Source: Verrucomicrobiota bacterium (lineage in GTDB: Bacteria > Verrucomicrobiota > Verrucomicrobiia > Limisphaerales > UBA9464). From it: 64,000 nt of DNA. This document shows positions 1 to 64,000 of the stretch, one piece after another (position 1 is the stretch's first letter; each line of letters starts with the position of its first letter). The DNA is taken from contig JAFLEF010000036.1 in the NCBI GenBank assembly GCA_017309115.1, forward strand, positions 1-64,000. Reading direction: 5' to 3'. The notes under the pieces were generated by a model. It was not told where the DNA came from. It saw only the letters and a list, made by a program, of their open reading frames with translations, and made no database searches. Position numbers and translations under genes: made by a program.

Positions 1-108
1 CAGTCCCGCCACCTGCGGGTGACTCACCAACTGGAGAGCCGGATGCGGGAGATCCGCACGTCCGGTTCGGAGGGAGGGGTGGGGTCAATCCCCCATTCCT
101 ACCTCTAT
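1..108 (+). ncRNA. 3' end of a group II intron (domains V and VI)
   Basis: Positions 36-68 fold as group II intron domain V. The segment starts GAGCCGG, which includes the catalytic AGC triad, has an inner TGCGG/CCGCA stem around a GAGAT loop, and closes with CCGGTTC. A G-rich/C-rich hairpin at about 69-104 fits domain VI, with an unpaired A near 101 as branch-point candidate, and the intron would end near CTAT at 105-108. Self-splicing and retrohoming are known for the family. The intron-encoded reverse transcriptase would lie upstream, outside the window. Whether the intron is complete and active cannot be judged here. Confidence 0.85.
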
Positions 109-450
109 AAACGCTTCGCGCCTTCCCCACCGCTTTCCAGATTCTCCAAACCCAGCCGCCAGGACCAAAAGCAATCAACTCGGAGGGGAGGGGTGATCCG
201 CAGATTAATCACAGATAGGCGCAGATTTTTCTCTGGGACTTGGAGTTTAGGCAAGGTTGCCGCCGGGACATTGACCCACCCATTTCTTCCCCGCCTTCTC
301 CGGAAAAATCTGAGTGAATCTGCGCCAATCTGCGGATGACTTCCGCCTTAGGTTCCATTTTTTGGGCACCCGGCGTGAGGTTTTCATTGACCACGGGTTC
401 GCCCCAATATTACTTAGTAGCAGTCTCAGATTTCTACTTCTAAACCCACT
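109..450. other. Non-coding spacer with an inverted CGCAGATT repeat
   Basis: There is no convincing gene between the intron end and the first coding region. Positions 190-235 carry repeats of the type CGCAGATT, and 300-345 carry the reverse complement, so the pair forms an imperfect inverted repeat of about 40 bp per arm. A similar pair lies at 17712-17838. No clear promoter was found. Confidence 0.6.
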
Positions 451-472
451 ATGAGCTTGCAATTTCGCTCTA

Positions 473-482
473 CCCCCCCCCC
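473..482 (+). repeat. C10 homopolymer tract near a gene start
   Basis: Ten consecutive C residues lie 22 bases after an ATG at 451. Upstream of the tract the ATG frame encodes MSLQFRSTPPP. Downstream, the frame that becomes the 1813-aa protein encodes a classic signal peptide (RRGSSFLLRLLALFLPCGL...). The two frames would join if the tract had nine or twelve C residues. It may be a slippage switch or a sequencing error. Confidence 0.8.
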
Positions 483-583
483 GACGCGGTTCTTCGTTTC
501 TTCTCCGCCTGCTGGCCCTCTTTCTTCCGTGTGGGCTGATAGTTCAAGGGCAGGGGGTTGGCCCAGCGAAGGAGCCCGAACGG

Positions 584-3500
584 GTGACCGAGTCGGCGCC
601 GGTGATGGTGGAGCAAGGCGCGGATTTTCGGGTGGTCGAGTGGGTGACCGCCACGACTGAAGAATCCGGGGAGAAACTGTCGATCACCAACCGGTACACG
701 GAAGTGGCGACCGGCCTTCATTACCGGGATGAGCAGGGTCAGTGGCAGGAAACCGTGGCCGAGTTCGTGGCGGTTCCGGATGGGTTTGTCGCGGCGCGCG
801 GCCCCCATCAGGTGGCGCTGTCCACGGAACTGACGGTTCCGGGTGCCGTGACGGTGGTAACGGCCGACGGCCAGACGTTGCGCAGTTCTCCAGCGTTGCT
901 GGCCTTGACGGATCGCGTCAGCGGCGAAAGTGTTCTGCTGGCGGAGGTTCAGCCGTCGCGTGCCGAACAGATTGGGCCCGGAACCGTCCTGTATGCCAAC
1001 GTGCTGGATTCCGTTCCAGCCGATCTGCGGACGGTGTACACGGCCGCGGGCTTCGAGTGCGACCTGATCCTGAGGGAACCGCTGCCGGACCCGGGGCAAT
1101 ATGGACTGAACCCCGACACCACGGATGTCGAGGTCTACACGGAGTTCTTCGGCAGCCGACCCACGGCGGTGGAGGTTCGCGAAGTGCCAGTGGGAGAGCG
1201 GGAATCGGCGGCGGACGCCCAACTCACCTTCGGTCCCATGGTGATGGATCGGGGCCGCGCGTTTATTCTGCCGGGTGAACGGGATTCCCGGGAAGTCCCC
1301 GTGCGCAAGAGCTGGGAACAACGGGAAGGACGGGAGTTCCTCATCGAACGAACGGCGTATCGAGATCTGGAACCGCTCCTGCGGGAACTGCCCGAAGCCT
1401 CTGCGCCGACCTCGCCGATTCGGCAACGGAGCCGGAACGTTCAGCGAACCGCCCAGCTTTCGATTCCCTCCCGGGTTGGAGTGACCCCGAGCTGGCGCCG
1501 GACCGAGGCCGGCCGACTGGTGGCCATGAACGCCACTTCCTCGCCCCGCGCTGGGGTAGCAAAAAACCAGTCTTCCGTTCCGGGTGTGGTCTTGGACTAC
1601 ACCTTGGTCAATTCCTCGACGAATCAGACCTTCGGGAGTCTGACCACGTACTACGTCTCCGGTCTGGTCAACCTGAGTACGAGTGTCACGTTTCAAGCGG
1701 GCACCGTGATCAAGTACGCCAAGACCAATTCGCCAAGCCTCAAAGTCCTCGCTGGGACGGCGATCACGTGGCTCGGAGCCCCGTATCGCCCGGTAGTTCT
1801 GACCGGATATGACGACAATTCGGTGGGAGAAATGCTGGCTGGATCGACGGGATCTCCCTCTGGAACCTATGCCAATAGGGCGCTCGAGTTCGACGGCACC
1901 GGCCGGACGAGCCCTCTGATCCTGACCAATCTCAGCATCCGGCACGCAACGCTCGGGTTGGCGGGTTCGTACTTCTCCGCCGGGACGGCGCCTCTAATTG
2001 TTCGCCACGCCCAGTTCGTTCACTGCGACGCGGCGGTCCAATTTCAGCAGGCGATCACGGGTCAGGAAGCTTACTTCCTTCAGAACGCCCTCGTCTTCTC
2101 CACCAATACAGGAAGTTATGCCTTCAGAAACACCAGTGCTGCCAAAGTGGCTGGAGAGTTTCTGACGGTGAATGCAGCCGACGTCTTGTTCCATCGGATC
2201 GACACCTATTCGACCCTAGCGATCACCAACTCCCTCTTGTTCGATGTCGGCAACACGAATGGTGTCAGTTTAGCCAACTCTGGAGTCCCGTCGGCCAACC
2301 CGTTTGTGACCGCGGGGAGTGGTGCCCACTACCTCAACTTGCTGAATCCGACGGTCCGGGGTTGGTTGGACGCGCGGCCGACCAGTCTTCAACCCCCCAG
2401 CACAGCGCTGGCGTCCGAACTGGCGAAGTCCACGGTCATGGCACCCGTATCTTTGCCTTCCACAGTCAGTTTCGACCTAACCCTATCGGGCGGTCCGGAT
2501 CCCACCCTGACCTCCCCAGAGCTCCGGGTTGGTTTTCACTATTGGCCCATTCATTTCCTCAGCACCGGTCTCTCCGTCAGCGGTGCCACCGTCTCTTTAA
2601 CCAATGGGGTGGTGGTGGCGGGTATGGGGACCAACGCATTTTTCCTCGGTTCCGGCGGAAAGCTTTCGTCGGTGGGAAGACCAGATCAGCTGAACCGCCT
2701 CGTGTGGGCATCGTCGGTCCAGGAAGGAACAGGAGCGGCTTCGGTCAGTCGAACCCTGATCGGATTGGCGATCGGAACATCAACCTTTCCAGAAGTGAGG
2801 TGTCGCTTCACCGAGTTCTCACTGACCGCTGATCCCAATGGGAGGCGCAATGTCGTTAACCTCGACTATACTGCCAACAAGTACGTGGGGATGATTTCGT
2901 TCCGGGACTGCCAGATCCGGGCAGGAGTGGTCAATTTTACACCGGTCACTTCCGGGGGAGGCTCCCAATCTCTCGAGTTGGTCAACAACGTGTGGCTAGA
3001 TTCGACTGTTGGGGCCTACCGTAATGTCGGCGGATCGCAAAACGTCACTCTCCGCCATAACCTCTTGGTCGGTAGCGCGCTCACCCTCTACTACTATTTC
3101 TGGGACGCCACGGGAAACCCGCAATGGATCTGTACCGACAATGTCTTCCAGAGCACGAGTATCACCGCACCCAACATCTCGACCAACCGGTTGTACGCGG
3201 GATGGAATGGCTACTCGGCGTCAACCGCCACCCTTGGGGGCACCTCCAACAAAGTCAGCTTGGCGGGCGATTGGGTAACCACGGGTCCTTTGGGGCCGTG
3301 GTGCTATCCCACGACGACAACCGTTCCCAGCCTCGGCACGCTGCGGAACAACGGGAGCCGATCTGCCACAGCGGCGGACCTGTACCACTACACGACCCGG
3401 GTGGACCAAATGAAGGATGGCCTGGATGATGCGACGAGAGTCGACATCGGCTTCCACTACCCGGCCGTGACGGGGTCCGCCTGGGCCGACTCGGACCAGG

Positions 3501-6025
3501 ACGGACTGCCTGACGTCGTGGAGGACAGCGACGGCGACGGCGTTGTGGATGCCGGCGAAACGAACTGGACGAATGCCGATACCGACGGAGATGGCGCCCT
3601 GGACGGGGAGGAAGTTGCGGGATCAACGAATCCCAAGGACAAAACCAGTTGGATCCCCAAACGTCTCGCCGCGTGGTGGTGGGAAGGCACCAGTGGTACT
3701 TGGAGGCTCGGTGACCGGGGACAGACTCCCCTCGGGACAGGGGCCGAAACGCAGACTCCAAATGGTGCCGTTGGGAGTGGTGTTGATATCACCTTACCAT
3801 CAAGCGGTCCCTTGCGGTATGACGTAAACGATCCATCGGGACGCCCCAACCTCCGTCTAGACCAGGGCGGCATTCGCCTGTGGCTGAAGCCAAATTGGAC
3901 TTTGCCCAATCCACCTGCCTGGAGCGCTCCGTTAATTGAAGTTGGAAAATATAATAATAGTATATTAGGGTGGTGGTCTTGGTACCTACTTTTCGATGGG
4001 AATGGAGACTTTTGGTTAAACCTCGGCCAAGGTGCAGGATCGGTATACCTAAATCGCTTTATAACCAAGTTGAGTCCCGCTAGTTGGGCTGCTGCCAGTT
4101 GGCATGAACTTGTCATGAGCTATAATGGCGATGCCACGCGGGTGTTTCACAACAATGCCCTAAATGTTTGGGTGGATTCTGCTGGAAATCAATGGGATCA
4201 TGGTTTGGGCATCGACCTCAGTTTGATGCCAACCTCTGCCGGTCGCGGCCATGGAATTCACGTCGGCTCGGATCACACGGGAACGCTGCCGGTCAAAGGG
4301 GTGATCGACAGTGTGGAAACATTCAATTATCCGATTGGCGGTGTTGAGACGTTGCGGCACCAACAACTAACGTTGAATGTGGTGACCAACGCTGGGATTC
4401 GACAGCTCCAGTTCCAACGAAACTTCCAAGGTGCACGAATCCCTTCAGGGATTGGCTACCCAGGACTTCCAGATCCTAAAGGTATGACAGTGTGGCGACG
4501 CACTTCTGGGACTACAAATTGGGGAACCGAACTCGTGGTAGACTGGGAAAACGAGACATGGACCGACGCAGGTATTACCCCGGGTAGTCGTTATGAATAT
4601 ATGGTAAAAGTTTCGGATTACCTCAGGACATCGTATCGACACTTCATCGCGGGAATTGAAATGCCAGCGCAACATCAACGAGGGCACGTGCTCTTGATTG
4701 TTGCGAATGACCTTGCCTCTAGCCTTGGGGCCGACTTGGCGTTGTTAAAAACCAACCTCGTGGGCGATGGGTGGACAGTTGCTTCTTGGTACGGTGCTCC
4801 AGTACACAACGACCTCACCTGGGGAAACAATTCTAACAATATAGCGCTCGTAACTAACTGGATTTACAATAATTACAACCCAGCTGTCTCTAATGTCATA
4901 TTCATCATTGGGCATGTGACAATTCCATACAGTGGAGGTGCTGCGGCTGATGGTCACGCTGATCATGTGGGAGCGTGGGTTTGTGATGCGTATTATGGTT
5001 TCTTAGACAAAACAAAATTCTCGGATACGAATTCTGCACCCGGTCACGTGAGTGGCGATTTCAAATTTGATCAGGACTATTTGCCGGGCCTGCCTGACTT
5101 TCCCGTTGGACGGGTGGATTTCCGCCGAATGCCGGTGTTCTCCGGGTTGAGCGAGTCTCAGTTAGTTCAGAGGTATCTGGCAAAAGATTTCAAGTATCGT
5201 ACTAACGGGATCCCGACATTTGTGCGAGTCTCTGTCTATGAAAATAATGGTAGTGGATGGGGGATTCCATCCGGCCAAGGACTTGCTGGAGCTTCTTTTG
5301 GTGTAGCACCTGGTACCGTGTTTCAAGGTGCTAACCTTAGGGAACGTGTACCAGCGGATTTGGGTGTTCACTTTAGCTACGCAACAACACCTGATATTGG
5401 AGTTTTGGACGATCGTGGGATTAGTTTTGACTCAAGCGCGTTTGCAAATTCGGCATTGGAGGTGCCAGTGACTTTTCGACATGTTTGGTTTTCATATGCT
5501 TCTGACTGGGATAGATTGGATCCATTAAGTCGAAATATTATTGAAAACAACTGGTTAAAGGCGTCTTTGGGATGGCCTAATCATGGTCTGGCTACTGTTG
5601 GTGGGCCGATTTGGGATTTTTCGCCATTAGGTGGAGGTGGGGTGTTGGCAAATCTGATGCAATTGGGTTGGGAAGGGAATTTGTCAATTCCCCGCTTTCA
5701 AAGCATTCTTGGCGACCCGACATTGCGTCTGTTTCGATTGAGCCCACCAGGTCAGTTGTCCGTTAGTCGAATCGGATCAGTTTCGACCCTATCATGGCTA
5801 CCATCGAGTGAAGTCGGGTGTAAGTACTATATCTATCGGAGCAACTCTGGAATCGCGGGACCCTTCGTGCTTTTGAACTCTGGCTTGGCTGTTGGTGGGC
5901 TCACCTTCAGTGATCCTGGATCGAGTTCTGGGATTACTTATCAGGTGAGATCTGCGCGTTTGCAGATAACTGGAAGTGGGTCTTTTGAAAATTTAAGTCA
6001 AGGGGTATTTGTTGAAACTCAATAA
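584..6025 (+). CDS. Giant modular surface protein with calcium repeats, LamG-like and C25-like modules
   Basis: The open frame continues upstream to 455 and encodes a signal peptide just before the listed GTG start (584). The true start is probably the ATG at 451, one base out of frame across a C10 tract. The N-terminal half is beta-rich, with parallel-beta or adhesin-like character. Residues about 965-1020 hold D-x-D-G-D thrombospondin-3-like calcium repeats. A concanavalin/LamG-like domain (about 1024-1245), an Fn3-like segment and a C25 gingipain-like module (about 1368-1720) follow. The C25-like module has IIGHVTIPYSG, DGHADHVGAW, VGRVDF and LGDPTLRLF motifs. A last Fn3-like domain ends the protein. 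No clear catalytic Cys was seen, so proteolysis is uncertain. The 3' half (from about 3930) is noticeably more AT-rich than the 5' half. Confidence 0.8.
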   Translation: MTESAPVMVEQGADFRVVEWVTATTEESGEKLSITNRYTEVATGLHYRDEQGQWQETVAEFVAVPDGFVAARGPHQVALSTELTVPGAVTVVTADGQTLRSSPALLALTDRVSGESVLLAEVQPSRAEQIGPGTVLYANVLDSVPADLRTVYTAAGFECDLILREPLPDPGQYGLNPDTTDVEVYTEFFGSRPTAVEVREVPVGERESAADAQLTFGPMVMDRGRAFILPGERDSREVPVRKSWEQREGREFLIERTAYRDLEPLLRELPEASAPTSPIRQRSRNVQRTAQLSIPSRVGVTPSWRRTEAGRLVAMNATSSPRAGVAKNQSSVPGVVLDYTLVNSSTNQTFGSLTTYYVSGLVNLSTSVTFQAGTVIKYAKTNSPSLKVLAGTAITWLGAPYRPVVLTGYDDNSVGEMLAGSTGSPSGTYANRALEFDGTGRTSPLILTNLSIRHATLGLAGSYFSAGTAPLIVRHAQFVHCDAAVQFQQAITGQEAYFLQNALVFSTNTGSYAFRNTSAAKVAGEFLTVNAADVLFHRIDTYSTLAITNSLLFDVGNTNGVSLANSGVPSANPFVTAGSGAHYLNLLNPTVRGWLDARPTSLQPPSTALASELAKSTVMAPVSLPSTVSFDLTLSGGPDPTLTSPELRVGFHYWPIHFLSTGLSVSGATVSLTNGVVVAGMGTNAFFLGSGGKLSSVGRPDQLNRLVWASSVQEGTGAASVSRTLIGLAIGTSTFPEVRCRFTEFSLTADPNGRRNVVNLDYTANKYVGMISFRDCQIRAGVVNFTPVTSGGGSQSLELVNNVWLDSTVGAYRNVGGSQNVTLRHNLLVGSALTLYYYFWDATGNPQWICTDNVFQSTSITAPNISTNRLYAGWNGYSASTATLGGTSNKVSLAGDWVTTGPLGPWCYPTTTTVPSLGTLRNNGSRSATAADLYHYTTRVDQMKDGLDDATRVDIGFHYPAVTGSAWADSDQDGLPDVVEDSDGDGVVDAGETNWTNADTDGDGALDGEEVAGSTNPKDKTSWIPKRLAAWWWEGTSGTWRLGDRGQTPLGTGAETQTPNGAVGSGVDITLPSSGPLRYDVNDPSGRPNLRLDQGGIRLWLKPNWTLPNPPAWSAPLIEVGKYNNSILGWWSWYLLFDGNGDFWLNLGQGAGSVYLNRFITKLSPASWAAASWHELVMSYNGDATRVFHNNALNVWVDSAGNQWDHGLGIDLSLMPTSAGRGHGIHVGSDHTGTLPVKGVIDSVETFNYPIGGVETLRHQQLTLNVVTNAGIRQLQFQRNFQGARIPSGIGYPGLPDPKGMTVWRRTSGTTNWGTELVVDWENETWTDAGITPGSRYEYMVKVSDYLRTSYRHFIAGIEMPAQHQRGHVLLIVANDLASSLGADLALLKTNLVGDGWTVASWYGAPVHNDLTWGNNSNNIALVTNWIYNNYNPAVSNVIFIIGHVTIPYSGGAAADGHADHVGAWVCDAYYGFLDKTKFSDTNSAPGHVSGDFKFDQDYLPGLPDFPVGRVDFRRMPVFSGLSESQLVQRYLAKDFKYRTNGIPTFVRVSVYENNGSGWGIPSGQGLAGASFGVAPGTVFQGANLRERVPADLGVHFSYATTPDIGVLDDRGISFDSSAFANSALEVPVTFRHVWFSYASDWDRLDPLSRNIIENNWLKASLGWPNHGLATVGGPIWDFSPLGGGGVLANLMQLGWEGNLSIPRFQSILGDPTLRLFRLSPPGQLSVSRIGSVSTLSWLPSSEVGCKYYIYRSNSGIAGPFVLLNSGLAVGGLTFSDPGSSSGITYQVRSARLQITGSGSFENLSQGVFVETQ

Positions 6026-6027
6026 AT

Positions 6028-6792
6028 ATGAAAATATATCAATGGAGCATTGGAATCTTGTCCCTGACAAGCTGGGTTTCGGGAGCCCAGTTCATAAATC
6101 TCGGCTTCGATGAGACAGCGATACCTCCAGAGTTCGAAAGTGAGTTTGGTACGGATCCAAAAAGTCTTTCGTTGGGGGCTTGGCTGAGGCCGGGTTGGAC
6201 TTCCAGGCCGCCTGCTCAATCGGGCGTTGGGTATCTGTACACTCAGCCATTTGGCGACCTTACGAGTATCCTGGATGGCAACTATCGAGATAGTCATTAT
6301 GGTTCAAATGCTCGAGTGCCCGTGGTTGGCAAGTATTCGCTCGGTATCTGGCCCAGTGTCTATCCCATAGCTCCGGGTGTTTATCGGCCCTACTTCCTCC
6401 AGCAAACAGGCGATATTCCCGCGGGCGCCAATTCCTTGAGATTCCTATACCAAGGAAACGACCTGGATGTGTACCTGGGCGGCCAGCAGTTGACGATTTA
6501 TCCTGTGGGTGAAGTTTTGACAGGGGATCCGGAGGTGCCGGTCTTCCGGTACTATGCGGTGGATGTGAGCCCTTATGCTGGCCAGACGGCCGAACTTCGG
6601 TTCGAGTTTTGGAGTCGCGGCTATGATGACTTAGGGGACGTTCCGCGTCAGCCCGGCCAGCCCAATGCCCAAAGCCACATCCTAGATGATCTGTCGTTCA
6701 GTCCGCTGCCGGCGGTGCCTGAGCCGGCAACCTGGGCACTTCTAGGTTTGGGGGCAGCGGCACTGGGGTGGGCTCTCAGGAGGCGGCATTGA
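6028..6792 (+). CDS. PEP-CTERM sorting domain protein
   Basis: This 254-aa secreted protein starts with a short signal peptide (ending WVSGA) and ends with VPEPATWALLGLGAAALGW followed by ALRRRH. That is the PEP-CTERM signature: a VPEP motif, a hydrophobic helix and a basic tail. Such proteins are recognised by an exosortase and anchored at the surface. The middle is a jelly-roll-like region of unknown function. The gene begins two bases after the stop of the giant surface protein, so the two are probably co-transcribed and the partners may act together at the cell surface. Confidence 0.85.
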   Translation: MKIYQWSIGILSLTSWVSGAQFINLGFDETAIPPEFESEFGTDPKSLSLGAWLRPGWTSRPPAQSGVGYLYTQPFGDLTSILDGNYRDSHYGSNARVPVVGKYSLGIWPSVYPIAPGVYRPYFLQQTGDIPAGANSLRFLYQGNDLDVYLGGQQLTIYPVGEVLTGDPEVPVFRYYAVDVSPYAGQTAELRFEFWSRGYDDLGDVPRQPGQPNAQSHILDDLSFSPLPAVPEPATWALLGLGAAALGWALRRRH

Positions 6793-6793
6793 A

Positions 6794-7174
6794 CGGTCGA
6801 AGGAGGCTGCCCCAAGACTGCCGGATGGTTTTGATCAGCTCTTCGACGGTCCGCGTGGTGCAGAATTTGGCGACCATTCCAGTGTGGGCGCTTCTTTGGA
6901 ATTTGTTTGGGATGGCGACCCCTTTGTCCCTAGCCCCTTAAAGATTGATGGGCAAGTGATAGAGATTCGCTCGGATCCTGGTAATCCGGATTCCTACAGG
7001 TCAGATATTTCTTTGTGGGCGGGACGTGAAGTGGTGCTTTCGTTTGATTTTCCCCGTGGCGACGTCGGTTACCTTGCTGATTTGAAGTTTACGGTGCCTG
7101 AGCCTCAAACGTGGTTGCTCGCGACGCTGGGATTGGTGGGTATCGCCTGGATCGGACGGCGAGCTGGAGGGTGA
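6794..7174 (+). pseudogene. 5'-truncated PEP-CTERM protein remnant
   Basis: The frame is open from the stop of the preceding gene and reads like the C-terminal part of a secreted protein. It ends in TVPEPQTWLLATLGLVGIAW plus an RRAGG tail, a good PEP-CTERM signal. A GTG at 6884 would give only 96 aa without a signal peptide, so the product could not be exported as it stands. I infer the remains of a larger gene that lost its 5' part by deletion or gene conversion against the neighbouring PEP-CTERM gene. Alternatively it is a very short gene with an unrecognised start. Confidence 0.6.
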
Positions 7175-7582
7175 GGTAGCACGTCCCACGTCTTTTGATT
7201 CCTCAACCGGTTCCTCAGTACTTCCTCGTCTGCCTTCAGCGACGTCCTCGGCGAATAGCCCCTCAGTGGTGTTCAAGTTTTGGGTGGAGACGAGCAGACT
7301 CTCCAACCTATGCCGGATGTCGTCAGTGGATAGCTCTTGATCGACGCTCCCGGCTACAAATTCCAGGGCGAGGCTCTGCCGAGCCGTGGGCGTCTCGGCG
7401 AAACGAGGCGTCAGGGGTCCACAAACGGACGGTTCCACGGAGCGTCGCCCCACCGGGGAAGAGTGGCTGCTGACGCGTCAGTTGATCCACAACGCTCGCC
7501 CGCAATTCTTGCGCCCCAAAGCGCCAGAGGGCTGGCGCAGTCCCAAACGCTTCGCGCCTCCTGACCTTCCCCGTTCGACTTG
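7175..7582. other. Spacer with diverged palindromic repeats
   Basis: No supported gene. Two elements match interspersed palindromes that are abundant after 29 kb: a GGCGAGGCTCTGCCGAGCC-type copy near 7371 and a GGTTCCACGGAGCGTCGCCC-type copy near 7428. A minus-strand reading frame across 7001-7453 has some protein-like composition but no recognisable family, and it overlaps the PEP-CTERM remnant. Confidence 0.45.
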
Positions 7583-7625
7583 AAGAAAAGAAAAAGCGCC
7601 GGGGCATTGAATCCTGCCCCGGCGC
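7583..7625 (-). terminator. Rho-independent terminator of the PKD protein gene
   Basis: On the minus strand, 11 bases GCGCCGGGGCA (7615-7625) pair perfectly with TGCCCCGGCGC (7596-7606) around an 8-base loop. A T-rich run (7583-7595) follows. It lies 19 bases past the stop codon at 7644 and is a textbook intrinsic terminator. Confidence 0.9.
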
Positions 7626-7643
7626 CGCCCGTCCCGCCGCTGC

Positions 7644-9659
7644 TTACAGCGAGGCGGACTCCTGCACCCCAAAATCAAGGGCTGAAACCACCACAGTCGC
7701 GGTGCTCACCTCGTTGAGCGAGGGATCGTAGGTGAAGTTCTCCAAAAGCATTTTGGTGATGGAGAAAGTCAGCGTTCCCGCTGTGGTCACCTTCTTCGAG
7801 GCTATTTCCACCTGACCGTTAACGTCCGTGGTCAGAGTCTTGTTATTGCTCGCAATGCCGGTCCAGCGACCCGTCACTGCGATTCCCGAGATCGGAGATC
7901 CTGACGGAGTGGTGACCCGAACCAGGGCGTAAGCGGTCGTTCCAGTCGAGGTCTCAATGGTCCGGGTGGTGATCGTCTCGATGCGCAGAATTTGTTGTTC
8001 CACCGCCTCCACGACGATTGTCTTCGACGCCACGCTTACGCCACCCCGGTTGTCCAGGATCGAGAGGTTTACCTGATAGGTTCCCTCATTTACAAAGCTG
8101 TGTTGAACCGTCTGCCCGGCGGCAGTGTTGCCGTCGCCGAAGTCCCAGGTGTAGGACACGATTTGACCATCAGAATCGGTAGAACTCGCCGCATCGAAGA
8201 CGACGGCCAGCGGCGCGGTTCCGGAAGTGGTGTTCACCGAGAATTGCGCTACGGGCGGCACGTTGGGCGATGCCACCTCGATCGCGACCGATTCCGAGTG
8301 CGACAGCCCACTGTCGTCCGTGATGGTCAGGACCGCCGTGTAGGTTCCAGCCTGGGTGTAAGCGTGATTCACGATCGCCCCTTGGGCCGTGTGGCCATCG
8401 CCGAAATTCCAGTCGTAGGCCGCCACCGAGCCATCGGAGTCATAGGAAGAACTGCCGTCGAAAGTGACCGCCACTGGCGCCGTACCTACGACCACACTGG
8501 GGTTGATGACCGCCACCGGTGCTACTGGCTGGGCCGCATTGCCCGGTTTCCTCACCACGATGGTCGGATCGCCGTAGAGCACGCAGTAGGTGTTGGCCAT
8601 TCCGCGATTCACCGTCTGACCCCACAGTTGACCGAGCGTCTTTCCTTGGAACATGCCGGTCAGATCCCAGGCGCCGGTGGCGCTGTTGGCGGTGGCGAGA
8701 GCGCCGGTGACCAAGGGGTTCACCAGGCGTTGGGCGCCGAAATCGATCTGGTATGAGCCATAGGAAAGATCGAGCACCGCCCAAGGTCCCGTCAGAGTCG
8801 ACCAGTAGGTTGATTGGTAAGGTAGGGCCTTGAAGTCAAACACCACCGAGTACGGTCCCATATCACAAGCGGCGTAGGGCTGGGTCGAAGAAGCCGTCGG
8901 AGCGAAAAAGAAGTAGTAGTCGTTGGTCCCGAGTGTTCGATAGGCCCAGTCTTGGAAGTAGCCCGTAGGCCTTTTGGTGTAGGCACCATTGCCAGCACCG
9001 GTCTTGGGCGACCATTGACGGGTTCGATAGTCGTGGTTGCGTTGGAAATACTGGATGTAGGCTTTGGCCTGGAGGTCCACCACGGTGTTGGTGCTGCCCC
9101 AACTCTTGGCGGTGCCCATTACACTCATATCCAGGAAACCAATTTTGGCTTGGAGCTTGCCCATCTCGAGGCTGGCTGCCGAGGTGCCGCCGGGGCCGAC
9201 TTGCTGGTCGAACTTTCCATCACCGGGGCGGTTTATGAACTGAGCCTTGCTCTTGTAGCCGGAGTTGTCGCGGATGTCCGTCCACTTGGCGTCCGGACAG
9301 GCGTAGTAGAGCGTGGTGGCGTAGGCGCCGACGGTGTCGGTGTGTCCGTCCGGCAGCAGATTAAAGCCGGAGTAGGGCATGGGCAGCTTGCCAATCATCA
9401 TGACGTGCAAATCGGTGGTGGCTTTGGCCCGAGGCCAAATGACCTGTTCGGCGAGGCGGACGTGGGCCAGGGTATCCTTGTTGGATCGGGCGGGCCATTT
9501 CACGGTCTCGACATTCCAGCCTTCAGCCTTGGCATCAGCAATGTACTGATCGAGCGAAGGTGTGACCCTGGTATCTAGAGTGGATTCAACCACGAGGAGA
9601 AGGTCGGCGGCGACCGCTTGCAGGGCGGTCAACAGGAGGGGCAGGAGCAGCTTTTTCAT
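7644..9659 (-). CDS. Secreted protein with C25-like module, two PKD domains and an Ig-like tail
   Basis: This 671-aa protein has a clear signal peptide (MKKLLLPLLLTALQAVAA). Residues about 19-385 resemble the C25 (gingipain-type) fold, with MMIGKLPMPYSG at 87-98, DGHTDTVGAY at 104-113 and a late YGDPTI motif. The same motif order occurs in the C-terminal part of the giant protein at 584-6025, so the two modules are paralogous. Two PKD domains follow (about 392-478 and 480-565), each with a YDWNFGDG or YTWDFGDG core, then an invasin/Big-like domain. No PEP-CTERM tail is present. Catalytic residues are not obvious; it may be an adhesin with a degenerate peptidase fold. An intrinsic terminator follows the stop. 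Confidence 0.8.
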   Translation of the reverse strand: MKKLLLPLLLTALQAVAADLLLVVESTLDTRVTPSLDQYIADAKAEGWNVETVKWPARSNKDTLAHVRLAEQVIWPRAKATTDLHVMMIGKLPMPYSGFNLLPDGHTDTVGAYATTLYYACPDAKWTDIRDNSGYKSKAQFINRPGDGKFDQQVGPGGTSAASLEMGKLQAKIGFLDMSVMGTAKSWGSTNTVVDLQAKAYIQYFQRNHDYRTRQWSPKTGAGNGAYTKRPTGYFQDWAYRTLGTNDYYFFFAPTASSTQPYAACDMGPYSVVFDFKALPYQSTYWSTLTGPWAVLDLSYGSYQIDFGAQRLVNPLVTGALATANSATGAWDLTGMFQGKTLGQLWGQTVNRGMANTYCVLYGDPTIVVRKPGNAAQPVAPVAVINPSVVVGTAPVAVTFDGSSSYDSDGSVAAYDWNFGDGHTAQGAIVNHAYTQAGTYTAVLTITDDSGLSHSESVAIEVASPNVPPVAQFSVNTTSGTAPLAVVFDAASSTDSDGQIVSYTWDFGDGNTAAGQTVQHSFVNEGTYQVNLSILDNRGGVSVASKTIVVEAVEQQILRIETITTRTIETSTGTTAYALVRVTTPSGSPISGIAVTGRWTGIASNNKTLTTDVNGQVEIASKKVTTAGTLTFSITKMLLENFTYDPSLNEVSTATVVVSALDFGVQESASL

Positions 9660-10086
9660 TTTCGGAGCAGGTTGGTTGTTGAGTGATTCGGGTGCGGAAT
9701 CACTAGACCTACGTTACTCGCGGGCTGGGTCCTAGATATTGGGAGCTTCTCTCTCCGTGTGTTGAGAATGCGTGAAGGTGGCTATGGGAAGCTTTGCCGA
9801 AGAGAACTAGGAGTAACCTTTAGTTGAGCGCTGAGAACTAAGGGCGCGAGAGAGGGGGAGAATGTGGGAGGGGGAAACTTCGAGAGACGATGAAGGAGTT
9901 GCGAAGCGGTTTTGGACTGCGGCAGACCTCTAGACCTCTGCCGCTTTGGGGCGCGTCGATGCCAAGTGGGCGCCAGAGAAACTCCACGTCCCTCGCCCGC
10001 GGGAAGACGGTAGAAGGTCCAAAAGGTCCAACGCACTTCCTTGCCGCTTGCCGCGAGACGGCCAACGGAGTAGGCCCACGGGACTC
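9660..10086. other. Divergent spacer with a REP-like palindrome and a polypurine tract
   Basis: This 427-base divergent region contains a polypurine stretch (about 9848-9886) and a palindrome at 9911-9950, with GCGGCAGA and TCTGCCGC arms separated by a short loop. The palindrome matches copies at 31126, 31363 and 36314. No confident promoter was identified, although both flanking genes must start here. Confidence 0.5.
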
Positions 10087-10821
10087 ATGAAATTCCTAGG
10101 AAGCTGGCTGGGTTTGGCAGGTGTGGTGACCGGAATCGCTATGGCAGCGGATGCGCCGAGTCAGCCGGCCGCCGGAGCCATCCCGGCGAACTATCGGTTG
10201 GTGTTCGAACAGCACTTCGATGGGCCGGAGTCGCTGGGGGCCTTCGTGTTCAGCGATCCGAAGGCGTGGAGGTTTTCCGATGATGGCGCCAGCCGAACGC
10301 TCGAACTGGCCCAACAGAGCAAGTATCAGCCGGCCGTTCGTTCACCGGTCAATCAGGCCCTGATTCGCGATCGGATCTTCGGGGATTTCATTCTCGAAGT
10401 GGACCTGCTTCAGACCGGCAAGGAATACGGTCACCGGGATATGTGCCTCTTCTTTGGCGTGCAGGATCCCACGCATTTCTACTACGCGCACGTCGCCACC
10501 AAGACCGATGACCATGCCCACAATGTGTTCCTCGTGAAGGATGCGCCCCGAACCAAGATTTCAACGTCCACCACGCCGGGGGTGAACTGGGGCCTGGGTG
10601 TCTGGCATCGGGTCCGATTGGAACGTCGGGGCGCGTCAATTCAGGTGTTCTTCGACGATATGAGCCGGCCGATCATGACGGCCGAGGATGCGAACTTCGG
10701 TCCGGGCTGGGTCGGCTTTGGATCTTTCGACGACACTGGCAAGGTGGACAATGTCCGGATCTGGGCACCGGCTACTCCGGAGACGAAGGCGATTCCGTTC
10801 TTTCAACCGGTCGCTCCATAA
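10087..10821 (+). CDS. Secreted DUF1080-like concanavalin-fold protein
   Basis: I chose the ATG at 10087 because it opens a signal peptide (MKFLGSWLGLAGVVTGIAMAA) in a 244-aa product; the frame extends further upstream without one. The mature part has the character of the DUF1080 / 3-keto-disaccharide hydrolase-like lectin fold: FEQHFDG near the start, a GDFILEVDL strand, HFYYAHVATK, and a C-terminal VGFGSFDDTGKVDNVRIW strand typical of LamG-type sandwiches. The family is common in PVC bacteria and acts on extracellular carbohydrates. The substrate cannot be inferred. It is convergent with the cytochrome gene downstream. Confidence 0.75.
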   Translation: MKFLGSWLGLAGVVTGIAMAADAPSQPAAGAIPANYRLVFEQHFDGPESLGAFVFSDPKAWRFSDDGASRTLELAQQSKYQPAVRSPVNQALIRDRIFGDFILEVDLLQTGKEYGHRDMCLFFGVQDPTHFYYAHVATKTDDHAHNVFLVKDAPRTKISTSTTPGVNWGLGVWHRVRLERRGASIQVFFDDMSRPIMTAEDANFGPGWVGFGSFDDTGKVDNVRIWAPATPETKAIPFFQPVAP

Positions 10822-10834
10822 TCCGTCTCGCGAA

Positions 10835-13495
10835 TCACTTAAACTTGAGCAGCTCGGCTTCGGTCCAGGAATCCTCGCGGTCGGCGTACTGGTCGCGGAT
10901 GGCTTTGACCGTCTCGGTCTTTACCGGTTCCGCGGTGTGGCCCCATTCGCGGCGAATGTAGGTCAGCAGATCGGCGAGTTGTTCGTCCGAGAGCGCCGGG
11001 GCGAAGGCGGGCATGGCCAGATTCCAGGTGACGCCTTTGACGGTGAGGGCATCGCGGACGCCATGAAGGGAAATGCGGATCATGCGACCTTCGCTTCCCA
11101 GTGCCCATTCGGAGTCGAGCAACGGCGGCGCCAAACCCTCCTGACCGCGACCGTGCGGCTGATGGCAGGCGCCACAGATCACCGGATACAGTTCCTTGCC
11201 CCGGTTGAAGCTGGCTTGTTCTTCGGCCGTGAGCGGTCGGGCGGCCACCGGGGCGTCGTAACCGGCCTTGCCGTCCCAGACGAGCAGGGGATCCAGTCGG
11301 GTCACTCGTTCCTGCACGGTCGGTTCGGTCTGTTTCTTGAGCTCGGACCACGCTCGAGGTTCGGCGGCCAAGGCGATGGTTTTCACCGGAGTGGCCTTCT
11401 GACCTTTCTTCGGCGCCGGCGGCAGGGTGGCAATCAACCCGTCGAGAATCGCCAGTTGCTGCCAGTCACCGGACTTCTTGCCGACGGCGAGTTCGAGCAA
11501 TCGTTCGACCCGCTCGGGTCTGCCTTCGTTGACCACACACCGGGCCAAGTCGGACAGCAGCTGAACGTGTCCCGGCCGCGTGGAATTGCAGTCCGGATCG
11601 CCGATCAGCGCATCGAGAAACTCCAGCTCGCGTCCGCCCAGACCACTCAAAGCGGCGTGCAGGCGCAGAGTGTCGGGCGCGCTGTTCATGAGCAGCGCGC
11701 GGGTGATGGCGTCGGCGGTCTTGGTGTTCACCTGCCCCAGCGTCAGATACAGCTGAAGTTGTTCCTCGGCCGGAATGAAGCCGGCCCGTCGATAGACGAT
11801 GTTGGCGGCTGCCTCGCGTTGAGGCCCAGTGAGGAAGGGTTCGAGCAGGCGCAACGCCGCCGTGCGGACCGCCCCGTCACTGTCATCAATCGCGGTGGAG
11901 AGCGTCGCCAAATCCAGTTGGCCCAGACCTTCCAACGTCCAGAGCGCGTGCAGACGTCCCCGGGCGGACGGGTTCGCGCTGGCTTGGGTCAGACGTTTGA
12001 GTTCGGGAATGGAGGCGGGATCGGCGCGCTCGACGAGTTGACGCTGGGCCAAGTCCCGCCAGAAGCCATTGGCATGCGAGAGGCGGGCGAGCAGCTGTTC
12101 CGTTGTGGGTTGGGCTGGGAGGACGTCGGTGCGCGCTACGGCACGATCCGTTTTCACGATGCGCCAGATGCGGCCGCGATCGACCGGCTGGAAAAGATCC
12201 CGGGAAGCCAGTTGCTCGCGCAGGTAGCTGGTCAGGTAAATCCGGTGCTGGATCAATCCGCGATAGAAGTCCGCAATATACAGCGCGCCGTCGGGACCAT
12301 TGTTCAGGTACACCGGGCGGAAGCGTTCATCGGTGGACGTGAGGAATTCCGCTCCGGGATAGGCGTTGGTCGCGGAGAGCACTCCGCCCTTGTTCAGAAT
12401 CAGGCTGCGCCGGACAAAATTGCCGGTGGGCTCGCATAGGTAGGCATCACCAACGAACTCGGGTCCGAACTGATCGCCGCGGTACACGACCGGTCCGCAC
12501 GCGCCGGTGAAGGTGGCGAGGCGTCCTTCTGGAGTCAGTTGACCCGGCTGATAGCCGCGATTGACCCCGGGGTTCACCCGGGCGGGATAGGTCCGGAGAT
12601 TCTTCTCGATCTGGTAATTGGCGCCGACCGGGGAGCGGAGGTTGGGATTCCGCGCCAGATAGGCGCTGGGGATGAGGTCAGCGCGCAGCGGATCGGAGTT
12701 GGAATTGTGATACAGCCGGCCCACGTCGTCCTGGGAAAGGCCCCATTGCCCGCGGAAAATGGTGTCGTCCTTGAGCCAGTTGGTCGGGCTGCCGGTCCAG
12801 CGGTAGCGCTGGGTGTGGTTGGCCGAGTAGACCCAGTTGTCGAGGGCCCACATCAGGTTGTTGCTGGCGTGCTCAGGATTGGACTTGGCGCCCAGACTGG
12901 GATCGTTCTGGGTGGCGTAGTCGGAGAGGACAAGGGTCTTCTCATCCGCCTTCCCGTCGCCATTGGTGTCGCGGGCGAACCAGACCTTGGGCGGTTCAGC
13001 CACCAGTGCGCCATCGGCCACCAGCATCACTGAACGGGGCATGACCAGCCGATCCAGAAAGACGGTGCGCTTGTCCATCCGACCGTCGCCGTCGGTATCG
13101 GTCAGGATGACGATGTTGCCGGTGGGCTCGATTTCGTCGGTGCCTTCGGCGTTCCGCATGTAGCCGGTCATCTCGACCACCCACAGGCGTCCCTGTCCAT
13201 CGAACTGAAACGCGACCGGCGATTGCACGAGGGGTTCGGCAGCGACCAGTTCGGCACGGAATCCGGGGGGTAGCTGAAACGTCGCGGCTTCCTGCTCCGG
13301 AGTGAGCACCGGAGAGGCCGGGATCTGGTCCCGCGGCACGACTTCTTTCTGGACCTCACCGGCGCGATCGCCGCTTTGGGCCAGCGCGGCGGAGGCGGTG
13401 GCCAGGGTCAGGACGATGAACTTGAGGAACGTGGACACAGGCAATAACCAGACGGCAGACCGCCTGAGGCACTTCAGGGGAACCGGCTGACCCAT
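10835..13495 (-). CDS. PVC-type membrane-bound dehydrogenase with HEAT repeats and cytochrome c
   Basis: Taking ATG 13495 gives 886 aa with an N-terminal hydrophobic export signal (VSTFLKFIVLTLATASAALA). The N-terminal half is the PVC heme-binding dehydrogenase propeller (LPPGFRAELVAAEP, GRLWVVEMTGYM, DTDGDGRMDKRTVF). HEAT-like repeats follow in the middle. The C-terminal cytochrome c domain has CGACH at residues 774-778 and a probable axial Met in AMPAFAP. Such proteins are periplasmic electron-transferring sugar or polyol dehydrogenases in Verrucomicrobiota and Planctomycetota. The substrate is unknown. Confidence 0.85.
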   Translation of the reverse strand: MGQPVPLKCLRRSAVWLLPVSTFLKFIVLTLATASAALAQSGDRAGEVQKEVVPRDQIPASPVLTPEQEAATFQLPPGFRAELVAAEPLVQSPVAFQFDGQGRLWVVEMTGYMRNAEGTDEIEPTGNIVILTDTDGDGRMDKRTVFLDRLVMPRSVMLVADGALVAEPPKVWFARDTNGDGKADEKTLVLSDYATQNDPSLGAKSNPEHASNNLMWALDNWVYSANHTQRYRWTGSPTNWLKDDTIFRGQWGLSQDDVGRLYHNSNSDPLRADLIPSAYLARNPNLRSPVGANYQIEKNLRTYPARVNPGVNRGYQPGQLTPEGRLATFTGACGPVVYRGDQFGPEFVGDAYLCEPTGNFVRRSLILNKGGVLSATNAYPGAEFLTSTDERFRPVYLNNGPDGALYIADFYRGLIQHRIYLTSYLREQLASRDLFQPVDRGRIWRIVKTDRAVARTDVLPAQPTTEQLLARLSHANGFWRDLAQRQLVERADPASIPELKRLTQASANPSARGRLHALWTLEGLGQLDLATLSTAIDDSDGAVRTAALRLLEPFLTGPQREAAANIVYRRAGFIPAEEQLQLYLTLGQVNTKTADAITRALLMNSAPDTLRLHAALSGLGGRELEFLDALIGDPDCNSTRPGHVQLLSDLARCVVNEGRPERVERLLELAVGKKSGDWQQLAILDGLIATLPPAPKKGQKATPVKTIALAAEPRAWSELKKQTEPTVQERVTRLDPLLVWDGKAGYDAPVAARPLTAEEQASFNRGKELYPVICGACHQPHGRGQEGLAPPLLDSEWALGSEGRMIRISLHGVRDALTVKGVTWNLAMPAFAPALSDEQLADLLTYIRREWGHTAEPVKTETVKAIRDQYADREDSWTEAELLKFK

Positions 13496-13636
13496 CAGAT
13501 TTACGGGGGCAGAGGGTTGATTGCAACCGGTGACGCGAGGGATTGCGGGGAGGAGTGGCGAGGCAGGGCTGGAAATCCGCATTCAACGCTGTTCCAGACG
13601 CGACAAAGCCATTCTGCTCACCCATGCTTTCGCGCC

Positions 13637-13984
13637 GTGCAAGTCGCCATTCTATCCCCGGGTGAAAAGGTTCACTTGATTCACCGGCGTCATTTTGACC
13701 ACGAGCCCCATCGCCACTTCGTCGGGGTCGTGGATGCCTTTGCCGATGGATTGCTGCGGGTTACCGGCCACGTCTATGCCGTGGATCCGATCAGCTTTGA
13801 GTTTCGACGTCGGGAAGAGCTGCGAACCCGGGTAGTCTCGGCCGCCAGTGGCGAAGTGATCATCAATGTTCTGCCCGCCTCGGTGGATCTGGACGCAGTC
13901 CGGTATCGGCAGGAACCCGGGGCTCTGCGCGTGACGGACGGCAGCACGTGGCATTTGGACATCAGCGAAGTGTCGTGGCGCTGA
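13637..13984 (+). CDS. Conserved hypothetical protein, 115 aa
   Basis: A GTG at 13637 opens a compact 115-aa product; the longer upstream frame overlaps the leader of the divergent cytochrome gene and looks non-coding. The sequence is rich in beta-strand patterns (VQVAILSPGEKVHLIHRR, HFVGVVDAFADGLLRVTGHVYAVD) and contains a His-rich segment. No signal peptide or membrane helix is present. I do not recognise the family. Codon use looks genuine, with third-position GC preference. Heptamer repeats begin only about 15 bases after the stop. Confidence 0.6.
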   Translation: MQVAILSPGEKVHLIHRRHFDHEPHRHFVGVVDAFADGLLRVTGHVYAVDPISFEFRRREELRTRVVSAASGEVIINVLPASVDLDAVRYRQEPGALRVTDGSTWHLDISEVSWR

Positions 13985-14233
13985 GGGGGGAAATCAGCTG
14001 AGAGCTGAGAGATGGTTCCGGTAAGGGCGGAGCGGTAAGGGGTAAGGACGGTTAACTGGGAGCGCTGGCGTCTCGCCGGCTGGTATCTCCCGGCCGAAGT
14101 TGCCAGAGGAATCGAGGCGCCTTGTGCGGTTCTGCCCAGGCCAACACTCCGTGCTCGCTCTTGATCCCGAAGGAGGAAGCGGCGGCAGCTTCAACAGTCT
14201 GCCGCGCTCCAATCCCTGCGCATCATTTCGGAG
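13985..14233. repeat. Repeat-rich spacer: heptamers and palindromes
   Basis: Copies of CTGAGAG and GGTAAGG-type heptamers lie at about 13996-14050. A GGGAGCGCTGGCGTCTCGCC element is at 14058, and a GCGGCAGC...CTGCCGC palindrome lies near 14180-14205. This is the first full example in the window of the repeat mixture that dominates 29-52 kb. Confidence 0.7.
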
Positions 14234-16303
14234 TTATTCCGGTTTGTTGAGTCGAAGGTACACCTCCGTCCCTTCGAAGACCGTCGGAGGAAGGATGACT
14301 TGGCGGGTCTGACCCACGGTGACCGGGGTGGAGTCCACCACCGTCCACGAGGTCGGCCTCAAGCTGCCCGCGCGTTCCAATCGAAAACCAGCGTCCGGAA
14401 TCGTCCAGCGCGCGACGTAGCCTGCTTCGACCGGAGGAATCAATTGCACGGCGCCAGCGGCGGCGTTGATGACCCACAGCTCCTCATTGAGTTCACTGCC
14501 GGGGAAGGTGTCGGCCAACAGCACCTCGGTGCCGCGTTTGATTTGAATGCTCCCCACTCCGATGCCTTGCCCGCGGTTGGCGTCACCATTGGCCTGCGCT
14601 CCGAAATACACCCGAAGCGTGGAACCACCTTCGCGGAAGAACGCCGCCGCCTCGGCTCCGATGTCGATCGGATCGCTGACCGTGCCATCCGGAGCGGTCA
14701 TCGTGAGCACCGACCCTTTACCGGTGATCGTCCAAGTGCCGACGATGGTGGCGCTGTTGACGACCGTGTGCGGTTCGCCGCCGCCGTAGAGTTCGGAGTT
14801 GCCGCCGGCCTGATCCGTCTTGATGCGGAAGGTCGCGTTGCCGGTTCCGCCCGTGCCGGCCTTGATGTCCATGAAGATCAGGGTGGGCTGATTCCAGTCG
14901 GGCGAGGTCTCCGAGCCGGGTGTCCCGGGCACCAGGAAGATGTGACCCTGGAAACCAGGGTGCGCGGTGGCGTCTGGGAAGCTGGAAATCGTGAACGAGT
15001 ACGACACTGGCTCTGAGGAATCGATGAAGCTGTATTTCGTCGGATCTCCGCCCGGATCGGCCGTGTAGATGTTGTGTCGGCCGTAGATGTCAGTGCTGGT
15101 AGTGACCAGCGAGAGACCGGAACGCGCCGGAGTCAGTGCCAGTGTGGGCGGGGGTGGAGCCGCGGTGGCGCGAGTGAAACTGAGGTTGTCCACATTCAGA
15201 ATCACCGGGCCGAGCAGGGCGTTGTCGCCGACCTTGAACGTCAGGCGATGAACCTGACTGGCGAGCGGATTGATCGTCAGCTCCAGGTGGTGCCAGTCAT
15301 TGTCGGAGATCCGGGTCCCGCTCGAACCATTGTTCTGGGTGCTGATCCAATCCCAGCCGGTTCCGTTCCGCAGAATCACTTCGAAGAACCCGTAGTCCCC
15401 GCTGGCGCGCTTCACCGACGCGGGATCCACCCGGACGTCCAGATTCACCGTCACGAAGTCCTGGGCGGCGTTGACTTCCGCGGGAAGAGCGAAGGTGAAC
15501 ACCGACTGCTGATAGCTGTTGGGCAGTTCCGTGAACTGATGTTCCAGTCGGACGGTGCCGGAGGTGGAGCGGCCTCGGGTATCGGCGGGGTCAAAGGTGG
15601 CGGTTCCGGCGGCCGACCAGCTTTCCCAAATCCAGCCTTCCAAAGGTTCACCGGGAACCCCGTTGTCGATGTGACTGATCACCACATCCTCCGGGTGAGT
15701 GGTAAAGGCGATGTTGTCGATGTTCAGGGTCACGGGTCCCTGAAGCGCGTTCTCGCCGAGCTTGAAGGTCAGCGCACGAATCGAGTCCACGCCGTCCTTG
15801 GGCACTTGAAACGTCACGCGACGCCAGCCGGATTCAATCAACCGAGTTCCGGGCAAGCCGACCCAATCCCAGCTGCCGCCCTGACGCAGGATGACCTCGA
15901 GCCATCCGTAATCACCATCGAGCCGCTGGGTTGAAGATTCGTCCACCTTGACGTCGAAGGTGACCGCGCCGATGGAGCCGATGAAGTTCTCCGGGGCTGG
16001 CAGGGGAATGGTGAAGACGGCCTGCTGATAGCCCTCGGCGGCGTTGAAGGCGCTGGTGAGGCGAAGAGATCCGGACGTGGCGGAGCCCCCGGAGACGGGC
16101 GAATTGCGGGTGCCATCGAACTCTGCCGTGCTGCCGGCGGCGGACCAGTTTTCCCAGTACCAGCCGGCGGCATCGGCATCGAAGGCCGAATTGGTGAACA
16201 GCGTGTCACCGGCTTGGGCCGGTAGGATTCCCATTCCGAGGGCGGCGAGCAGAACCGAACGCAAACCGCCGACACGGCGGCATGAGGCCGAGAAGTTTTT
16301 CAT
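14234..16303 (-). CDS. Secreted protein with two carbohydrate-binding-like modules
   Basis: The 689-aa product starts at ATG 16303 with a signal peptide (SVLLAALGMGILPAQA). Two homologous modules of about 150 aa follow: each has a W-x-W-E-x-W-SAAG start, a Y-Q-Q-x-VFT strand, DGDYGWLEVILR or SGDYGFFEVILR, and a closing LNIDNIAF or LNVDNLSF strand. This looks like a galactose-binding-like beta-sandwich. The remaining 330 aa are beta-rich and unassigned, ending without a sorting signal. Extracellular carbohydrate binding is inferred from fold-like features only. Confidence 0.7.
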   Translation of the reverse strand: MKNFSASCRRVGGLRSVLLAALGMGILPAQAGDTLFTNSAFDADAAGWYWENWSAAGSTAEFDGTRNSPVSGGSATSGSLRLTSAFNAAEGYQQAVFTIPLPAPENFIGSIGAVTFDVKVDESSTQRLDGDYGWLEVILRQGGSWDWVGLPGTRLIESGWRRVTFQVPKDGVDSIRALTFKLGENALQGPVTLNIDNIAFTTHPEDVVISHIDNGVPGEPLEGWIWESWSAAGTATFDPADTRGRSTSGTVRLEHQFTELPNSYQQSVFTFALPAEVNAAQDFVTVNLDVRVDPASVKRASGDYGFFEVILRNGTGWDWISTQNNGSSGTRISDNDWHHLELTINPLASQVHRLTFKVGDNALLGPVILNVDNLSFTRATAAPPPPTLALTPARSGLSLVTTSTDIYGRHNIYTADPGGDPTKYSFIDSSEPVSYSFTISSFPDATAHPGFQGHIFLVPGTPGSETSPDWNQPTLIFMDIKAGTGGTGNATFRIKTDQAGGNSELYGGGEPHTVVNSATIVGTWTITGKGSVLTMTAPDGTVSDPIDIGAEAAAFFREGGSTLRVYFGAQANGDANRGQGIGVGSIQIKRGTEVLLADTFPGSELNEELWVINAAAGAVQLIPPVEAGYVARWTIPDAGFRLERAGSLRPTSWTVVDSTPVTVGQTRQVILPPTVFEGTEVYLRLNKPE

Positions 16304-16401
16304 AAGGTGAACGCCGAAATTTCTCCACGACCGGTCCAGGATGCAAATGGAAGTCTGTGAATCTTCGGTTCCGTCCGATTGACGGGTCGGCGAGGTGACT
16401 T

Positions 16402-16569
16402 TTAGGGCGTGCTCAGCGAAACGGCGTCGATGGTGAGTCGCTTCGCTTCCAGGAACGAGGCCCCGGCGGCGCCAGGATATGTCGCGGTTCCGCTGGTGGC
16501 CGATCCGGCGCTTCGGTCGACATAAGCGGAGGATTCTTCCCATCGGAATTGCTCCCGGGGCGCGAAAGT
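16402..16569 (-). pseudogene. C-terminal remnant of a secreted-protein gene
   Basis: The minus strand encodes a tail ending RLTIDAVSLSTP followed by a stop at 16402. It reads like the last strand of a carbohydrate-binding-type module; compare LNIDNIAFTTHP in the neighbouring protein. Homology-like character stops near 16569, where the oppositely oriented NHL gene begins, and no start codon is available. I infer that a gene was truncated by a rearrangement that brought in the NHL gene. Confidence 0.45.
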
Positions 16570-16587
16570 TGGACGGTTGAAACCCTC

Positions 16588-17685
16588 ATGAAGGGCTTCG
16601 CATCGACTGTGGGAGTTTTCGTTCTGGCCCTGACTTCCTTGGGAGTGACTCAGGCGGCCGAGCCCGCCGGAAAGGTTACGACGATTGCGGGTACGGGAGT
16701 CTCGGGAACGGCGGGCGAGGGTGGACCGGCGCGCGCGGCGCAATTGAAGGATCCCTTCGGCGTGGTGCGGGGGCCGGATGGCGCGCTGTGGTTCTGTGAT
16801 TACGCGGCCCATGTGGTGCGCCGGATTGCTCCGGATGGAACCCTGACGACGGTCGCGGGCACGGGCGAGGCCGGGTACTCCGGCGATGGTGGGCCGGGAA
16901 CCAAGGCCCAGCTGAATCAGCCGCACGAAATTCGGTTTGGGTCGGATGGGCAGTTGTATATCGCCGACACCAGCAATCACGCCGTGCGCAAACTGGATGT
17001 TCGGACCGGCGTGATCACCACGATCGCCGGCACGGGGAAGCAGGGATACAGCGGCGATGGCGGACCGGCGACGGCGGCGACCTTCCGGCAGGCGATTAGC
17101 ATTCAGTTTGGGCCGGGCGGCGATCTGTACGTGGTGGACATCGGCAATCATGTGATTCGTCGGATCGATCGCGCGGGCGTCATCACGACGTTTGCCGGCA
17201 CGGGCAAGGCGGGTCCCACACCGCCGGACGCTCCGCTGGCGGGAACGCCGTTGAATGGACCGCGTTCGCTGGATTTCGATGCGGCGGGCAACCTGTGGCT
17301 GGTCACGCGCGAGGGAAATCAGGTGCTCCGACTGGATCGGGCGACTTCGCGAATCGTCCACGTGGCGGGCACGGGCAAGAAGGGGTTCACCGGAGACGAC
17401 GGTCCGGCGGCGTTGGCGACGTTCTCCGGACCCAAGGGCATTGCGGTGGCACCGAACGGATGGGTGTATTTGGTCGATACCGAGAATCACGCGATCCGCC
17501 GGATCGATCCGAAGTCGGGGGTGGTGCAGCGCGTGATCGGAACCGGGCAGCGCGGAGACGGTCCGGATGGGGATCCGCTCCAGACGCGGCTAGCACGTCC
17601 GCATGGAATCTTCGTGGAAGCCGATGGAACCGTGTTGGTCGGCGATAGTGAGAACCATCGCCTTCGCAGTCTGTCCCGTCCGTAG
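16588..17685 (+). CDS. Secreted NHL-repeat beta-propeller protein
   Basis: This 365-aa protein has a signal peptide (TVGVFVLALTSLGVTQAA). At least five NHL-type repeats follow, each with the pattern VTTIAGTG..G..GDGGPA..A.L..P.G and a D..NH.IR strand (IADTSNHAVRKLD, VVDIGNHVIRRID, LVDTENHAIRRID). This builds a six-bladed propeller. Such proteins are extracytoplasmic binding or scaffold proteins and occasionally lyases. I chose the ATG at 16588 over an upstream one because it directly precedes the signal peptide. Confidence 0.85.
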   Translation: MKGFASTVGVFVLALTSLGVTQAAEPAGKVTTIAGTGVSGTAGEGGPARAAQLKDPFGVVRGPDGALWFCDYAAHVVRRIAPDGTLTTVAGTGEAGYSGDGGPGTKAQLNQPHEIRFGSDGQLYIADTSNHAVRKLDVRTGVITTIAGTGKQGYSGDGGPATAATFRQAISIQFGPGGDLYVVDIGNHVIRRIDRAGVITTFAGTGKAGPTPPDAPLAGTPLNGPRSLDFDAAGNLWLVTREGNQVLRLDRATSRIVHVAGTGKKGFTGDDGPAALATFSGPKGIAVAPNGWVYLVDTENHAIRRIDPKSGVVQRVIGTGQRGDGPDGDPLQTRLARPHGIFVEADGTVLVGDSENHRLRSLSRP

Positions 17686-17833
17686 ATTCGGGAGCACGGA
17701 AGGGGAGAATTTTAACCGCAGATTGGCGCAGATTAACGCAGATTTTTTATTGGGAGGGGATCAACAACGCCGCCAAAACCTGCTGCCGCCGCCACGTTCG
17801 ACCTTCCCAAAATCCGAGTTCCGCCAATCTGCG
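17686..17833. repeat. Inverted CGCAGATT repeat between convergent genes
   Basis: GCAGATTGGCGCAGATTAACG-type repeats at about 17716-17742 are answered by the reverse complement at about 17808-17838, which touches the ribokinase stop. This is the same family as 190-345. It could form a large hairpin between the convergent NHL and ribokinase genes and so act as a bidirectional terminator, but it lacks a clean U tract. Confidence 0.6.
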
Positions 17834-18805
17834 CTAGTTTGCTTTGATCTCCGGACGACCTCGGCGCAGAGCGTTGGCTTGGGTTCGGAGGATTTCGCGG
17901 CGCGTTGGGGCGGAGGATTGGGCGCCGGGACGGGTGACGGAAATGGCGGCGGCTGCTTGGGCGAAGTTCACGGCTTCCAGAATCGGTCGGCCCTCGGCCC
18001 AGGCTACAGCCAGGGCGCCGTTGAAGACGTCTCCGGCGGCGACGGTGTCCACGGCTTCGACCGGGATTCCGGGCGCGGGTTGATGGAGGTCCGGACCGGA
18101 CACGAAAACTCCGCGCGCGCCGAGGGTGATGATCACGTAGGTGGGACCCCGTTCCCGCAGACGCCGGGCAGCTCGATCGGCACTCGCCCAGGAATGCACC
18201 CGCAGTCCGGTGAGGTAGGCGGCTTCCGTTTCGTTGGGCGTCAGACAGGTGATCCGGCGGAGCAGGGAACCGGGGAGACGCTGCGCGGGCGCCGGATTCA
18301 ACACCACGGGAATGCCAGCCTCGTGCGCGAGTTGTGCGGCACGCTCCACGGTGGGCAGCGGACTCTCCAATTGCAGCAGGACCACCTGACTGCGGAGGAG
18401 GGAGGCCTGAGCTTGATCCACGTGGGCCGACGTGAGTTGAGCGTTGGCGCCGGGAACGACCGCGATGGAGTTGACGCCGCGTGGGCCCAACCAGATTAGG
18501 GCCACGCCCGAAGGATGCTGGTCATCCCGGCTCACGTGCCGAACGTTCAATCCCTCCTGCCGGAATCCCTTCAACGCCGCGTCTCCATAGGCGTCCCGTC
18601 CCAGGCGGGCTACGAAACTCACCCGTCCGCCGGCGCGCGCTGCCGCCACGGCCTGATTGGCGCCCTTGCCTCCGGCGGCGGTGGTGAAGGTGCTGGCGGA
18701 GCGCGTTTCCCCAGGTCGAGGCAGTCGATCGAGCCGGGCAATTAGATCCGTGTTGGAACTGCCCACCACGCAGATGCGCGGCGCCGAACGAAGGGGAGCA
18801 GCCAC
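17834..18805 (-). CDS. rbsK: Ribokinase (PfkB family)
   Basis: This 323-aa PfkB-family kinase shows the N-terminal signature GGKGANQAVAAARAGG and the C-terminal ATP/anion-hole signature DTVAAGDVFNGALA, with the catalytic Asp in AAGD. The substrate-site region (GSSNTDLIARLDRLPRPGET) is ribokinase-like. It would phosphorylate D-ribose or a related sugar at the 5-hydroxyl in the cytoplasm. It lies 15 bases downstream of the DUF1501 gene on the same strand, so it may be the last gene of the PSCyt-DUF1501 transcript. The exact sugar is not certain. Confidence 0.85.
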   Translation of the reverse strand: MAAPLRSAPRICVVGSSNTDLIARLDRLPRPGETRSASTFTTAAGGKGANQAVAAARAGGRVSFVARLGRDAYGDAALKGFRQEGLNVRHVSRDDQHPSGVALIWLGPRGVNSIAVVPGANAQLTSAHVDQAQASLLRSQVVLLQLESPLPTVERAAQLAHEAGIPVVLNPAPAQRLPGSLLRRITCLTPNETEAAYLTGLRVHSWASADRAARRLRERGPTYVIITLGARGVFVSGPDLHQPAPGIPVEAVDTVAAGDVFNGALAVAWAEGRPILEAVNFAQAAAAISVTRPGAQSSAPTRREILRTQANALRRGRPEIKAN

Positions 18806-18820
18806 GGCCAGAACAGGAAC

Positions 18821-20317
18821 TCAGGTGAGAATCTCGGTGAGCACTTCGCCGTGCACATCGGTGAGCCGTCGTTCAATGCCGTTGTGATAGAACGTCAGCC
18901 GCTCGTGATCGAGTCCCAGCACGTGAAGAATGGTGGCGTGGAAGTCGTACACCGTGGCCACCTTCTCGACCGCCTTGTAGCCGAAGTCGTCGGTGGCGCC
19001 ATAGCTGTACGGAGCCTTGACCCCGGCGCCCGCCAGCCAGCCCGTGAAGCCAGCCGGATTGTGGTCGCGTCCGCTCGCCCCAGCCTGAAACGTCGGCATG
19101 CGGCCGAACTCGGTGCACCAAACTACCAGGGTGTTCTCGAGCAGACCCCGCTGCTTGAGATCGATCAGCAGGGCGGCGGTGGGTTGGTCGAGTACTTCGC
19201 CGTGTACGGTGTACTGGTCCTTGAGCACCTTGTGACCATCCCAGTTGCTCGTGCCTTCGCCGCCGACTTGGTACGCGCCGTTGAAGAGCTGCACGAACCG
19301 AACGCCCTGCTCGATGAGCCGGCGGGCCAGAATGCAGTTCCGAGCATAGGCGGCCTTGATGTCCTGCGTCTTGTCACCAGAGGCATCCGCGCCATAGAGG
19401 CGGCGAACGTGTTCGGGTTCGGTCGAAAGATCACAAACCTCGGGCACCGAGAGCTGCATGCGCGCGGCCAGTTCGTAGCTGGAGATTCGCGCGGCCAACT
19501 CGGAGTCGCCGGGATACGCTTCCAGATGATGCTGATTGATCCGGGCGATGAATTCCCGCGTGGCGTGATCTTCGCTGGTGCTGAGACCTTCCGGTCGGGA
19601 GAGATTGCGCAGCGGCTTGGTGGCGTTGAAATCGGTGCCCTGGAAGGCGGCGGGAAGGAATCCGGGATTCCAACAATTGCCGCTGGATTGCGGAGCGCCT
19701 CGCGGATCGGGAATGGCGACGAATGCCGGCAGGTTGTCGTTGGCGCTGCCAAGGGCGTAACTGGTCCAGGCGCCGATGCTCGGGAAGCCATCCAGCGTGA
19801 ACCCGGTGTTCATGAAGTTCTCGCCGGGACCGTGGGTGTTAGTCTTGCCGGTGAGCGAGTGGACAAAACACATCTCGTCCGCGAGCGAGCCCAGGCGCGG
19901 CACTAGATCGGAAATCATCTTCCCGCACTGACCGCGCGGACGGAATTCCCACGGACTGCGGTTCAACGCTCCTTGGGCGCCCTGGAACGTCACGAGTTTG
20001 TCTCCGCCGGGCATGGGCTGGCCGTGCCGGCGAATCAACTCGGGCTTGTAATCGAAGGTGTCCACCTGACTGCACGCGCCGGCGCAGAAGATCATCAGCA
20101 CCTGTTGGGCTCGCGGCGCGAAGTGCGGCTGACGAACGGCGTTGGGATTGGCCGGATCGATTCGCGGCCGGAGCGGCGTCTTGGTACTGACCCCGGCGGC
20201 CAGGAGTCCGTCGCGGCCGAGCAGTTGGGCGAGGGCCATGCCGCTGAGCGCGGTGGCGCTATGGCCCAGGAAGGCCCGGCGGTTGAGGAACGGATGGGGG
20301 CGTTCGGGAAGATCCAT
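18821..20317 (-). CDS. DUF1501 domain protein, Tat-type export signal
   Basis: The 498-aa product has an N-terminal [20 protein letters not shown] segment typical of the Tat-exported DUF1501 family. Other family features are visible: [32 protein letters not shown] and the C-terminal EFGRMPTFQ...[15 protein letters not shown] block, in a sulfatase/alkaline-phosphatase-like superfamily fold. In PVC bacteria it is nearly always paired with a PSCyt protein, as here: the start lies five bases after the upstream stop. The molecular function is not established; polysaccharide desulfation or degradation is often suggested. Confidence 0.9.
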
Positions 20318-20322
20318 GGCGC

Positions 20323-23178
20323 TTAGAAGAGGAAGAGGAATTCGCTGGTGTTGAGCAGGCCCCGGCAGAACGCGGGCAGACCGTGGTTCTGGATCAGCGC
20401 GACGGACGTTTGCACTTCGAAGTCATCCGGCGCCCGACCGTACATCAGTTGGAATGCCCGGTTGATCTGGGCGGGCGCGTTGGCTCCGGCTTCGGTTTCC
20501 AGGCGGTCCGCGAGCAGATCGGCTTGTTGCAGCACGAAGTTGCTGTTGAAGAGATTCAGCGCCTGCAAGGGCGTGTTGGAGCGGGTGCGCTTGGGCAGGA
20601 CCTGATTTCCACTCGGACAGTCGAAGGAGCCAAAGACGGAATCCTGCTCCTGCCGAATGCGGGCGAGGTAGACCATACGACGGAACTCGGGTGGACCGAA
20701 CTTTTCCTTGGGAAAGTACCGGTACACGTTGTCTTCCTCGACGATTTGCAAGTGGAAGCCCGGTCCGCCCATGCGCAGATCCAATGCGCCGGAAGCGGCC
20801 AACATGCTGTCGCGAATCGCTTCCGCCTCGAGCCGACGCGGCGGGAAACGCCAGAGCAGCCGGGCGTCGGCATCGGCCGCCAAGCCGTCCGGGCGGGGGG
20901 CGGACGACTGCCGGAAGGTGCCACTGAGGAGCAGGCGTTTCTGCAGCTGTTTTACGGACCAGCCGCTGCGGATGAATTCGTCGGTCAGCCAGTCGAGCAG
21001 TTCCGGATGCGTGGGCTGACCGCCATTGGCGCCGAAGTCACTGGGCGTGTCGACCAAGCCGGAACCGAAGACGTAATGCCAGAGGCGGTTGACCATGACC
21101 CGCGCGGTGAGCGGGTTCTGCGGTTGGGTGAGCCACTCCGCGAGCTTGAGTCGGCGTTGCTGTTCGGGCGTGTCCGAGGTGAGCCCCAGCGTCCCCAGCA
21201 CCGCGACCGCGTCGGGTGGAACCACTTCGCGCGGTTGCAGCGGATCGCCGCGATACAACCGGTGGGTGTTGGTGGGCTGGGAGAACGTTCCGAGCCAAGC
21301 GGTGGGCCCGGCCGTGAGGCGCTTCACCTGGGCCTGGGCCTGCTTCAGTTCCTCCTGCAACGCTCGCGCCCGGGTTTGGTCGGCGGCGGAGAGTTGCTGC
21401 AGAAACGCATTGGGATCGGACTTGCCCGCGGGCTCGCGGGTCTCCGACGACGTCAGAACCGTCCATGCACCCGTGGTGTCCTTCGCCTCGAGCCGATACT
21501 GCGTGGCGACGCGGTCCTTGAAGTTTCCGTCCCGATCGCGGCTCCAGACCACCCGCTGAATACGGTGGGCGGCAGGGAACTCCACGATGACCCAGCCCTG
21601 GCCGGCCGTGTCGGAGATCCAGCTTCGGGCATTGCCGGGAACGCCGTCGTTGAGGTGTTCCAACCGGTGAATGGAGAATCCGGGGAGGGTGCCGGAAGCG
21701 GTGGCCTTCGCTCCCGAGGCGGCCAACGCGACGTTGCGCCCTTCAACATCGAACACTTCGAGTTCGTCCAGACAGGGTTCGCCGCCGGTGGTGGCGAGAA
21801 TGGTGAAGCGAACGGCGGTCGTCTCCCGGGCGGGGAACTCTTCTTCGTTGCGCCGTTCATTGACTGCCGGGCGCAGCGCGGTGGCGGGAACGACCGCCCG
21901 TTCGCGGGCCAAGGTGCGCAGCGCAGTCAGCTCCGCCTCGCAGCGCGCCACGTCCTGTTGACGGGCCGCCAGTTCCGCCAGTTCCGCAGGAGTGCGTTGA
22001 ACGGGCAGCGCGCGGTCGGCGAAGTTGACCCCGGCAAAGACGGCCTGCAGCGCGTAGTAATCCTTCTGCGAAATGGGATCGAACTTGTGATCGTGGCAGC
22101 GCGCACAGCCTAGGGTGAGACCAAGGAAGGCCGTGCCGGTGGTGTTGACGATGTCCGCCAGTTCGTCCTGACGCTGCATCAGGGTGAGGTTGATATCCGG
22201 GCTCTTGACGATGTCGTAGGCGCCGGCGACGAGAAAGCCGGTGGCGGTGTCGGCCCCCAGGGCGTCGCCCGCCAGTTGTTCGCGAACGAACTGATCGTAG
22301 GGCACGTCGTCGTTGAAGCAGCGAATCACGTAGTCGCGATACGGATGCGCGTTCTTCCGTTCCCGGTTGGTCTCGAAGCCATTGGAATCGGCATACCGAA
22401 CCACATCCAGCCAGTGTCGGCCCCAGCGTTCGCCGTAACGTGGACTCGCCAGGACGCGATCCACCACCGCCTCCACCGCCTCGGGCCGACGGTCGTTGAC
22501 GAAACTCTCCACTTCCTCCGGGGTGGGCGGCAGCCCGTGCATCACGAGATAGAGGCGTCGGATCCACGCGCGTCGGTCAGCCGGCGGATTCAGCGTGAGC
22601 TGATGGTCCTGAAGTTTCCGGAGAATGAAGTCGTCGACGGCATTGACCCGGCTGGGCGAGTCGGTCGCGACCACCGGGACCGGAGGACGAACCACGGGTC
22701 GGAGCGCCCAGTGCACGGTCGTTTCAGCGGCGGCATCGGCGGGCCAGGGAGCGCCCTGGTCAATCCAAGCGCGCAGCAGCCCAATTTGTTCGGCGGTCAG
22801 TCGTTCGCCCTTGGGCGGCATTTGCAGATCGGGAACCGCTCCGGAGACGAAATGAATCAGCGGACTGTCGGCGCTTTGGCCGGGTCGGATCGCCGGTGCA
22901 TGATTCTCGCCTCCCTTCAGAGCGGCTGTCCGGTTCTCCAAACGCAGTCCGCCGCGTTGTTTGTCGAGGCCGTGACAGGACACGCAGTGCGCGGTGAAGA
23001 TCGGCCGGATGTCGCGCTCGAAGTCCACGTTCCGCTGGGCGGCAGGCGGCAGTTGGGTGGTGTCAACTGCACTCGCGGCTTGTGAACCTGGTATCGATGC
23101 CAGAGTCAGCGTCAGCACGCCGGCAGCGATTCCCCGAGGAAGCGATCGGCGACGGGACCCTGGGGGAACGGAACTCAT
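20323..23178 (-). CDS. PSCyt1 / DUF1549 / DUF1553 cytochrome-type protein
   Basis: This 951-aa exported protein starts at ATG 23178 with a signal-like segment ([18 protein letters not shown]). A PSCyt1 heme domain carries CVSCH at residues 65-69 and a [11 protein letters not shown] segment. DUF1549 follows (VDDFILRKL...[20 protein letters not shown]). A middle discoidin-like insertion (about 430-600) precedes DUF1553 ([20 protein letters not shown]...[12 protein letters not shown]-like; ...[16 protein letters not shown]). The family is typical of Planctomycetota and Verrucomicrobiota and is thought to act on surface or external polysaccharides. It forms an operon with the DUF1501 gene. Confidence 0.9.
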
Positions 23179-23535
23179 GAAGGCATCAAGGTCGGGATCG
23201 AAACGGGGGTTGGCGGAAAATCGTGCTCAACGGTGCGGTGAAAGAAAGCTCCCGTCCATTCCTCCGTTCGGGCGACCGGGAGAGCGACGCCGGCCGCCCA
23301 GGGGGTATTCGGATTTCCTCGGAAACGGAGGGCGGCGGAGAGGGAAGGGGAGAATCTGGAAAACAGTAAAGGGAACGGGAAAGGGGGAGAAAGTGGGAGG
23401 GGGAGACTGGGAGAATTAGCCACTTTCCCCATTCCGCCCTGTTATTGGTCCCAAGTCTTCAGTGGGGGCAAAATACTCCAAATAGAGGAGGGTCCGCTCC
23501 AAGTCGGCCATGGTGAATTGGGGCACGCTCTGAGC
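23179..23535. other. Spacer with a polypurine tract and a duplicated gene leader
   Basis: Positions 23170-23205 recur with one mismatch at 24971-25006. They contain the start codon and leader of the PSCyt gene. Positions about 23333-23415 form a strongly purine-rich strand with several G4-G5 runs, similar to 9848-9886. No gene is supported. Confidence 0.6.
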
Positions 23536-24378
23536 ATGACTCCCGCTGGCTGTTGGCATCGCGCCCCCGCATCGCGATCGGGTTCGGACCGGGCCTTTAC
23601 CCTGATCGAACTACTGGTGGTGATTGCCATCATCGCCATCCTGGCCGGCATGCTCTTGCCCGCCCTAGGCAAAGCCAAGGCCAAGGCGGGCGGAATCGCG
23701 TGCATGAACAACGTGCGGCAACTCGGGCTGGCCTATCAGCAGTATGCGCTCGATTTTCGGGACGCCGCGCTGGGTCCGTTTTCGACCCCGGTGGCGCCAG
23801 CGTGGGCCGAGGGCAATGTGCATTCGGTGCCGGAAGCGGTGGACGATCGGTTCATCACCAACAGTCCGACCTTTCGGTACCTTTCCAGCCGGACGGTGTT
23901 CCGCTGTCCCGCGGACCTGGCTGGCTTGAAGAGCGGCGGGAAGATTGTTCTGCGCAACCGCAGCTACGCGATGAATGCATTCATGGGGCGGACGGATTCC
24001 CAATGGGTCACCGCGCACGCCAGCGTGTTCCGCACGGTGACCAAGCTCAGTGATCTGGGTTCCCCAGGACCTTCCAGTGTGTTTGTGCTGATCGATGAGC
24101 ATGAGAACAGCATCAACGACTCCCATTTCTTCCCGTTCGACAATCTCCGCACGTTTAACAACAACCCCTGGCTGGATGCACCCTCGGGACGCCATGGGAA
24201 CGCCGCAGGATTCAACTTTGCCGATGGGCACGGAGAGATTCACAAGTGGCAGGCCAACGTCTCCGGCTTCAAACGCAGGGGTGGGGAAGTAATTCCGAAC
24301 AACATCTCGTGGTTGCCCAAGTCAGCGCTCGCGGATCACAGCTGGTTTACCAATCACATTGCTCCGTTCGCACGGTGA
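23536..24378 (+). CDS. Prepilin-type N-terminal domain protein with H-X9-DG motif
   Basis: This 280-aa protein carries a type IV prepilin-like N-terminus: [20 protein letters not shown] with the conserved Glu at +5, preceded by a basic leader instead of a Gly-Phe cleavage site. The C-terminal region has a [13 protein letters not shown] motif, which fits the PVC H-X9-DG prepilin-like group related to DUF1559. These proteins are pseudopilin-like and abundant in PVC genomes, with unknown roles, probably at a type II or IV export machine. I chose the ATG at 23536 over an upstream TTG. It is monocistronic. Confidence 0.8.
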
Positions 24379-24406
24379 ATCTCGCAGGGGCTGTGAAATA
24401 TCCGGG

Positions 24407-24928
24407 CTAGCCGCGCGCCGCTTTCACCGCCTCAATGATCTTCCGGTCGTCCGCCCCGGAATCACGCACCAGTTCGAGGAATTGCGGCAGCGTCAGGTTC
24501 TTCCCCCGGAGGAACGGACGGTCGCCCGCGCAGCCGTACATCAGGTCCGGAGGCATCTCGCCCCGGAGCTTGAGTCGCGCCTTGACGATCAGTCGGGGGA
24601 GCCAAGCGATGCCGTCTACGGCCGCCGACTTGGCCGGCAGTTCGGCCATCCTGGCCACGTGGCCTGTGCTCTGGCCGTGTAGGACCCGCTGGAAATAATC
24701 CCGCCGGATCGCCTGCACCTCGAGGATGGTCGCATAATCCGGTTCACCGTCGCGGAGGAAGTCGTCGATGAAGTCGAACAGTTCCTGAGCCGTGCAGCCG
24801 ATGCTGGCGAGGAAGGCCACGTCGGCGGGTGCGAACATCGTGCGGGGATCCCGGCGTCCGGCCTGCCACGCGGCCACGCCCCGCTCATACACCGCCTGAA
24901 ACTGCGTCTGCCAGTCGGTCTCACTCAT
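24407..24928 (-). CDS. DUF5069 domain protein
   Basis: The 173-aa cytoplasmic protein ends with a DUF5069-type block: IAWLPRLIVKARLKLRGEMP, LMYGCAGDRPFLRGKNLT and LPQFLELV. The N-terminal half (VYERGVAAWQAGRRD, FLASIGCTAQELFDFIDDF) also fits that family, which has no known function. There is no signal peptide or membrane segment. It is convergent with the prepilin-like gene and separated from the AAA+ gene by 80 bases holding the duplicated 36-bp leader. Confidence 0.7.
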   Translation of the reverse strand: MSETDWQTQFQAVYERGVAAWQAGRRDPRTMFAPADVAFLASIGCTAQELFDFIDDFLRDGEPDYATILEVQAIRRDYFQRVLHGQSTGHVARMAELPAKSAAVDGIAWLPRLIVKARLKLRGEMPPDLMYGCAGDRPFLRGKNLTLPQFLELVRDSGADDRKIIEAVKAARG

Positions 24929-24970
24929 GTCGCGAGCCTAAACCAAGGCCGGGGCTACTGCCACTTCGGC

Positions 24971-25006
24971 GGAACTCATGAAGGCATGAAGGTCGGGATC
25001 GAAACG
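24971..25006 (-). repeat. 36-bp copy of the PSCyt gene leader and start codon
   Basis: This segment matches 23170-23205 at 35 of 36 positions. On the minus strand it reads through a leader into ATGAGTTCC, the first three codons (Met-Ser-Ser) of the PSCyt gene at 23178. Here the frame continues for only ten more codons (AEVAVAPALV) to a stop. It looks like the 5' scar of a duplicated or deleted gene. Confidence 0.65.
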
Positions 25007-25008
25007 AC

Positions 25009-27027
25009 TCAGGTGATTTGGTTTGCCGGGATGGTCCCCTCCGTGAGCGCCGGGAGGATAAGGACGCCGAAGGACGCGTCGTAAACGGTGGCGCAACGGG
25101 TGCATTGGGCTCGGTCGTCGGGCAGTTCGAGGTCCGGGGTCCAGGCATAGACCGCCGCGCATTGGGGGCACGTCAACTGGTACCGACGGAGGTGGGGAGG
25201 TGGCAGGGAGTCGGCGAGTTCCGGGGGCCACACCAGATCCTCCGGCAACAAATTGCTCAATTCCCGGGCATCTGGCGGCGGGCCTGAGACCAGACGCGAC
25301 GCCTGAGCGGCCACCAGCTGTTCGAAGCGATTGCGAACGAGGCGCGCGTTTCCGAAGCGCGCATCGCGGTCCCGGTGGCGGGCATAAAAATAGGCCAGCA
25401 GCCGCTCCTTCAGGGCCGGCGCGAGCCGCAGGCGATTCGTGCGACACATGGACGCCAGGATTCGGGACAGATCCTGGGGCGAAAAATCCTGGAACTCGAT
25501 AAAGCGGTTGAAGCGGGACCGCAGACCGGGGTTGGAATTGACAAAGCGCTCCATTTCGTCCGGATAGCCCGCCACCACCACGACCAGGCGGTCCCGGTTG
25601 TCCTCCATTCGCTTCAAGAGAGTATCGATTGCCTCCCGCCCAAAATCCTCCCGCTCCTTGGACAGCGTGTAGGCCTCATCGATGAACAGGATGCCGTCGA
25701 GCGCGGTATCAATCACCGCATGCGTCTTGGGAGCGGTCTGACCGACGTACTCACCCACCAGGGCCGCCCGGTCGCACTCCACGACGTGTCCCCGACGCAG
25801 GACGCCGAGCGCCTTGTAGATCCGGCCCAGCAGCCGGGCGACGGTGGTCTTACCGGTGCCCGGATTGCCCATGAACACCGAATGGAAACTGGTGGAGATC
25901 GTGGGGAGTCCCTGCGCCGCCCGGAGCTGCTGCAAGCGCGCGACATTGGCGACATCGCGAACCTTGGCTTTGACCTCCGCCATGCCCACCAGCGCTTCGA
26001 GATCGCGCAACACGGTGGTCACTCCTTCGGTCGTCAGTTCCGATTGGGCTTCGGCCTGAGACCCATACTCAGCCAGGGTGACGGAGGTGCGCTGGAGCAG
26101 GAATTGCAGGAAGCGGTTCTCCCGGGCGGTGAGTTGCCCGTCGAGTCCGGCCAAGGCGTCGCAGGCTTCGCGGATCAGGTAGTGACTGAACTGCACGACC
26201 AGCGGATGCAGCTCCATCTTGAGGGCCAGACGGGTCATCTCCTCAAAGAGGCGTTCCGGTCCCTCCCGTACCCCTGCGGCCACCGCTTCGTGGAGTTTGC
26301 GCAGCCGTTCCGGGGCGGTGTCCAGATGCTCGCTGATGACATCCCGAACCCGAAGAGTGCGGTCGGGTGTAAATCCGGGATTCAGCTTGCGGAGTCGGTC
26401 CTCGTGCCCGCGCCGGAAGCAGCCGATGAACGCCGGGACCATGTCTGCAGGCCGCGAATGGTGCAGGCAAGCCACCCAGAATTGCGCTGCGGCATCCGTC
26501 ACCAGGGACAGGTTCTCCATGGGAAACAACACCGACCAGGTGGCCCCCACGATGCGGCGGTAGCCCTGATTGAATCCGTCCAGCAGATCGACGGTGGCCC
26601 CCGGACCCGACTCGTAAGTTCGGGCGGGTGGCGTGACGGTTTCCAGCGCGTCCGCCATCCAGCGGAAGCCAAACAGGGCCCGGGCAAGCCGATCCACGGA
26701 TAGTTCGTGGCAACCGACAACTGCCGCTACCTCGGGTAGTGTCTGACGCAGTTCTTCGAACCGTCGGGCATACTCAGCCCCGGTTTCGGAAACCAGTTGG
26801 GCCTCGCGATCCCGGATGACGTGGGCCGCCTGAAACTCCTCCAACACCTCCTGCCACGGACGCTGGTTCATCCGGTCGGCGTCCATCGGATTAGTCGGAA
26901 CCAGGACACGCGCGTTCCCTCCTCCCATCAGTGCGGCCAGAACAATCGTCGGGGCTAGCGGATGTTGCGTCCGATCCGCAAAGAGGTGGGTCAGCGGCAC
27001 CAGTGATGGATACTCTCGCGCCGGCAC
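25009..27027 (-). CDS. CbxX/CfxQ-type AAA+ ATPase with zinc ribbon
   Basis: This 672-aa protein has one AAA+ module of the CbxX/CfxQ (SpoVK-like) type. Walker A is GNPGTGKTT (387-395), Walker B is ILFIDEA (446-452), and an arginine-finger region lies in [15 protein letters not shown] helical N-terminal region precedes it, including a segment reminiscent of TerB-like domains (about 255-315, with [15 protein letters not shown]). The C-terminus carries a CPQC...CTRC zinc ribbon. Members act as remodelling chaperones, such as Rubisco activases, or in secretion and sporulation. No partner is visible here, so the target is unknown. Confidence 0.8.
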
Positions 27028-27063
27028 TTCGTCATCCGCAAACGCGACTCACGCCTCCGTTAG

Positions 27064-27222
27064 GATGAGGCCCGATTTCTGGCGGTCCATGACGCGTTGG
27101 ATCAGCTCATGGCGGAGCATCCCGACAAGGCGGAGATCCTGAAGCTGAGATTTTTCAGCGGCCTCGAAATCGCAGAGGTGGCGGCCACGCTGGGGCTCTC
27201 CGTTCGTTCCGTGGAGCGGCTC
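27064..27222 (+). pseudogene. ECF sigma factor fragment (region 4 only)
   Basis: The frame encodes DEARFLAVHDALDQLMAEHP followed by KAEILKLRFFSGLEIAEVAA and a TLGLSVRSVER helix-turn-helix. This is sigma-70 region 4 of the PVC-enriched ECF type. Region 2 is missing upstream (a stop lies at 27061), and the final helix is lost where homology ends at about 27222. It cannot be a working sigma factor. It is fused tail-to-tail with a truncated secreted-protein gene on the other strand. Confidence 0.75.
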
Positions 27223-27757
27223 CCCAATCCAAGCCCACGTAGGTCGACGCTTCCGGATAAAAGTCTCTCAGATCGCCACCCGCCTGAAAATCAGGATCCG
27301 AAAAATGGAAGAGGACATCCGTCGTGGTAAACGGTTGGTCGCTGACAATGTGGACTGCGGGTCGGAACCAGGTGCCGAATTCGCCGGCAAATGGGCCGCT
27401 GGTGGGAAGGGTTCCTCGCCAGGTATTCGCGGGAACGGCAAAAATGTCATAGAGACCTACTTGGACGGATCCAGTCCCGTTCACAATGGGACTGCCAATC
27501 GGATTGAAGGCCGTGGGGTCCACGGATTGGTCGCCCACACTGGGGCTACCTGATTGGAGGGCGCCGAGTACGTTTTGCACGTACGGCGCGAAACTGGGAG
27601 AGACGTACGGGTCGGCGAGGAACGGCACGCTCGTCGGTCCGACATTCGGAAACAAGGTCACCGTCGTGACGGGCGAAGTGGCGCCCGCCGGCAGGGCGAG
27701 GATCAGAGCTGAGGTGGCCAACAGGACAACAGGCAGGTAGGATTTGCGGTTATTCAC
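27223..27757 (-). pseudogene. 3'-truncated secreted protein gene
   Basis: The fragment starts at GTG 27757 with a signal peptide ([21 protein letters not shown]). It continues for about 160 aa of a secreted protein (TVTLFPNVGPTSVPFLADPY, FAGEFGTWFRPAVHIVSDQP), then STYVGLDWG. From about 27223 downward, the frame runs antisense through the sigma-factor fragment and stops at 27155. The signal and composition suggest a PEP-CTERM-type surface protein that lost its C-terminus. The junction marks a deletion or inversion breakpoint. Confidence 0.65.
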
Positions 27758-28259
27758 AGGGGGCAGGTTGAAGGTTAAGTGGAAACAGGGATGGTCTGCG
27801 TTTTTGAACAGGACCGCCGCACCAGTTCCGCCGGACGGATGGGAGACCAGCATTGCACCGGTTTCCCTAAACCGTAGAGGTGGCGGCGTGGGGAGCGTTC
27901 CATCGCCCCTTATTACGAGATTCCCAGCCCACACCCGCCACAGGCTCGCAATCTTCTTTCTTGGGTCGCCGGAGCGACTCCGGAAGACGGCCCAGTGTCC
28001 TTTCCTTCCTCCTGCGACTCAGCGATTGCGGATCTCGCGGAAGTGGAAGTCTGGCGAGCACAGCGTCTCGAGTTCGCCCGGACCTCTATCTGAATCTTGG
28101 CGTAGTCGGCGGCGGGCACGATCACGACTTCACACGCGGACGGCTCCGCAGAACGTCGCCCTACCTCTCCTCCCCCACTCACTACTTCCAGCGATTGACT
28201 TGCCGGACCCCACTCCTAGCCTCGGCACCAGTTTTCAAACGCACTGTTCCAACCGTTCT
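27758..28259. other. Spacer upstream of recA
   Basis: About 500 bases without a supported gene. A palindromic element of the GGCTCCGCRGARCGTCGCCC family sits at 28138-28167. A candidate promoter for recA is TTGACT at 28195-28200 and TAGCCT at 28217-28222 with a 16-base spacer. I found no confident SOS box. Confidence 0.4.
28195..28222 (+). promoter_or_regulatory. Candidate recA promoter
   Basis: TTGACT (28195) and TAGCCT (28217) are 16 bases apart and lie 38 bases before the recA start. The -10 match is weak and the sigma-factor preference of this organism is unknown. Confidence 0.3.
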
Positions 28260-29384
28260 ATGCCCGCACCCACCAAAGCCGAAGCCAAGTCCGAATCGAA
28301 AGCCGACACCAAAGCCGAATCCAAAACGAGCGACTCCAAAGCCGTGGCTGTCGCCGAAGCTCGCTTTACCCCCCAAAAACAACGCGATCTCGACAGCGCC
28401 ATCTCCACCATCACCAAGTCGTTTGGTGACGGGGCCATCATGCGCCTGGGGTCCCAGGTCATCCGGCCAATCGAAGTCATCCCGACCGGCGCCCTCGCCA
28501 TCGATCTCGCCCTCGGCGTCGGCGGCGTGCCGCGGGGTCGGATCGTCGAGATCTACGGGCCGGAATCGTCCGGCAAAACCACATTGATGCTCCATCTGAT
28601 CGCCAACGCTCAGAAAATGGGGGGCGTGGCCGCCTTCATCGACGCCGAACACGCCCTCGACCCCGCCTACGCCAAGAAACTGGGGGTCAATCTGGACGAC
28701 CTGTTGGTCTCCCAGCCCGATTCCGGGGAAGAAGCCCTGAGCATCTGCGAAACGCTCGCCCGCTCCAACGCGCTCGACATCATTGTCGTGGACTCCGTGG
28801 CCGCCCTGGTGCCGAAAGCCGAACTCGAAGGCGAAATGGGCATGGCCACCATGGGCATGCAGGCGCGCCTGATGTCCCAGGCTCTCCGCAAACTCACCGC
28901 CATTCTCAATAAGGCCAAGACGACCTGTCTGTTCACCAACCAGCTGCGCGAAAAGGTCGGCGTGATGTTCGGTAATCCCGAAACCACGCCCGGTGGCAAG
29001 GCGCTGAAGTTCTATGCCAGCGTGCGCATCGACATTCGCCGCAAGGACGCCCTCAAAGACAGCGCCGGCAATGCCATCGGCAATCACGTGAAAGTGAAGG
29101 TGGTGAAGAACAAGGTCGCCCCTCCGTTCACCGAGGCCGAGTTCGACATCTATTTCAATCAGGGCATCGACAAGGAAGGTTCGATCCTCGATGTCGGCCT
29201 GGAATGTGGGGTCGTGGAGAAGAAGGGCGCTTGGTTGCAGTTCCAGGGCGAGTTGATCGGTCAGGGCAAGGACACTTCTCGGAAGGCGCTGGCAGAAAAG
29301 CCGGAACTCCTGCAGAAGATCAAGGACGCCATCCTGGCCAAGCGCGCCGCCGAAGCGGCCACCACCGCCAACACGAAAGCGTGA
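28260..29384 (+). CDS. recA: Recombinase RecA
   Basis: This 374-aa protein is a standard RecA. It has the Walker A motif GPESSGKTT, the [20 protein letters not shown] block with Walker B, the L2/DNA-binding region around [22 protein letters not shown], and the C-terminal dimer region. It binds single-stranded DNA, catalyses homologous pairing and promotes LexA cleavage. An unusual N-terminal extension of about 35 residues, rich in Lys, Ala, Glu and Ser, precedes the conserved [20 protein letters not shown] start. I chose the ATG at 28260; the upstream frame is open but looks non-coding. Heptamer repeats begin about 10 bases after the stop. Confidence 0.97.
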
Positions 29385-29833
29385 GGCTGGTGGGGAAGCT
29401 GAGAGCTGAGAGGTGAAGCCGCCAAGGGGTAAGCGGTAAGGGGTAAGGAAAGGCGAAGCAGGGTGGGGCGACGCTCCGCGGAGCCGTTCGCGTCGGAAAA
29501 GCTGAGAGCTGGGAGAAAAGGCCAGGTGAGAGTTGAGAGACCGGAAAACGCAGTTTCGCCCCGGTAGGGCGAGGTTACCACCGAGCCGATCTGCGTTCAT
29601 TTTCCCCGGCTTTATCTACCCACAAACCGGTTGAGAGTTGAAAGTTGAGAGTTGAGAGTTGAGAGAAAAGACCTGAAGTCCAGCACGTTAGAAATGCCGA
29701 TAGGTTTGTGGACACAATGCAGATCCGGTTCACCGGTTTTCGCTCCTCTCAACTTTCAACTCTCAACTGTCAGATCCCAGCTCTCGGCTTGTTCCCACTT
29801 CCCCCGCGTCCAGTTCTGCGGGAATCTGCCGCC
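29385..29833. repeat. Repeat-built spacer between recA and the SDR gene
   Basis: The left edge has CTGAGAG (29399) and GGTAAGC/GGTAAGG heptamers. The palindrome CGACGCTCCGCGGAGCC follows at 29470. A 155-bp composite (29616-29770) starts CTACCCACAAACCGG and contains TTGAGAG runs. The right edge carries the reverse complement CTCTCAA/CTTTCAA. An inverted second copy of the 155-bp composite is at 41231-41385. Confidence 0.85.
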
Positions 29834-30610
29834 ATGTTCTCACTCGTAGGCAAGACTGCGCTCGTGACCGGCGCCGGATCCGGCATCGGCGCCGCCATCG
29901 CCCAGACCCTCGCGTCAGCCGGAGCTCATGTCGTCGTGGCGGATGTCAATGAAGTGGGCGGCAGTCAGACGGTCGCTGTCATTCAAGGTGCCGGGGGTTC
30001 GGCCGAATTCACCCTCCTCGACATCACGTCCGAGTCCGCGTGTCAGGAGTTGTCCCGCAAGCTGCTCCCCCGACTCGGTCCGCTCGACATCCTGGTGAAC
30101 AACGCCGGCATCGGACACGTGGGCACCTTGCTCACCACGGCCGGAGCCGATTTCGACCGCGTCCTGTCGGTGAACGTCCGAGGCACGTTCAACGTCACCC
30201 AGGCCTTTTTGCCGGCGATGGTCGAGCGCGGTCGAGGATCGGTGATCAATCTGGCCTCGGCGGCCGGACTCGAGGGGCTCAAGGACCGGTTCGCCTATGC
30301 CACCAGCAAGCATGCGGTTGTGGGCATGACCCGTTGTGCGGCGTTGGACTACGCGAAGTCTGGGGTGCGCATCAACTGCCTGTGTCCGGGACGGGTGGAG
30401 ACGCCCTTTGTGAAGTCGCGTCTCGCCGAGTATCCCGATCGTGAGGCGGCGTATCAGGACATGTGTTCCACCCAAGCCAACGGCCGCATGGGTCGACCGG
30501 AGGAAGTGGCCGCGTTGGCCTTGTATCTGGCCGCCGACGAATCGAGTTTCGTGACCGGGGCCGCCCTCGCCATCGACGGCGGCATGACCGCTGGCTCGGG
30601 GAGGTTTTGA
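29834..30610 (+). CDS. Short-chain dehydrogenase/reductase (SDR)
   Basis: This 258-aa classical SDR has the cofactor motif TGAGSGIG, ADVNE after beta-2 (suggesting NAD preference), NNAG, the active-site Ser in INLASAAG and YATSK (Tyr-x-x-x-Lys). The C-terminal substrate loop and the AIDGGMTAG end are typical. The substrate cannot be told from sequence; related enzymes oxidise sugars, 3-hydroxyacids or steroids. I chose ATG 29834 because the preceding frame is repeat-derived. It is flanked on both sides by heptamer arrays. Confidence 0.9.
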   Translation: MFSLVGKTALVTGAGSGIGAAIAQTLASAGAHVVVADVNEVGGSQTVAVIQGAGGSAEFTLLDITSESACQELSRKLLPRLGPLDILVNNAGIGHVGTLLTTAGADFDRVLSVNVRGTFNVTQAFLPAMVERGRGSVINLASAAGLEGLKDRFAYATSKHAVVGMTRCAALDYAKSGVRINCLCPGRVETPFVKSRLAEYPDREAAYQDMCSTQANGRMGRPEEVAALALYLAADESSFVTGAALAIDGGMTAGSGRF

Positions 30611-31603
30611 GCGGAGCCAGCTGAGAGCTGAGAGGTAAAACCGGTAAGCGCGAAGCGGTAAGCGGTAAGAGAGACCGGTAGGGCGTCGCTCCGCGGAGCC
30701 GCCTGGGAGCGCCGGCGTCTCGCCGGCGAGAATTTACGAAGTCCGGTCAGCGCGAAGGGGTAAGCGCGAAGGATGGTAGGGATGGACCGCTGGGCCGTCC
30801 CCGGTCCGCCGGCGCAGCCTGGCGGACTGGCTATTGGTGGTCAGCGCTAGAGCCACCCGCGCTTAACTCGCCAAGGCGGTAAGGGTAAGGAAAGGCGGCT
30901 TGCCGGAGGCCTGACCTACTGGGGTCGTACGATGCCCAACCTCCTGCCACGCCTCGCCGATACCAAAGCGGTAAAAAGTTTACCGCACTCCATAGGAAGC
31001 CGGCGAGACGCCAGCGCTCCCAGGCGGCTCCGCGAAGCGTCGCCCTACCGATTTCGCGTTCGCTTACCGCTTACCGCTTCGCGCTTACCGGTTTTACCTC
31101 TCAGCTCTCAGCTCTCAGCTTATAGTATGGACTGCGGCAGACTTTCTGCCGCTTTAGTATCCCCGCACGTGGAGTGATGCGACGCCCAGCCTCCTGCCAC
31201 GCCTCGCCGATACCAAAGCGGTAAAAAGTTTACCGCACTCCATAGGAAGCCGGCGAGATGCCAGCGCTCCCAGGCGGCTCCGCGAAGCGTCGCCCTACCG
31301 ATTTCGCGTTCGCTTACCGCTTACCGCTCCGCGCTTACCCGTTTTACCTCTCAGCTTATTGTATGGACTGCGGCAGACTTTCTGCCGCTTTAGTATCCCC
31401 CGCGCGTGGAGTGATGCGACGCCCGCCGCCTGCCACGCCTCGCCGATACCAAAGCGGTAAAAAGTTTACCGCACTCCATAGGAAGCCGGCGAGATGCCAG
31501 CGCTCCCAGGCGGCTCCGCGAAGCGTCGCCCTACCGATTTCGCATTCGCTTACCGCTTACCGCTCCGCGCTTACCCGTTTTACCTCTCAGCTCTCAGCTA
31601 CCC
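30611..31603. repeat. Large repeat spacer with a tandem triplication (about 250, 237 and 180 bp)
   Basis: The left edge has CTGAGAG and GGTAAGC heptamers plus palindromes. A composite unit beginning near GCCTCGCCGATACCAAAGCG then occurs at 30951, 31201 and 31438. Each unit holds a GCGGTAAAAAGTTTACCGC hairpin, a GAGACGCCAGCGCTCCC element, a GGCTCCGCGAAGCGTCGCCC element, TTACCGC heptamers and CTCTCAG heptamers. Units 1 and 2 also carry the GCGGCAGACTTTCTGCCGC hairpin. Unit 2 is 13 bp shorter than unit 1 in the CTCTCAG run. Confidence 0.9.
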
Positions 31604-31640
31604 AAAAAAACCCGCCGGGGCGTGAGCCTCCGGCGGGTTT
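31604..31640 (-). terminator. Rho-independent terminator of the small CxxC protein gene
   Basis: On the minus strand, AACCCGCCGGAGG pairs with CCCCGGCGGGTT around a short loop and is followed by seven T residues (31604-31610). It lies about 20 bases past the stop at 31660. The repeat array begins immediately beyond it. Confidence 0.9.
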
Positions 31641-31659
31641 GGATGATCAGTCGAGTCGC

Positions 31660-31983
31660 TTACTTGGCGGCTTCGATCTTGGTCACGGCGATCATGTGCT
31701 TGTCACCCTCTTGGGTGGCCTTGCCGCTGACCGTGACCTTCATGGTCGAGGAGCAGAGGTTCTTGTGGAACGCCTTGCTCTGTTCGCCGGTCAGGAAGTA
31801 GGTGGTCGTTTTGTCGCCATCCTTGACCTGGACCACGTTCTGGCAGCTGTCGGCCTTTTTGAGTTCACACTTGGCGCAGGCGCCCGTACCAGTGACGGTC
31901 ACGTCCTTGGCATCAGCAGCCCGAACGGTGAGCAAGCCGCCCGCAAGCGCGGCAGCAACAGCAAATTTGAGGAGGTGTTTCAT
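31660..31983 (-). CDS. Small secreted protein with CxxC and further cysteines
   Basis: This 107-aa protein has a signal peptide (MKHLLKFAVAAALAGGLLTVRA). The mature part starts with a beta-rich VTVTGTGACAKCELKKADSC motif (cysteine at three positions) and a later LCSSTMKVTVSG cysteine. Similar short exported proteins occur in Verrucomicrobiota and Planctomycetota, where metal or disulfide roles are possible but unproven. The ATG at 31983 immediately precedes the signal peptide. It is divergent from mobA with a 69-base shared promoter region and has its own terminator. Confidence 0.75.
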   Translation of the reverse strand: MKHLLKFAVAAALAGGLLTVRAADAKDVTVTGTGACAKCELKKADSCQNVVQVKDGDKTTTYFLTGEQSKAFHKNLCSSTMKVTVSGKATQEGDKHMIAVTKIEAAK

Positions 31984-32052
31984 GAGGTGTCCTGTGAAAG
32001 AATTACTTTTGTCCAAGGAACCCCAGTGGCTTTCCCTTTGCAAGTGCTGTTT

Positions 32053-32643
32053 ATGGACCTGAGCCCTTTCTCCGGGGCTGTCTTGTCCGGGGGTCAGAGC
32101 CGACGCATGGGATCTCCCAAAGCCCACCTCCGCGTCGACGGGGAACCACTGCTCTCCCGTCAGTTGCGGTTGCTCCACGAAACCGGCGCCGCCGAACTCA
32201 TCGTCGCCCAACATCCCGACCGGCCCGAACCCCTCGCTGCGCCCCTTTCGGCCGAGGTCGTGTTCGATTCCCCACCGGACGCCGGCCCGCTGGCAGGAGT
32301 TTCCGCCGCGCTCGCCCGCTGTCGCCATCCTCTCCTGCTCGTGGTCGCGGTGGATCTGCCCGGACTGACCCGGGAGTTCCTGACCCGTCTCTGGGAGCAG
32401 TCGTCCCCTACGCAGGGTGTCATTCCTGTTCTCCGGGGCCGATTAGAGCCATTGGCGGCGATGTATCCGAAGTCGGCCGGAGAGGTGTGCCAACAACAAC
32501 TCCGGTCCGGGCGTTTCGCCGTGCACGAGTGGGCGGAGCTGGGGCTGACCGAAGGTTGGTTGAAACGCTGGGAACTGGAACCGATCTGGCATCCGTGTCT
32601 GCTCAACTGGAACGAACCGGGAGACTTTGTGGGGAGCCGGTAA
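32053..32643 (+). CDS. mobA: Molybdenum cofactor guanylyltransferase
   Basis: This 196-aa protein has the MobA nucleotide-binding start GAVLSGGQSRRMGSPKAHL, the metal-binding Asp in VVAVDLPGLT (usually DLP/DMP) and the late NWNEPGDF motif. The NxNTPEDL-type motif is the family hallmark. It would transfer GMP from GTP to molybdopterin to form the bis-MGD cofactor. The start at ATG 32053 fits the motif position; the open frame upstream runs through repeats and is an artefact. No other moa or mob gene is in the window. Heptamers GGTAAGG/GGTAAGC begin at the stop codon. Confidence 0.88.
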   Translation: MDLSPFSGAVLSGGQSRRMGSPKAHLRVDGEPLLSRQLRLLHETGAAELIVAQHPDRPEPLAAPLSAEVVFDSPPDAGPLAGVSAALARCRHPLLLVVAVDLPGLTREFLTRLWEQSSPTQGVIPVLRGRLEPLAAMYPKSAGEVCQQQLRSGRFAVHEWAELGLTEGWLKRWELEPIWHPCLLNWNEPGDFVGSR

Positions 32644-33104
32644 GGGGTAAGCGGTAAGCGGTAAGGTTGGTAGGGCGACGCTCCGCGGAGCCGTTCGTGT
32701 CGGAAAAGCTGAGAGGGAGAAAAGGCCAGTTGAGAGTTGAGAGAAGAGGCCAGTTGAGAGTTGAAAGTTGAGAGTTGAGAGACAAAGGCAACGAACAGGA
32801 GCGCCGGCGCTCCCAGGTGGCTTTTCCTTACCGCTTACCGCTTTCCCCTTACCGGCTTTGCCACCAGTCCACCCACGAACGGCTCCGCGGAGCGTCGCCC
32901 CACCGGGAAAATTGGAAAGCGGTAGCACGGCTAGCACGGCTACCGCACTCCATAGGGACGGCTCGGGCAGAGCCTCGCCCTACCAGGCTTGCCCCTTCCC
33001 GCTTCGCGCTTACCGGATTCACCTCTCAGCTCTCAGCTCTCAGCTAGTTTCGCCCGCACTTCCCGCTTGCCGTTGGCCGCTTACCCTTTACCGGTGTTGC
33101 CTCC
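32644..33104. repeat. Repeat-built spacer between mobA and the DUF547 operon
   Basis: The left edge has GGTAAGC, CTGAGAG and TTGAGAG heptamers. The centre holds the palindromes CGACGCTCCGCGGAGCC (32676) and its reverse (32878), and a GCGGTAGC...GCTACCGC hairpin (32924-32965) whose loop repeats GCTAGCACG. The right edge has CTCTCAG heptamers ending about 65 bases before the ATG. Confidence 0.85.
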
Positions 33105-33863
33105 ATGTGTCGTCTTTTCCTGTGGTTGGCGGGAACTCTCGCCCTGGGCTGGGTGGTCCAAGCGGCCGAATCGGTTGATCTTTCCCACTCCCGCTGGACC
33201 CGCCTTCTCGCCACTCACGTCAAAAATGGCGAAGTGGACTACGCCGCGCTGAAGGCGGCACCTCAGGACTTGCAGGCCTATCTTGATTCGCTCGCCGCGG
33301 TCACCCGACCGGAATTCGACGCCTGGCCCGAAGCAGACCAAATCGCCTTCCTGCTCAATCTCTACAACGCCGCGACTCTCAAACTGGTTGCCGACCATTA
33401 CCCCGTGAAATCGATCAAGGACATCGGGGGACTGTTCGGCAATCCCTGGAAACTTAAGGTGGTCCGGCTGTGGGATCGCCTGATCACTCTGGACGACGTC
33501 GAGCACGGGACGCTGCGCGCCGATTATCAGGAACCCCGTATCCATTTCGCGCTGGTCTGTGCCGCTCGCAGTTGTCCCCCGCTGCGATCGGAAGCGTACG
33601 TCGGCCAGCGGCTGAACGCTCAGTTGCAGGACCAAGGCCGGATCTTTCTGGCCGATCGCGCCAAGAACCGGGTGGATCCCGCCGGCCAAACGCTCTGGCT
33701 CTCGCCGATCTTCAAATGGTTTCAGGAGGACTTCACGGCCAACGGGAAAACTGTCGCTGAGTTTGTGCTGCCCTTTCTGCCCGCCGCCGAAATCTCCGGG
33801 GTGTCGCCGAAAGATTTTAAGGTTCGCTACACCGATTACGACTGGTCTTTGAACCGTCGTTGA
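33105..33863 (+). CDS. DUF547 domain secreted protein
   Basis: This 252-aa protein has a signal peptide (MCRLFLWLAGTLALGWVVQA) and a complete DUF547 domain. Visible family features are the NGEVDYAAL start, AFLLNLYNAATLKLV, LDDVEHGTLR, HFALVCAARSCPPLRSEAY with the conserved Cys, and WLSPIFKWFQEDF. Function is unknown for the family, although a papain-like fold with conserved Cys/His has been proposed. It is the first gene of a three-gene operon; the TVP38 gene follows 13 bases later. Confidence 0.9.
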   Translation: MCRLFLWLAGTLALGWVVQAAESVDLSHSRWTRLLATHVKNGEVDYAALKAAPQDLQAYLDSLAAVTRPEFDAWPEADQIAFLLNLYNAATLKLVADHYPVKSIKDIGGLFGNPWKLKVVRLWDRLITLDDVEHGTLRADYQEPRIHFALVCAARSCPPLRSEAYVGQRLNAQLQDQGRIFLADRAKNRVDPAGQTLWLSPIFKWFQEDFTANGKTVAEFVLPFLPAAEISGVSPKDFKVRYTDYDWSLNRR

Positions 33864-33876
33864 ACGGTCTTCCCGC

Positions 33877-34632
33877 ATGGCGTCATCTCCCACCCCTGCC
33901 GCTCCTGCTTCGCCACGCTCGTCGTGGGCGAAATTGCTGGGCGTGGTCGGTCTGCTGGGCGTGGCGGTGCTCCTCTTCCGTCAGTTCCAGCTGGCGCAAC
34001 GATTGCCCGAAGCTCTGACGTGGATTCGCGACCAAGGGGCGTTCGGCGCGGCGATCTTCGTGCTGGCGTACGTGCTGGCCTGCGTGTTGTTTTTGCCTGG
34101 GTCGGTGCTGACCCTTGGTGCCGGCGCCGTGTTTGGCGTGGCGTGGGGATTTCCTCTGGTGTCGCTGGCCTCCACGCTGGGAGCGACGGTGAGTTTTCTG
34201 GTAGGACGATTCGCCGCTCGGGATTGGGTCGCGAGCCGGGCGGCGGGAAATCCGAAGTTCGGCGCCATTGATGCCGCTGTGGGTCGGGAAGGCTGGAAGA
34301 TTGTGGGTCTGCTGCGGTTGTCGCCGGTGTTCCCGTTCAATTTGCTGAACTACGCCCTGGGTGTGACGCGCGTTCGCTTGCGGGACTTCGTGCTCGCCTC
34401 CTGGATTGGTATGATGCCCGGCACGTTGCTGTACGTGTGGCTGGGAGCCTTGGCCGGTGATGTCGCCCTATTGGCCGGCGGACAACGGCAACGTTCGCCC
34501 GCCGAATGGGCCCTGTACGGCGTGGGTCTGCTCGCCACGGTGGCGGTGACCGTGTACCTCACCCGGATCGCCCGCGCCTCCTTGCAAACCGAATTGGATC
34601 GAACTCCAACGCCGACTCCACCGGCTCACTGA
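33877..34632 (+). CDS. TVP38/TMEM64 family membrane protein
   Basis: The 251-aa integral membrane protein has about five or six predicted helices and the SNARE-associated (DedA/VTT) core: FLPGSVLTLGAGAVFGVAWG, then the FLVGRFAARDWV segment and RLSPVFPFNLLNYALGVTRV. Family members have been linked to lipid scrambling and cell-envelope homeostasis. It sits between a DUF547 and a flavin reductase gene, a combination found in many bacteria, where a TVP38 domain is sometimes fused to the reductase. The start follows the previous stop by 13 bases, indicating co-translation. Confidence 0.9.
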   Translation: MASSPTPAAPASPRSSWAKLLGVVGLLGVAVLLFRQFQLAQRLPEALTWIRDQGAFGAAIFVLAYVLACVLFLPGSVLTLGAGAVFGVAWGFPLVSLASTLGATVSFLVGRFAARDWVASRAAGNPKFGAIDAAVGREGWKIVGLLRLSPVFPFNLLNYALGVTRVRLRDFVLASWIGMMPGTLLYVWLGALAGDVALLAGGQRQRSPAEWALYGVGLLATVAVTVYLTRIARASLQTELDRTPTPTPPAH

Positions 34633-34641
34633 TTTCTGGAC

Positions 34642-36144
34642 GTGACTCTCTCCCCTCTGGATCGCCACAACCAAGCGCTGCTCGCCCAAACCCATCCCAG
34701 CGGCTGGGTGAATCCCCGACCGGCTCCCCGCTACAATCTGGTGGTCGTGGGCGGTGGCACGGCGGGTCTGGTCGCGGCCGCCGGTGCCGCCGGACTCGGC
34801 GCCAAAGTAGCCCTGGTGGAACGCGCGTTGCTCGGCGGGGATTGTCTCAACTACGGCTGCGTGCCGTCGAAAACCCTGATCCGTGCCGGTCGCGCCGCGG
34901 CGGCCGTGCGGGAAGCCGCCCGCTTCGGAATACGAGTTGCGGGCGAGCCCATCGTCGATTTTCCCGCCGTGATGGAACGGGTCCGCGAGGTTCGCGCCGC
35001 CATAAGTCCCCACGACAGCGTGGAACGAATGAAGTCGCTGGGCATCGATGTGTTCCTCGGCGGCGGGCGGTTCGCGGGAACCGACGTCGTCGAAGTCGCC
35101 GGCGCCCGCCTCCGGTTTGCCAAGGCGGTGATTGCCACCGGCGCGCGGGCGGCGATCCCGTCGATTCCCGGCCTGGTGGAAAGCGGGTTCCTCACCAACG
35201 AAACGGTCTTCAACCTGACCGAACAGCCCCGACGTCTGATTATTTTCGGCGGCGGTCCCATTGGTTGCGAACTGGCTCAGGCCTTCGCTCGTCTCGGAAC
35301 CCACGTGCGGTTGGTGCACAACAAGCCGCACTTACTCGACAAGGAAGACCCGGCCGCCGCCGTCCTCGTCCAGGCGGCGTTGCAGCGCGACGGCGTGGAA
35401 CTGATTCTGGGAAAGAAAGTGGAGGGCGTCGTGCGGGTGAACGGGGAGTTTCGCCTCCATCTCCAGGGAGAAGTTCCGCGGATCGCCGACCAACTGCTCG
35501 TCGCCACTGGACGTCAGCCCAACGTCGACGGCCTCGGCCTGGAAGCGGCGGGAGTGAACTATGATGCCCGTTCCGGAGTGCAGGTGGATGATCATCTGCG
35601 CACGACCAACTCCCGGATCTTCGCGTCGGGAGACGTGTGTTCCCGCTTCAAGTTCACGCACGCCGCCGATTTCATGTCGCGCCTGGTCCTCCAAAACGCG
35701 CTGTTCCTGGGACGCAAGCGAGTCAGTGCCCTGACCATTCCCCGGGTGACCTACACCGACCCCGAGATTGGCAGTGTGGGTCTGACGGAAGCGGAAGCCG
35801 CCGCCCAAGGCGTCGCGGTCACGGCGTTTGGGCGCAACCTGGCCGACGTGGATCGTTCCCGCACGGAAGGTGAGACCCAGGGATTCGTGAAGATTCTGGT
35901 CGCCACCGGATCGGATCGAATCGTTGGGGCGACATTGGTGGCGCCGCACGCTGGCGAGATGTTGGGCGAGGTGAGTGTGGCGATGGCGTCGGGAATGGGA
36001 CTGGGTCGGTTGGCCAGCGTGATGCACGCCTATCCGACGGTGGCCGAATCGCTGCGTCAGTGCGGCGATCAGTACAATCGCACCCGCCTGACCCCCGGAG
36101 TGAAGCGCTGGATGACCCGCTGGCTGGCTTGGGGAATTAGCTGA
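34642..36144 (+). CDS. Mercuric-reductase-like FAD/NAD disulfide oxidoreductase
   Basis: The 500-aa product begins at GTG 34642. It is a pyridine nucleotide-disulfide oxidoreductase of the MerA/Lpd family. It has the FAD motif VVVGGGTAGLVAAAGAAGLG, the redox pair CLNYGC in GGDCLNYGCVPSKTL, an NAD motif IIFGGGPIGCELAQ, FASGDVCS, and the dimer domain with HAYPTVAESLRQ. It has no N-terminal HMA domain and no C-terminal Cys pair, so it is probably not a true mercuric reductase. It is co-transcribed with TVP38 and DUF547, suggesting a membrane redox role. CTGAGAG repeats start two bases before the stop. Confidence 0.88.
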   Translation: MTLSPLDRHNQALLAQTHPSGWVNPRPAPRYNLVVVGGGTAGLVAAAGAAGLGAKVALVERALLGGDCLNYGCVPSKTLIRAGRAAAAVREAARFGIRVAGEPIVDFPAVMERVREVRAAISPHDSVERMKSLGIDVFLGGGRFAGTDVVEVAGARLRFAKAVIATGARAAIPSIPGLVESGFLTNETVFNLTEQPRRLIIFGGGPIGCELAQAFARLGTHVRLVHNKPHLLDKEDPAAAVLVQAALQRDGVELILGKKVEGVVRVNGEFRLHLQGEVPRIADQLLVATGRQPNVDGLGLEAAGVNYDARSGVQVDDHLRTTNSRIFASGDVCSRFKFTHAADFMSRLVLQNALFLGRKRVSALTIPRVTYTDPEIGSVGLTEAEAAAQGVAVTAFGRNLADVDRSRTEGETQGFVKILVATGSDRIVGATLVAPHAGEMLGEVSVAMASGMGLGRLASVMHAYPTVAESLRQCGDQYNRTRLTPGVKRWMTRWLAWGIS

Positions 36145-36566
36145 GAGCTGAGAGCTGAGAGGTAAAACCGGTAAGCGCGAAGCGGTAAGCGGTAAGCATG
36201 GTCGGGCGAGGCTCTGCGGAGCCGCCTGGGAGCGCTGGCGTCTCGCCGGCACTTTCCCGCGCTCTCGGCTGGGGTTTCCTTCCCGCTTCCCGCTCCGACC
36301 TCTCAGCTCAAAATTTTGGACTGCGGCAGACTTTCTGCCGCTTTGGTATGGGCGAGGCGTCAGCAGGCCTCATCGCGTCGCGACTCCATTCGCGCCTGGG
36401 GAATACTAAAGCGGTAAAAAGTTTACCGCACTCCATAGGGAGCCGGCGAGACGCCAGCGCTCCCAGGCCATCCCGCTTCGCCTTTCCTTCCCGCTTACCG
36501 CTTCCCGCTTCCCGCTTACCCCTTTCCCTTCCGGCCTCTCAGCTCTCAGCTCTCAGCTGGCTTCGC
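36145..36566. repeat. Repeat-built spacer between convergent genes
   Basis: The left edge has CTGAGAG x3 and GGTAAGC. The centre holds GCTCTGCGGAGCC, GGGAGCGCTGGCGTCTCGCC and GCGGCAGACTTTCTGCCGC (36321), then GCGGTAAAAAGTTTACCGC (36412). The right edge has CTCTCAG x3 adjoining secA. Although the genes are convergent, the purine-left/pyrimidine-right rule is the same as in co-directional spacers. Confidence 0.85.
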
Positions 36567-39500
36567 CTACTTCCCGCAGCAGTTCTTGTACTTCTTGCCG
36601 CTGCCACACGGACAAGGGTCGTTGCGGCCCACTCGCGGAACCGACTTCACCGGCTGCGCCTTCGCCAACGTCTCAGTCGCTTCCGCCACCAAGCCCCCGT
36701 CATCAGTAGTCCCTGGCGCATCGCCAAAGGCCGGCACGGACTGATGCATCGTCACCTGCGGCAGATTGTGCATGAACTGCTCGAAGGCCAGCAGACTCGT
36801 CGCACTACGGAAGATGTTGTGACACACCTCCGTCTTGATGTTGACCATCAACTCGTCGAAGAGCTTGAAGGCTTCCGCCTTGTACTCGATCAGCGGATCT
36901 CGCTGCGCGTACGCCCGCAGTCCGATCGAACTGCGCAGCGAATCCATCGAGTACAGATGCTCCTGCCAGAGCCGGTCGATGGCCGTCAGAATGGTGTACC
37001 GCTCAATGCTCGCCAGCATCTCCGGCCGTTCCAAACTCACCTTCAGGTCGTACGCGTCCCGCACGGTCCGGCTGATGTACTCAAACAGGCTGAACTGACT
37101 CTCCGACAGTCCGTCGAACAACGAACCACTCACCGGCAGCTGACGCCCCGCCCGCGCCACCTTCACGAACTCCTCTTCCTTCAGTCCGAGCGGGAAGTTC
37201 ATGTTCACCCAGTCCGACAGGCCCCGGACATTCCACTCCGCCACGTCCGTCTCGCTTTCGGTAAACTCCTGGACCTTGAGGAGCACGATCTCCTCCATGA
37301 TGTCCATCAGCCGGTCGCGGACGTCGGTGGACTGGATGACCTCGTTGCGGAAGCCGTAAATGACTTCGCGCTGCTTGTTCATCACGTCGTCGTACTCCAG
37401 CGTGCGTTTGCGCTGTTGGAAGTGGTGACCTTCGACCCGCTTCTGCGCCTGCTCGATCGAACGGTTGAGCAACGGATGTTCCAGTTCCTGACCCTCCTCC
37501 AGGCCCATCCGCTCCATGATCTTGGTAATCCGGTCCGAACCGAACAACCGCATCAGGTCGTCCTCCAACGAAACAAAGAAGTGGGACGAACCCGGATCGC
37601 CCTGACGCGAACAACGGCCGCGCAACTGCCGGTCGATGCGGCGGGATTCGTGACGCTCCGTGCCCAACACGTGCAGACCACCCACCTCAGCGACGCCCGG
37701 TCCCAGCTTAATGTCGGTACCGCGGCCGGCCATGTTGGTGGCAATCGTGACTGAACCCTTCTGACCCGCGCGGGACACGATTTCGGCTTCCTGCTCGTGG
37801 TACTTGGCGTTCAACACCGAGTGGACAATGCCTTCGCGCTTGAGCAGCCGGCTGAGCATTTCCGAAGTCTCGACGGAAATGGTGCCGACCAGAATCGGAC
37901 GGCCCTGGGCGTGCAGTTCGCGAATCTCCTTCGCCACGGCTTCAAACTTCTCCCGGCGCGTCTTGTACACCGAGTCGTTCCGGTCCTTCCGGATGTTGGG
38001 CCGATGGGTTGGAATGGTCATCACGCCCAGTTTGTAAATGTCGTGGAACTCCTGCGCCTCGGTCTCGGCGGTGCCGGTCATGCCCGCCAATTTGCGGTAC
38101 AGTCGGAAGTAATTCTGAATCGTGATGGTCGCCAGGGTCTGCGTCTCGCGCTCGATGGACACGCCTTCTTTGGCCTCCACCGCCTGATGCAACCCGTCCG
38201 ACCAACGCCGGCCGCTCATCAGACGTCCGGTGTGTTCGTCGACGATGATGACCTTGTTGTCCTGCACCACGTACTGAACGTCGCGTTCGTAGAGGCAGTA
38301 GGCCTTCAGCAACTGGGCAATGGCGTGAATGATTTGCGCGCGTTCCTCAAATTCCTGCTGCAACTTGCCCTTCTTCTCGAGTCGCGCTTGGAGTTCGAGG
38401 TTCGGATCGGTGTCGATCTGACTGTAGAGCGTCGGGAGATCCGGCAGCACGAAGCCATCGGGATCGTTCGGCGCCATGAATTCCCGGCCTTTTTCGGTGA
38501 GGTCGGCCTCGTGGGACTTCTCTTCAATGCCGAACAGCAATTGCTCCTTCTCGGCGTACAGCTGCTTCTTGGATTGGTCGGAATGCAGTTCTGCTTCGTA
38601 CGCCTGGACCAGCTTCTGGTTCGCCGGTTCCTCAAACATCCGCGCCAGGGCTTCCGACCGGGGTTGCCCGAGTTTCACCTTGTAGAGCAGGGAGGCGATC
38701 TGCCGCTCGATGACGTCCGCACCCTTCACATTGGAACCATCGGCCGGCCGCAACTGCTTGATCAGGCCTTCCGCCTCCCGGATGTACCGGGAACACAAAT
38801 CGCGCTGCGCCTGCACCAGGCGTTCGATCGAGGGCTTCCATTCGACATACCGATGCTCGACCGAGACCACCGCCGGACCACTGATGATCAGCGGCGTTCG
38901 GGCTTCATCGATCAGGATCGAGTCCACTTCGTCGATGATCGCGAAATAATGTCCGCGTTGAACCTGTTCCTCCCGGGTGCTCGCCATTCCGTTGTCCCGG
39001 AGATAATCGAAGCCGAATTCGGAGTTGGTGCCGTAGGTGATGTCGCAGCTGTACATCGCCCGGCGTTCGGCTGGTGTTTGGCCGTTGAGAATGCAACCGA
39101 CCGTCAGACCGAGATACCGATAGACGGCGCCCATCCACTCGGAGTCACGGGCGGCCAGGTAGTCGTTGACCGTGACCACGTGCACGCCGCGCCCGGTCAG
39201 GGCGTTGAGGTACACCGGCAGGGTGGCGACCAGGGTTTTGCCTTCGCCGGTGGCCATTTCCGCGATGAAACCCCGATGCAGAGCCATCCCGCCAATCAGC
39301 TGCACATCAAAGGGAACCATTTCCCACGGCAACTGATGTCCCCGCACTTCGATCGGTTGTCCGCAGAGCCGGCGGCAGGCGTTTTTCACCACGGCGAACG
39401 CCTCGGGCAAGATGGTTTCGAGTTCCGCCTTGAGCTGTTCGGGATCCTCGATGCCGGACAACTTGGCTTTCCAATCGGCCGTCTTTTGCCGCAGCGCTTC

Positions 39501-39620
39501 GGGAGGTTGCGATTGCAGCTGTTGTTCCAGCTCGTTGATGCGGGCAACGAGCGGGCGGAGCTTGCGGACCTCGCGTTCATTGCGAGAACCTAAGATTTTG
39601 CGGAACAGATAACCGATCAT
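36567..39620 (-). CDS. secA: Protein translocase ATPase SecA
   Basis: This 1017-aa SecA has the first nucleotide-binding site MATGEGKT (about 122-129), [14 protein letters not shown], the pre-protein crosslinking domain, DEAD-box-type [32 protein letters not shown] and the C-terminal SEC-C zinc motif [13 protein letters not shown] that binds SecB and ribosomes. It drives export through SecYEG at the cytoplasmic membrane. Length is slightly above the usual 850-950 because of insertions in the region around residues 270-430. The gene stands alone and is bounded on both sides by heptamer arrays. Confidence 0.97.
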
Positions 39621-40607
39621 GACGGGCCGTTTCTGACGGGAGGTAAAGGCTAGGGGGGCGTGAAACCAAGGTCAAAGAGTCGTTGCGTTGAAGCTGAGAG
39701 CTGAGAGCTGAGAGAAAGACCAGTTGAGAGTTGAAAGTTGAAAGTTGAGAGACCGGAAGGGGCGGCCTGGCCCCGGACGGGGCGAGGCTTCGCCTATGGA
39801 GTGCGGTAGCCATGCTACCGCTTTCCCACGGGCGAGGCGCCAGCAACAACCGACGCGTCGCCACTCCACGCACCCCTGGGGAAAATGGGAAAGCGGTAAG
39901 CAGTAAGCATGGTAGGGCGACGCTCCGCGGAGCCGCCTGGGAGCGCTGGCGTCTCGCCGGCCAGTATCTGCGAAGCAAGAAGCGGTGAGCGCAGGGTAGG
40001 GATGGACCGCCGGGCCGTCCCCAGTCCGCGGCGCAGCCGAGCGGATTGGCGATTGGTGGTCAGCCTCGTAAGGAAGCTGAGAGCTGAGAGGTAAAGCCGG
40101 TAAGCGCGAAGCGGTAAGCGGTAAGCGAAATCGGTAGGGCGACGCTCCGCGGAGCCGTTGGCGAAGGAAAAGCTGAGAGCTGAGAGCTGAGAGATGAGAG
40201 GTAAAACCCGGTAAGCGGTAAGCGGCAAGCGGTAAGCATGGTAGGGCGACGCTCCGCGGAGCCGTTCGCGTCCCGGCGAAATAACACGTCACCACTCCAC
40301 CCGCGCCGGCGGAATGGAAAAGCGGTAGCAAGGCGAGCACGGCTCCATACCAGGAGAGCTGAGAGGTAGAACCGGAGAAAACGAACAAATAGCTCGGTGA
40401 AAACCTCGCCCCGTCCGGGGCTGAGGCCTTCCTTCCCTGCCCCTTCCCGCCTCCCGCCTCCCGCTTACCGCTTACCGCTTACCGCTTACCGCTTACCGCT
40501 TACCGCTTACCGCTTACCCCTTACCCCTTACCCCTTACCCGTTCCGACCTCTCAGCTCTCAGCTTTTCAAAAAGCCCCCTTGCCAGCCTCGTCCGCTTCG
40601 TATTATT
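39621..40607. repeat. Largest repeat spacer, including an 11-unit heptamer run
   Basis: The left edge has CTGAGAG x3 and TTGAGAG/TTGAAAG. Middle elements are GCGGTAGCCATGCTACCGC (39802), the CGACGCTCCGCGGAGCC palindrome (39917, 40139, 40249), GGGAGCGCTGGCGTCTCGCC (39940) and GGGATGGACCGCCGGGCCGT (39998). The right part holds a perfect run of TTACCGC x7, TTACCCC x3 and TTACCCG x1 (40465-40541), then CTCTCAG. No gene is supported in 987 bases. Confidence 0.9.
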
Positions 40608-40627
40608 CGTTCAATCGCAATTGAACG
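40608..40627 (+). promoter_or_regulatory. Inverted repeat, candidate GbsR operator
   Basis: CGTTCAAT (40608-40615) and ATTGAACG (40620-40627) are a perfect 8-bp inverted repeat with a 4-base spacer, just upstream of the GbsR-type regulator. Its position and symmetry fit an autoregulatory site for a dimeric winged-helix protein. It covers the TTG at 40621, which argues for a later translational start. Confidence 0.6.
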
Positions 40628-40719
40628 ATCCTCGTCGTTCGCCCCAAACAGCGCGCGTAGCTCCGCCATTGCGAAGTGACCGGCACGAAGTGCCTCCAGA
40701 TTCCCAACCCACTACACCC

Positions 40720-41211
40720 GTGGAGATTACCCTCTCCAAAACCCGCCTCGAATTCATCGAGACGGTCGGTCGGATGTGCCAACAACTCGGCCTCCCCCGG
40801 TCCATCGGACAAATCTACGGATTGCTCTATCTGTCCCCCGCCTCGCTGTCCCTCGACGACATCGCGGAACAGCTGTCGATCAGTAAGGGCAGCGCCAGCA
40901 CCGGAACCCGTCAACTCGCGTCCTGGCAGGCGATTAAGCAGGTTTGGGTGCCCGGCGATCGACGCGACTACTTCGAAGCCGTCGGCAACCTCCGGGATCT
41001 GCTCGAGTCCATCTATCGCAACTACTTCAAGCCCAAGCTCGAAAAGGGCGGCCGAAAGCTCGACTCCCTGCTCGCCACCCTCGAGGAGGAGCGTCAGCAA
41101 GGCGCCGTCTCGCCCGAGGACTACGCCTTCTTCAAGGAACGCCTCGACAACATCGCCCGCCTCGAAGACCGCATCTCCCGCGTCCTCCCCATCGCGGAGA
41201 AGCTGCTTTGA
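40720..41211 (+). CDS. GbsR/MarR-family transcriptional regulator
   Basis: From GTG 40720 the product has 163 aa; an alternative TTG at 40621 would add 33 residues but lies within an inverted repeat. The winged-helix core is clear: FIETVGRMCQQLGLPRSIGQ, IYGLLYLSPASLSLDDIAEQ, the recognition helix region ISKGSASTGTRQLASWQ, then a wing and a long helical dimer domain (ARLEDRISRVLPIAEKLL). GbsR relatives regulate osmoprotectant or sugar genes. The target here is unknown, but the next gene is gmhA. The stop is followed within two bases by a GCGAAGCC/GGCTTCGC hairpin and TTGAGAG repeats. Confidence 0.8.
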   Translation: MEITLSKTRLEFIETVGRMCQQLGLPRSIGQIYGLLYLSPASLSLDDIAEQLSISKGSASTGTRQLASWQAIKQVWVPGDRRDYFEAVGNLRDLLESIYRNYFKPKLEKGGRKLDSLLATLEEERQQGAVSPEDYAFFKERLDNIARLEDRISRVLPIAEKLL

Positions 41212-41634
41212 AGCGAAGCCGGTGGCTTCGCAGTTGAAAGTTGAGAGTTGAGAGTTGAGAGAAGCCAAAACCGGTAAACCGGATCCGCATTGCGTCCACA
41301 AACCCGTCGCCACTCTTAACGTGCTGGATTCCAGGATTTTTCTCTCAACTTTCAACTCTCAACTCTCAACCAGTTTGTGGGTAGTTGAGAGACAAAGGCA
41401 AAGACGCTCTCGGGAGTAACCTCCCGAGAAGCCACAGCCGCCCGCAAACGCGCGCCTTTCTTTACCACTTACCCCTTCCGGTCTCTCAACTCTCAACTTT
41501 CAACTCTCAACCCGCCGCCCGGTAGGGCGAGGCTCCGCCGAGCCGCCTTTCCTTACCCCTTACCCCTTACCCCTTACCCCTTACCCGTTCCGACCTCTCA
41601 GCTCTCAGCTCTCAGCTCTCAGCTTCTTCCGAAA
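41212..41634. repeat. Repeat-built spacer upstream of gmhA
   Basis: A GCGAAGCCGGTGGCTTCGC hairpin sits just after the stop. The inverted copy of the 155-bp composite (41231-41385) follows, then a CTCGGGAG/CTCCCGAG hairpin (41408-41430), a GGCTCCGCCGAGCC element (41530), TTACCCC heptamers and CTCTCAG x4 up to 11 bases before the gmhA ATG. Confidence 0.85.
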
Positions 41635-42186
41635 ATGACCTCCGCCGCTCTCGACGAACTCATCGCCACGGCCGAACGAACCAAGGCGCTCGTTCCCCAA
41701 ATCGAGGCCGCCGGGGTCGCCCTCAAAGCCGCCCTCGATTCCGGCTCCAAAATCCTCACCGCCGGCAACGGGGGCAGCGCCGCCGATGCCCTGCATCTGT
41801 CCGAGGAACTCGTCGGACGCTTCAGCAAGGAACGCCCGTCCTTGCCCGCCATTTCCCTCTGCGCCGACCCCACGGCCCTGACCTGTATCGCTAACGATTA
41901 CGGATACGAGCGGGTTTTCTCGCGTCAGGTGGAAGGTTTGGGACGTCCGGGCGATGTCCTGGTGGTCTTCACGACCAGCGGCAACTCGCCTAACCTGGTG
42001 CTCGCTCTCAAAATCGCCCGGCAACGGGGTCTGATCACCATCGCCGTGTTGGGCAAAAACGGTGGCGCCGCCAAGGGGTTGGCCGACCACGAGCTCATCA
42101 TCCCCAGCCAGAACACCGCCCGCATCCAAGAACTCCACACCTTCATCCTCCACGCCTGGCTCACCCAGATTGAAGCGGATCTTTGA
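41635..42186 (+). CDS. gmhA: Phosphoheptose isomerase (sedoheptulose-7-phosphate isomerase)
   Basis: This 183-aa SIS-domain protein has the GmhA signature AGNGGSAADALHLSEELVGRF, the active-site block LTCIANDYGYERVFSRQVEG and the FTTSGNSPN phosphate-binding loop. His and Glu residues in the C-terminal IQELHTFILHAWLTQIE helix match the family's metal/catalytic positions. It converts sedoheptulose 7-phosphate to D-glycero-D-manno-heptose 7-phosphate, the first step to ADP- or GDP-heptose for LPS core or S-layer glycans. It opens the polysaccharide region. The stop is again followed by a GCGAAGCC hairpin and TTGAGAG repeats, exactly as after the GbsR gene. Confidence 0.92.
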   Translation: MTSAALDELIATAERTKALVPQIEAAGVALKAALDSGSKILTAGNGGSAADALHLSEELVGRFSKERPSLPAISLCADPTALTCIANDYGYERVFSRQVEGLGRPGDVLVVFTTSGNSPNLVLALKIARQRGLITIAVLGKNGGAAKGLADHELIIPSQNTARIQELHTFILHAWLTQIEADL

Positions 42187-42570
42187 GGCGAAGCCGATGG
42201 CTTCGCAGTTGAAAGTTGAGAGTTGAGAGTTGAGAGGAAAAGCCGGTAAGCGGTAAGCGGTAAGCGGTAAGGAAACGCGAAGCGTGGTAGGGCGACGCTC
42301 CGCGGAGCCTTTGGAGTGCGGTAGACCTTCTACCGCTTTCCCATTTTCCCAGTCGTGGGTGTAGTGGTGACGCGTGAGTGATTGCTAACACCTCGCCTGT
42401 GGTAAAGCGGTAGGCCCGATCCGGTCTCTCAACTCTCAACTTTCAACTCTCAACCCGCCGCCCGGTAGGGCGAGGCTCCGCCAAGCCGCCTTTCCTTACC
42501 CCTTACCGCTTACCCCTTACCCGTTCCGACCTCTCAGCTCTCAGCTCTCAGCTCTCAGCTAAACTCCCCC
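42187..42570. repeat. Repeat-built spacer
   Basis: The left edge has a GCGAAGCCGATGGCTTCGC hairpin, TTGAAAG/TTGAGAG and GGTAAGC x4. The centre holds CGACGCTCCGCGGAGCC (42292) and a GCGGTAGACCTTCTACCGC hairpin (42318). The right edge has CTCTCAA, GGCTCCGCCAAGCC, TTACCCC and CTCTCAG x4, ending ten bases before the ATG of the YhcH gene. Confidence 0.85.
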
Positions 42571-43038
42571 ATGCTCCACGGCCACCTCACCGATCCCGGT
42601 ACCTACGCCTTCCTGACCGCTCATCCTACCTGGCAGCAGGCGTTTGCGTGGTTGCATGGGCTCCGATCCGACATCGCGCTCGGGGAATACGAGATCCTTG
42701 GACGCGACATGTTCGCCTCGGTCCAGGAGTACGCCACGCTCGCCCGCCACGAAGCCCGCTTCGAAAGCCACGAGGCCCACATCGATATCCAGTACACCCT
42801 GAAAGGCGTGGAAGGCATTGATTGGATCCCCCGCAGCGCGCTTCAACCGGATGGTCCCTTTGGCAACGACGTCCAGTTCTGGCTCCCCCCGCCGGAACCT
42901 GTCACTACCCTCGCCCAATCCGCCGGTCGCTTCGCCATCTTCTTCCCCTCCGACGCCCATCGGCCTAAAGTCCGCCTTCCCGGACACGACCGGGTGCGCA
43001 AACTCGTGATCAAGATTCATCAACGGTTGTTAACTTAA
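42571..43038 (+). CDS. YhcH/YjgK/YiaL family protein (sugar anomerase-like)
   Basis: The 155-aa protein matches the YhcH/YjgK/YiaL cupin-like family: a conserved HEARFESHEAHIDIQYTLKG strand, then the PPEPVTTLAQSAGRFAIFFP block and C-terminal DAHRPKV...RKLVIKI with metal-binding His residues. E. coli YhcH (NanQ) is a sialic acid anomerase. Here the gene leads a run of GDP-sugar genes, so it probably mutarotates a nucleotide-sugar precursor. A divergent paralogue lies at 55802. The following fcl gene starts nine bases after the stop, suggesting an operon. Confidence 0.85.
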   Translation: MLHGHLTDPGTYAFLTAHPTWQQAFAWLHGLRSDIALGEYEILGRDMFASVQEYATLARHEARFESHEAHIDIQYTLKGVEGIDWIPRSALQPDGPFGNDVQFWLPPPEPVTTLAQSAGRFAIFFPSDAHRPKVRLPGHDRVRKLVIKIHQRLLT

Positions 43039-43046
43039 AGTCCTGA

Positions 43047-43979
43047 ATGAAGCCTGATTCCCGTATCTTTGTCGCGGGCCACCGAGGATTGGCTGGAAGC
43101 GCGATCCTGCGTGAACTCCACCGCCAAGGATTCACCCAAACCATCACCCGCACCCGTGCCGAACTCGACCTCCTGGATCCCCTCGCCGTCCAACAGTTCT
43201 TTGACCGGGAGAAACCCGAGTATGTCTTCTTGGCCGCTGCGAAAGTCGGCGGAATTCTCGCCAATGACACCCAGCCCGCCACGTTCCTTTGGGAGAATCT
43301 CCGGATCGAAACCAATCTGATCGACTCCGCCTGGCGCTCGGGTGTCCGCAAACTGCTTTTTTTGGGCAGTTCGTGCATCTACCCCAAACTCGCTCCCCAG
43401 CCTCTCAAGGAGGAGTATCTCCTCACCGGCCCGCTCGAACCGACCAACGAATGGTACGCCATCGCCAAGATCGCCGGCATCAAGCTCTGCCAAGCGTTCC
43501 GCCGCCAATACGGCTGTGACTTCATCAGCGCGATGCCAACCAATCTCTACGGGCTGAACGACAACTACGACCTTTCCAGCTCCCACGTACTTCCCGCCCT
43601 CATCCGCAAATTTCACGAAGCCAAAGTCCGGTCTGAATCCACGGTCACCTGCTGGGGCACAGGCACTCCGCGACGCGAGTTCCTGCACAGCGACGATCTT
43701 GCCCGTGCCTTGGTCTACCTGATGCAGAACTACAGCGAGGAACAGTTCATCAACGTGGGCTCGGGTTCCGATATCACGATTAAGGAGCTCGCCCACCTCA
43801 CCGCTGAGGTCGTTGGTTTTAGCGGGCAGATCATCTGGGATTCCACGAAACCCGATGGGACCCCCAGGAAATTAATGGACAGCTCCCGCCTGCTGGGGCT
43901 TGGCTGGCGTCCAACCGTTGACCTTCGAGACGGCATTGCCCTCGCTTACCAAGATCTCCAACGTCGGTTTTCTCATTGA
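43047..43979 (+). CDS. fcl: GDP-L-fucose synthase
   Basis: This 310-aa extended SDR has the NADP motif [22 protein letters not shown], the Ser/Cys segment GSSCIYP and YAIAK (Tyr-x-x-x-Lys), as in GDP-4-keto-6-deoxymannose epimerase/reductase. [20 protein letters not shown] and the [12 protein letters not shown] block are typical. It converts GDP-4-keto-6-deoxy-D-mannose to GDP-L-fucose. The two following genes encode GDP-mannose dehydratases, supplying its substrate; gmd starts 35 bases downstream. Confidence 0.93.
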
Positions 43980-44014
43980 GGCCTACCTTCCATTCCCATT
44001 TCTGACCTCTCTCT

Positions 44015-45031
44015 ATGTCTAACAAAAAAGCCCTCATCACCGGAATTACCGGTCAAGACGGATCCTACCTTGCTGAACTTCTCCTGGATAAAGGGTACGA
44101 AGTCCATGGCATCATTCGGCGCGCCTCCACCTTCAACACCAGCCGCCTGGATTCCATCTACACCGATCCTCATTATCCCAAACACCGTCTGTTCCTCCAC
44201 TACGGCGATCTTTCCGATGCCAGCAATCTCGCGCGATTGATCAGCAAGATTCAGCCCGATGAGGTTTACAACCTTGCCGCCCAGAGCCACGTGCGGGTGA
44301 GTTTCGACGCCCCGGAATACACCACCGATATCACCGCCACGGGTACCATCCGCCTGTTGGAAGCCATCCGGGAGACGGGCATCAAACCCCGCTTTTACCA
44401 GGCCTCGTCCAGCGAGATGTATGGTTTGGTTCAAGAGGTTCCCCAAAAGGAGACCACCCCCTTCTATCCCCGGAGTCCCTACGGCTGCGCCAAGGTCTAC
44501 TCGTACTGGATCACCGTGAACTACCGGGAGTCCTACGGTATGCACGCCAGCAACGGGATCCTCTTTAATCACGAATCCCCCCGCCGAGGCGAAACCTTCG
44601 TCACCCGCAAAATCACGCGCGCCGCTGCCCACATCAAATTGGGCCTCCAAGACAAACTCTTCATGGGTAACCTCGATTCCAAGCGCGATTGGGGCTACGC
44701 CAAAGAGTATGTGGAAGCCATGTGGCTCATGCTGCAACAGCCGGAAGGAGACGACTACGTCATCGCTACCAATGAGACCCACACGATTCGGGAATGCCTC
44801 GATGTCGCGTTCGCCCGCATCGGACTCGATTGGCACAAGTACGTGGAAATCGATCCCCGCTATTATCGTCCGGCCGAAGTGGATCTCCTGATCGGTGATT
44901 GCACCAAAGCCAAAACCAAACTGGGTTGGGAACCCAAGACCAAGTTTAAGGAACTCATCGAACTGATGGTCGATGCCGACCTCAAGACGCTGGAAGACCA
45001 ACTCGCGGGCAAGGTTCGCCGAAGCGAATAA
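44015..45031 (+). CDS. gmd: GDP-mannose 4,6-dehydratase
   Basis: This 338-aa protein is a full-length [19 protein letters not shown] nucleotide-binding motif, the GDP-mannose segment [26 protein letters not shown] with Ser and Glu, Tyr/Lys in [13 protein letters not shown], and [17 protein letters not shown]. It produces GDP-4-keto-6-deoxy-D-mannose in the cytoplasm for fcl. A paralogue of similar length follows after 24 bases. Codon use is typical of the window. Confidence 0.95.
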
Positions 45032-45055
45032 CCCGTTCCCTCCACCCTTCCTCTT

Positions 45056-46045
45056 ATGCCCTCCGCCCTCATCACCGGTATCACCGGCCAGGATGGTTCC
45101 TATCTCGCGGAGTTGTTGCTGTCGAAAGGGTATTTGGTCCACGGGTTGGTTCGGCGTACCAGCAGCCTCGAGCGGTCGCGGCTCCAACATCTCTACACGA
45201 ATCCCGACATTTACGGCCGAACCCTCCAGTTGCATTACTGCGACTTGGAGGATGCCACCACGCTCCGGCGCATCGTCACCCGGATCGGTCCCGACGAACT
45301 GTACCATCTGGCGGGACAGAGCCACGTCGGACTCAGTTTCGAGATCACGGAATCGACGGTGGACAGTGTGGCCGTCGGCACGTTACGGCTCCTGGAGATC
45401 ATTCGGGACCTACCCCGACCGCCGCGGGTGTTTCACGCCGCCTCGAGTGAGATTTTTGGGCGGCCGTCGACCGTTCCGCAGGACGAAGAAACGGCAATGG
45501 CTCCGGTGAATCCCTACGGCGCGTCCAAGGCGTTTGCCACCCAAATGTGCCGGATCTACCGGGAGAAATACGGCCTCCATATCACGAACGGTATTCTCTA
45601 CAACCACGAGTCGCCTCGTCGCGGGGAGAACTTCGTGACCCGCAAGATCTGTCGAGCCGCGGCCTCCATCAAACTCGGTCTGCAACGCGAACTCTCCCTG
45701 GGCGACACGTCGGCTCGACGGGATTGGGGAGACGCCCGCGATTATGTCCGGGGCATGTGGCAAGCCGTGCAGCACACCGTTCCTGAAGATTTTGTCTTCG
45801 CCACCGGGGTGCTTCATTCCGTGCAAGATGTCGTCGAGGCTGCCTTCTCCGAGGCCGGCTTGGATCTTCAGAAATACGTCCGCCGCGACGAACGCCTCCT
45901 CCGCGGTCCTGAACCCTTTGCCCTCGTTGGCAACCCGGCCAAGGCCGAACGGATCCTCCACTGGAAGCGCGAAACGGACTTCGCCGGACTGATTCGCTGG
46001 ATGCTCCATGCCGAACTTCAAGACCTCGAACGCCGAAAAAGTTGA
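45056..46045 (+). CDS. Second GDP-mannose 4,6-dehydratase-like enzyme
   Basis: This 329-aa paralogue of the preceding GMD keeps [37 protein letters not shown] and [16 protein letters not shown]. It differs in the sugar-contact region (RRTSSLERSRLQHLYTNPDI, DATTLRRIVTRIGPDELYHL). It could be a GDP-mannose dehydratase of another specificity (such as GDP-talose or perosamine pathways), a GDP-6-deoxymannose reductase or a duplicate. The tandem pair is co-transcribed with fcl. GGTAAGC repeats and palindromes begin about 15 bases after its stop. Confidence 0.85.
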   Translation: MPSALITGITGQDGSYLAELLLSKGYLVHGLVRRTSSLERSRLQHLYTNPDIYGRTLQLHYCDLEDATTLRRIVTRIGPDELYHLAGQSHVGLSFEITESTVDSVAVGTLRLLEIIRDLPRPPRVFHAASSEIFGRPSTVPQDEETAMAPVNPYGASKAFATQMCRIYREKYGLHITNGILYNHESPRRGENFVTRKICRAAASIKLGLQRELSLGDTSARRDWGDARDYVRGMWQAVQHTVPEDFVFATGVLHSVQDVVEAAFSEAGLDLQKYVRRDERLLRGPEPFALVGNPAKAERILHWKRETDFAGLIRWMLHAELQDLERRKS

Positions 46046-46474
46046 GTCTGAGGGGCGAAGCCGGTAAGCGGTAAGGTAGGGCGACGCTCCGCGGAGCCGA
46101 TCGTTCCGTAGCCGCCGAGGGAACGAGGCGCCAACTTCCCCGAAACGACGACACGCGCAGGTTTGCTGGGACGCGTCGAGGGGACAAAATCGAAACAGCG
46201 CCTCCTCCCGTCGACGGCTACAGCCCGCGAAACGACAGGCGCGCTCGCGCCGTAGCCAAAAACCGCCTTTTGCCTTTACCTCTCAGCACTCAGCTCTCAG
46301 CTCTCAGCTGGCTCCCCGTCTCTCAACTTTCAACTTTCAACTCTCAACCCGCTCCCGTCTCCTTCCGGCCGCTCAACTCTCAGCTCTCAGCTAGCTTCTT
46401 CCTTACCGCTTCCCGCTTGCCGCTTCCCCTTCCGGTCTCTCAACTTTCAACTTTCAACGCTTCGCAGTCCGAAA
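46046..46474. repeat. Repeat-built spacer upstream of the GME gene
   Basis: GGTAAGC and CGACGCTCCGCGGAGCC (46083) lie on the left. A long imperfect inverted element with GTAGCCG...CGGCTAC spans about 46107-46230. CTCTCAG and CTCTCAA/CTTTCAA heptamers and TTACCGC-type units lie on the right. The last heptamer ends about 15 bases before the ATG. Confidence 0.8.
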
Positions 46475-47461
46475 ATGTCTCTAAAATCCGATCTCGTTGT
46501 GGTCTGTGGTGGTGGCGGCTTCATCGGCGGCCACCTGGTCGCCGACCTCCGCCGACAAGGCTTCACGCGCGTGCGCTGCGTCGATGCCAAGCCGCAGACC
46601 CAGTGGTATCAGCGCTTCCCCGATATCGAGAACCTCGTGCTCGACCTGGAAGACAAGTCCGCCTGCTACACCGCCCTCCAAGGCGCGCACACGGTGTACA
46701 ACCTGGCCGCCGACATGGGCGGCATGGGCTTCATCGAGCTGAACAAGGGCCTCTGCATGCTCTCGGTGCTGATCAATACGCACCTGCTGATGGCTGCCCG
46801 GGACCTGGGCACCCAGCGCTTCTTCTACGCCTCCAGCGCCTGCGTCTACAACGCCGACAAGCAGCGCGACCCCAACGTCACCGCGCTCAAGGAAGAGGAC
46901 GCCTATCCGGCGCTGCCCGAGGACGGCTACGGCTGGGAGAAGCTCTTCAGCGAACGCATGTGCCGGCATTTCCGGGAGGACTTCGGACTCCTGACCCGCG
47001 TGGCCCGCTACCACAACGTGTACGGACCCTTCGGCACCTTCGAAGGCGGCCGCGAAAAGGCCCCCGCCGCCATGTGCCGCAAGGTGATCGCCGCCAAGCT
47101 GGGCGGGCCGAAGGAACTGGAGATCTGGGGCGACGGGCATCAGACCCGCTCGTTCATGTACATCGACGACTGCCTGAAAGGCACCCAGATGCTGACCGCC
47201 AGCGACTTCGTGGAACCCATCAACATCGGTTCGAGCGAACTGGTGTCGATCAACCAGCTGGCCGACATCGTGGAGGAGATCGCCGGCATCAAGCTGAACC
47301 GCAGCTACAACCTGAAGGCCCCGAAAGGCGTGAACGGCCGCAACTCCGACAACACGCTGATCAAGCAGGTCCTCGGCTGGGAACCCGACACCCGCCTGCG
47401 CGACGGCATGGAAAAAACCTACCGCTGGATCTACGACCAGATGGCGGGCCGGGGAAGCTGA
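46475..47461 (+). CDS. GDP-mannose 3,5-epimerase-like protein
   Basis: The 328-aa extended SDR matches GDP-mannose 3,5-epimerases: VVCGGGGFIGGHLV, NLAADMGGMGFIELNKG, ASSACVYNADKQ (active-site Cys), YGWEKLFSER (Tyr-x-x-x-Lys) and DGHQTRSFMYIDDC. It would convert GDP-D-mannose to GDP-L-galactose or GDP-L-gulose. The coding sequence is markedly more C/G-ending than its neighbours (GAG, CTG, AAG, GCC throughout), suggesting separate acquisition. It ends in GGAAGC TGAGAGC, so the stop is provided by the first heptamer. Confidence 0.88.
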   Translation: MSLKSDLVVVCGGGGFIGGHLVADLRRQGFTRVRCVDAKPQTQWYQRFPDIENLVLDLEDKSACYTALQGAHTVYNLAADMGGMGFIELNKGLCMLSVLINTHLLMAARDLGTQRFFYASSACVYNADKQRDPNVTALKEEDAYPALPEDGYGWEKLFSERMCRHFREDFGLLTRVARYHNVYGPFGTFEGGREKAPAAMCRKVIAAKLGGPKELEIWGDGHQTRSFMYIDDCLKGTQMLTASDFVEPINIGSSELVSINQLADIVEEIAGIKLNRSYNLKAPKGVNGRNSDNTLIKQVLGWEPDTRLRDGMEKTYRWIYDQMAGRGS

Positions 47462-47700
47462 GAGCTGAGAGCAAGACCAGTTGAGAGTTGAAAGTTGAGA
47501 GTTGAGAGACAAAGGCAGCCACCTGGGAGCGCCGGCGTCTCGCCGGCCCGTGCCTGAAGAGGAGAAGAGACGCGAGAAACACGCCGGCGAGACGCCAGCG
47601 CTCCCAGGCGCCTTTTCCTTACCGCTTACCGCTTACCGCTTCCCGTCTTTGTCTCTCAACTCTCAACTTTCAACTCTCAACCCGCCCCCTACACTTCCCC
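47462..47700. repeat. Repeat-built spacer
   Basis: The left edge holds CTGAGAG and TTGAGAG/TTGAAAG. The centre has GGGAGCGCCGGCGTCTCGCC (47525) and the reverse orientation GAGACGCCAGCGCTCCC (47588). The right edge has TTACCGC x2 and CTCTCAA/CTTTCAA, ending about 20 bases before the next ATG. Confidence 0.8.
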
Positions 47701-47949
47701 ATGCCCGTAAACGACACCGGCTTAAATCCGGCTAAACTTCGGCAGGTTGGACGCCGAAGTCCGGCCCGCGATGGCTTGAAGGCGGGACTTGCGTTGCAGG
47801 CAGTGGCCCTCGAGTTCCAGAAGGCCTTCCATCACCAAGGACCGAAACGAGGGGTTTATCGGTTCAAGACCCATCAGGACGCCGACCAATGGATTCGTCA
47901 GATGCAGGCCCGCCGGGAAATCCCAGAAAAACTGAGAGCTGAGAGGTAA
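47701..47949 (+). CDS. Small hypothetical protein, 82 aa
   Basis: The product is basic. Its middle (LALQAVALEFQKAFHHQGPK) and end (RGVYRFKTHQDADQWIRQMQ) form a believable small helical protein; the RGVYRFKT..DA..W pattern resembles short antitoxin-like or linked proteins seen in toxin-antitoxin loci, but I cannot assign it. The last codons, KLRAER plus the stop, lie in the CTGAGAG repeat, so the original C-terminus may have been lost or altered by repeat insertion. Confidence 0.5.
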   Translation: MPVNDTGLNPAKLRQVGRRSPARDGLKAGLALQAVALEFQKAFHHQGPKRGVYRFKTHQDADQWIRQMQARREIPEKLRAER

Positions 47950-48462
47950 AGGCGAGTTGAGAGTTGAGAGTTGAAAGTTGAGAGACAAAGGCAACGAACT
48001 GGGAGCGCTGACGTTTCGCCGGCGAGTATCTGCGAAGACCGGTAAGCGGTAAGCGGCAAGGTAGGGATGGACCGCTGGGCCGTCCCCCTATGGAGTGCGG
48101 TAGCCATGCTAGCCATGCTACCGCTTTCCCACGGGCGAGGTTCCAGCGATCACCCACCCGTCACCCCTCCACGCACGACCTGGGAAAATGGGAAAGCGGT
48201 AGCACGGCTAGCACGGCTACCGCACTCCATAAAAAACCGCGCCCCGCCCGGGGCAAGGTCACCCCTTCCGGTCTCTCAACTCTCAACTTTCAACTCTCAA
48301 CCCGCCCCCGGTAGGGCGAGGCTCCGCCGAGCCGCCCTTCCTTACCCCTTACCGCTTACCCCTTACCCGTTCCGACCTCTCAGCTCTCAGCTGCGGCCAA
48401 CGGCCGCCCGCCGCTTGCCTCTTGCCCTGTTCCCCCTTTCAGACCTAGGGTGCCTTACCCAG
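47950..48462. repeat. Repeat-built spacer with paired hairpins
   Basis: The left part has TTGAGAG/TTGAAAG, GGGAGCGCTGACGTTTCGCC (48002), GGTAAGC and GGGATGGACCGCTGGGCCGT (48062). Two GCGGTAGC...GCTACCGC hairpins with GCTAGCAC-type loops face each other (48096-48124 and 48197-48226). The right part has CTCTCAA/CTTTCAA, GGCTCCGCCGAGCC, TTACCCC and CTCTCAG. Confidence 0.85.
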
Positions 48463-49059
48463 ATGGACCATCCGGCCCTTGACCCGCTGATGGGCGAAAT
48501 GATCGGCGATTGCCGGGCAGCCTGTGCCGCCTCCGACCTCGCGGCTGACTCCGCAGGTGTCGATTCCGAGCGTTGCGCCACGCATCTGCGGGAAACGGCG
48601 GCCCTCATCATCCACGTCGAGACGCTTCTTCAGCACCACTTCCTGCCAGCCGAACCCGCCGTCCCCGTCTTTGCCGATCCGACGCCCGCTCCCACAACAA
48701 CACCGGATGCTGCTGCGGATCCCAGTCCGACTGCGAACTCCGAGTCCCCCGATCCGGCCGAATCCGCCGCATCTGCGACGGCGGTCCCGCCCTCACCACC
48801 TCCGGTAGTCCTGCCGCCGGCCGACCCGATTCTGTGCACCCTGACCACCCCGGCGGAGATCAGCCTTCTGGTCCACGAGATCCGGGGCATTCGATCGGTC
48901 TTTGTCTTGGGCGCCGAGTTGGACTTGAAGCCCACCGAGAGCGAGAACCTCTTCAAAGCCGCCGCCCAGATGACGCGAAGGCTCGAGCCGCTCATTCGCG
49001 ACTTCTTCGCCAAGCTCGGCGGCTCCGCCGAGACCGGCGAGTTGAAAGTTGAAAGTTGA
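48463..49059 (+). CDS. Hypothetical protein with proline/alanine-rich linker
   Basis: The 198-aa product has an N-terminal helical segment with Cys and His (MIGDCRAACAASDLAADSAG, LRETAALIIHVETLLQHHFL). A Pro/Ala/Thr/Asp-rich linker (about 65-115) and a C-terminal helical segment (ILCTLTTPAEISLLVHEIRG, NLFKAAAQMTRRLEPLIRDF) follow. I do not recognise a family. The tail GELKVES and the stop come from TTGAAAG repeats. No signal peptide. The start at ATG 48463 avoids repeat-derived sequence upstream. Confidence 0.55.
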   Translation: MDHPALDPLMGEMIGDCRAACAASDLAADSAGVDSERCATHLRETAALIIHVETLLQHHFLPAEPAVPVFADPTPAPTTTPDAAADPSPTANSESPDPAESAASATAVPPSPPPVVLPPADPILCTLTTPAEISLLVHEIRGIRSVFVLGAELDLKPTESENLFKAAAQMTRRLEPLIRDFFAKLGGSAETGELKVES

Positions 49060-49213
49060 GAGGTAAAACCGGTAAGCGGTAAGCGGTAAGCGGTAAGGAA
49101 ATCAAAAGACGGAAGAGTTCCCGCGGAGCTCGCGGAGGAGCGAACCAACACGGTGAAGCTAGGCTTCGTCCGAGTTAATCAGTGCCCATTTCTTCGCGCC
49201 TCCCGCTTACCGC
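49060..49213. repeat. Short repeat spacer between convergent genes
   Basis: GGTAAGC x3-4 follows the hypothetical gene. A CGCGGAGCTCGCGG element lies at about 49118, and TTACCGC x2 provides the stop codon of the four-helix-bundle gene on the minus strand. A block with AATCAGTGCCCATTTCTTCG (49175) recurs at about 49952. Confidence 0.75.
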
Positions 49214-49606
49214 TTACCGCTTCGCCACCTGCCGATCCATGAGTAGATACAACTGCCGGCTGAGTTTGTCGGCTCGTTCCAATAAATGTTCGGCTTCCGG
49301 AGCGGTGAGGAGATCCAGTCTCTGAAACACCAAGACCATTGAGGCTGTTTCAAACAGGGAGCGTCGGCCGATATTGAGAAACTGACGGAACTCGGCGAGG
49401 TGCGGACTGCCGCTGCCTTCCGCAATATTGTTGGCTACCGAAAGCCCCGCCGCGCGCAACTGATCGGCATATCGAAATAGCCGACGTTTATCCAAAGACT
49501 GAGCCACGCGGTGAAATTCCACAGCCAAGTCGGCGGCTGCCTGCCAAACCTCGAGATCCAAAAACCTCCAATGGGATTTTCGCTGTTCGCTCCGCGTATC
49601 GCTCAC
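49214..49606 (-). CDS. Four-helix bundle protein (S23/IVP family)
   Basis: The 130-aa product fits the four-helix bundle family first known from 23S rRNA intervening sequences: FLDLEVWQAAADLAVEFHRV, LRAAGLSVANNIAEGSG, EFRQFLNIGRRSLFETASMV and LLTAPEAEHLLERADKLSRQ. No rRNA is nearby, so it is one of the free-standing members, which are common in PVC and Bacteroidota genomes and often found beside repeats or retroelements. Its stop TAA lies in a GGTAAGC heptamer. The molecular function is unproven. Confidence 0.88.
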   Translation of the reverse strand: MSDTRSEQRKSHWRFLDLEVWQAAADLAVEFHRVAQSLDKRRLFRYADQLRAAGLSVANNIAEGSGSPHLAEFRQFLNIGRRSLFETASMVLVFQRLDLLTAPEAEHLLERADKLSRQLYLLMDRQVAKR

Positions 49607-50037
49607 CTCTGATTTCTACCTCACTCCTGCCGCCTCCGACTATCCACAAACTTAGTGAGCAGCAAACCGGTAAGCGGTAAGCGGTAAGCGTGAAGGTAGG
49701 AAACCGGTAAGCGGGAAGCGGCAAGCGGTAAGGAAAGGCGAGGCGTGGTAGGGGAGAGAGTCGGTAAGCGCGAAGCGAACGCAAAGCGCGGGAGGACGGG
49801 AATCTCGCCGAGCCGGTCCTATTCGTCCCTCGAGTCGCACTCCGGAAGCACAGATGGGAAAACCCCAGGAGTGGTGGAAAAAACCGGTAAGAAGAAAGCG
49901 GTAAGCGGTAAGGAAACGCGAGGCGGGTTTGGGGTAAGACTTCGCCCAAGTCAATCAGTGCCCTATTCTTCGCGCCTCTCGCTTACCGCCTGCCGCTTGC
50001 CGCCTACCGCCTACCGCTTACCGCTTACCGCTTACCC
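49607..50037. repeat. Repeat spacer abutting the EpsI-like start codon
   Basis: GGTAAGC runs lie at 49670-49690, 49700-49730 and 49885-49910. TTACCGC/CTACCGC heptamers at 49981-50036 end with ACCC directly before ATG. The leader therefore has no Shine-Dalgarno sequence. No gene is supported. Confidence 0.8.
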
Positions 50038-50760
50038 ATGCGCTTAGCATTTCTCAACGCCCTGTTCTTCCTCGGCATCAGCGGGTCCTGGGCCTGGTAC
50101 CACGTCGCGCCGCCGTCGCCGCCCACCCGATTCAGCTTCACGGCGACCAATCAGGTGGCCGGATTCAAGTTCAAGCCGGAATCTATCGGGGAAAGCGCCG
50201 CGGCCACGCTGGCCACGACGAATCTGTTCAATGGCACCTTCTACGGACCCAAGGGCGAACGGATCACCGCGTTCATGGGCGAATGGCGCGCCGACAATTC
50301 CAAGGAACTGAGCGTCGTGCAGCACACGCCGGATGTGTGCTGGGTGGGCGCCGGTTGGACGCCCTCGGCCAACGATCATCCCAGCCAGGTGGAGTTTGAA
50401 TTCGGCGACCTGCGAATCCCGTTTGAAGTCCGCACCTTCAAGCCCCCCGGTGGCGGCTTCCGCGAACTCACCGTCTGGTGCACCCTGGTCAACGGTCAGG
50501 TCTACGGCGAACTCAGCCGGTTCACCCCGCCTGATGCGAGCCCCGACCTTTCGCCCAAGGCCAAGTCGAATCAGACCGCGCGTCGGTTGGCCGGCGGTCA
50601 GTTCCTGAACGCCGTTCGCGGTCGGACGGCGGGCAGCGGCGACAAGCAATTTGTCCGCTTCTCGGCCCCACTGTCTGGCGACTGGCGCCCCGTCCTCCGC
50701 GATCTGCAAGCCTTCGCGCAGCGGTGGCTGGCGCTCAGGAAGTTGAGAGTTGAAAGTTGA
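50038..50760 (+). CDS. EpsI-like (exosortase-associated) protein
   Basis: This 240-aa protein has an N-terminal membrane anchor (LAFLNALFFLGISGSWAWYH) and an EpsI/DUF3485-type domain. The diagnostic block is QHTPDVCWVGAGWTP, followed by IPFEVRTFKPPGGGFRELTV and a WCTLVNGQVYG segment. EpsI proteins accompany exosortases in EPS export and PEP-CTERM sorting, which fits the PEP-CTERM genes at 6 kb, but no exosortase is in the window. The last residues KLRVES and the stop come from TTGAGAG repeats, and the 5' leader is TTACCGC repeats, so the gene is enclosed by the repeat. Confidence 0.75.
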   Translation: MRLAFLNALFFLGISGSWAWYHVAPPSPPTRFSFTATNQVAGFKFKPESIGESAAATLATTNLFNGTFYGPKGERITAFMGEWRADNSKELSVVQHTPDVCWVGAGWTPSANDHPSQVEFEFGDLRIPFEVRTFKPPGGGFRELTVWCTLVNGQVYGELSRFTPPDASPDLSPKAKSNQTARRLAGGQFLNAVRGRTAGSGDKQFVRFSAPLSGDWRPVLRDLQAFAQRWLALRKLRVES

Positions 50761-51081
50761 GAGTTGAGAGACCGGAACGGGAGAAATCCATCGACGCTGA
50801 CGCGCCTAGGATCTGGTCCGCGAAGCCGCTCGCGTTTCGGAAGGTTACTTCCGACAGCACGTTCCTTGGATCTACCTCTCAGCTCTCAGCTCTCAGCTCT
50901 CAGCTAGCATCTTCCTTCCCGCTTACCGCTTCGCGCTTACCCCTTACCGGCCTTCGCTTCCGGCTTTCCCTCCGCGAACTCCGCGCCCTCCGCGGGAGAA
51001 CGCCTTTCCCTTCCGGTCTCTCAACTCTCAACTTTCAACTCTCAACTGGTTCCCTACCTTCCCGTCCGAAGGAGAAAACCT
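50761..51081. repeat. Repeat-built spacer
   Basis: TTGAGAG at the left is followed by a TCGGAAGG/CTTCCGA hairpin (about 50840-50857), CTCTCAG x4, TTACCGC-type units, CTCCGCG-type octamers (50970-51000) and CTCTCAA/CTTTCAA, ending near 51046, about 35 bases before the antitoxin start. Confidence 0.8.
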
Positions 51082-51333
51082 GTGTCCACGACCATTCCAG
51101 CCGCCGAGGCGAAAGCGAAGTTCTCGGAACTGCTCGATAGAGTGCAGTGCGGTGAGAGCTTTTCCATAACTCTGAACGGAGAGGAGCGGGCCAAGTTGGT
51201 GCCAACCCAGCGAGCCAGTCTGGAGCAAATTCAGGGGGTCATTGCTCAGATCAAGGCGTCGCGAAGCACGCTCAATCGTCCCGGACAGCCCATGGTCCGT
51301 ATCAAGGAACTCGTCGCTGAGGGAAGGCCGTGA
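51082..51333 (+). CDS. Phd/YefM-type antitoxin, apparently orphan
   Basis: This 83-aa protein starts at GTG 51082. It has the type II antitoxin Phd/YefM fold: IPAAEAKAKFSELLDRVQCG, then ESFSITLNGEERAKLVPTQ and a flexible C-terminus for toxin binding (RSTLNRPGQPMVRIKELVAE). Such antitoxins repress their own promoter and neutralise a RelE or PIN toxin encoded just downstream. No toxin frame follows; the stop is followed by heptamer repeats. The toxin may have been removed by repeat insertion, or the protein may work alone. Confidence 0.8.
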   Translation: MSTTIPAAEAKAKFSELLDRVQCGESFSITLNGEERAKLVPTQRASLEQIQGVIAQIKASRSTLNRPGQPMVRIKELVAEGRP

Positions 51334-51561
51334 AAGCTGAAAGAAAGACCAGTTGAGAGTTGAAAGTTGAGAGTTGAGAGTTGAGAGACAAAGGCAACGA
51401 CGCTGTCGGGAGTGACCTCCCGAGACGCCGCTCCCGCTTCCCGCTTACCCGTTTCGCTTTCCCTCCGCGCCTCCGCGCCTCCGCGCCTCCGCGGGAGAAC
51501 TCTCCCCCTTCCGGTCTCTCAACTCTCAACTTTCAACTCTCAACTGGCTCCGCGCTTCCGC
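51334..51561. repeat. Repeat-built spacer
   Basis: TTGAGAG/TTGAAAG lies at the left. A TCGGGAG/CTCCCGA hairpin (51409-51427) resembles 41408-41430. CCTCCGCG octamers repeat four times at about 51465-51494. The right edge has CTCTCAA/CTTTCAA, ending about 18 bases before the next ATG. Confidence 0.8.
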
Positions 51562-51822
51562 ATGCTCTACTTCAAATCCCGGAACGTTTCTTTCCTGATC
51601 CTGGCGATCGCTGCGTCGGTGAGTTCGCGATTGGTGTTTACGTACTGGGCGGATCCAGAGGGACCCAATTTGCTCGTTACCACCGGACTGAGCGTCGTCG
51701 TCTTCGTCCTCACTTTGGCCGCCTACTATTCCCTCGGTCGCTTGGTCGGGCTCACCCGGCTCCTGGTCGCGCTGGCGATCCAGATCCTCTTGGTGGTGGG
51801 AGTGGCGGTTTGGGGAAAATGA
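51562..51822 (+). CDS. Small membrane protein, 86 aa
   Basis: The product has three predicted membrane segments (VSFLILAIAASVSSRLVFTY, LLVTTGLSVVVFVLTLAAYY, LLVALAIQILLVVGVAVWG) joined by short loops. No family is recognised. ATG 51562 gives a compact protein immediately after the repeats, and the frame has normal coding character. The stop is followed by GGCAAGG and the GGGATGGACCGCTGGGCCGT element. It could be a real membrane protein of unknown role; a chance hydrophobic frame is less likely. Confidence 0.55.
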   Translation: MLYFKSRNVSFLILAIAASVSSRLVFTYWADPEGPNLLVTTGLSVVVFVLTLAAYYSLGRLVGLTRLLVALAIQILLVVGVAVWGK

Positions 51823-52292
51823 GAAGCGGCAAGGTAGGGATGGACCGCTGGGCCGTCCCCAGTCCGCCGGCGCAGCAAGGTGGACTGGATGTTGGTGGTC
51901 AGCCCCAGAATCACTCACGCCCAATTGCCGAAGGCCGGTAAGTGGTAAGGGGTAAGGGCAAAAACATTCGACTGGGAGCGCTGGCGTCTCGCCGGCCCTT
52001 TGGAACTACAAATCCCAATTTCTTCCCGCAGAGGCGCTGAGGCGCGGAGAAGAGGATTGGAACCACGAATTGGAAGCAATCGCGCGAAGGGGAGATTCGT
52101 TCTGATCGCCGGTCCTTCCTTCCCGCTTGCGAGCTCCTTTCCTTACCCCTTACCGCTTACCCCTTACCGGCCTTCGCTTCCCGCTTCCCGCTTCCCCCTT
52201 TTCGCTTTCCCTCCGCGCCTCCGCGCCTCCGCGGGAACCACTCCCCGGTCCTCTCTCTCAGCTCTCAACTCTCAGCTCTCAGCTTTTCACCA
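51823..52292. repeat. Last repeat-built spacer before the glycan operon
   Basis: GGGATGGACCGCTGGGCCGT with its trailing segment (51836-51905) recurs from 30777, 39997 and 48062. GGTAAGG/GGTAAGC, GGGAGCGCTGGCGTCTCGCC (51973), GAGGCGC-type units (52028) and their reverse CCTCCGCG (52209-52228), TTACCGC/TTACCCC and CTCTCAG follow. The last heptamer ends seven bases before the ATG. Confidence 0.85.
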
Positions 52293-53207
52293 ATGCGTAT
52301 CGGAATAGGTCCCTCCACCTTTGCTCAGGAGGACAAAACGCCGCTGGAATTGCTCCAGCAGGCTGGAATCACGGTTGTTCCCAACCCCACCGGTAAGCGG
52401 CTGACGGAAGCCGAAATCACCCAGTTTCTGGTGGGCGAGAAGCTCGACGGCCTTCTGGCCGGACTCGAACCCTTAAATCGACGGGTTCTGGAGGCGGCTC
52501 GGCCCACCCTCAAGGCCATCGCCCGGGTGGGGATCGGCATCACCAACGTCGATGTCGCCGCCTGCCGCGAGTTCGGGATTCGCTTCAGCTTCACTCCCGA
52601 CGGTCCGACGGAAGCCGTCGCCGAGATGACCCTGGCGGCGTTGCTGACCCTTTCTCGGGACCTGCTCCCGATGAATGCCGCCCTGCACGCGGGCAAGTGG
52701 CCCAAAATGATTTCACGGAGCCTGAAGGAGCTCACGGTGCTGGTGGTGGGCTACGGTCGGATCGGCCGGGCAGTGGCAGCCGAGCTGTCCCAGTTGGGGA
52801 GCACGATCCTGGTGTGTGATCCGTTCCTGCCGGCGACCGCCCCGTGTGAGTTCCAGAAGGTCACCTTGACTGAGGGTCTGGCCGAGGCCGATGTGGTGAC
52901 CCTCCATGCCGCGGGAGACAAGGCCTTGCTCGGGGAAGCCGAGTTTGTCCAGGCCAAGCCGGGCCTGATCGTCCTCAACTCTGCGCGTGGCGAGCTGGTG
53001 GAAGAGGCTGCTCTGGTCCGGGCACTGGAGAGCGGTCGGGTCGGCAAAGCCTGGTTCGATGCCTTCTGGCAGGAACCCTACACCGGGCCGTTGACCCGAT
53101 TTGAGCAGGTGTTGCTGACGCCCCACACCTGCACCTACACCCGCCGCTGCCGCCTCGCGATGGAAAGCGAAGCGGTCCGAAACCTGTTGGCGGATTTGAA
53201 GGCCTAA
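52293..53207 (+). CDS. D-isomer-specific 2-hydroxyacid dehydrogenase
   Basis: This 304-aa protein is of the SerA/D-hydroxyacid dehydrogenase family. The NAD motif is VVGYGRIGRAVAAEL with a following acidic residue (VCDPF), and other conserved elements are IARVGIGITNVDVAACRE, SARGELVEEAALVRALESG and the C-terminal LLTPHTCTYTRRCRLAMES with the catalytic His. It lacks the ACT domain of SerA. It starts the glycan operon 52.3-57.3 kb and may provide a keto or hydroxy acid for sugar synthesis. The SDR starts six bases after the stop. Confidence 0.88.
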   Translation: MRIGIGPSTFAQEDKTPLELLQQAGITVVPNPTGKRLTEAEITQFLVGEKLDGLLAGLEPLNRRVLEAARPTLKAIARVGIGITNVDVAACREFGIRFSFTPDGPTEAVAEMTLAALLTLSRDLLPMNAALHAGKWPKMISRSLKELTVLVVGYGRIGRAVAAELSQLGSTILVCDPFLPATAPCEFQKVTLTEGLAEADVVTLHAAGDKALLGEAEFVQAKPGLIVLNSARGELVEEAALVRALESGRVGKAWFDAFWQEPYTGPLTRFEQVLLTPHTCTYTRRCRLAMESEAVRNLLADLKA

Positions 53208-53212
53208 CTCCC

Positions 53213-53929
53213 ATGGAAGCTCCCGTCGTCCTCGTCACCGGCGCGTCCCGAGGAATCGGTCGCGCTATTGCTGGCCGGTTCCTTGCAGAGGGAGCCCGCG
53301 TGATTGGTACAGCCACCCGAACGTTGCCTCCCGAGGAGGCCTTCCCGGGAGTGGAGTTTGTCTCGGTGGATCTGTCGGACCCAAAACAGACCCAGGAATT
53401 TGCGGAATACCTGAAAGGACTGCCACGCCTGGATGCGTGCATCAACAACGCCGGAATCAATCGCATTAAGCCGCTTGGGGACGTGACCCCGGCAGACTAC
53501 CAAGCAGTACTCTCGGTCGATCTGGAAGCCCCCTACGCCATCTGCCAGGCCGCCGCCTCGGTGATGCAGAAACAGGGCAGTGGACGGATCGTCAACATCG
53601 CCTCCATCTGGTCCGTGGTCACCAAGGCCCAACGCAGCCTCTATTCGACGGCCAAGACGGGTCTCCTCGGGTTAACCCGCGCGCTCGCCGCGGAACTGGG
53701 TTCCTCGGGAATTCTGGTGAATGCCGTTTCTCCGGGGTTTGTCCTCACCGATCTGACCCGTCAGTCCCTTTCCGTCGATGAAATGGCCAAGCTTTCCGCC
53801 CAGATTCCTTGTCGACGAATGGCGGAACCCGCTGAGATTGCCGAACTGGTCGCCTTCCTGGGTGGCCCGAAGAACACGTATCTGACCGGTCAAAACATCG
53901 TCATCGATGGAGGATTCACGATCGTCTAG
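53213..53929 (+). CDS. Short-chain dehydrogenase/reductase
   Basis: The 238-aa classical SDR shows TGASRGIG, NNAG, the Ser in IVNIASIWS, YSTAK and PGFVLTDLT. The C-terminal IDGGFTIV end is complete. It resembles FabG-type enzymes, but its location between a hydroxyacid dehydrogenase and a sugar cyclase suggests a role in modifying a cyclitol or sugar intermediate. It is co-directional, five bases after the upstream stop. Substrate is unknown. Confidence 0.88.
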   Translation: MEAPVVLVTGASRGIGRAIAGRFLAEGARVIGTATRTLPPEEAFPGVEFVSVDLSDPKQTQEFAEYLKGLPRLDACINNAGINRIKPLGDVTPADYQAVLSVDLEAPYAICQAAASVMQKQGSGRIVNIASIWSVVTKAQRSLYSTAKTGLLGLTRALAAELGSSGILVNAVSPGFVLTDLTRQSLSVDEMAKLSAQIPCRRMAEPAEIAELVAFLGGPKNTYLTGQNIVIDGGFTIV

Positions 53930-53980
53930 CCCGGTGCCCCAAACTTCCGAAGGGCCTCAATTCCCGCTTCCGACCCGCTT

Positions 53981-55060
53981 ATGCTGATTCGTTCCTACCG
54001 CTCCGAGTACCGCGTCGTCTTTTCTCCCGATTTCTCGGTTGAGCTCACAGCCGAATTGAAGCCCGGGGATTTCCTGATCATTGACGAAAATGTGGCCCGT
54101 CTTCATGCGGACCGGATTGATCCGTTGCGGGCGAAGTACGCGCACCGCCTCCTCCAGCCGGCTGAAACGCAGAAAAGTTACCAAGGGGTTGAGCCGATCA
54201 TCGACCATTTGATTCGGAATGGCTTTCGAAAGAACCACCGGCTGGTGGCCATTGGCGGCGGAATCACCCAGGACGTCACCGCGTTCATTGCTTCGATTCT
54301 CTATCGGGGCGTCGGTTGGATCTTTGTTCCCACCAACCTGCTTTCCCAGTGCGACAGCTGCATCGGGAGCAAGACCTCGATTAACTTCGGCACTTTCAAG
54401 AACCAGATCGGCGGCTTTTATCCGCCCCGGTTGATCCTCAATGACGACTCGCTGCTCCGGACCTTACCCCGGGACGAGATTCGTTCTGGCATGGGCGAGA
54501 TGTTCCACTATTTCCTGCTCACCAGTCGCGCCGACTTCGAGCGCGCTCAGCGGGAGTACGACGCTGCCTTTACCGACCGTGACGTACTGCGAGGCCTGAT
54601 CCAGCGCAGCTTGGAGATCAAGAAGGCGATGATTGAGCGGGACGAGTTCGACGAGGGTCCGCGCAATGTTTTCAACTATGGCCACTCCTTTGGCCATGCC
54701 CTCGAGAGTTACACTGACTACGCGATCCCCCATGGGATCGCGATTTGTTTTGGCATGGACATCGCCAACCACGTTTCGGCTCACCTGGGGCTGATCTCTC
54801 CGGCAGAAGCCGCCGAGATGCGAGTGCTCTTGGAGCGGAACTGGCGACCGACGGTCCCTGGTTCGATCGATCTCGACCGCTACCTGGGATTGCTGCGGAA
54901 GGACAAAAAGAACATCGGCAACGATGTTCGAGTGATTCTCACCCGTGGCCTGGGCGACATGTTCATCACCACCATCGACCTCAACGAGTCCGTCCGCGCC
55001 GTGATTGCCGAATGCTTCCGCTATTTCTCCACTTCCCAGACTTCCGTCAAAACCGCCTAG
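53981..55060 (+). CDS. Dehydroquinate-synthase-like sugar phosphate cyclase
   Basis: The 359-aa protein belongs to the AroB/sugar phosphate cyclase superfamily. Conserved features are the nucleotide-binding AIGGGITQDVTAFIASILYR, the VPTNLLSQCDSCIGSKTSIN block, FKNQIGGFYPP, RSGMGEMFHY and the metal-binding NYGHSFGHALES His pair. GITQD replaces the GVIGD of true AroB, and CIGSKTSIN replaces SVGGKTGVN, so it is unlikely to be the shikimate enzyme. Related enzymes cyclise sedoheptulose 7-phosphate to valiolones or other C7 cyclitols. The neighbours suggest an activated cyclitol or keto-sugar for the surface glycan. Confidence 0.85.
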   Translation: MLIRSYRSEYRVVFSPDFSVELTAELKPGDFLIIDENVARLHADRIDPLRAKYAHRLLQPAETQKSYQGVEPIIDHLIRNGFRKNHRLVAIGGGITQDVTAFIASILYRGVGWIFVPTNLLSQCDSCIGSKTSINFGTFKNQIGGFYPPRLILNDDSLLRTLPRDEIRSGMGEMFHYFLLTSRADFERAQREYDAAFTDRDVLRGLIQRSLEIKKAMIERDEFDEGPRNVFNYGHSFGHALESYTDYAIPHGIAICFGMDIANHVSAHLGLISPAEAAEMRVLLERNWRPTVPGSIDLDRYLGLLRKDKKNIGNDVRVILTRGLGDMFITTIDLNESVRAVIAECFRYFSTSQTSVKTA

Positions 55061-55067
55061 AACTGAA

Positions 55068-55805
55068 ATGAAACTTGGTAACGTCATCGCCCACATTCCC
55101 GCGCGCGGAGGCAGCAAGCGCGTCCCCGCGAAAAATCTCCGGTACCTCGCCGGAAAACCCATGATCGGTTACGCCATCGAGACCGGCCTGGGCTGTCCCT
55201 CCCTGAACGAGCTGTTCGTCAACACCGACTCGGACACGATCGGAGCCTACGCCCAATCGTTGGGTTGCTCGGTCTATCGCCGACCCGAACATCTGGGCTC
55301 CGACACGGCTTCCGGCGATGACTTCACCATCGACTTCATCGAAGCCAAGGCGATGGACACTCTGGTGATGATCAGTCCGGTGTGTCCGTTGTTGGAGTCG
55401 GCCGACATCACCGCCGCGCTGGCTGCGTACGAAGCCTCTGACGCCGACACGTTGATCTCCTGTTCTTCCACCCAGATGCAGGCCTTCTACGAGGGGAAGG
55501 CGGTCAACATCGACCCGTTTGGACCGCTCGCACCGTCCCAGCAGAACCACCCCATCCACATCTGCAACTGGGCGATCACCATTTGGAACACCGCGAAATT
55601 CCGCGAGCTCTACCACAAGTTCCGCGGCGGCTACTGCGGCGAGAACCGGATTCTGTGGCCGTTGGAGCCGCTGAAGGCCGTCAAGATCAGCGAAGAGAAG
55701 GATTTTCGTCTCGCCGAAGCGCTTCTGCGCGCCCGGGGCACCACCGCCACGGCTGCCGCTCCCACCTACTGGACTCCCACCACCACCAACCCACTCCCCG
55801 CGTGA
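55068..55805 (+). CDS. CMP-sugar synthetase (NeuA-like cytidylyltransferase)
   Basis: This 245-aa protein has the cytidylyltransferase signature IPARGGSKRVPAKNL, the GKPMIGYAIE segment, NTDSDTIG and MISPVCPLLESADI. It would activate a sugar acid, such as a 3-deoxy-2-ulosonic acid, with CTP to give a CMP-sugar. The start at ATG 55068 is seven bases after the cyclase stop. The next gene begins at GTG 55802 and overlaps this stop by four bases, so coupled translation with the YhcH-family protein is likely. The Pro/Thr-rich C-terminus (TAAAPTYWTPTTTNPLPA) is unusual. Confidence 0.88.
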   Translation: MKLGNVIAHIPARGGSKRVPAKNLRYLAGKPMIGYAIETGLGCPSLNELFVNTDSDTIGAYAQSLGCSVYRRPEHLGSDTASGDDFTIDFIEAKAMDTLVMISPVCPLLESADITAALAAYEASDADTLISCSSTQMQAFYEGKAVNIDPFGPLAPSQQNHPIHICNWAITIWNTAKFRELYHKFRGGYCGENRILWPLEPLKAVKISEEKDFRLAEALLRARGTTATAAAPTYWTPTTTNPLPA

Positions 55806-56290
55806 TTCACGACTCCCTTAGCCGCTGGCGATCGGTCCCCGGTCTCGCCGAGCATCCCATCTGGTCCACCGCCTTCGCGTGGCTGGAGACCTCGGCAGCC
55901 TCGGCCTCCGAAGGGATCCACCCACTAGGCGAAGAAGGGTTCTACGCCCGGGTCATGTCGTACGCGACCAAGACCCGGGAGACGGCCCGGTACGAGATGC
56001 ACCGTCTGACTATCGACATTCAGTTCACCCTGAAAGGTGGCGAAGGCATCGAGGTCACCCCAGTCGAGGAGCTGATCCCGCTCAACGACTACAATCCCAC
56101 CAAAGAAGTAGAGCATTTTCAGACGACCGCTCGCTTCGTTGGTTTCGTGGAGAACCGGGAAGGCCGATTCACCATCCTCTTTCCGGGAGAACCGCACATG
56201 CCCCAGCTCCGGCTCGCCGACTCCGAATCCGTCACCAAGGTAGTGATCAAGATTCCCCTCATACTCGTGGCCTCCAACACCACGCGATAA
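55802..56290 (+). CDS. YhcH/YjgK/YiaL family protein, second copy
   Basis: The 162-aa product starts at GTG 55802, inside the stop region of the CMP-sugar synthetase. It keeps the family landmarks: RYEMHRLTIDIQFTLKGGEG, then FTILFPGEPHMPQLRLADS and KVVIKIPL. It differs strongly from the copy at 42571, so the two are not recent duplicates. NanQ of E. coli, in this family, equilibrates sialic acid anomers; translational coupling to a NeuA-like enzyme suggests that this protein prepares the correct anomer for CMP activation. Gfo/Idh/MocA follows 19 bases later. Confidence 0.83.
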   Translation: MIHDSLSRWRSVPGLAEHPIWSTAFAWLETSAASASEGIHPLGEEGFYARVMSYATKTRETARYEMHRLTIDIQFTLKGGEGIEVTPVEELIPLNDYNPTKEVEHFQTTARFVGFVENREGRFTILFPGEPHMPQLRLADSESVTKVVIKIPLILVASNTTR

Positions 56291-56309
56291 CCCCAAAGCA
56301 CCCACGCGC

Positions 56310-57332
56310 ATGCTCAAAATCGGTCTCATTGGTTTCGGCAAAATGGGTCAAACTCGCCACGATGCCATCCTTGCCTCTGGCAAGGGCAAGGTCATTAAGG
56401 CCTACGACCCCTACGCCCAGGACTTCCGGGGAATTCCGGTGGCCCCAACCGCCGAAGCGGTCATTGCTGATCCGGCGGTGCAGGCCGTTTTCATCGCTAC
56501 GCCCAACTACCAGAACAAGCCCCTGACCATTGCGGCCCTTCAAGCTGGGAAGCATGTCTTCTGCGAGAAACCCCCAGCGTTTACGGCGGCCGAAGTGGAA
56601 GAGATCCAGGCGGTGGAAGCACAATCGGACCGCAAACTCATGTACGGCTTCAACCACAGGCACCACGCTTCAATCAAGACCATGAAGACCTTGGTGGACT
56701 CCGGGCAGTACGGACGGCTCCTCTGGATGCGTGGTCGCTACGGAAAGAGCGTGGACCACAACTACTTCTCCACTTGGCGAGCCAAAAAGGAACTGGCGGG
56801 TGGCGGGATCCTCTTGGACCAAGGCATCCACATGCTCGATCTGTTTCTGCTGCTCGCCGGGGACTTCGACGAGATTCAGGGAATGGTCTCGTCCCTCTAT
56901 TGGAAACTGGAAGGAATCGAAGACAACGTCTTTGCAAACCTCCGCAATCGACAGACTGGGGTTGTCGCTTCGCTCCACAGTACCATGACCCAATGGCGTC
57001 ACCTCTTCTCCCTCGAGGTGTTTCTGGAACGGGGTTACATGGTCCTTAATGGCCTCAAAACGTCGTCTGGTAGCTATGGGGATGAACAGCTCACCGTCAC
57101 CAAAAACCGATCGGTTGCTCCCGCGGCTACCTGGGAAGACGAGGAGAAGACCGTCTTCCACGTCGACAATTCGTGGGGCGACGAAACCAACAAATTTCTT
57201 GATTGTGTGCTGCTCAACCGTCCGGTCACAGCTGGAAACACGAATGACGCATTAAAGGTCATGCGGTTAATAGATACAATCTATCTAGCGGAAAAACACG
57301 ACCATCAACAGCTATACACTACACTCATTTGA
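56310..57332 (+). CDS. Gfo/Idh/MocA family oxidoreductase
   Basis: This 340-aa protein has the Rossmann start LIGFGKMGQTRHDAI, the CEKPPAFTAAEVEEIQ motif with the conserved Lys, and DQGIHMLDLFLLLAGDF with the active-site His. It would oxidise or reduce a sugar or cyclitol with NAD(P). Codon use changes near its 3' end (from about 57240 the DNA becomes AT-rich), marking the left edge of a probably exchanged glycan cassette. It is the last gene in the high-GC part of the operon. Confidence 0.9.
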   Translation: MLKIGLIGFGKMGQTRHDAILASGKGKVIKAYDPYAQDFRGIPVAPTAEAVIADPAVQAVFIATPNYQNKPLTIAALQAGKHVFCEKPPAFTAAEVEEIQAVEAQSDRKLMYGFNHRHHASIKTMKTLVDSGQYGRLLWMRGRYGKSVDHNYFSTWRAKKELAGGGILLDQGIHMLDLFLLLAGDFDEIQGMVSSLYWKLEGIEDNVFANLRNRQTGVVASLHSTMTQWRHLFSLEVFLERGYMVLNGLKTSSGSYGDEQLTVTKNRSVAPAATWEDEEKTVFHVDNSWGDETNKFLDCVLLNRPVTAGNTNDALKVMRLIDTIYLAEKHDHQQLYTTLI

Positions 57333-57363
57333 AAAAGCGATATTTCCCGATTCCTAGTACTAG

Positions 57364-58818
57364 ATGCGACACTGGCTTCAAAAGGCATGGAACTCTCCAT
57401 CGCTGACAACCTGGACTAGCCTCGCGCTCCGAGCAGGTGGTGCTGTAATAACAATTCCTATACTACTCTCGAGCCTATCTCCAGTAGAAGTAGCCGTCTG
57501 GTACTTACTCGTAACACTCCTAAACATCGCGCAACTCCTCGATTTCGGATTCGCTCCCACAATAACAAGGGCGACAGCGTATGCCATCGCAGGTAAACGG
57601 CTAAATTTAGAGAACGAGTACCAGACCCAACAGTCTTCAGCTTCAAAGGCTCCCACAGAGACCCTCCTCGGAGCCTTGGTTGTCTCCGCTCGACAAATTT
57701 ATGTCCGGATTGCGTTGGTGGCTCTAGGAGTAGCAACAGTACTCGGTCTAATTCTCCTCCAGGCACCAATCGCCAAGCTGCCAGCCCCCTATCATGGCTA
57801 CATCGCATTGGCCGTCTCACTTGCCGCAGTTCCTGTCCTCATCGCCAATAGCGGTTTAGTCGCATTATTACAAGGTGTCGGTCATGTCGCATTAATCCGC
57901 CGATGGGACTCCGGGTTCCTACTCGCCAGTATTGCCTCAACATTCATTGTCTTAAAGTTAGGAGGATCACTACAGCTCCTAGCAATAAGTACACAATTCT
58001 GGAATGCGATATCACTTATCAGGAGCATTCTGATTTTTCGAAAGTGGTTTCCCGAACACCACAGATTCACAAATGTTGACCCAGTAGTACTGGACTGCCG
58101 CGCAAGAATATGGCCGGCGGCATGGAAGTACGGCCTTGGAATCGTTCTCTATTCCGGGTCCCTCCAAGCGTCGGGCTTAATATATGCACAATTCGGTACA
58201 CCTGTGGGCGTTGCATCGTATATGGTCGCGATGCAGATCCTAAATCTCTTAAAAACGACTAGCCAAGCACCATTCCAAAGTAGAATTCCAATACTCGCGA
58301 CACAGTATGCGCAAAACAACATTCAAGGAATGCTCACACTCGCTAGAAAAGCTGCTGTGCAATCCTACTGGGCGTTCACTCTTCCATTCATATTTATAGC
58401 TATCGCTGCCCCCTCAATTCTCCAAAGCATTGGAAGTAAGACGCCTTTCGTAGGCTCAACAATGTGGGGCTTGATGGGCGCTGGCGCACTTATTGAACGC
58501 CTAGGGGGTACGCACCAACAATTACTTAGCCTGAGCAACAAAATCAGCGCTCACATAGCTGGAATCGGCTTCGCTGTAGTTTACACCATACTATTAGTCG
58601 TTTTATCAAAAAACCTCAATGTCTATGCATTTCCTCTTGCAATCATTGGCGGTCACCTAGCGTTCTTTACTCCTTACTCACTTCTAAAGAGCCGTGATCA
58701 ATTCCCACTAGAAGGGAAATCATTTGATTGGAACACTTTCGGGCCCTGCATCATTACTATGCTCTGCAGTTTGACTCTGATCGCCCTAGTGAACCATTAT
58801 TCCTACCTCCTGAAATGA
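57364..58818 (+). CDS. Polysaccharide flippase (Wzx-like, MOP superfamily)
   Basis: The 484-aa integral membrane protein has 12-14 hydrophobic segments and a Wzx/PST-type N-terminus (NSPSLTTWTSLALRAGGAVI...LSPVEVAVWYLLVTLLNIAQ, then LLDFGFAPTITRATAYA). It would flip lipid-linked glycan units across the membrane. The sequence is much more AT-rich than the upstream operon, typical of horizontally exchanged O-antigen cassettes. Its stop overlaps the ATG of the next gene (ATGA), so the two are coupled. Confidence 0.85.
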   Translation: MRHWLQKAWNSPSLTTWTSLALRAGGAVITIPILLSSLSPVEVAVWYLLVTLLNIAQLLDFGFAPTITRATAYAIAGKRLNLENEYQTQQSSASKAPTETLLGALVVSARQIYVRIALVALGVATVLGLILLQAPIAKLPAPYHGYIALAVSLAAVPVLIANSGLVALLQGVGHVALIRRWDSGFLLASIASTFIVLKLGGSLQLLAISTQFWNAISLIRSILIFRKWFPEHHRFTNVDPVVLDCRARIWPAAWKYGLGIVLYSGSLQASGLIYAQFGTPVGVASYMVAMQILNLLKTTSQAPFQSRIPILATQYAQNNIQGMLTLARKAAVQSYWAFTLPFIFIAIAAPSILQSIGSKTPFVGSTMWGLMGAGALIERLGGTHQQLLSLSNKISAHIAGIGFAVVYTILLVVLSKNLNVYAFPLAIIGGHLAFFTPYSLLKSRDQFPLEGKSFDWNTFGPCIITMLCSLTLIALVNHYSYLLK

Positions 58819-59621
58819 AGCCCGATACCCAAACCATCGAAAGCATTCTTGATGGATTCCAAGGCGATCCAGAGTTTTACTACAACTATATGTATTATAA
58901 TTGGGTGAGAGTAGTTATGGATCTGAACTTCATTCGTCGACACGTACCAACTAGCGCGTCGATATTGGATATCGGTGCAGTTCCACCACTTCTCTCAGCG
59001 CTCCTCTTGAAGGAGGGGTATACCAAAATCACTGTGGCCGATCCGACGGCTTCAACATTTCATTCATTTTTCAATAGACACTCCATTCAGCACGTTGATC
59101 TAGATGTTCTAAACACCAACGATGTATCGAACCTGGGAACGTTCGACTTAGTGTGTTTCAACGAAGTAATCGAACACCTCTCCGGAAATCTTATTGAAGT
59201 GTTACAAAAAGTAGCCGATCGCGTTGCTCCGGGTGGTCACCTGATGGTAACCACCCCTAACCTACGATCACTGTCAGGAATCTATGCCATATTGGGCTGC
59301 AACTCCGGACTAGCTTCAAAACCTTTTGAGACTGTTCGAATGCAGTACGAGCGGAGCTCCGCCAAGTACGGCTATTTTGGCCACCTACGCGAATTCACAC
59401 CGAATGAGGTTAGAGATCTCGTCTCCAGCTTTGGCCTAAACCATTACAAGTCGGCATTCCAAGCAAACTACCTACGCCCGAGTATCCCGCATAAGGCGAT
59501 CTATCTTCTCGAAGTCCTCTTCCCGAAACTACGGCTTTTCGGGAAGCACCTCTTTCAACGGCCTAGTGCAGATGCTTCAGACACAATATCGAAAAAGGTG
59601 TTGCCGTCTGAGACTCGATAA
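58815..59621 (+). CDS. SAM-dependent methyltransferase
   Basis: The 268-aa protein has a class I methyltransferase core: ASILDIGAVPPLLSALLLKE (motif I variant), TVADPTA, FDLVCFNEVIEHLSGNLIEV and VAPGGHLMVTTPNLRSL. ATG 58815 overlaps the flippase stop by four bases. It probably methylates a sugar of the glycan. Low GC and codon use match the neighbouring cassette genes. Confidence 0.85.
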   Translation: MKPDTQTIESILDGFQGDPEFYYNYMYYNWVRVVMDLNFIRRHVPTSASILDIGAVPPLLSALLLKEGYTKITVADPTASTFHSFFNRHSIQHVDLDVLNTNDVSNLGTFDLVCFNEVIEHLSGNLIEVLQKVADRVAPGGHLMVTTPNLRSLSGIYAILGCNSGLASKPFETVRMQYERSSAKYGYFGHLREFTPNEVRDLVSSFGLNHYKSAFQANYLRPSIPHKAIYLLEVLFPKLRLFGKHLFQRPSADASDTISKKVLPSETR

Positions 59622-59639
59622 ACTGACTGAAATCAGACT

Positions 59640-60890
59640 ATGAAATTTCTTCAAAGATATCCACCATTGGCAATATTGCTTGGAGCCTGGTCTTTTCCAC
59701 TGTTGCTCTCCGTTGTCGCTACGCCAGCACTCGAAGATAGCATTAGTGTCTATACATACCTAATCATAGCAGCGTGTATTGTCGCGGCGGCAGCTGGAAT
59801 TCTGTTGTCTCCAGGTGGTGAAACTTCTCGAAGTTTACCCTTTAAGGATGGTATCGTCTTGAAGTTAGGTGTAGCCGGCGCTTTGGCGGGACTGCTCCAT
59901 TGGAAGTTGAGGGGCGACTCTGGCATGAGCCTTGAGGAGACGCGGATAGCCCACCTCGCAGGACAACTCGGTGCAAGTGTGTTTGAATCATATCTATATC
60001 AAGCGGGAGGAGCATGTTCGTTTTTCTCGATTGCCTTGGCGACCATGTCAGCAAGACCAATTAGGGTCACGGCTCTGGCTCTTGGACTCTCCATTCTAGG
60101 ATGGATAGGCCTCGTCATAAACACGGGTGCTCGAGTAGTAGTAATGGCGATGTTGGCAGTGGCCATTGTTGGGTTGGTTATCCGCTTCCCACGCATAGTC
60201 ATTAGTTGGCGGGGTGTTGCGAGTGCTATTGCCGGCTTCATTCCCTTATTCGCGATTAATCTCCTCTTCGTTCAACGTAGGATGGAGACGCTGTTTGCGA
60301 ACTCGGACTGGGGCCTACATCGTGCGGAGAAGGCTTCTTCGTTGCTTGGAGGTGCGGGGAGTTCGCTCTTGGCGAATGACTACCTTGTCAGCGCGGTCTG
60401 GTTGTTACTGCAGTTCACTAGTGATCCTATCTACTACTTGGACTATTTTCTGAAATACTCATCGGTCTCGCCTCACTTTGGGCTATATCAATTTGGGCTA
60501 ATTGCTAATCGGATACCAGGTTTTGACTGGTACGGAAGACGGCTAGAGTTGGATCTGCTCTATGAAGGGATCGGAATCAGTTGGAACGTTTGGGGAACAG
60601 CCATTCGAGACTGCATAGTTGACTTCGGTTTGGTCGGTGCAGTAACTTTTTTCTTTGTTGTGGGGTACTCTGCCGGTCGACTAAGACATGCAAGGTCTGT
60701 AAGTGGGCAACTTCTTTACATTTTTGTCGTGCTATGGCTCATGTATACCCCGTTTCACAGCCCTTTAACAACTCGTCCGCTGCAGCTAGCGATTCTTATT
60801 ACAATCGGATGGTACCTCTGGACAGTCTTCTTTGGAGAGGGTCGAGGAAGTTTGACAGTGCAGCCATTAAAGTCGGCCAAAGTAAAGTAA
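59640..60890 (+). CDS. O-antigen polymerase (Wzy-like) membrane protein
   Basis: The 416-aa protein has about ten membrane helices and a long periplasmic loop (about 205-300), as in Wzy polymerases. A short RHARS loop and C-terminal helix ending at PLKSAKVK follow. Wzy proteins share little sequence, so the call rests on topology, length and position between the flippase, methyltransferases and glycosyltransferase. The last base of its stop overlaps the start of the next gene (TAATG). Confidence 0.7.
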   Translation: MKFLQRYPPLAILLGAWSFPLLLSVVATPALEDSISVYTYLIIAACIVAAAAGILLSPGGETSRSLPFKDGIVLKLGVAGALAGLLHWKLRGDSGMSLEETRIAHLAGQLGASVFESYLYQAGGACSFFSIALATMSARPIRVTALALGLSILGWIGLVINTGARVVVMAMLAVAIVGLVIRFPRIVISWRGVASAIAGFIPLFAINLLFVQRRMETLFANSDWGLHRAEKASSLLGGAGSSLLANDYLVSAVWLLLQFTSDPIYYLDYFLKYSSVSPHFGLYQFGLIANRIPGFDWYGRRLELDLLYEGIGISWNVWGTAIRDCIVDFGLVGAVTFFFVVGYSAGRLRHARSVSGQLLYIFVVLWLMYTPFHSPLTTRPLQLAILITIGWYLWTVFFGEGRGSLTVQPLKSAKVK

Positions 60891-61756
60891 TGTTTCGGAT
60901 GACAACCAGGACCAAATCTGAGCGGTGGTATTCCATAGTGCGAGCCATGGGTAGAGCTGTGAAGCTACCGCTGTATTCGGTCGGGCTAGTACCTGACAGA
61001 AATGGGCGGCGAATTCTAGCACTGAAGGATCGCCATAGAGGACAGAGGTGCTTCATTCTGGGGAATGGGCCTAGCCTGTTAATCAGCGACCTGAGTAAAT
61101 TAAGGAATGAAATTACCTTGGCCTCTAATAAAGTATATTTGGCTTTTGATCAGACGGAGTGGAGACCAACGTACTATTCGGTCTGCGACAAGCTGGTAGC
61201 CAAGAATAATTGGAGTGAGATCAAAAAAATACAGAGTGTAAAAGTACTTTCAGACCGGGTATCGGTTTATTTCGAAAATGACATAGATGCTATTTGGCTC
61301 TACGAGCATGGGCGAAATAGTGGAGTCCAGCGTTTCTTGGATGGGCAGCAGACCTCACCCCCCAGGCACTTCTCGGAAGATTTGATGTTCGGAGTAGATG
61401 GAGGCTGGACAGTGATTTTTCTGCAACTTCAGCTAGCCTTCTACATGGGAATAACTGAGGTGTATCTCCTGGGATTAGATTTCAGCTTTTCGGTGCCAGA
61501 GACGCGGGCCGTTACGAAGGAGAAGGGATACGAACTGTCGATTCTATCTAAGGGCGAGAAGAACCATTTCCACCCAGATTACAGAAAACCCGGAGAGATA
61601 TGGGGGGTGCCACGCCTTGATTGTCAGGAGTATACGTTTGGCATTGCCCGGGAGCGTTTTGAGAAGAGTGGGCGTCGCGTCTGGAATGCTTCAAGATCCA
61701 CAAAGCTCGAAGTCTTTGAAAAGGTCGCCTTCGACTCCATCACTGGATTACAGTAA
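60890..61756 (+). CDS. DUF115-like protein (possible glycosyl or glycosyl-phosphotransferase)
   Basis: From ATG 60890 the product is 288 aa; the upstream frame overlaps the Wzy gene and is not needed. RCFILGNGPSLLISDLSKLR and ITEVYLLGLDFSFSVPE match the DUF115/MAF-flag10-like group, a Rossmann-type fold seen in flagellin glycosylation and capsule clusters. A GT role is plausible but not proven. It overlaps the Wzy stop by one base, so it is translated in the same operon. Confidence 0.65.
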   Translation: MFRMTTRTKSERWYSIVRAMGRAVKLPLYSVGLVPDRNGRRILALKDRHRGQRCFILGNGPSLLISDLSKLRNEITLASNKVYLAFDQTEWRPTYYSVCDKLVAKNNWSEIKKIQSVKVLSDRVSVYFENDIDAIWLYEHGRNSGVQRFLDGQQTSPPRHFSEDLMFGVDGGWTVIFLQLQLAFYMGITEVYLLGLDFSFSVPETRAVTKEKGYELSILSKGEKNHFHPDYRKPGEIWGVPRLDCQEYTFGIARERFEKSGRRVWNASRSTKLEVFEKVAFDSITGLQ

Positions 61757-61771
61757 TTAAATGATGAGAAT

Positions 61772-62497
61772 ATGGGAACCCTAAAGTCAATCGTTCGGAG
61801 AGCAGCGCATCAATTTGGAGTGGAGATTCACTCATTGAATGTGCATTCAAGCCCAGCGTTTCAACTGTTACGAGGCATAGAGCACTTTGGGATCACACAG
61901 GTTTTGGATGTGGGTGCGAATGTTGGGCAGTTCTCGGAGGAGTTAAGGTCAGTGGGATACGATGGAGATATTGTAAGCTTTGAGCCTCTGGCGCATGCTC
62001 ACGCGAAGGTTTCAGCTGCCGCTAGGGGCGATTCTCGGTGGACTGTTCATCCACGATGTGCAGTCGGCGACAAGGATGGGACTATAGAGATTAATGTAGC
62101 GGGTAATTCGGTGTCATCATCCATTCTGCCCATGCTCGAGACCCATTCTAGTGTCGAGGCGACAGCAGCCTATATCGGTGTGGAGTCTGTTCCAATTTGC
62201 AAATTGGACTCCATTGCACCGCAGTATTTGCAAAATGCGAACCCAACGTTGTTGAAAATCGATACGCAAGGGTTTGAATGGCAGGTGTTGGATGGCGCCT
62301 CAGATATTCTTCCGCGAATACAGGGTGTGATTTGTGAATTGTCGCTGGTTCCCTTGTATGGAGGACAACATTTGTGGTTAGATATTATCAAACGTTTGGA
62401 GGCTGCCGGATTTACACTATGGACCATCGATAAGGGCTTCACTGATCCCGCCTCTGGTCGGAGTCTCCAAGTGGATGCTTCGTTTTTCAGGGTCTAG
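61772..62497 (+). CDS. FkbM family methyltransferase
   Basis: The 241-aa protein shows the FkbM pattern: VLDVGANVGQFSEELR, IVSFEPLAHAH, CAVGDKDGTIEINVA, LLKIDTQGFEWQVLDGASDI and ICELSLVPLYGGQ. FkbM-type enzymes O-methylate sugars and are typical of O-antigen loci. It starts 15 bases after the previous stop and is followed by a 278-base AT-rich gap, so it probably ends the transcript unit. Confidence 0.9.
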   Translation: MGTLKSIVRRAAHQFGVEIHSLNVHSSPAFQLLRGIEHFGITQVLDVGANVGQFSEELRSVGYDGDIVSFEPLAHAHAKVSAAARGDSRWTVHPRCAVGDKDGTIEINVAGNSVSSSILPMLETHSSVEATAAYIGVESVPICKLDSIAPQYLQNANPTLLKIDTQGFEWQVLDGASDILPRIQGVICELSLVPLYGGQHLWLDIIKRLEAAGFTLWTIDKGFTDPASGRSLQVDASFFRV

Positions 62498-62775
62498 GTA
62501 CGGATTGTTAATGGTCTCGTTGCCCCTACCTCAGGCAATGTGAGAAGAGTGTCACGTGGGTAAAAAACAGATTCAACGCGGTAATGTGTTGAGTTGGAAT
62601 GGTTTAAAACCGGACTTCTGAGGAGCGAGTAGGTCATATTAAGCGCTTTTGGGTATATTCAACTTAAATCAGTTTGGCGGGAGTGTATTCAAATCAGTTA
62701 AAATGAGTTTACTTTTGCTTGAGTTGAGAATGCGACTGAACATTGGGTCTTTCCAGCCTATATGTTGAATTGGTT
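62498..62775. other. AT-rich spacer before the glycosyltransferase
   Basis: No gene is supported in 278 bases. The stretch is AT-rich (for example around 62640-62720), suggesting a promoter for the following gene, but no convincing -35/-10 pair or terminator was recognised. Confidence 0.5.
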
Positions 62776-63594
62776 ATGAAGGGCCTTCGAATTCTTATAG
62801 TTACCCCAACTCTTGGGGCATCGCCGTGGTTGAGTGAGACGGTTGAATCGGTGAGGGCGATGTGTCCCGACTGTGTTCATGTTCTGGTGGCACCAAAGAC
62901 TGTTGTGGGTAATCTTGCTGAGCGATTTCCGCATTGTGTAGTGTTGGAGGATGGAGGAAAGGAAGCCGGGTTGTATGGAGCAATCAATATAGCGGTTAAG
63001 CATTTTACTAATCAATGGGACTTCATGAGTTATATCAACGATGATGATTTGTTGATGTTAGGATTTTGTGACGCAGTAGCCGCATTGAAGAAGAGTGATT
63101 CTACCGTCGATATAGCATATGGGAGGGTTTGGTACATTGATAGTAAAGGAGATCTGGTCTCGCCGATTTCAATTGAAAGACATACCGACTCTCTTCTGGA
63201 TTTGGCTTCAATCTTGGTTCCCGGCATTGTCCAACAAGGAATGTTGGTTAGTTACAATTGCTGGCACGCGCTGAATGGTTTCAACGAGAGGTATAAGTTG
63301 GCAGCGGATTTCGACTTTATTATTAGGGCGAAACTGGCTGAGCTTGTCTTTTGTTTTGTCGATGCGGAGGTGGCGGCGTTTCGTTTGAGAAAGGGTCAGC
63401 TATCTGGAGCGTTGAAGAGTATGGAGGATGAATGTGTTTTAATACGGAATAGTCATTTCGGGGGCGAACCCTCTAAGTTCAGGAAAAATTTAATTCTATT
63501 GCGATATCGCCTCGGTCATTCTCTGGATTACTTCAAGCGATTTGCCAAATTGGGATTTAGAAGTTCAAAGACACTAATTTCCACTGCTGATTAG
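62776..63594 (+). CDS. Glycosyltransferase, GT2-like
   Basis: The 272-aa product from ATG 62776 starts RILIVTPTLGASPWLSETVE. It has an acidic metal-binding motif NDDDLL in WDFMSYINDDDLLMLGF, and a later FNERYKLAADFDFIIRAKLA segment, all as in GT-A family 2 enzymes. It would add a sugar to the lipid-linked repeat unit at the inner membrane face. It is AT-rich like its neighbours. An upstream TTG-initiated frame exists but lacks coding character. Confidence 0.82.
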   Translation: MKGLRILIVTPTLGASPWLSETVESVRAMCPDCVHVLVAPKTVVGNLAERFPHCVVLEDGGKEAGLYGAINIAVKHFTNQWDFMSYINDDDLLMLGFCDAVAALKKSDSTVDIAYGRVWYIDSKGDLVSPISIERHTDSLLDLASILVPGIVQQGMLVSYNCWHALNGFNERYKLAADFDFIIRAKLAELVFCFVDAEVAAFRLRKGQLSGALKSMEDECVLIRNSHFGGEPSKFRKNLILLRYRLGHSLDYFKRFAKLGFRSSKTLISTAD

Positions 63595-63743
63595 TGACGC
63601 TGCCTCGGGACTTGTGAGACGAAGATTTGGCGAGAGAAAGTTTAGGTTAGGACCTCCTAGTTAAAGCAAAACCAGTAAGAACGCGTTCTCGAAGTTATTT
63701 TCGGGCGATAAATGTATAAAAATCACATCTTAATCCTAAAATT
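63595..63743. other. AT-rich spacer
   Basis: About 150 bases without a gene, strongly AT-rich from 63650 to 63740. Possibly a promoter for the methyltransferase that runs off the window; no clear motif. Confidence 0.4.
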
Positions 63744-64000
63744 ATGAGCAGGACCTCAATTGCCGCGTTGGCAAATGTGGCGGCTTACGATGGCTTCGAA
63801 AGTGCTGATTACATTGACGGAGCGCCGCACATTAAACACGCCTCCCTTCGTGAACTCTATGCCACCTTGCTTCACCAGGTTTTCGTTCGGGCGGCGGCAG
63901 TTACTCCAAAGCCCAGGGTTCTGGATCTGGGGGCTGGTGAGGGGTCTGTTACGCTGCCGTTCCTTACGTTGGGGGCCCGTGTCGTCGCGATCGATATCTC
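63744..64000 (+). CDS. SAM-dependent methyltransferase, N-terminal part (cut by window end)
   Basis: From ATG 63744 the frame stays open to the end. The first 70 residues (IAALANVAAYDGFESADYID, HIKHASLRELYATLLHQVFV) precede the SAM-binding motif VLDLGAGEGSVTLPFL and a following VVAIDIS strand. This fits a class I methyltransferase of the kind found in glycan clusters. The remainder lies beyond the window. Confidence 0.75.
   Translation, partial: MSRTSIAALANVAAYDGFESADYIDGAPHIKHASLRELYATLLHQVFVRAAAVTPKPRVLDLGAGEGSVTLPFLTLGARVVAIDI

Follow-up and report, generated by a model that had tools for sequence, protein, structure and literature searches.

Tandem heptamer arrays in the spacers of a Verrucomicrobiota genome face outward near gene borders

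The window, a 64-kb stretch of a Verrucomicrobiota genome, contains 70 exact heptamer arrays, defined as at least two tandem units of YTGARAG or GGYAAGS, and 67 of these lie within positions 29385-52292 (hereafter the region). In the window, arrays lie next to a recA-like gene, secA and genes of sugar metabolism (Pfam), among others. The array-bearing spacers are given below, with x2, x3 and so on for the number of units and '>' and '<' for the array orientations, so that '> <' denotes arms facing inward across a spacer.

29399..29766, after the recA-like gene (Pfam): CTGAGAGx2 (+), GGTAAGSx3 (+), TTGARAGx5 (+, 29631-29665) and TTGARAGx3 (-, 29746-29766), the last inside ORF 29708-30610 unless the start is 29834, where the gene caller places it
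30621..31597, in spacer 30611-31659: CTGAGAGx2 (+), followed by roughly 2.8 copies of a 236-bp unit, whose CTCTCAG arrays have 3 units (31098-31118), a single unit (near 31350) and 2 units (31584-31597)
32639..33043, after the MobA-like gene (Pfam): GGTAAGSx4 over the gene's stop codon, and CTCTCAGx3 (-) at the end
36141..36556, spacer flanked by convergent pyridine-nucleotide oxidoreductase and secA genes (Pfam): CTGAGAGx3 (+) ... CTCTCAGx3 (-), inward-facing arms that pair in the predicted fold
39694..40562, 869-bp block between secA and the gene at 40676: from CTGAGAGx3 (+) to CTCTCAGx2 (-)
40463..40539 (-), the longest run: 11 GGTAAGS units in register, 3 GGTAAGG and 8 GGTAAGC
41234..41622, spacer: TTGARAGx4 (+) 22 bp past the stop codon, and CTCTCAGx4 (-) 12 bp ahead of the SIS gene start
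42209..42558, SIS-YhcH spacer: TTGARAGx4 and GGTAAGSx4 (+); TTGARAGx4, GGTAAGSx4 and CTGAGAGx4 (-)
46063..46457, between two sugar-epimerase/dehydratase genes (Pfam): GGTAAGSx2 (+), then four (-) arrays
47458..47680, after the epimerase gene at 46475: the gene's stop codon within the first CTGAGAG unit; '>' then '<' arrays
47932..48390: '>' arrays at 47932-48061, then '<' arrays at 48273-48390, the latter within the 5' portion of ORF 48067-49059 unless the start is 48463 (caller)
49042..49218, around spacer 49060-49213: TTGARAGx3 over the upstream gene's stop codon, GGTAAGCx2 (-) over that of the gene at 49214
49669..50036, between a 23S-rRNA-IVP-like gene and the DUF3485 gene: GGYAAGS arrays only
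50743..51045: TTGARAGx4 (+) in place of the DUF3485 gene's last codons, supplying its stop codon; then CTCTCAGx4, GGTAAGSx2 and TTGARAGx4 arrays (-)
51353..52282: '>' and '<' arrays around a small ORF (51562-51822), up to the D-hydroxyacid dehydrogenase start

The initial annotation had described tandem 7-bp units in nearly every non-operonic spacer of the region, and our counts bear this out. Exact period-7 runs numbered 66, against a mean of 0.65 and a maximum of 3 in 20 shuffles, while every other period from 2 to 30 gave 0-3 runs; outside the region, the other 41 kb contained 3 period-7 runs. Arrays were present in 15 of the 16 spacers that are 40 bp or longer and in 0/5 shorter ones, using a slightly wider pattern and margins of 15-18 bp. 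The reported 11-unit run at 40465-40541 is real, being the run at 40463-40539 in another rotation. To compare unit lengths beyond the region, we used a genome sample of 400 kb (20 regularly placed stretches of 20 kb). In its non-coding part, period 7 came top of all tested unit lengths, with 54 runs versus 2.8 expected from shuffles, followed by period 8 with 8 runs versus 1.4; coding sequence showed no excess (6 versus 8.0 expected). These counts support the predominance of 7-bp units in non-coding DNA, and in the 400-kb sample the expectation that heptamers are commoner than other unit lengths was not refuted. Runs are far denser in the region, which has 66 over its 23 kb, against 60 over the whole 400 kb of the sample. 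Genome-wide, CTGAGAGx2 occurred at 484+393 places and GGTAAGSx2 at 282+265, compared with 0 and 0+1 for the respective reversed controls.

Three unrelated units had been proposed. The tandem 7-bp units themselves were confirmed, but since CTGAGAG and TTGAGAG arrays share a common phase they are better treated as one family, leaving two families rather than three. CTGAGAG arrays terminate on a complete unit in 90 of 95 cases, and 26 of the 66 TTGARAG arrays have the internal pattern TTGAGAG-TTGAAAG-TTGAGAG-TTGAGAG. Four units are found in 40/66 TTGARAG arrays, whereas the mode is 3 for CTGAGAG (35/95) and 2 for the GGYAAGS type (40/78). The suggestion of one mechanism from the shared unit length was supported in part; that length needs no mechanism specific to this genome, because Mrazek 2007, as cited in PMC4679880, reportedly found heptanucleotides to be the top repeat category in most genomes. 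Such a favoured repeat length would suit neutral slippage, in which every array arose locally by expansion of a chance seed and orientation is a by-product of composition, as would the recurrence of CTGAGAGx3 in many phyla among the matches listed, which may not include the window's genome. We nevertheless regard neutral slippage as unlikely, given that the phase lock and common internal variant pattern suggest copying and that few units occupy hundreds of places.

We then determined how arrays are oriented relative to genes, in a sample of 256 arrays of which 209 could be placed, 9 lay inside called genes and 38 had no called gene on one side; genes were called with a home-made codon-usage caller, and many of one set of 20 stretches analysed were picked at array matches. 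Of the arrays no more than 60 bp from a stop codon, 53/55 had the purine-rich strand (YTGARAG, GGTAAGS) pointing outward, as had 17/17 at this distance from a start. The same held at 61-200 bp from starts (44 out, 5 in). Arrays 61-200 bp from stops followed no rule (17 out, 16 in), nor did those more than 200 bp away (10 out, 20 in for stops; 13:12 for starts). Binomial p-values were 9e-14 (stops, up to 60 bp), 1.5e-5 (starts, up to 60 bp) and 8e-9 (starts, 61-200 bp), and are indicative only because arrays sharing a spacer are not independent, though treated so. A general purine skew of spacers was rejected as the cause, since array-free spacers show only a weak outward purine excess (0.51 on the stop side, 0.54 on the start side), which also counts against neutral slippage. 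Alternatively, selection may keep arrays so that RNA exiting a gene on either side bears a purine-rich stretch, often then followed by its pyrimidine complement, that slows, ends or protects the transcript. Consistent with such a border signal, the rule is strongest nearest genes; however, start-side arrays place the pyrimidine strand in the leader, with no evident benefit. On balance we consider this explanation possible, though rather doubtful.

The orientation rule was absent from the initial annotation, as was its precedent. Rehm et al. 2015 (PMC4692102) described the same rule for unrelated heptamers, GGGAATC and GGGGA(C/T)T, in Xanthomonas and Nostoc, which occupy the coding strand where they follow a stop and the non-coding strand where they precede a start, and proposed G-quadruplexes; this published parallel also fits a border signal. 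Those heptamers are mostly intergenic, the largest share within 50 bp of ORFs, and 83% of the Xcc repeats have a same-context counterpart in Xac (PMC4692102). Like the arrays here, they are 7-nt tandem units with stop overlap, convergent pairs and a purine-rich outward strand (PMC4692102). The present genome differs in having two other unit families, with stop codons in the units and no G-tracts in YTGARAG, and in arrays that are mixed with other palindromic modules and patchy among congeners; four units, the commonest number in Xanthomonas and Nostoc, are so here only in TTGARAG arrays.

All four units here contain stop codons when read outward but none on the opposite strand, so that arrays could act as a stop-codon guard after each gene, in which three TGA- or TAA-bearing units place stops in every frame because the unit length of 7 is not divisible by 3. 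In agreement with this, 14 of 51 array-bearing gene 3' ends have an array overlapping the stop codon, and that of DUF3485 comes from the array. As the main cause it was nonetheless rejected and we hold it very unlikely: it leaves the gene-start rule (17:0) unexplained, CTGAGAG arrays of other phyla show no rule near stops (12 out, 14 in), and GGGAATC, which by count contains no stop codon, follows the rule (PMC4692102). A G-quadruplex element, as proposed for the Xanthomonas and Nostoc heptamers, would share the placement rule and could draw on the G runs of GGTAAGG arrays, where tandem units give GGGG; GG is also present in GGTAAGC. The YTGARAG units, judged by sequence, contain no GG and lack the four G-tracts of a quadruplex, yet obey an equally strong rule near stops (CTGAGAG 22 out, 1 in; TTGARAG 10:0). 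A quadruplex was therefore rejected for the YTGARAG family, and in general appears highly improbable.

Arrays are also arranged in pairs. No called gene lies between neighbouring '> <' arrays in 43/45 cases, whereas 33 of 39 '< >' neighbours enclose one; five of the six '< >' gaps without a called gene contain an ORF of at least 249 nt, one of these gaps being 11.8 kb. Perfect '> <' order was found in 30 of the 34 spacers with both orientations, and 31 of 65 array spacers had a single orientation (27 out, 4 in), a 27:4 compliance that again favours a border signal. Both inward-facing ends, as in terminal inverted repeats, and convergent pairs are present. A strong complementary partner lay 3' of the purine strand for 41/246 arrays and on the 5' side for 3/246. 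Array-bounded spacers have a strong predicted fold (median z -4.7) with the outer arms paired in 14/27, as a border signal would lead one to expect, but when the right arm was reversed the fold lost predicted stability in only 14/27 spacers. Outermost left and right arms showed no matching by C/T type (C/C 7, C/T 4, T/C 3, T/T 2; the other 18 involve the GGYAAGS type), and together with the arm reversal this led us to reject co-selected hairpin arms. A known RNA family was likewise rejected, as Rfam at gathering thresholds gave one match in the window, a group II intron far from the arrays.

In addition, we compared two spacers with those of congeners and found them to be about 1.1 and 1.5 kb here versus tens to about 200 bp. 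The secA spacer, with its 869-bp block, corresponds to a whole spacer of about 200 bp in G318, and the DUF3485 stop lies 1532 bp from the dehydrogenase start versus about 96 bp in G318 and 80 bp in G320, where distances run between tblastn match ends and spacer bases are too diverged to align. G318 and G320 have no or one array, and arrays are patchy among congeners. In G317 and G319, two other genomes of the genus, arrays occupy apparently identical places by eye, with 3 versus 4 units at one of three places compared. An assembly or binning artefact might be suspected from repeats that are hard to assemble and a genome in 111 contigs; given these shared places in two other genomes and hundreds of array places across different gene contexts, we consider it next to negligible. 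Within 60 bp of stops, 10/10 arrays of G317 and G319 pointed outward, as expected of a border signal, but their starts gave only 3 out and 2 in, and G025 had no clear orientation rule.

Across the order, 200 of 321 sampled genomes lacked YTGAGAGx2, where single matches may be chance and the reversed-pattern control is invalid for TTGAGAG because tandem TTGAGAG reads identically backwards. Soft period-7 z was 2.8 in the G000 sample, 12.0 in the region, 3.7 in G025, 4.8 in G183 and 2.4 in G318, and ranged from -1.5 to 1.2 in the remaining 16 of 21 sets, G317 and G319 among them, although the stretches of G317, G319, G025 and G183 had been chosen at arrays; an order-wide soft period was accordingly rejected. 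Both the scarcity of such arrays in the order and the unoriented heptamer near stops in other phyla weigh against a border signal.

We favour, at about even confidence, a reading in which dispersed, non-coding spacer modules, built as inverted pairs with the purine arm first and the pyrimidine arm second on either strand, have the arrays as their outer arms. It draws on the outward orientation close to genes, the fixed phase, the common internal unit pattern, the inward arms with their complementary partners on the 3' side and the arrays that reach to or into stop codons, and is further supported by the longer orthologous spacers (2/2) and by whole-unit changes (3/1/2 in the triplication; G317 versus G319). 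Arrays may have been copied as ready-made blocks, slippage would gain or lose units in 7-bp steps, and blocks could spread via copying or recombination between spacers. Copies that cut genes or promoters would then be purged by selection, so that the surviving arms are those at gene borders and 60-200 bp 5' of starts, and effects on transcript ends, if any, would be secondary. Against such modules stand the missing rule more than 60 bp from stops and more than 200 bp from starts, the unmatched arm types, the 31/65 single-orientation spacers and the fold control, as well as a modest excess of repeat-match endpoints near arrays (927/3659 = 0.25 versus 0.16 by chance). Indels between similar spacer copies gave no clear 7-bp signature (length 7, n=11; 14, n=5; 9, n=16), with length 1 far commoner (n=114). 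The spread and function of the modules are unproven.

REP/BIME palindromes, which go with RAYT transposases, are likewise dispersed inverted modules in spacers. A search with the Y1_Tnp family yielded five places and identified no dedicated transposase for the modules; the one place read is RAYT-like and sits among different palindromes, with no heptamer arrays seen around it by eye. The arrays as REP of a local RAYT found no support at this one of the five places.

The heptanucleotides of Calothrix PCC7601 go by the name STRR, and several families occur within that one genome, as here. Three tandem heptanucleotides are reported for this strain (PMC4692102), and the likeness to cyanobacterial repeats that had been pointed out is apt. 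TAACTGA direct repeats in Beggiatoaceae, cyanobacteria and Bacteroidetes (MacGregor 2015, PMC4679880) are similarly abundant intergenic heptamers, patchy between relatives and with stop codons on one strand, and their indels between two Cyanothece strains are mostly 7 nt. Unlike the arrays here, outward at both gene ends, those of BOGUAY lie mostly just 5' of start codons in forward orientation (PMC4679880). For Verrucomicrobiota, a literature search at the level of titles and abstract openings found no report of heptamers; passages on Methylacidiphilum mention oligopurine runs or tandem repeats and no heptamers (PMC4060949, PMC4210602).

Taken together, the outward layout itself was already described for other repeats in Xanthomonas and Nostoc, and is found here with other unit families. 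Neither G-quadruplexes nor stop codons explain the common rule, because YTGARAG is without GG and GGGAATC without stops; repeats lacking G-runs suggest that the layout is independent of four-stranded DNA. The choice that remains, between element architecture and transcript-border function, is testable, and arrays in nearly all sizeable spacers of the region, next to congeners with none or one, make this a good system to settle it. More speculatively, and rather improbably in our view, unrelated phyla may independently have evolved a sequence-independent gene-border mark, consisting of purine-first, 7-nt-periodic, outward inverted arrays at both gene ends that act on any exiting RNA polymerase. 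If so, what is conserved would be unit length, strand composition and orientation, rather than sequence, G-quadruplexes or stop codons.

The initial annotation described spacers of tandem 7-bp units at positions 29385-52292 of the window, and this description was correct: exact period-7 runs numbered 66 against 0.65 expected (20 dinucleotide shuffles, maximum 3), and every other period from 2 to 30 gave at most three. Arrays (two or more tandem units) were present in 15 of the 16 spacers measuring 40 bp or more and in none of the five shorter ones; 22 genes or ORFs, 18 with a Pfam match, bound these spacers. The region holds 67 of the window's 70 exact arrays and is a hot spot inside a wider genomic pattern. 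The window's genome, G000 (7.53 Mb, 111 contigs), was sampled as 20 evenly spaced stretches of 20 kb; there, 54 non-coding period-7 runs compared with 2.8 expected, and 6 coding runs with 8.0. Genome-wide, CTGAGAGx2 occurred at 877 places (reversed control, 0) and GGTAAGSx2 at 547 (control, 1). A tandem octamer, CCTCCGCG, lies beside the heptamers at 51462-51493 (4 units) and 52210-52233 (3 units). Rfam gave no rRNA match in the window, where two further features were recognised:

34-108, plus strand: group II catalytic intron match at the window edge (Rfam RF00029, 54.8 bits, gathering 40)
49214-49606, minus strand: 23S rRNA intervening-sequence protein family gene (PF05635, 1.7e-26)

The 7-bp tandem units proposed at the outset stood, but we count two families rather than three: CTGAGAG (AC) and TTGARAG (AT) arrays are better taken as one, YTGARAG (A), because CTGAGAG and TTGAGAG arrays have a phase in common, and GGTAAGS (B) is the second. 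The right edge was a full unit with no extra matching base in 90/95 AC and 64/66 AT arrays, and AG preceded the first unit in 83/95 and 40/66, respectively. One internal pattern, TTGAGAG TTGAAAG TTGAGAG TTGAGAG, accounted for 26 of the 66 AT arrays. Since phase and pattern are shared, the arrays may be read, from sequence, as copied ready-made rather than grown separately. Where both families share a spacer, A arrays tend to be closer to the gene and B arrays further in (from a listing, uncounted).

Orientation was scored in 41 pieces of G000, 776 kb in all, using a slightly wider pattern than exact units, which found 256 arrays: 209 placed, 9 inside called genes and 38 without a called gene on one side. 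The purine-rich strand read outward, away from the gene, in 53/55 arrays within 60 bp of a stop, 17/17 within 60 bp of a start and 44/49 at 61-200 bp from a start. No orientation rule was seen in this sample at 61-200 bp from stops (17 out : 16 in) or beyond 200 bp (stops 10:20, starts 13:12). When exact patterns were recounted, all nine arrays within genes proved to be sense and no more than 60 bp from the gene's 3' end, which means that genes conceal no inward arrays.

Arrays 0-60 bp from genes, out:in (exact-pattern recount)
AC: stop 22:1; start 6:0
AT: stop 10:0; start 5:0
B: stop 21:1; start 7:0

G-quadruplex formation and stop-codon guarding are both disfavoured: the G000 heptamers and the GGGAATC type published for Xanthomonas and Nostoc obey a common rule, yet YTGARAG lacks GG and GGGAATC lacks stop codons. 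Neighbouring G000 arrays that face each other had no called gene between them in 43/45 cases, and those facing apart enclosed one in 33/39; ORFs of 249 nt or more occur in five of the six remaining gaps, one of these five gaps being 11.8 kb long. Two such ORFs lie in the window, at 47701-47949 and 51082-51333 (plus strand). The latter is a Phd/YefM-like antitoxin gene (Pfam 6.7e-9) flanked by two outward arrays, with no toxin partner recognised adjoining it, and is missing from the corresponding short spacer of the congeners G318 and G320. Perfect convergent order was found in 30 of 34 G000 spacers with both orientations; single-orientation spacers were 27 out and 4 in (n=31).

On the outward strand of array-free G000 spacers, purines were only weakly in excess (0.51 on the stop side, 0.54 on the start side). 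As a foreign control we took tandem CTGAGAG of at least three units from other organisms (at least 88 arrays at no fewer than 80 loci). Among the matches listed, those within 60 bp followed no rule (stops 12 out : 14 in, starts 3:7), and the near-stop rule is therefore not created by the gene caller; those at 61-200 bp gave 5:2 at stops and 11:4 at starts, and all nine inside called genes were antisense.

Among congeners, arrays occupied 23 places in G317, 19 in G319, one in G320 and none in G318. Stretches of G317 and G319 picked at arrays held 21 (4 inside genes, 2 unplaced), with 10 out : 0 in at stops and 3:2 at starts within 60 bp. G025, from another family, showed no clear orientation rule in 32 arrays (17 inside called genes, 3 unplaced; within 60 bp, starts 5:1, stops 0:1). 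Its loci L155-L168 are soft period-7 sequence, in which 7-bp spacing is kept while units vary (GTTGAGA, GTTGAGG, GTTGAAG, GTTGAAT, GTTCGAT; also GCTGGGA, ACTGGGA). GGTAAGSx2 was found in none of seven other genomes, G317-G320 among them; of 145 further genomes from the order, three had CGGTAAGx2, at 5, 1 and 1 places. YTGAGAGx2 occurred in 121/321 genomes of the order, many with a single place, and TTGAGAGx3 in 17/387 of the phylum, G000 included. Tandem GAATGGC, the reversed control for CGGTAAG, occurred at 36 places in G013 and 18 in G120, which suggests that other order members may carry another heptamer family.

Contig C2 of G318 is partly syntenic with window positions 36-53 kb. Between secA and the gene at 40676, the spacer is 1055 bp in G000 versus about 200 bp in G318. 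CTGAGAGx3 opens and CTCTCAGx2 closes an 869-bp block (39694-40562) within the G000 spacer; of the sequence beyond this block, a part near the secA start and a GTTCAAT/ATTGAAC palindrome near the 40676 gene can be recognised by eye in G318. In G000 the DUF3485 and D-hydroxyacid dehydrogenase genes are 1532 bp apart, an interval that holds arrays as well as two small ORFs; the match ends lie about 96 bp apart in G318 and about 80 bp in G320. The DUF3485 frame continues directly into TTGAGAGTTGAAAGTTGA, and 9 other residues replace the last 16 of the G318 protein. Other array-abutting genes keep their C-termini or differ by few residues (16 comparisons, nine genes overall), and arrays overlap the stop at 14/51 array-bearing 3' ends.

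Unit number varied at a few places: three near-identical 236-bp units at 30930-31596 carry 3, 1 and 2 copies of CTCTCAG, and of three arrays compared by eye between G317 and G319, one differs in unit number (3 versus 4) and two do not. Among indels in similar spacer copies generally, multiples of 7 were not dominant. Of 246 G000 arrays, 41 have a strong complementary partner 3' of the purine strand and 3 have one 5' of it, at distances up to about 200 bp; small numbers from relatives agree in direction (G317 and G319 together 3:0, G025 5:1, G183 1:0), and other phyla are opposite (2:8). RNA folding was run on those two-orientation spacers that met a length limit and were in order (27/34) and gave a median z of -4.7, with outer arms paired in 14/27. 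Turning the right arm round made the fold less stable in just 14/27, and left and right arms did not match in type; the arms thus seem to have originated as inverted repeats, and there is no sign that individual pairs are co-selected. Dispersed palindromic modules also lie between arrays (e.g. window 30690-30720, 31000-31050, 40240-40262), among them GCCGGCGAGACGCCAGCGCTCCCA in 14/270 spacers and GTAAAAAGTTTACCGCACTCCATA in 8/270.

With moderate confidence, we favour reading the arrays as parts of modules dispersed among spacers, each an inverted pair whose arms are prone to slippage. This reading builds on the observed orientation, phase, common unit patterns, whole-unit changes at a few places and longer spacers in two compared places; the way the modules spread and the cause of the purine-first order are inferences. 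The main rival, selection of the arrays as a border mark on RNA that leaves a gene, seems to us less likely. At L096 (G000:C23, about 116229-116567), a RAYT-like Y1 transposase is surrounded by another palindrome, GCGATAGCCCAGGGCAACGCCCTGGG, present in several copies; this is apparently a REP system separate from the heptamers.

Heptamers are said to be an over-represented class, with polymerase slippage as the idea (Mrazek 2007, as cited by Rehm et al. and MacGregor). We found no literature report of heptamers in Verrucomicrobiota, the putative phylum of G000. Rehm et al. 2015 (PMC4692102) had already described the same outward placement in Xanthomonas and Nostoc for heptamers of the GGGAATC type; convergent pairs numbered 70 and 75 in the two Xanthomonas genomes. 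The TAACTGA heptamers of MacGregor 2015 (PMC4679880) are placed differently. What is new in G000 is the other units, including YTGARAG arrays free of G-tracts, a lineage for which our searches gave no such report, and the very high local density.
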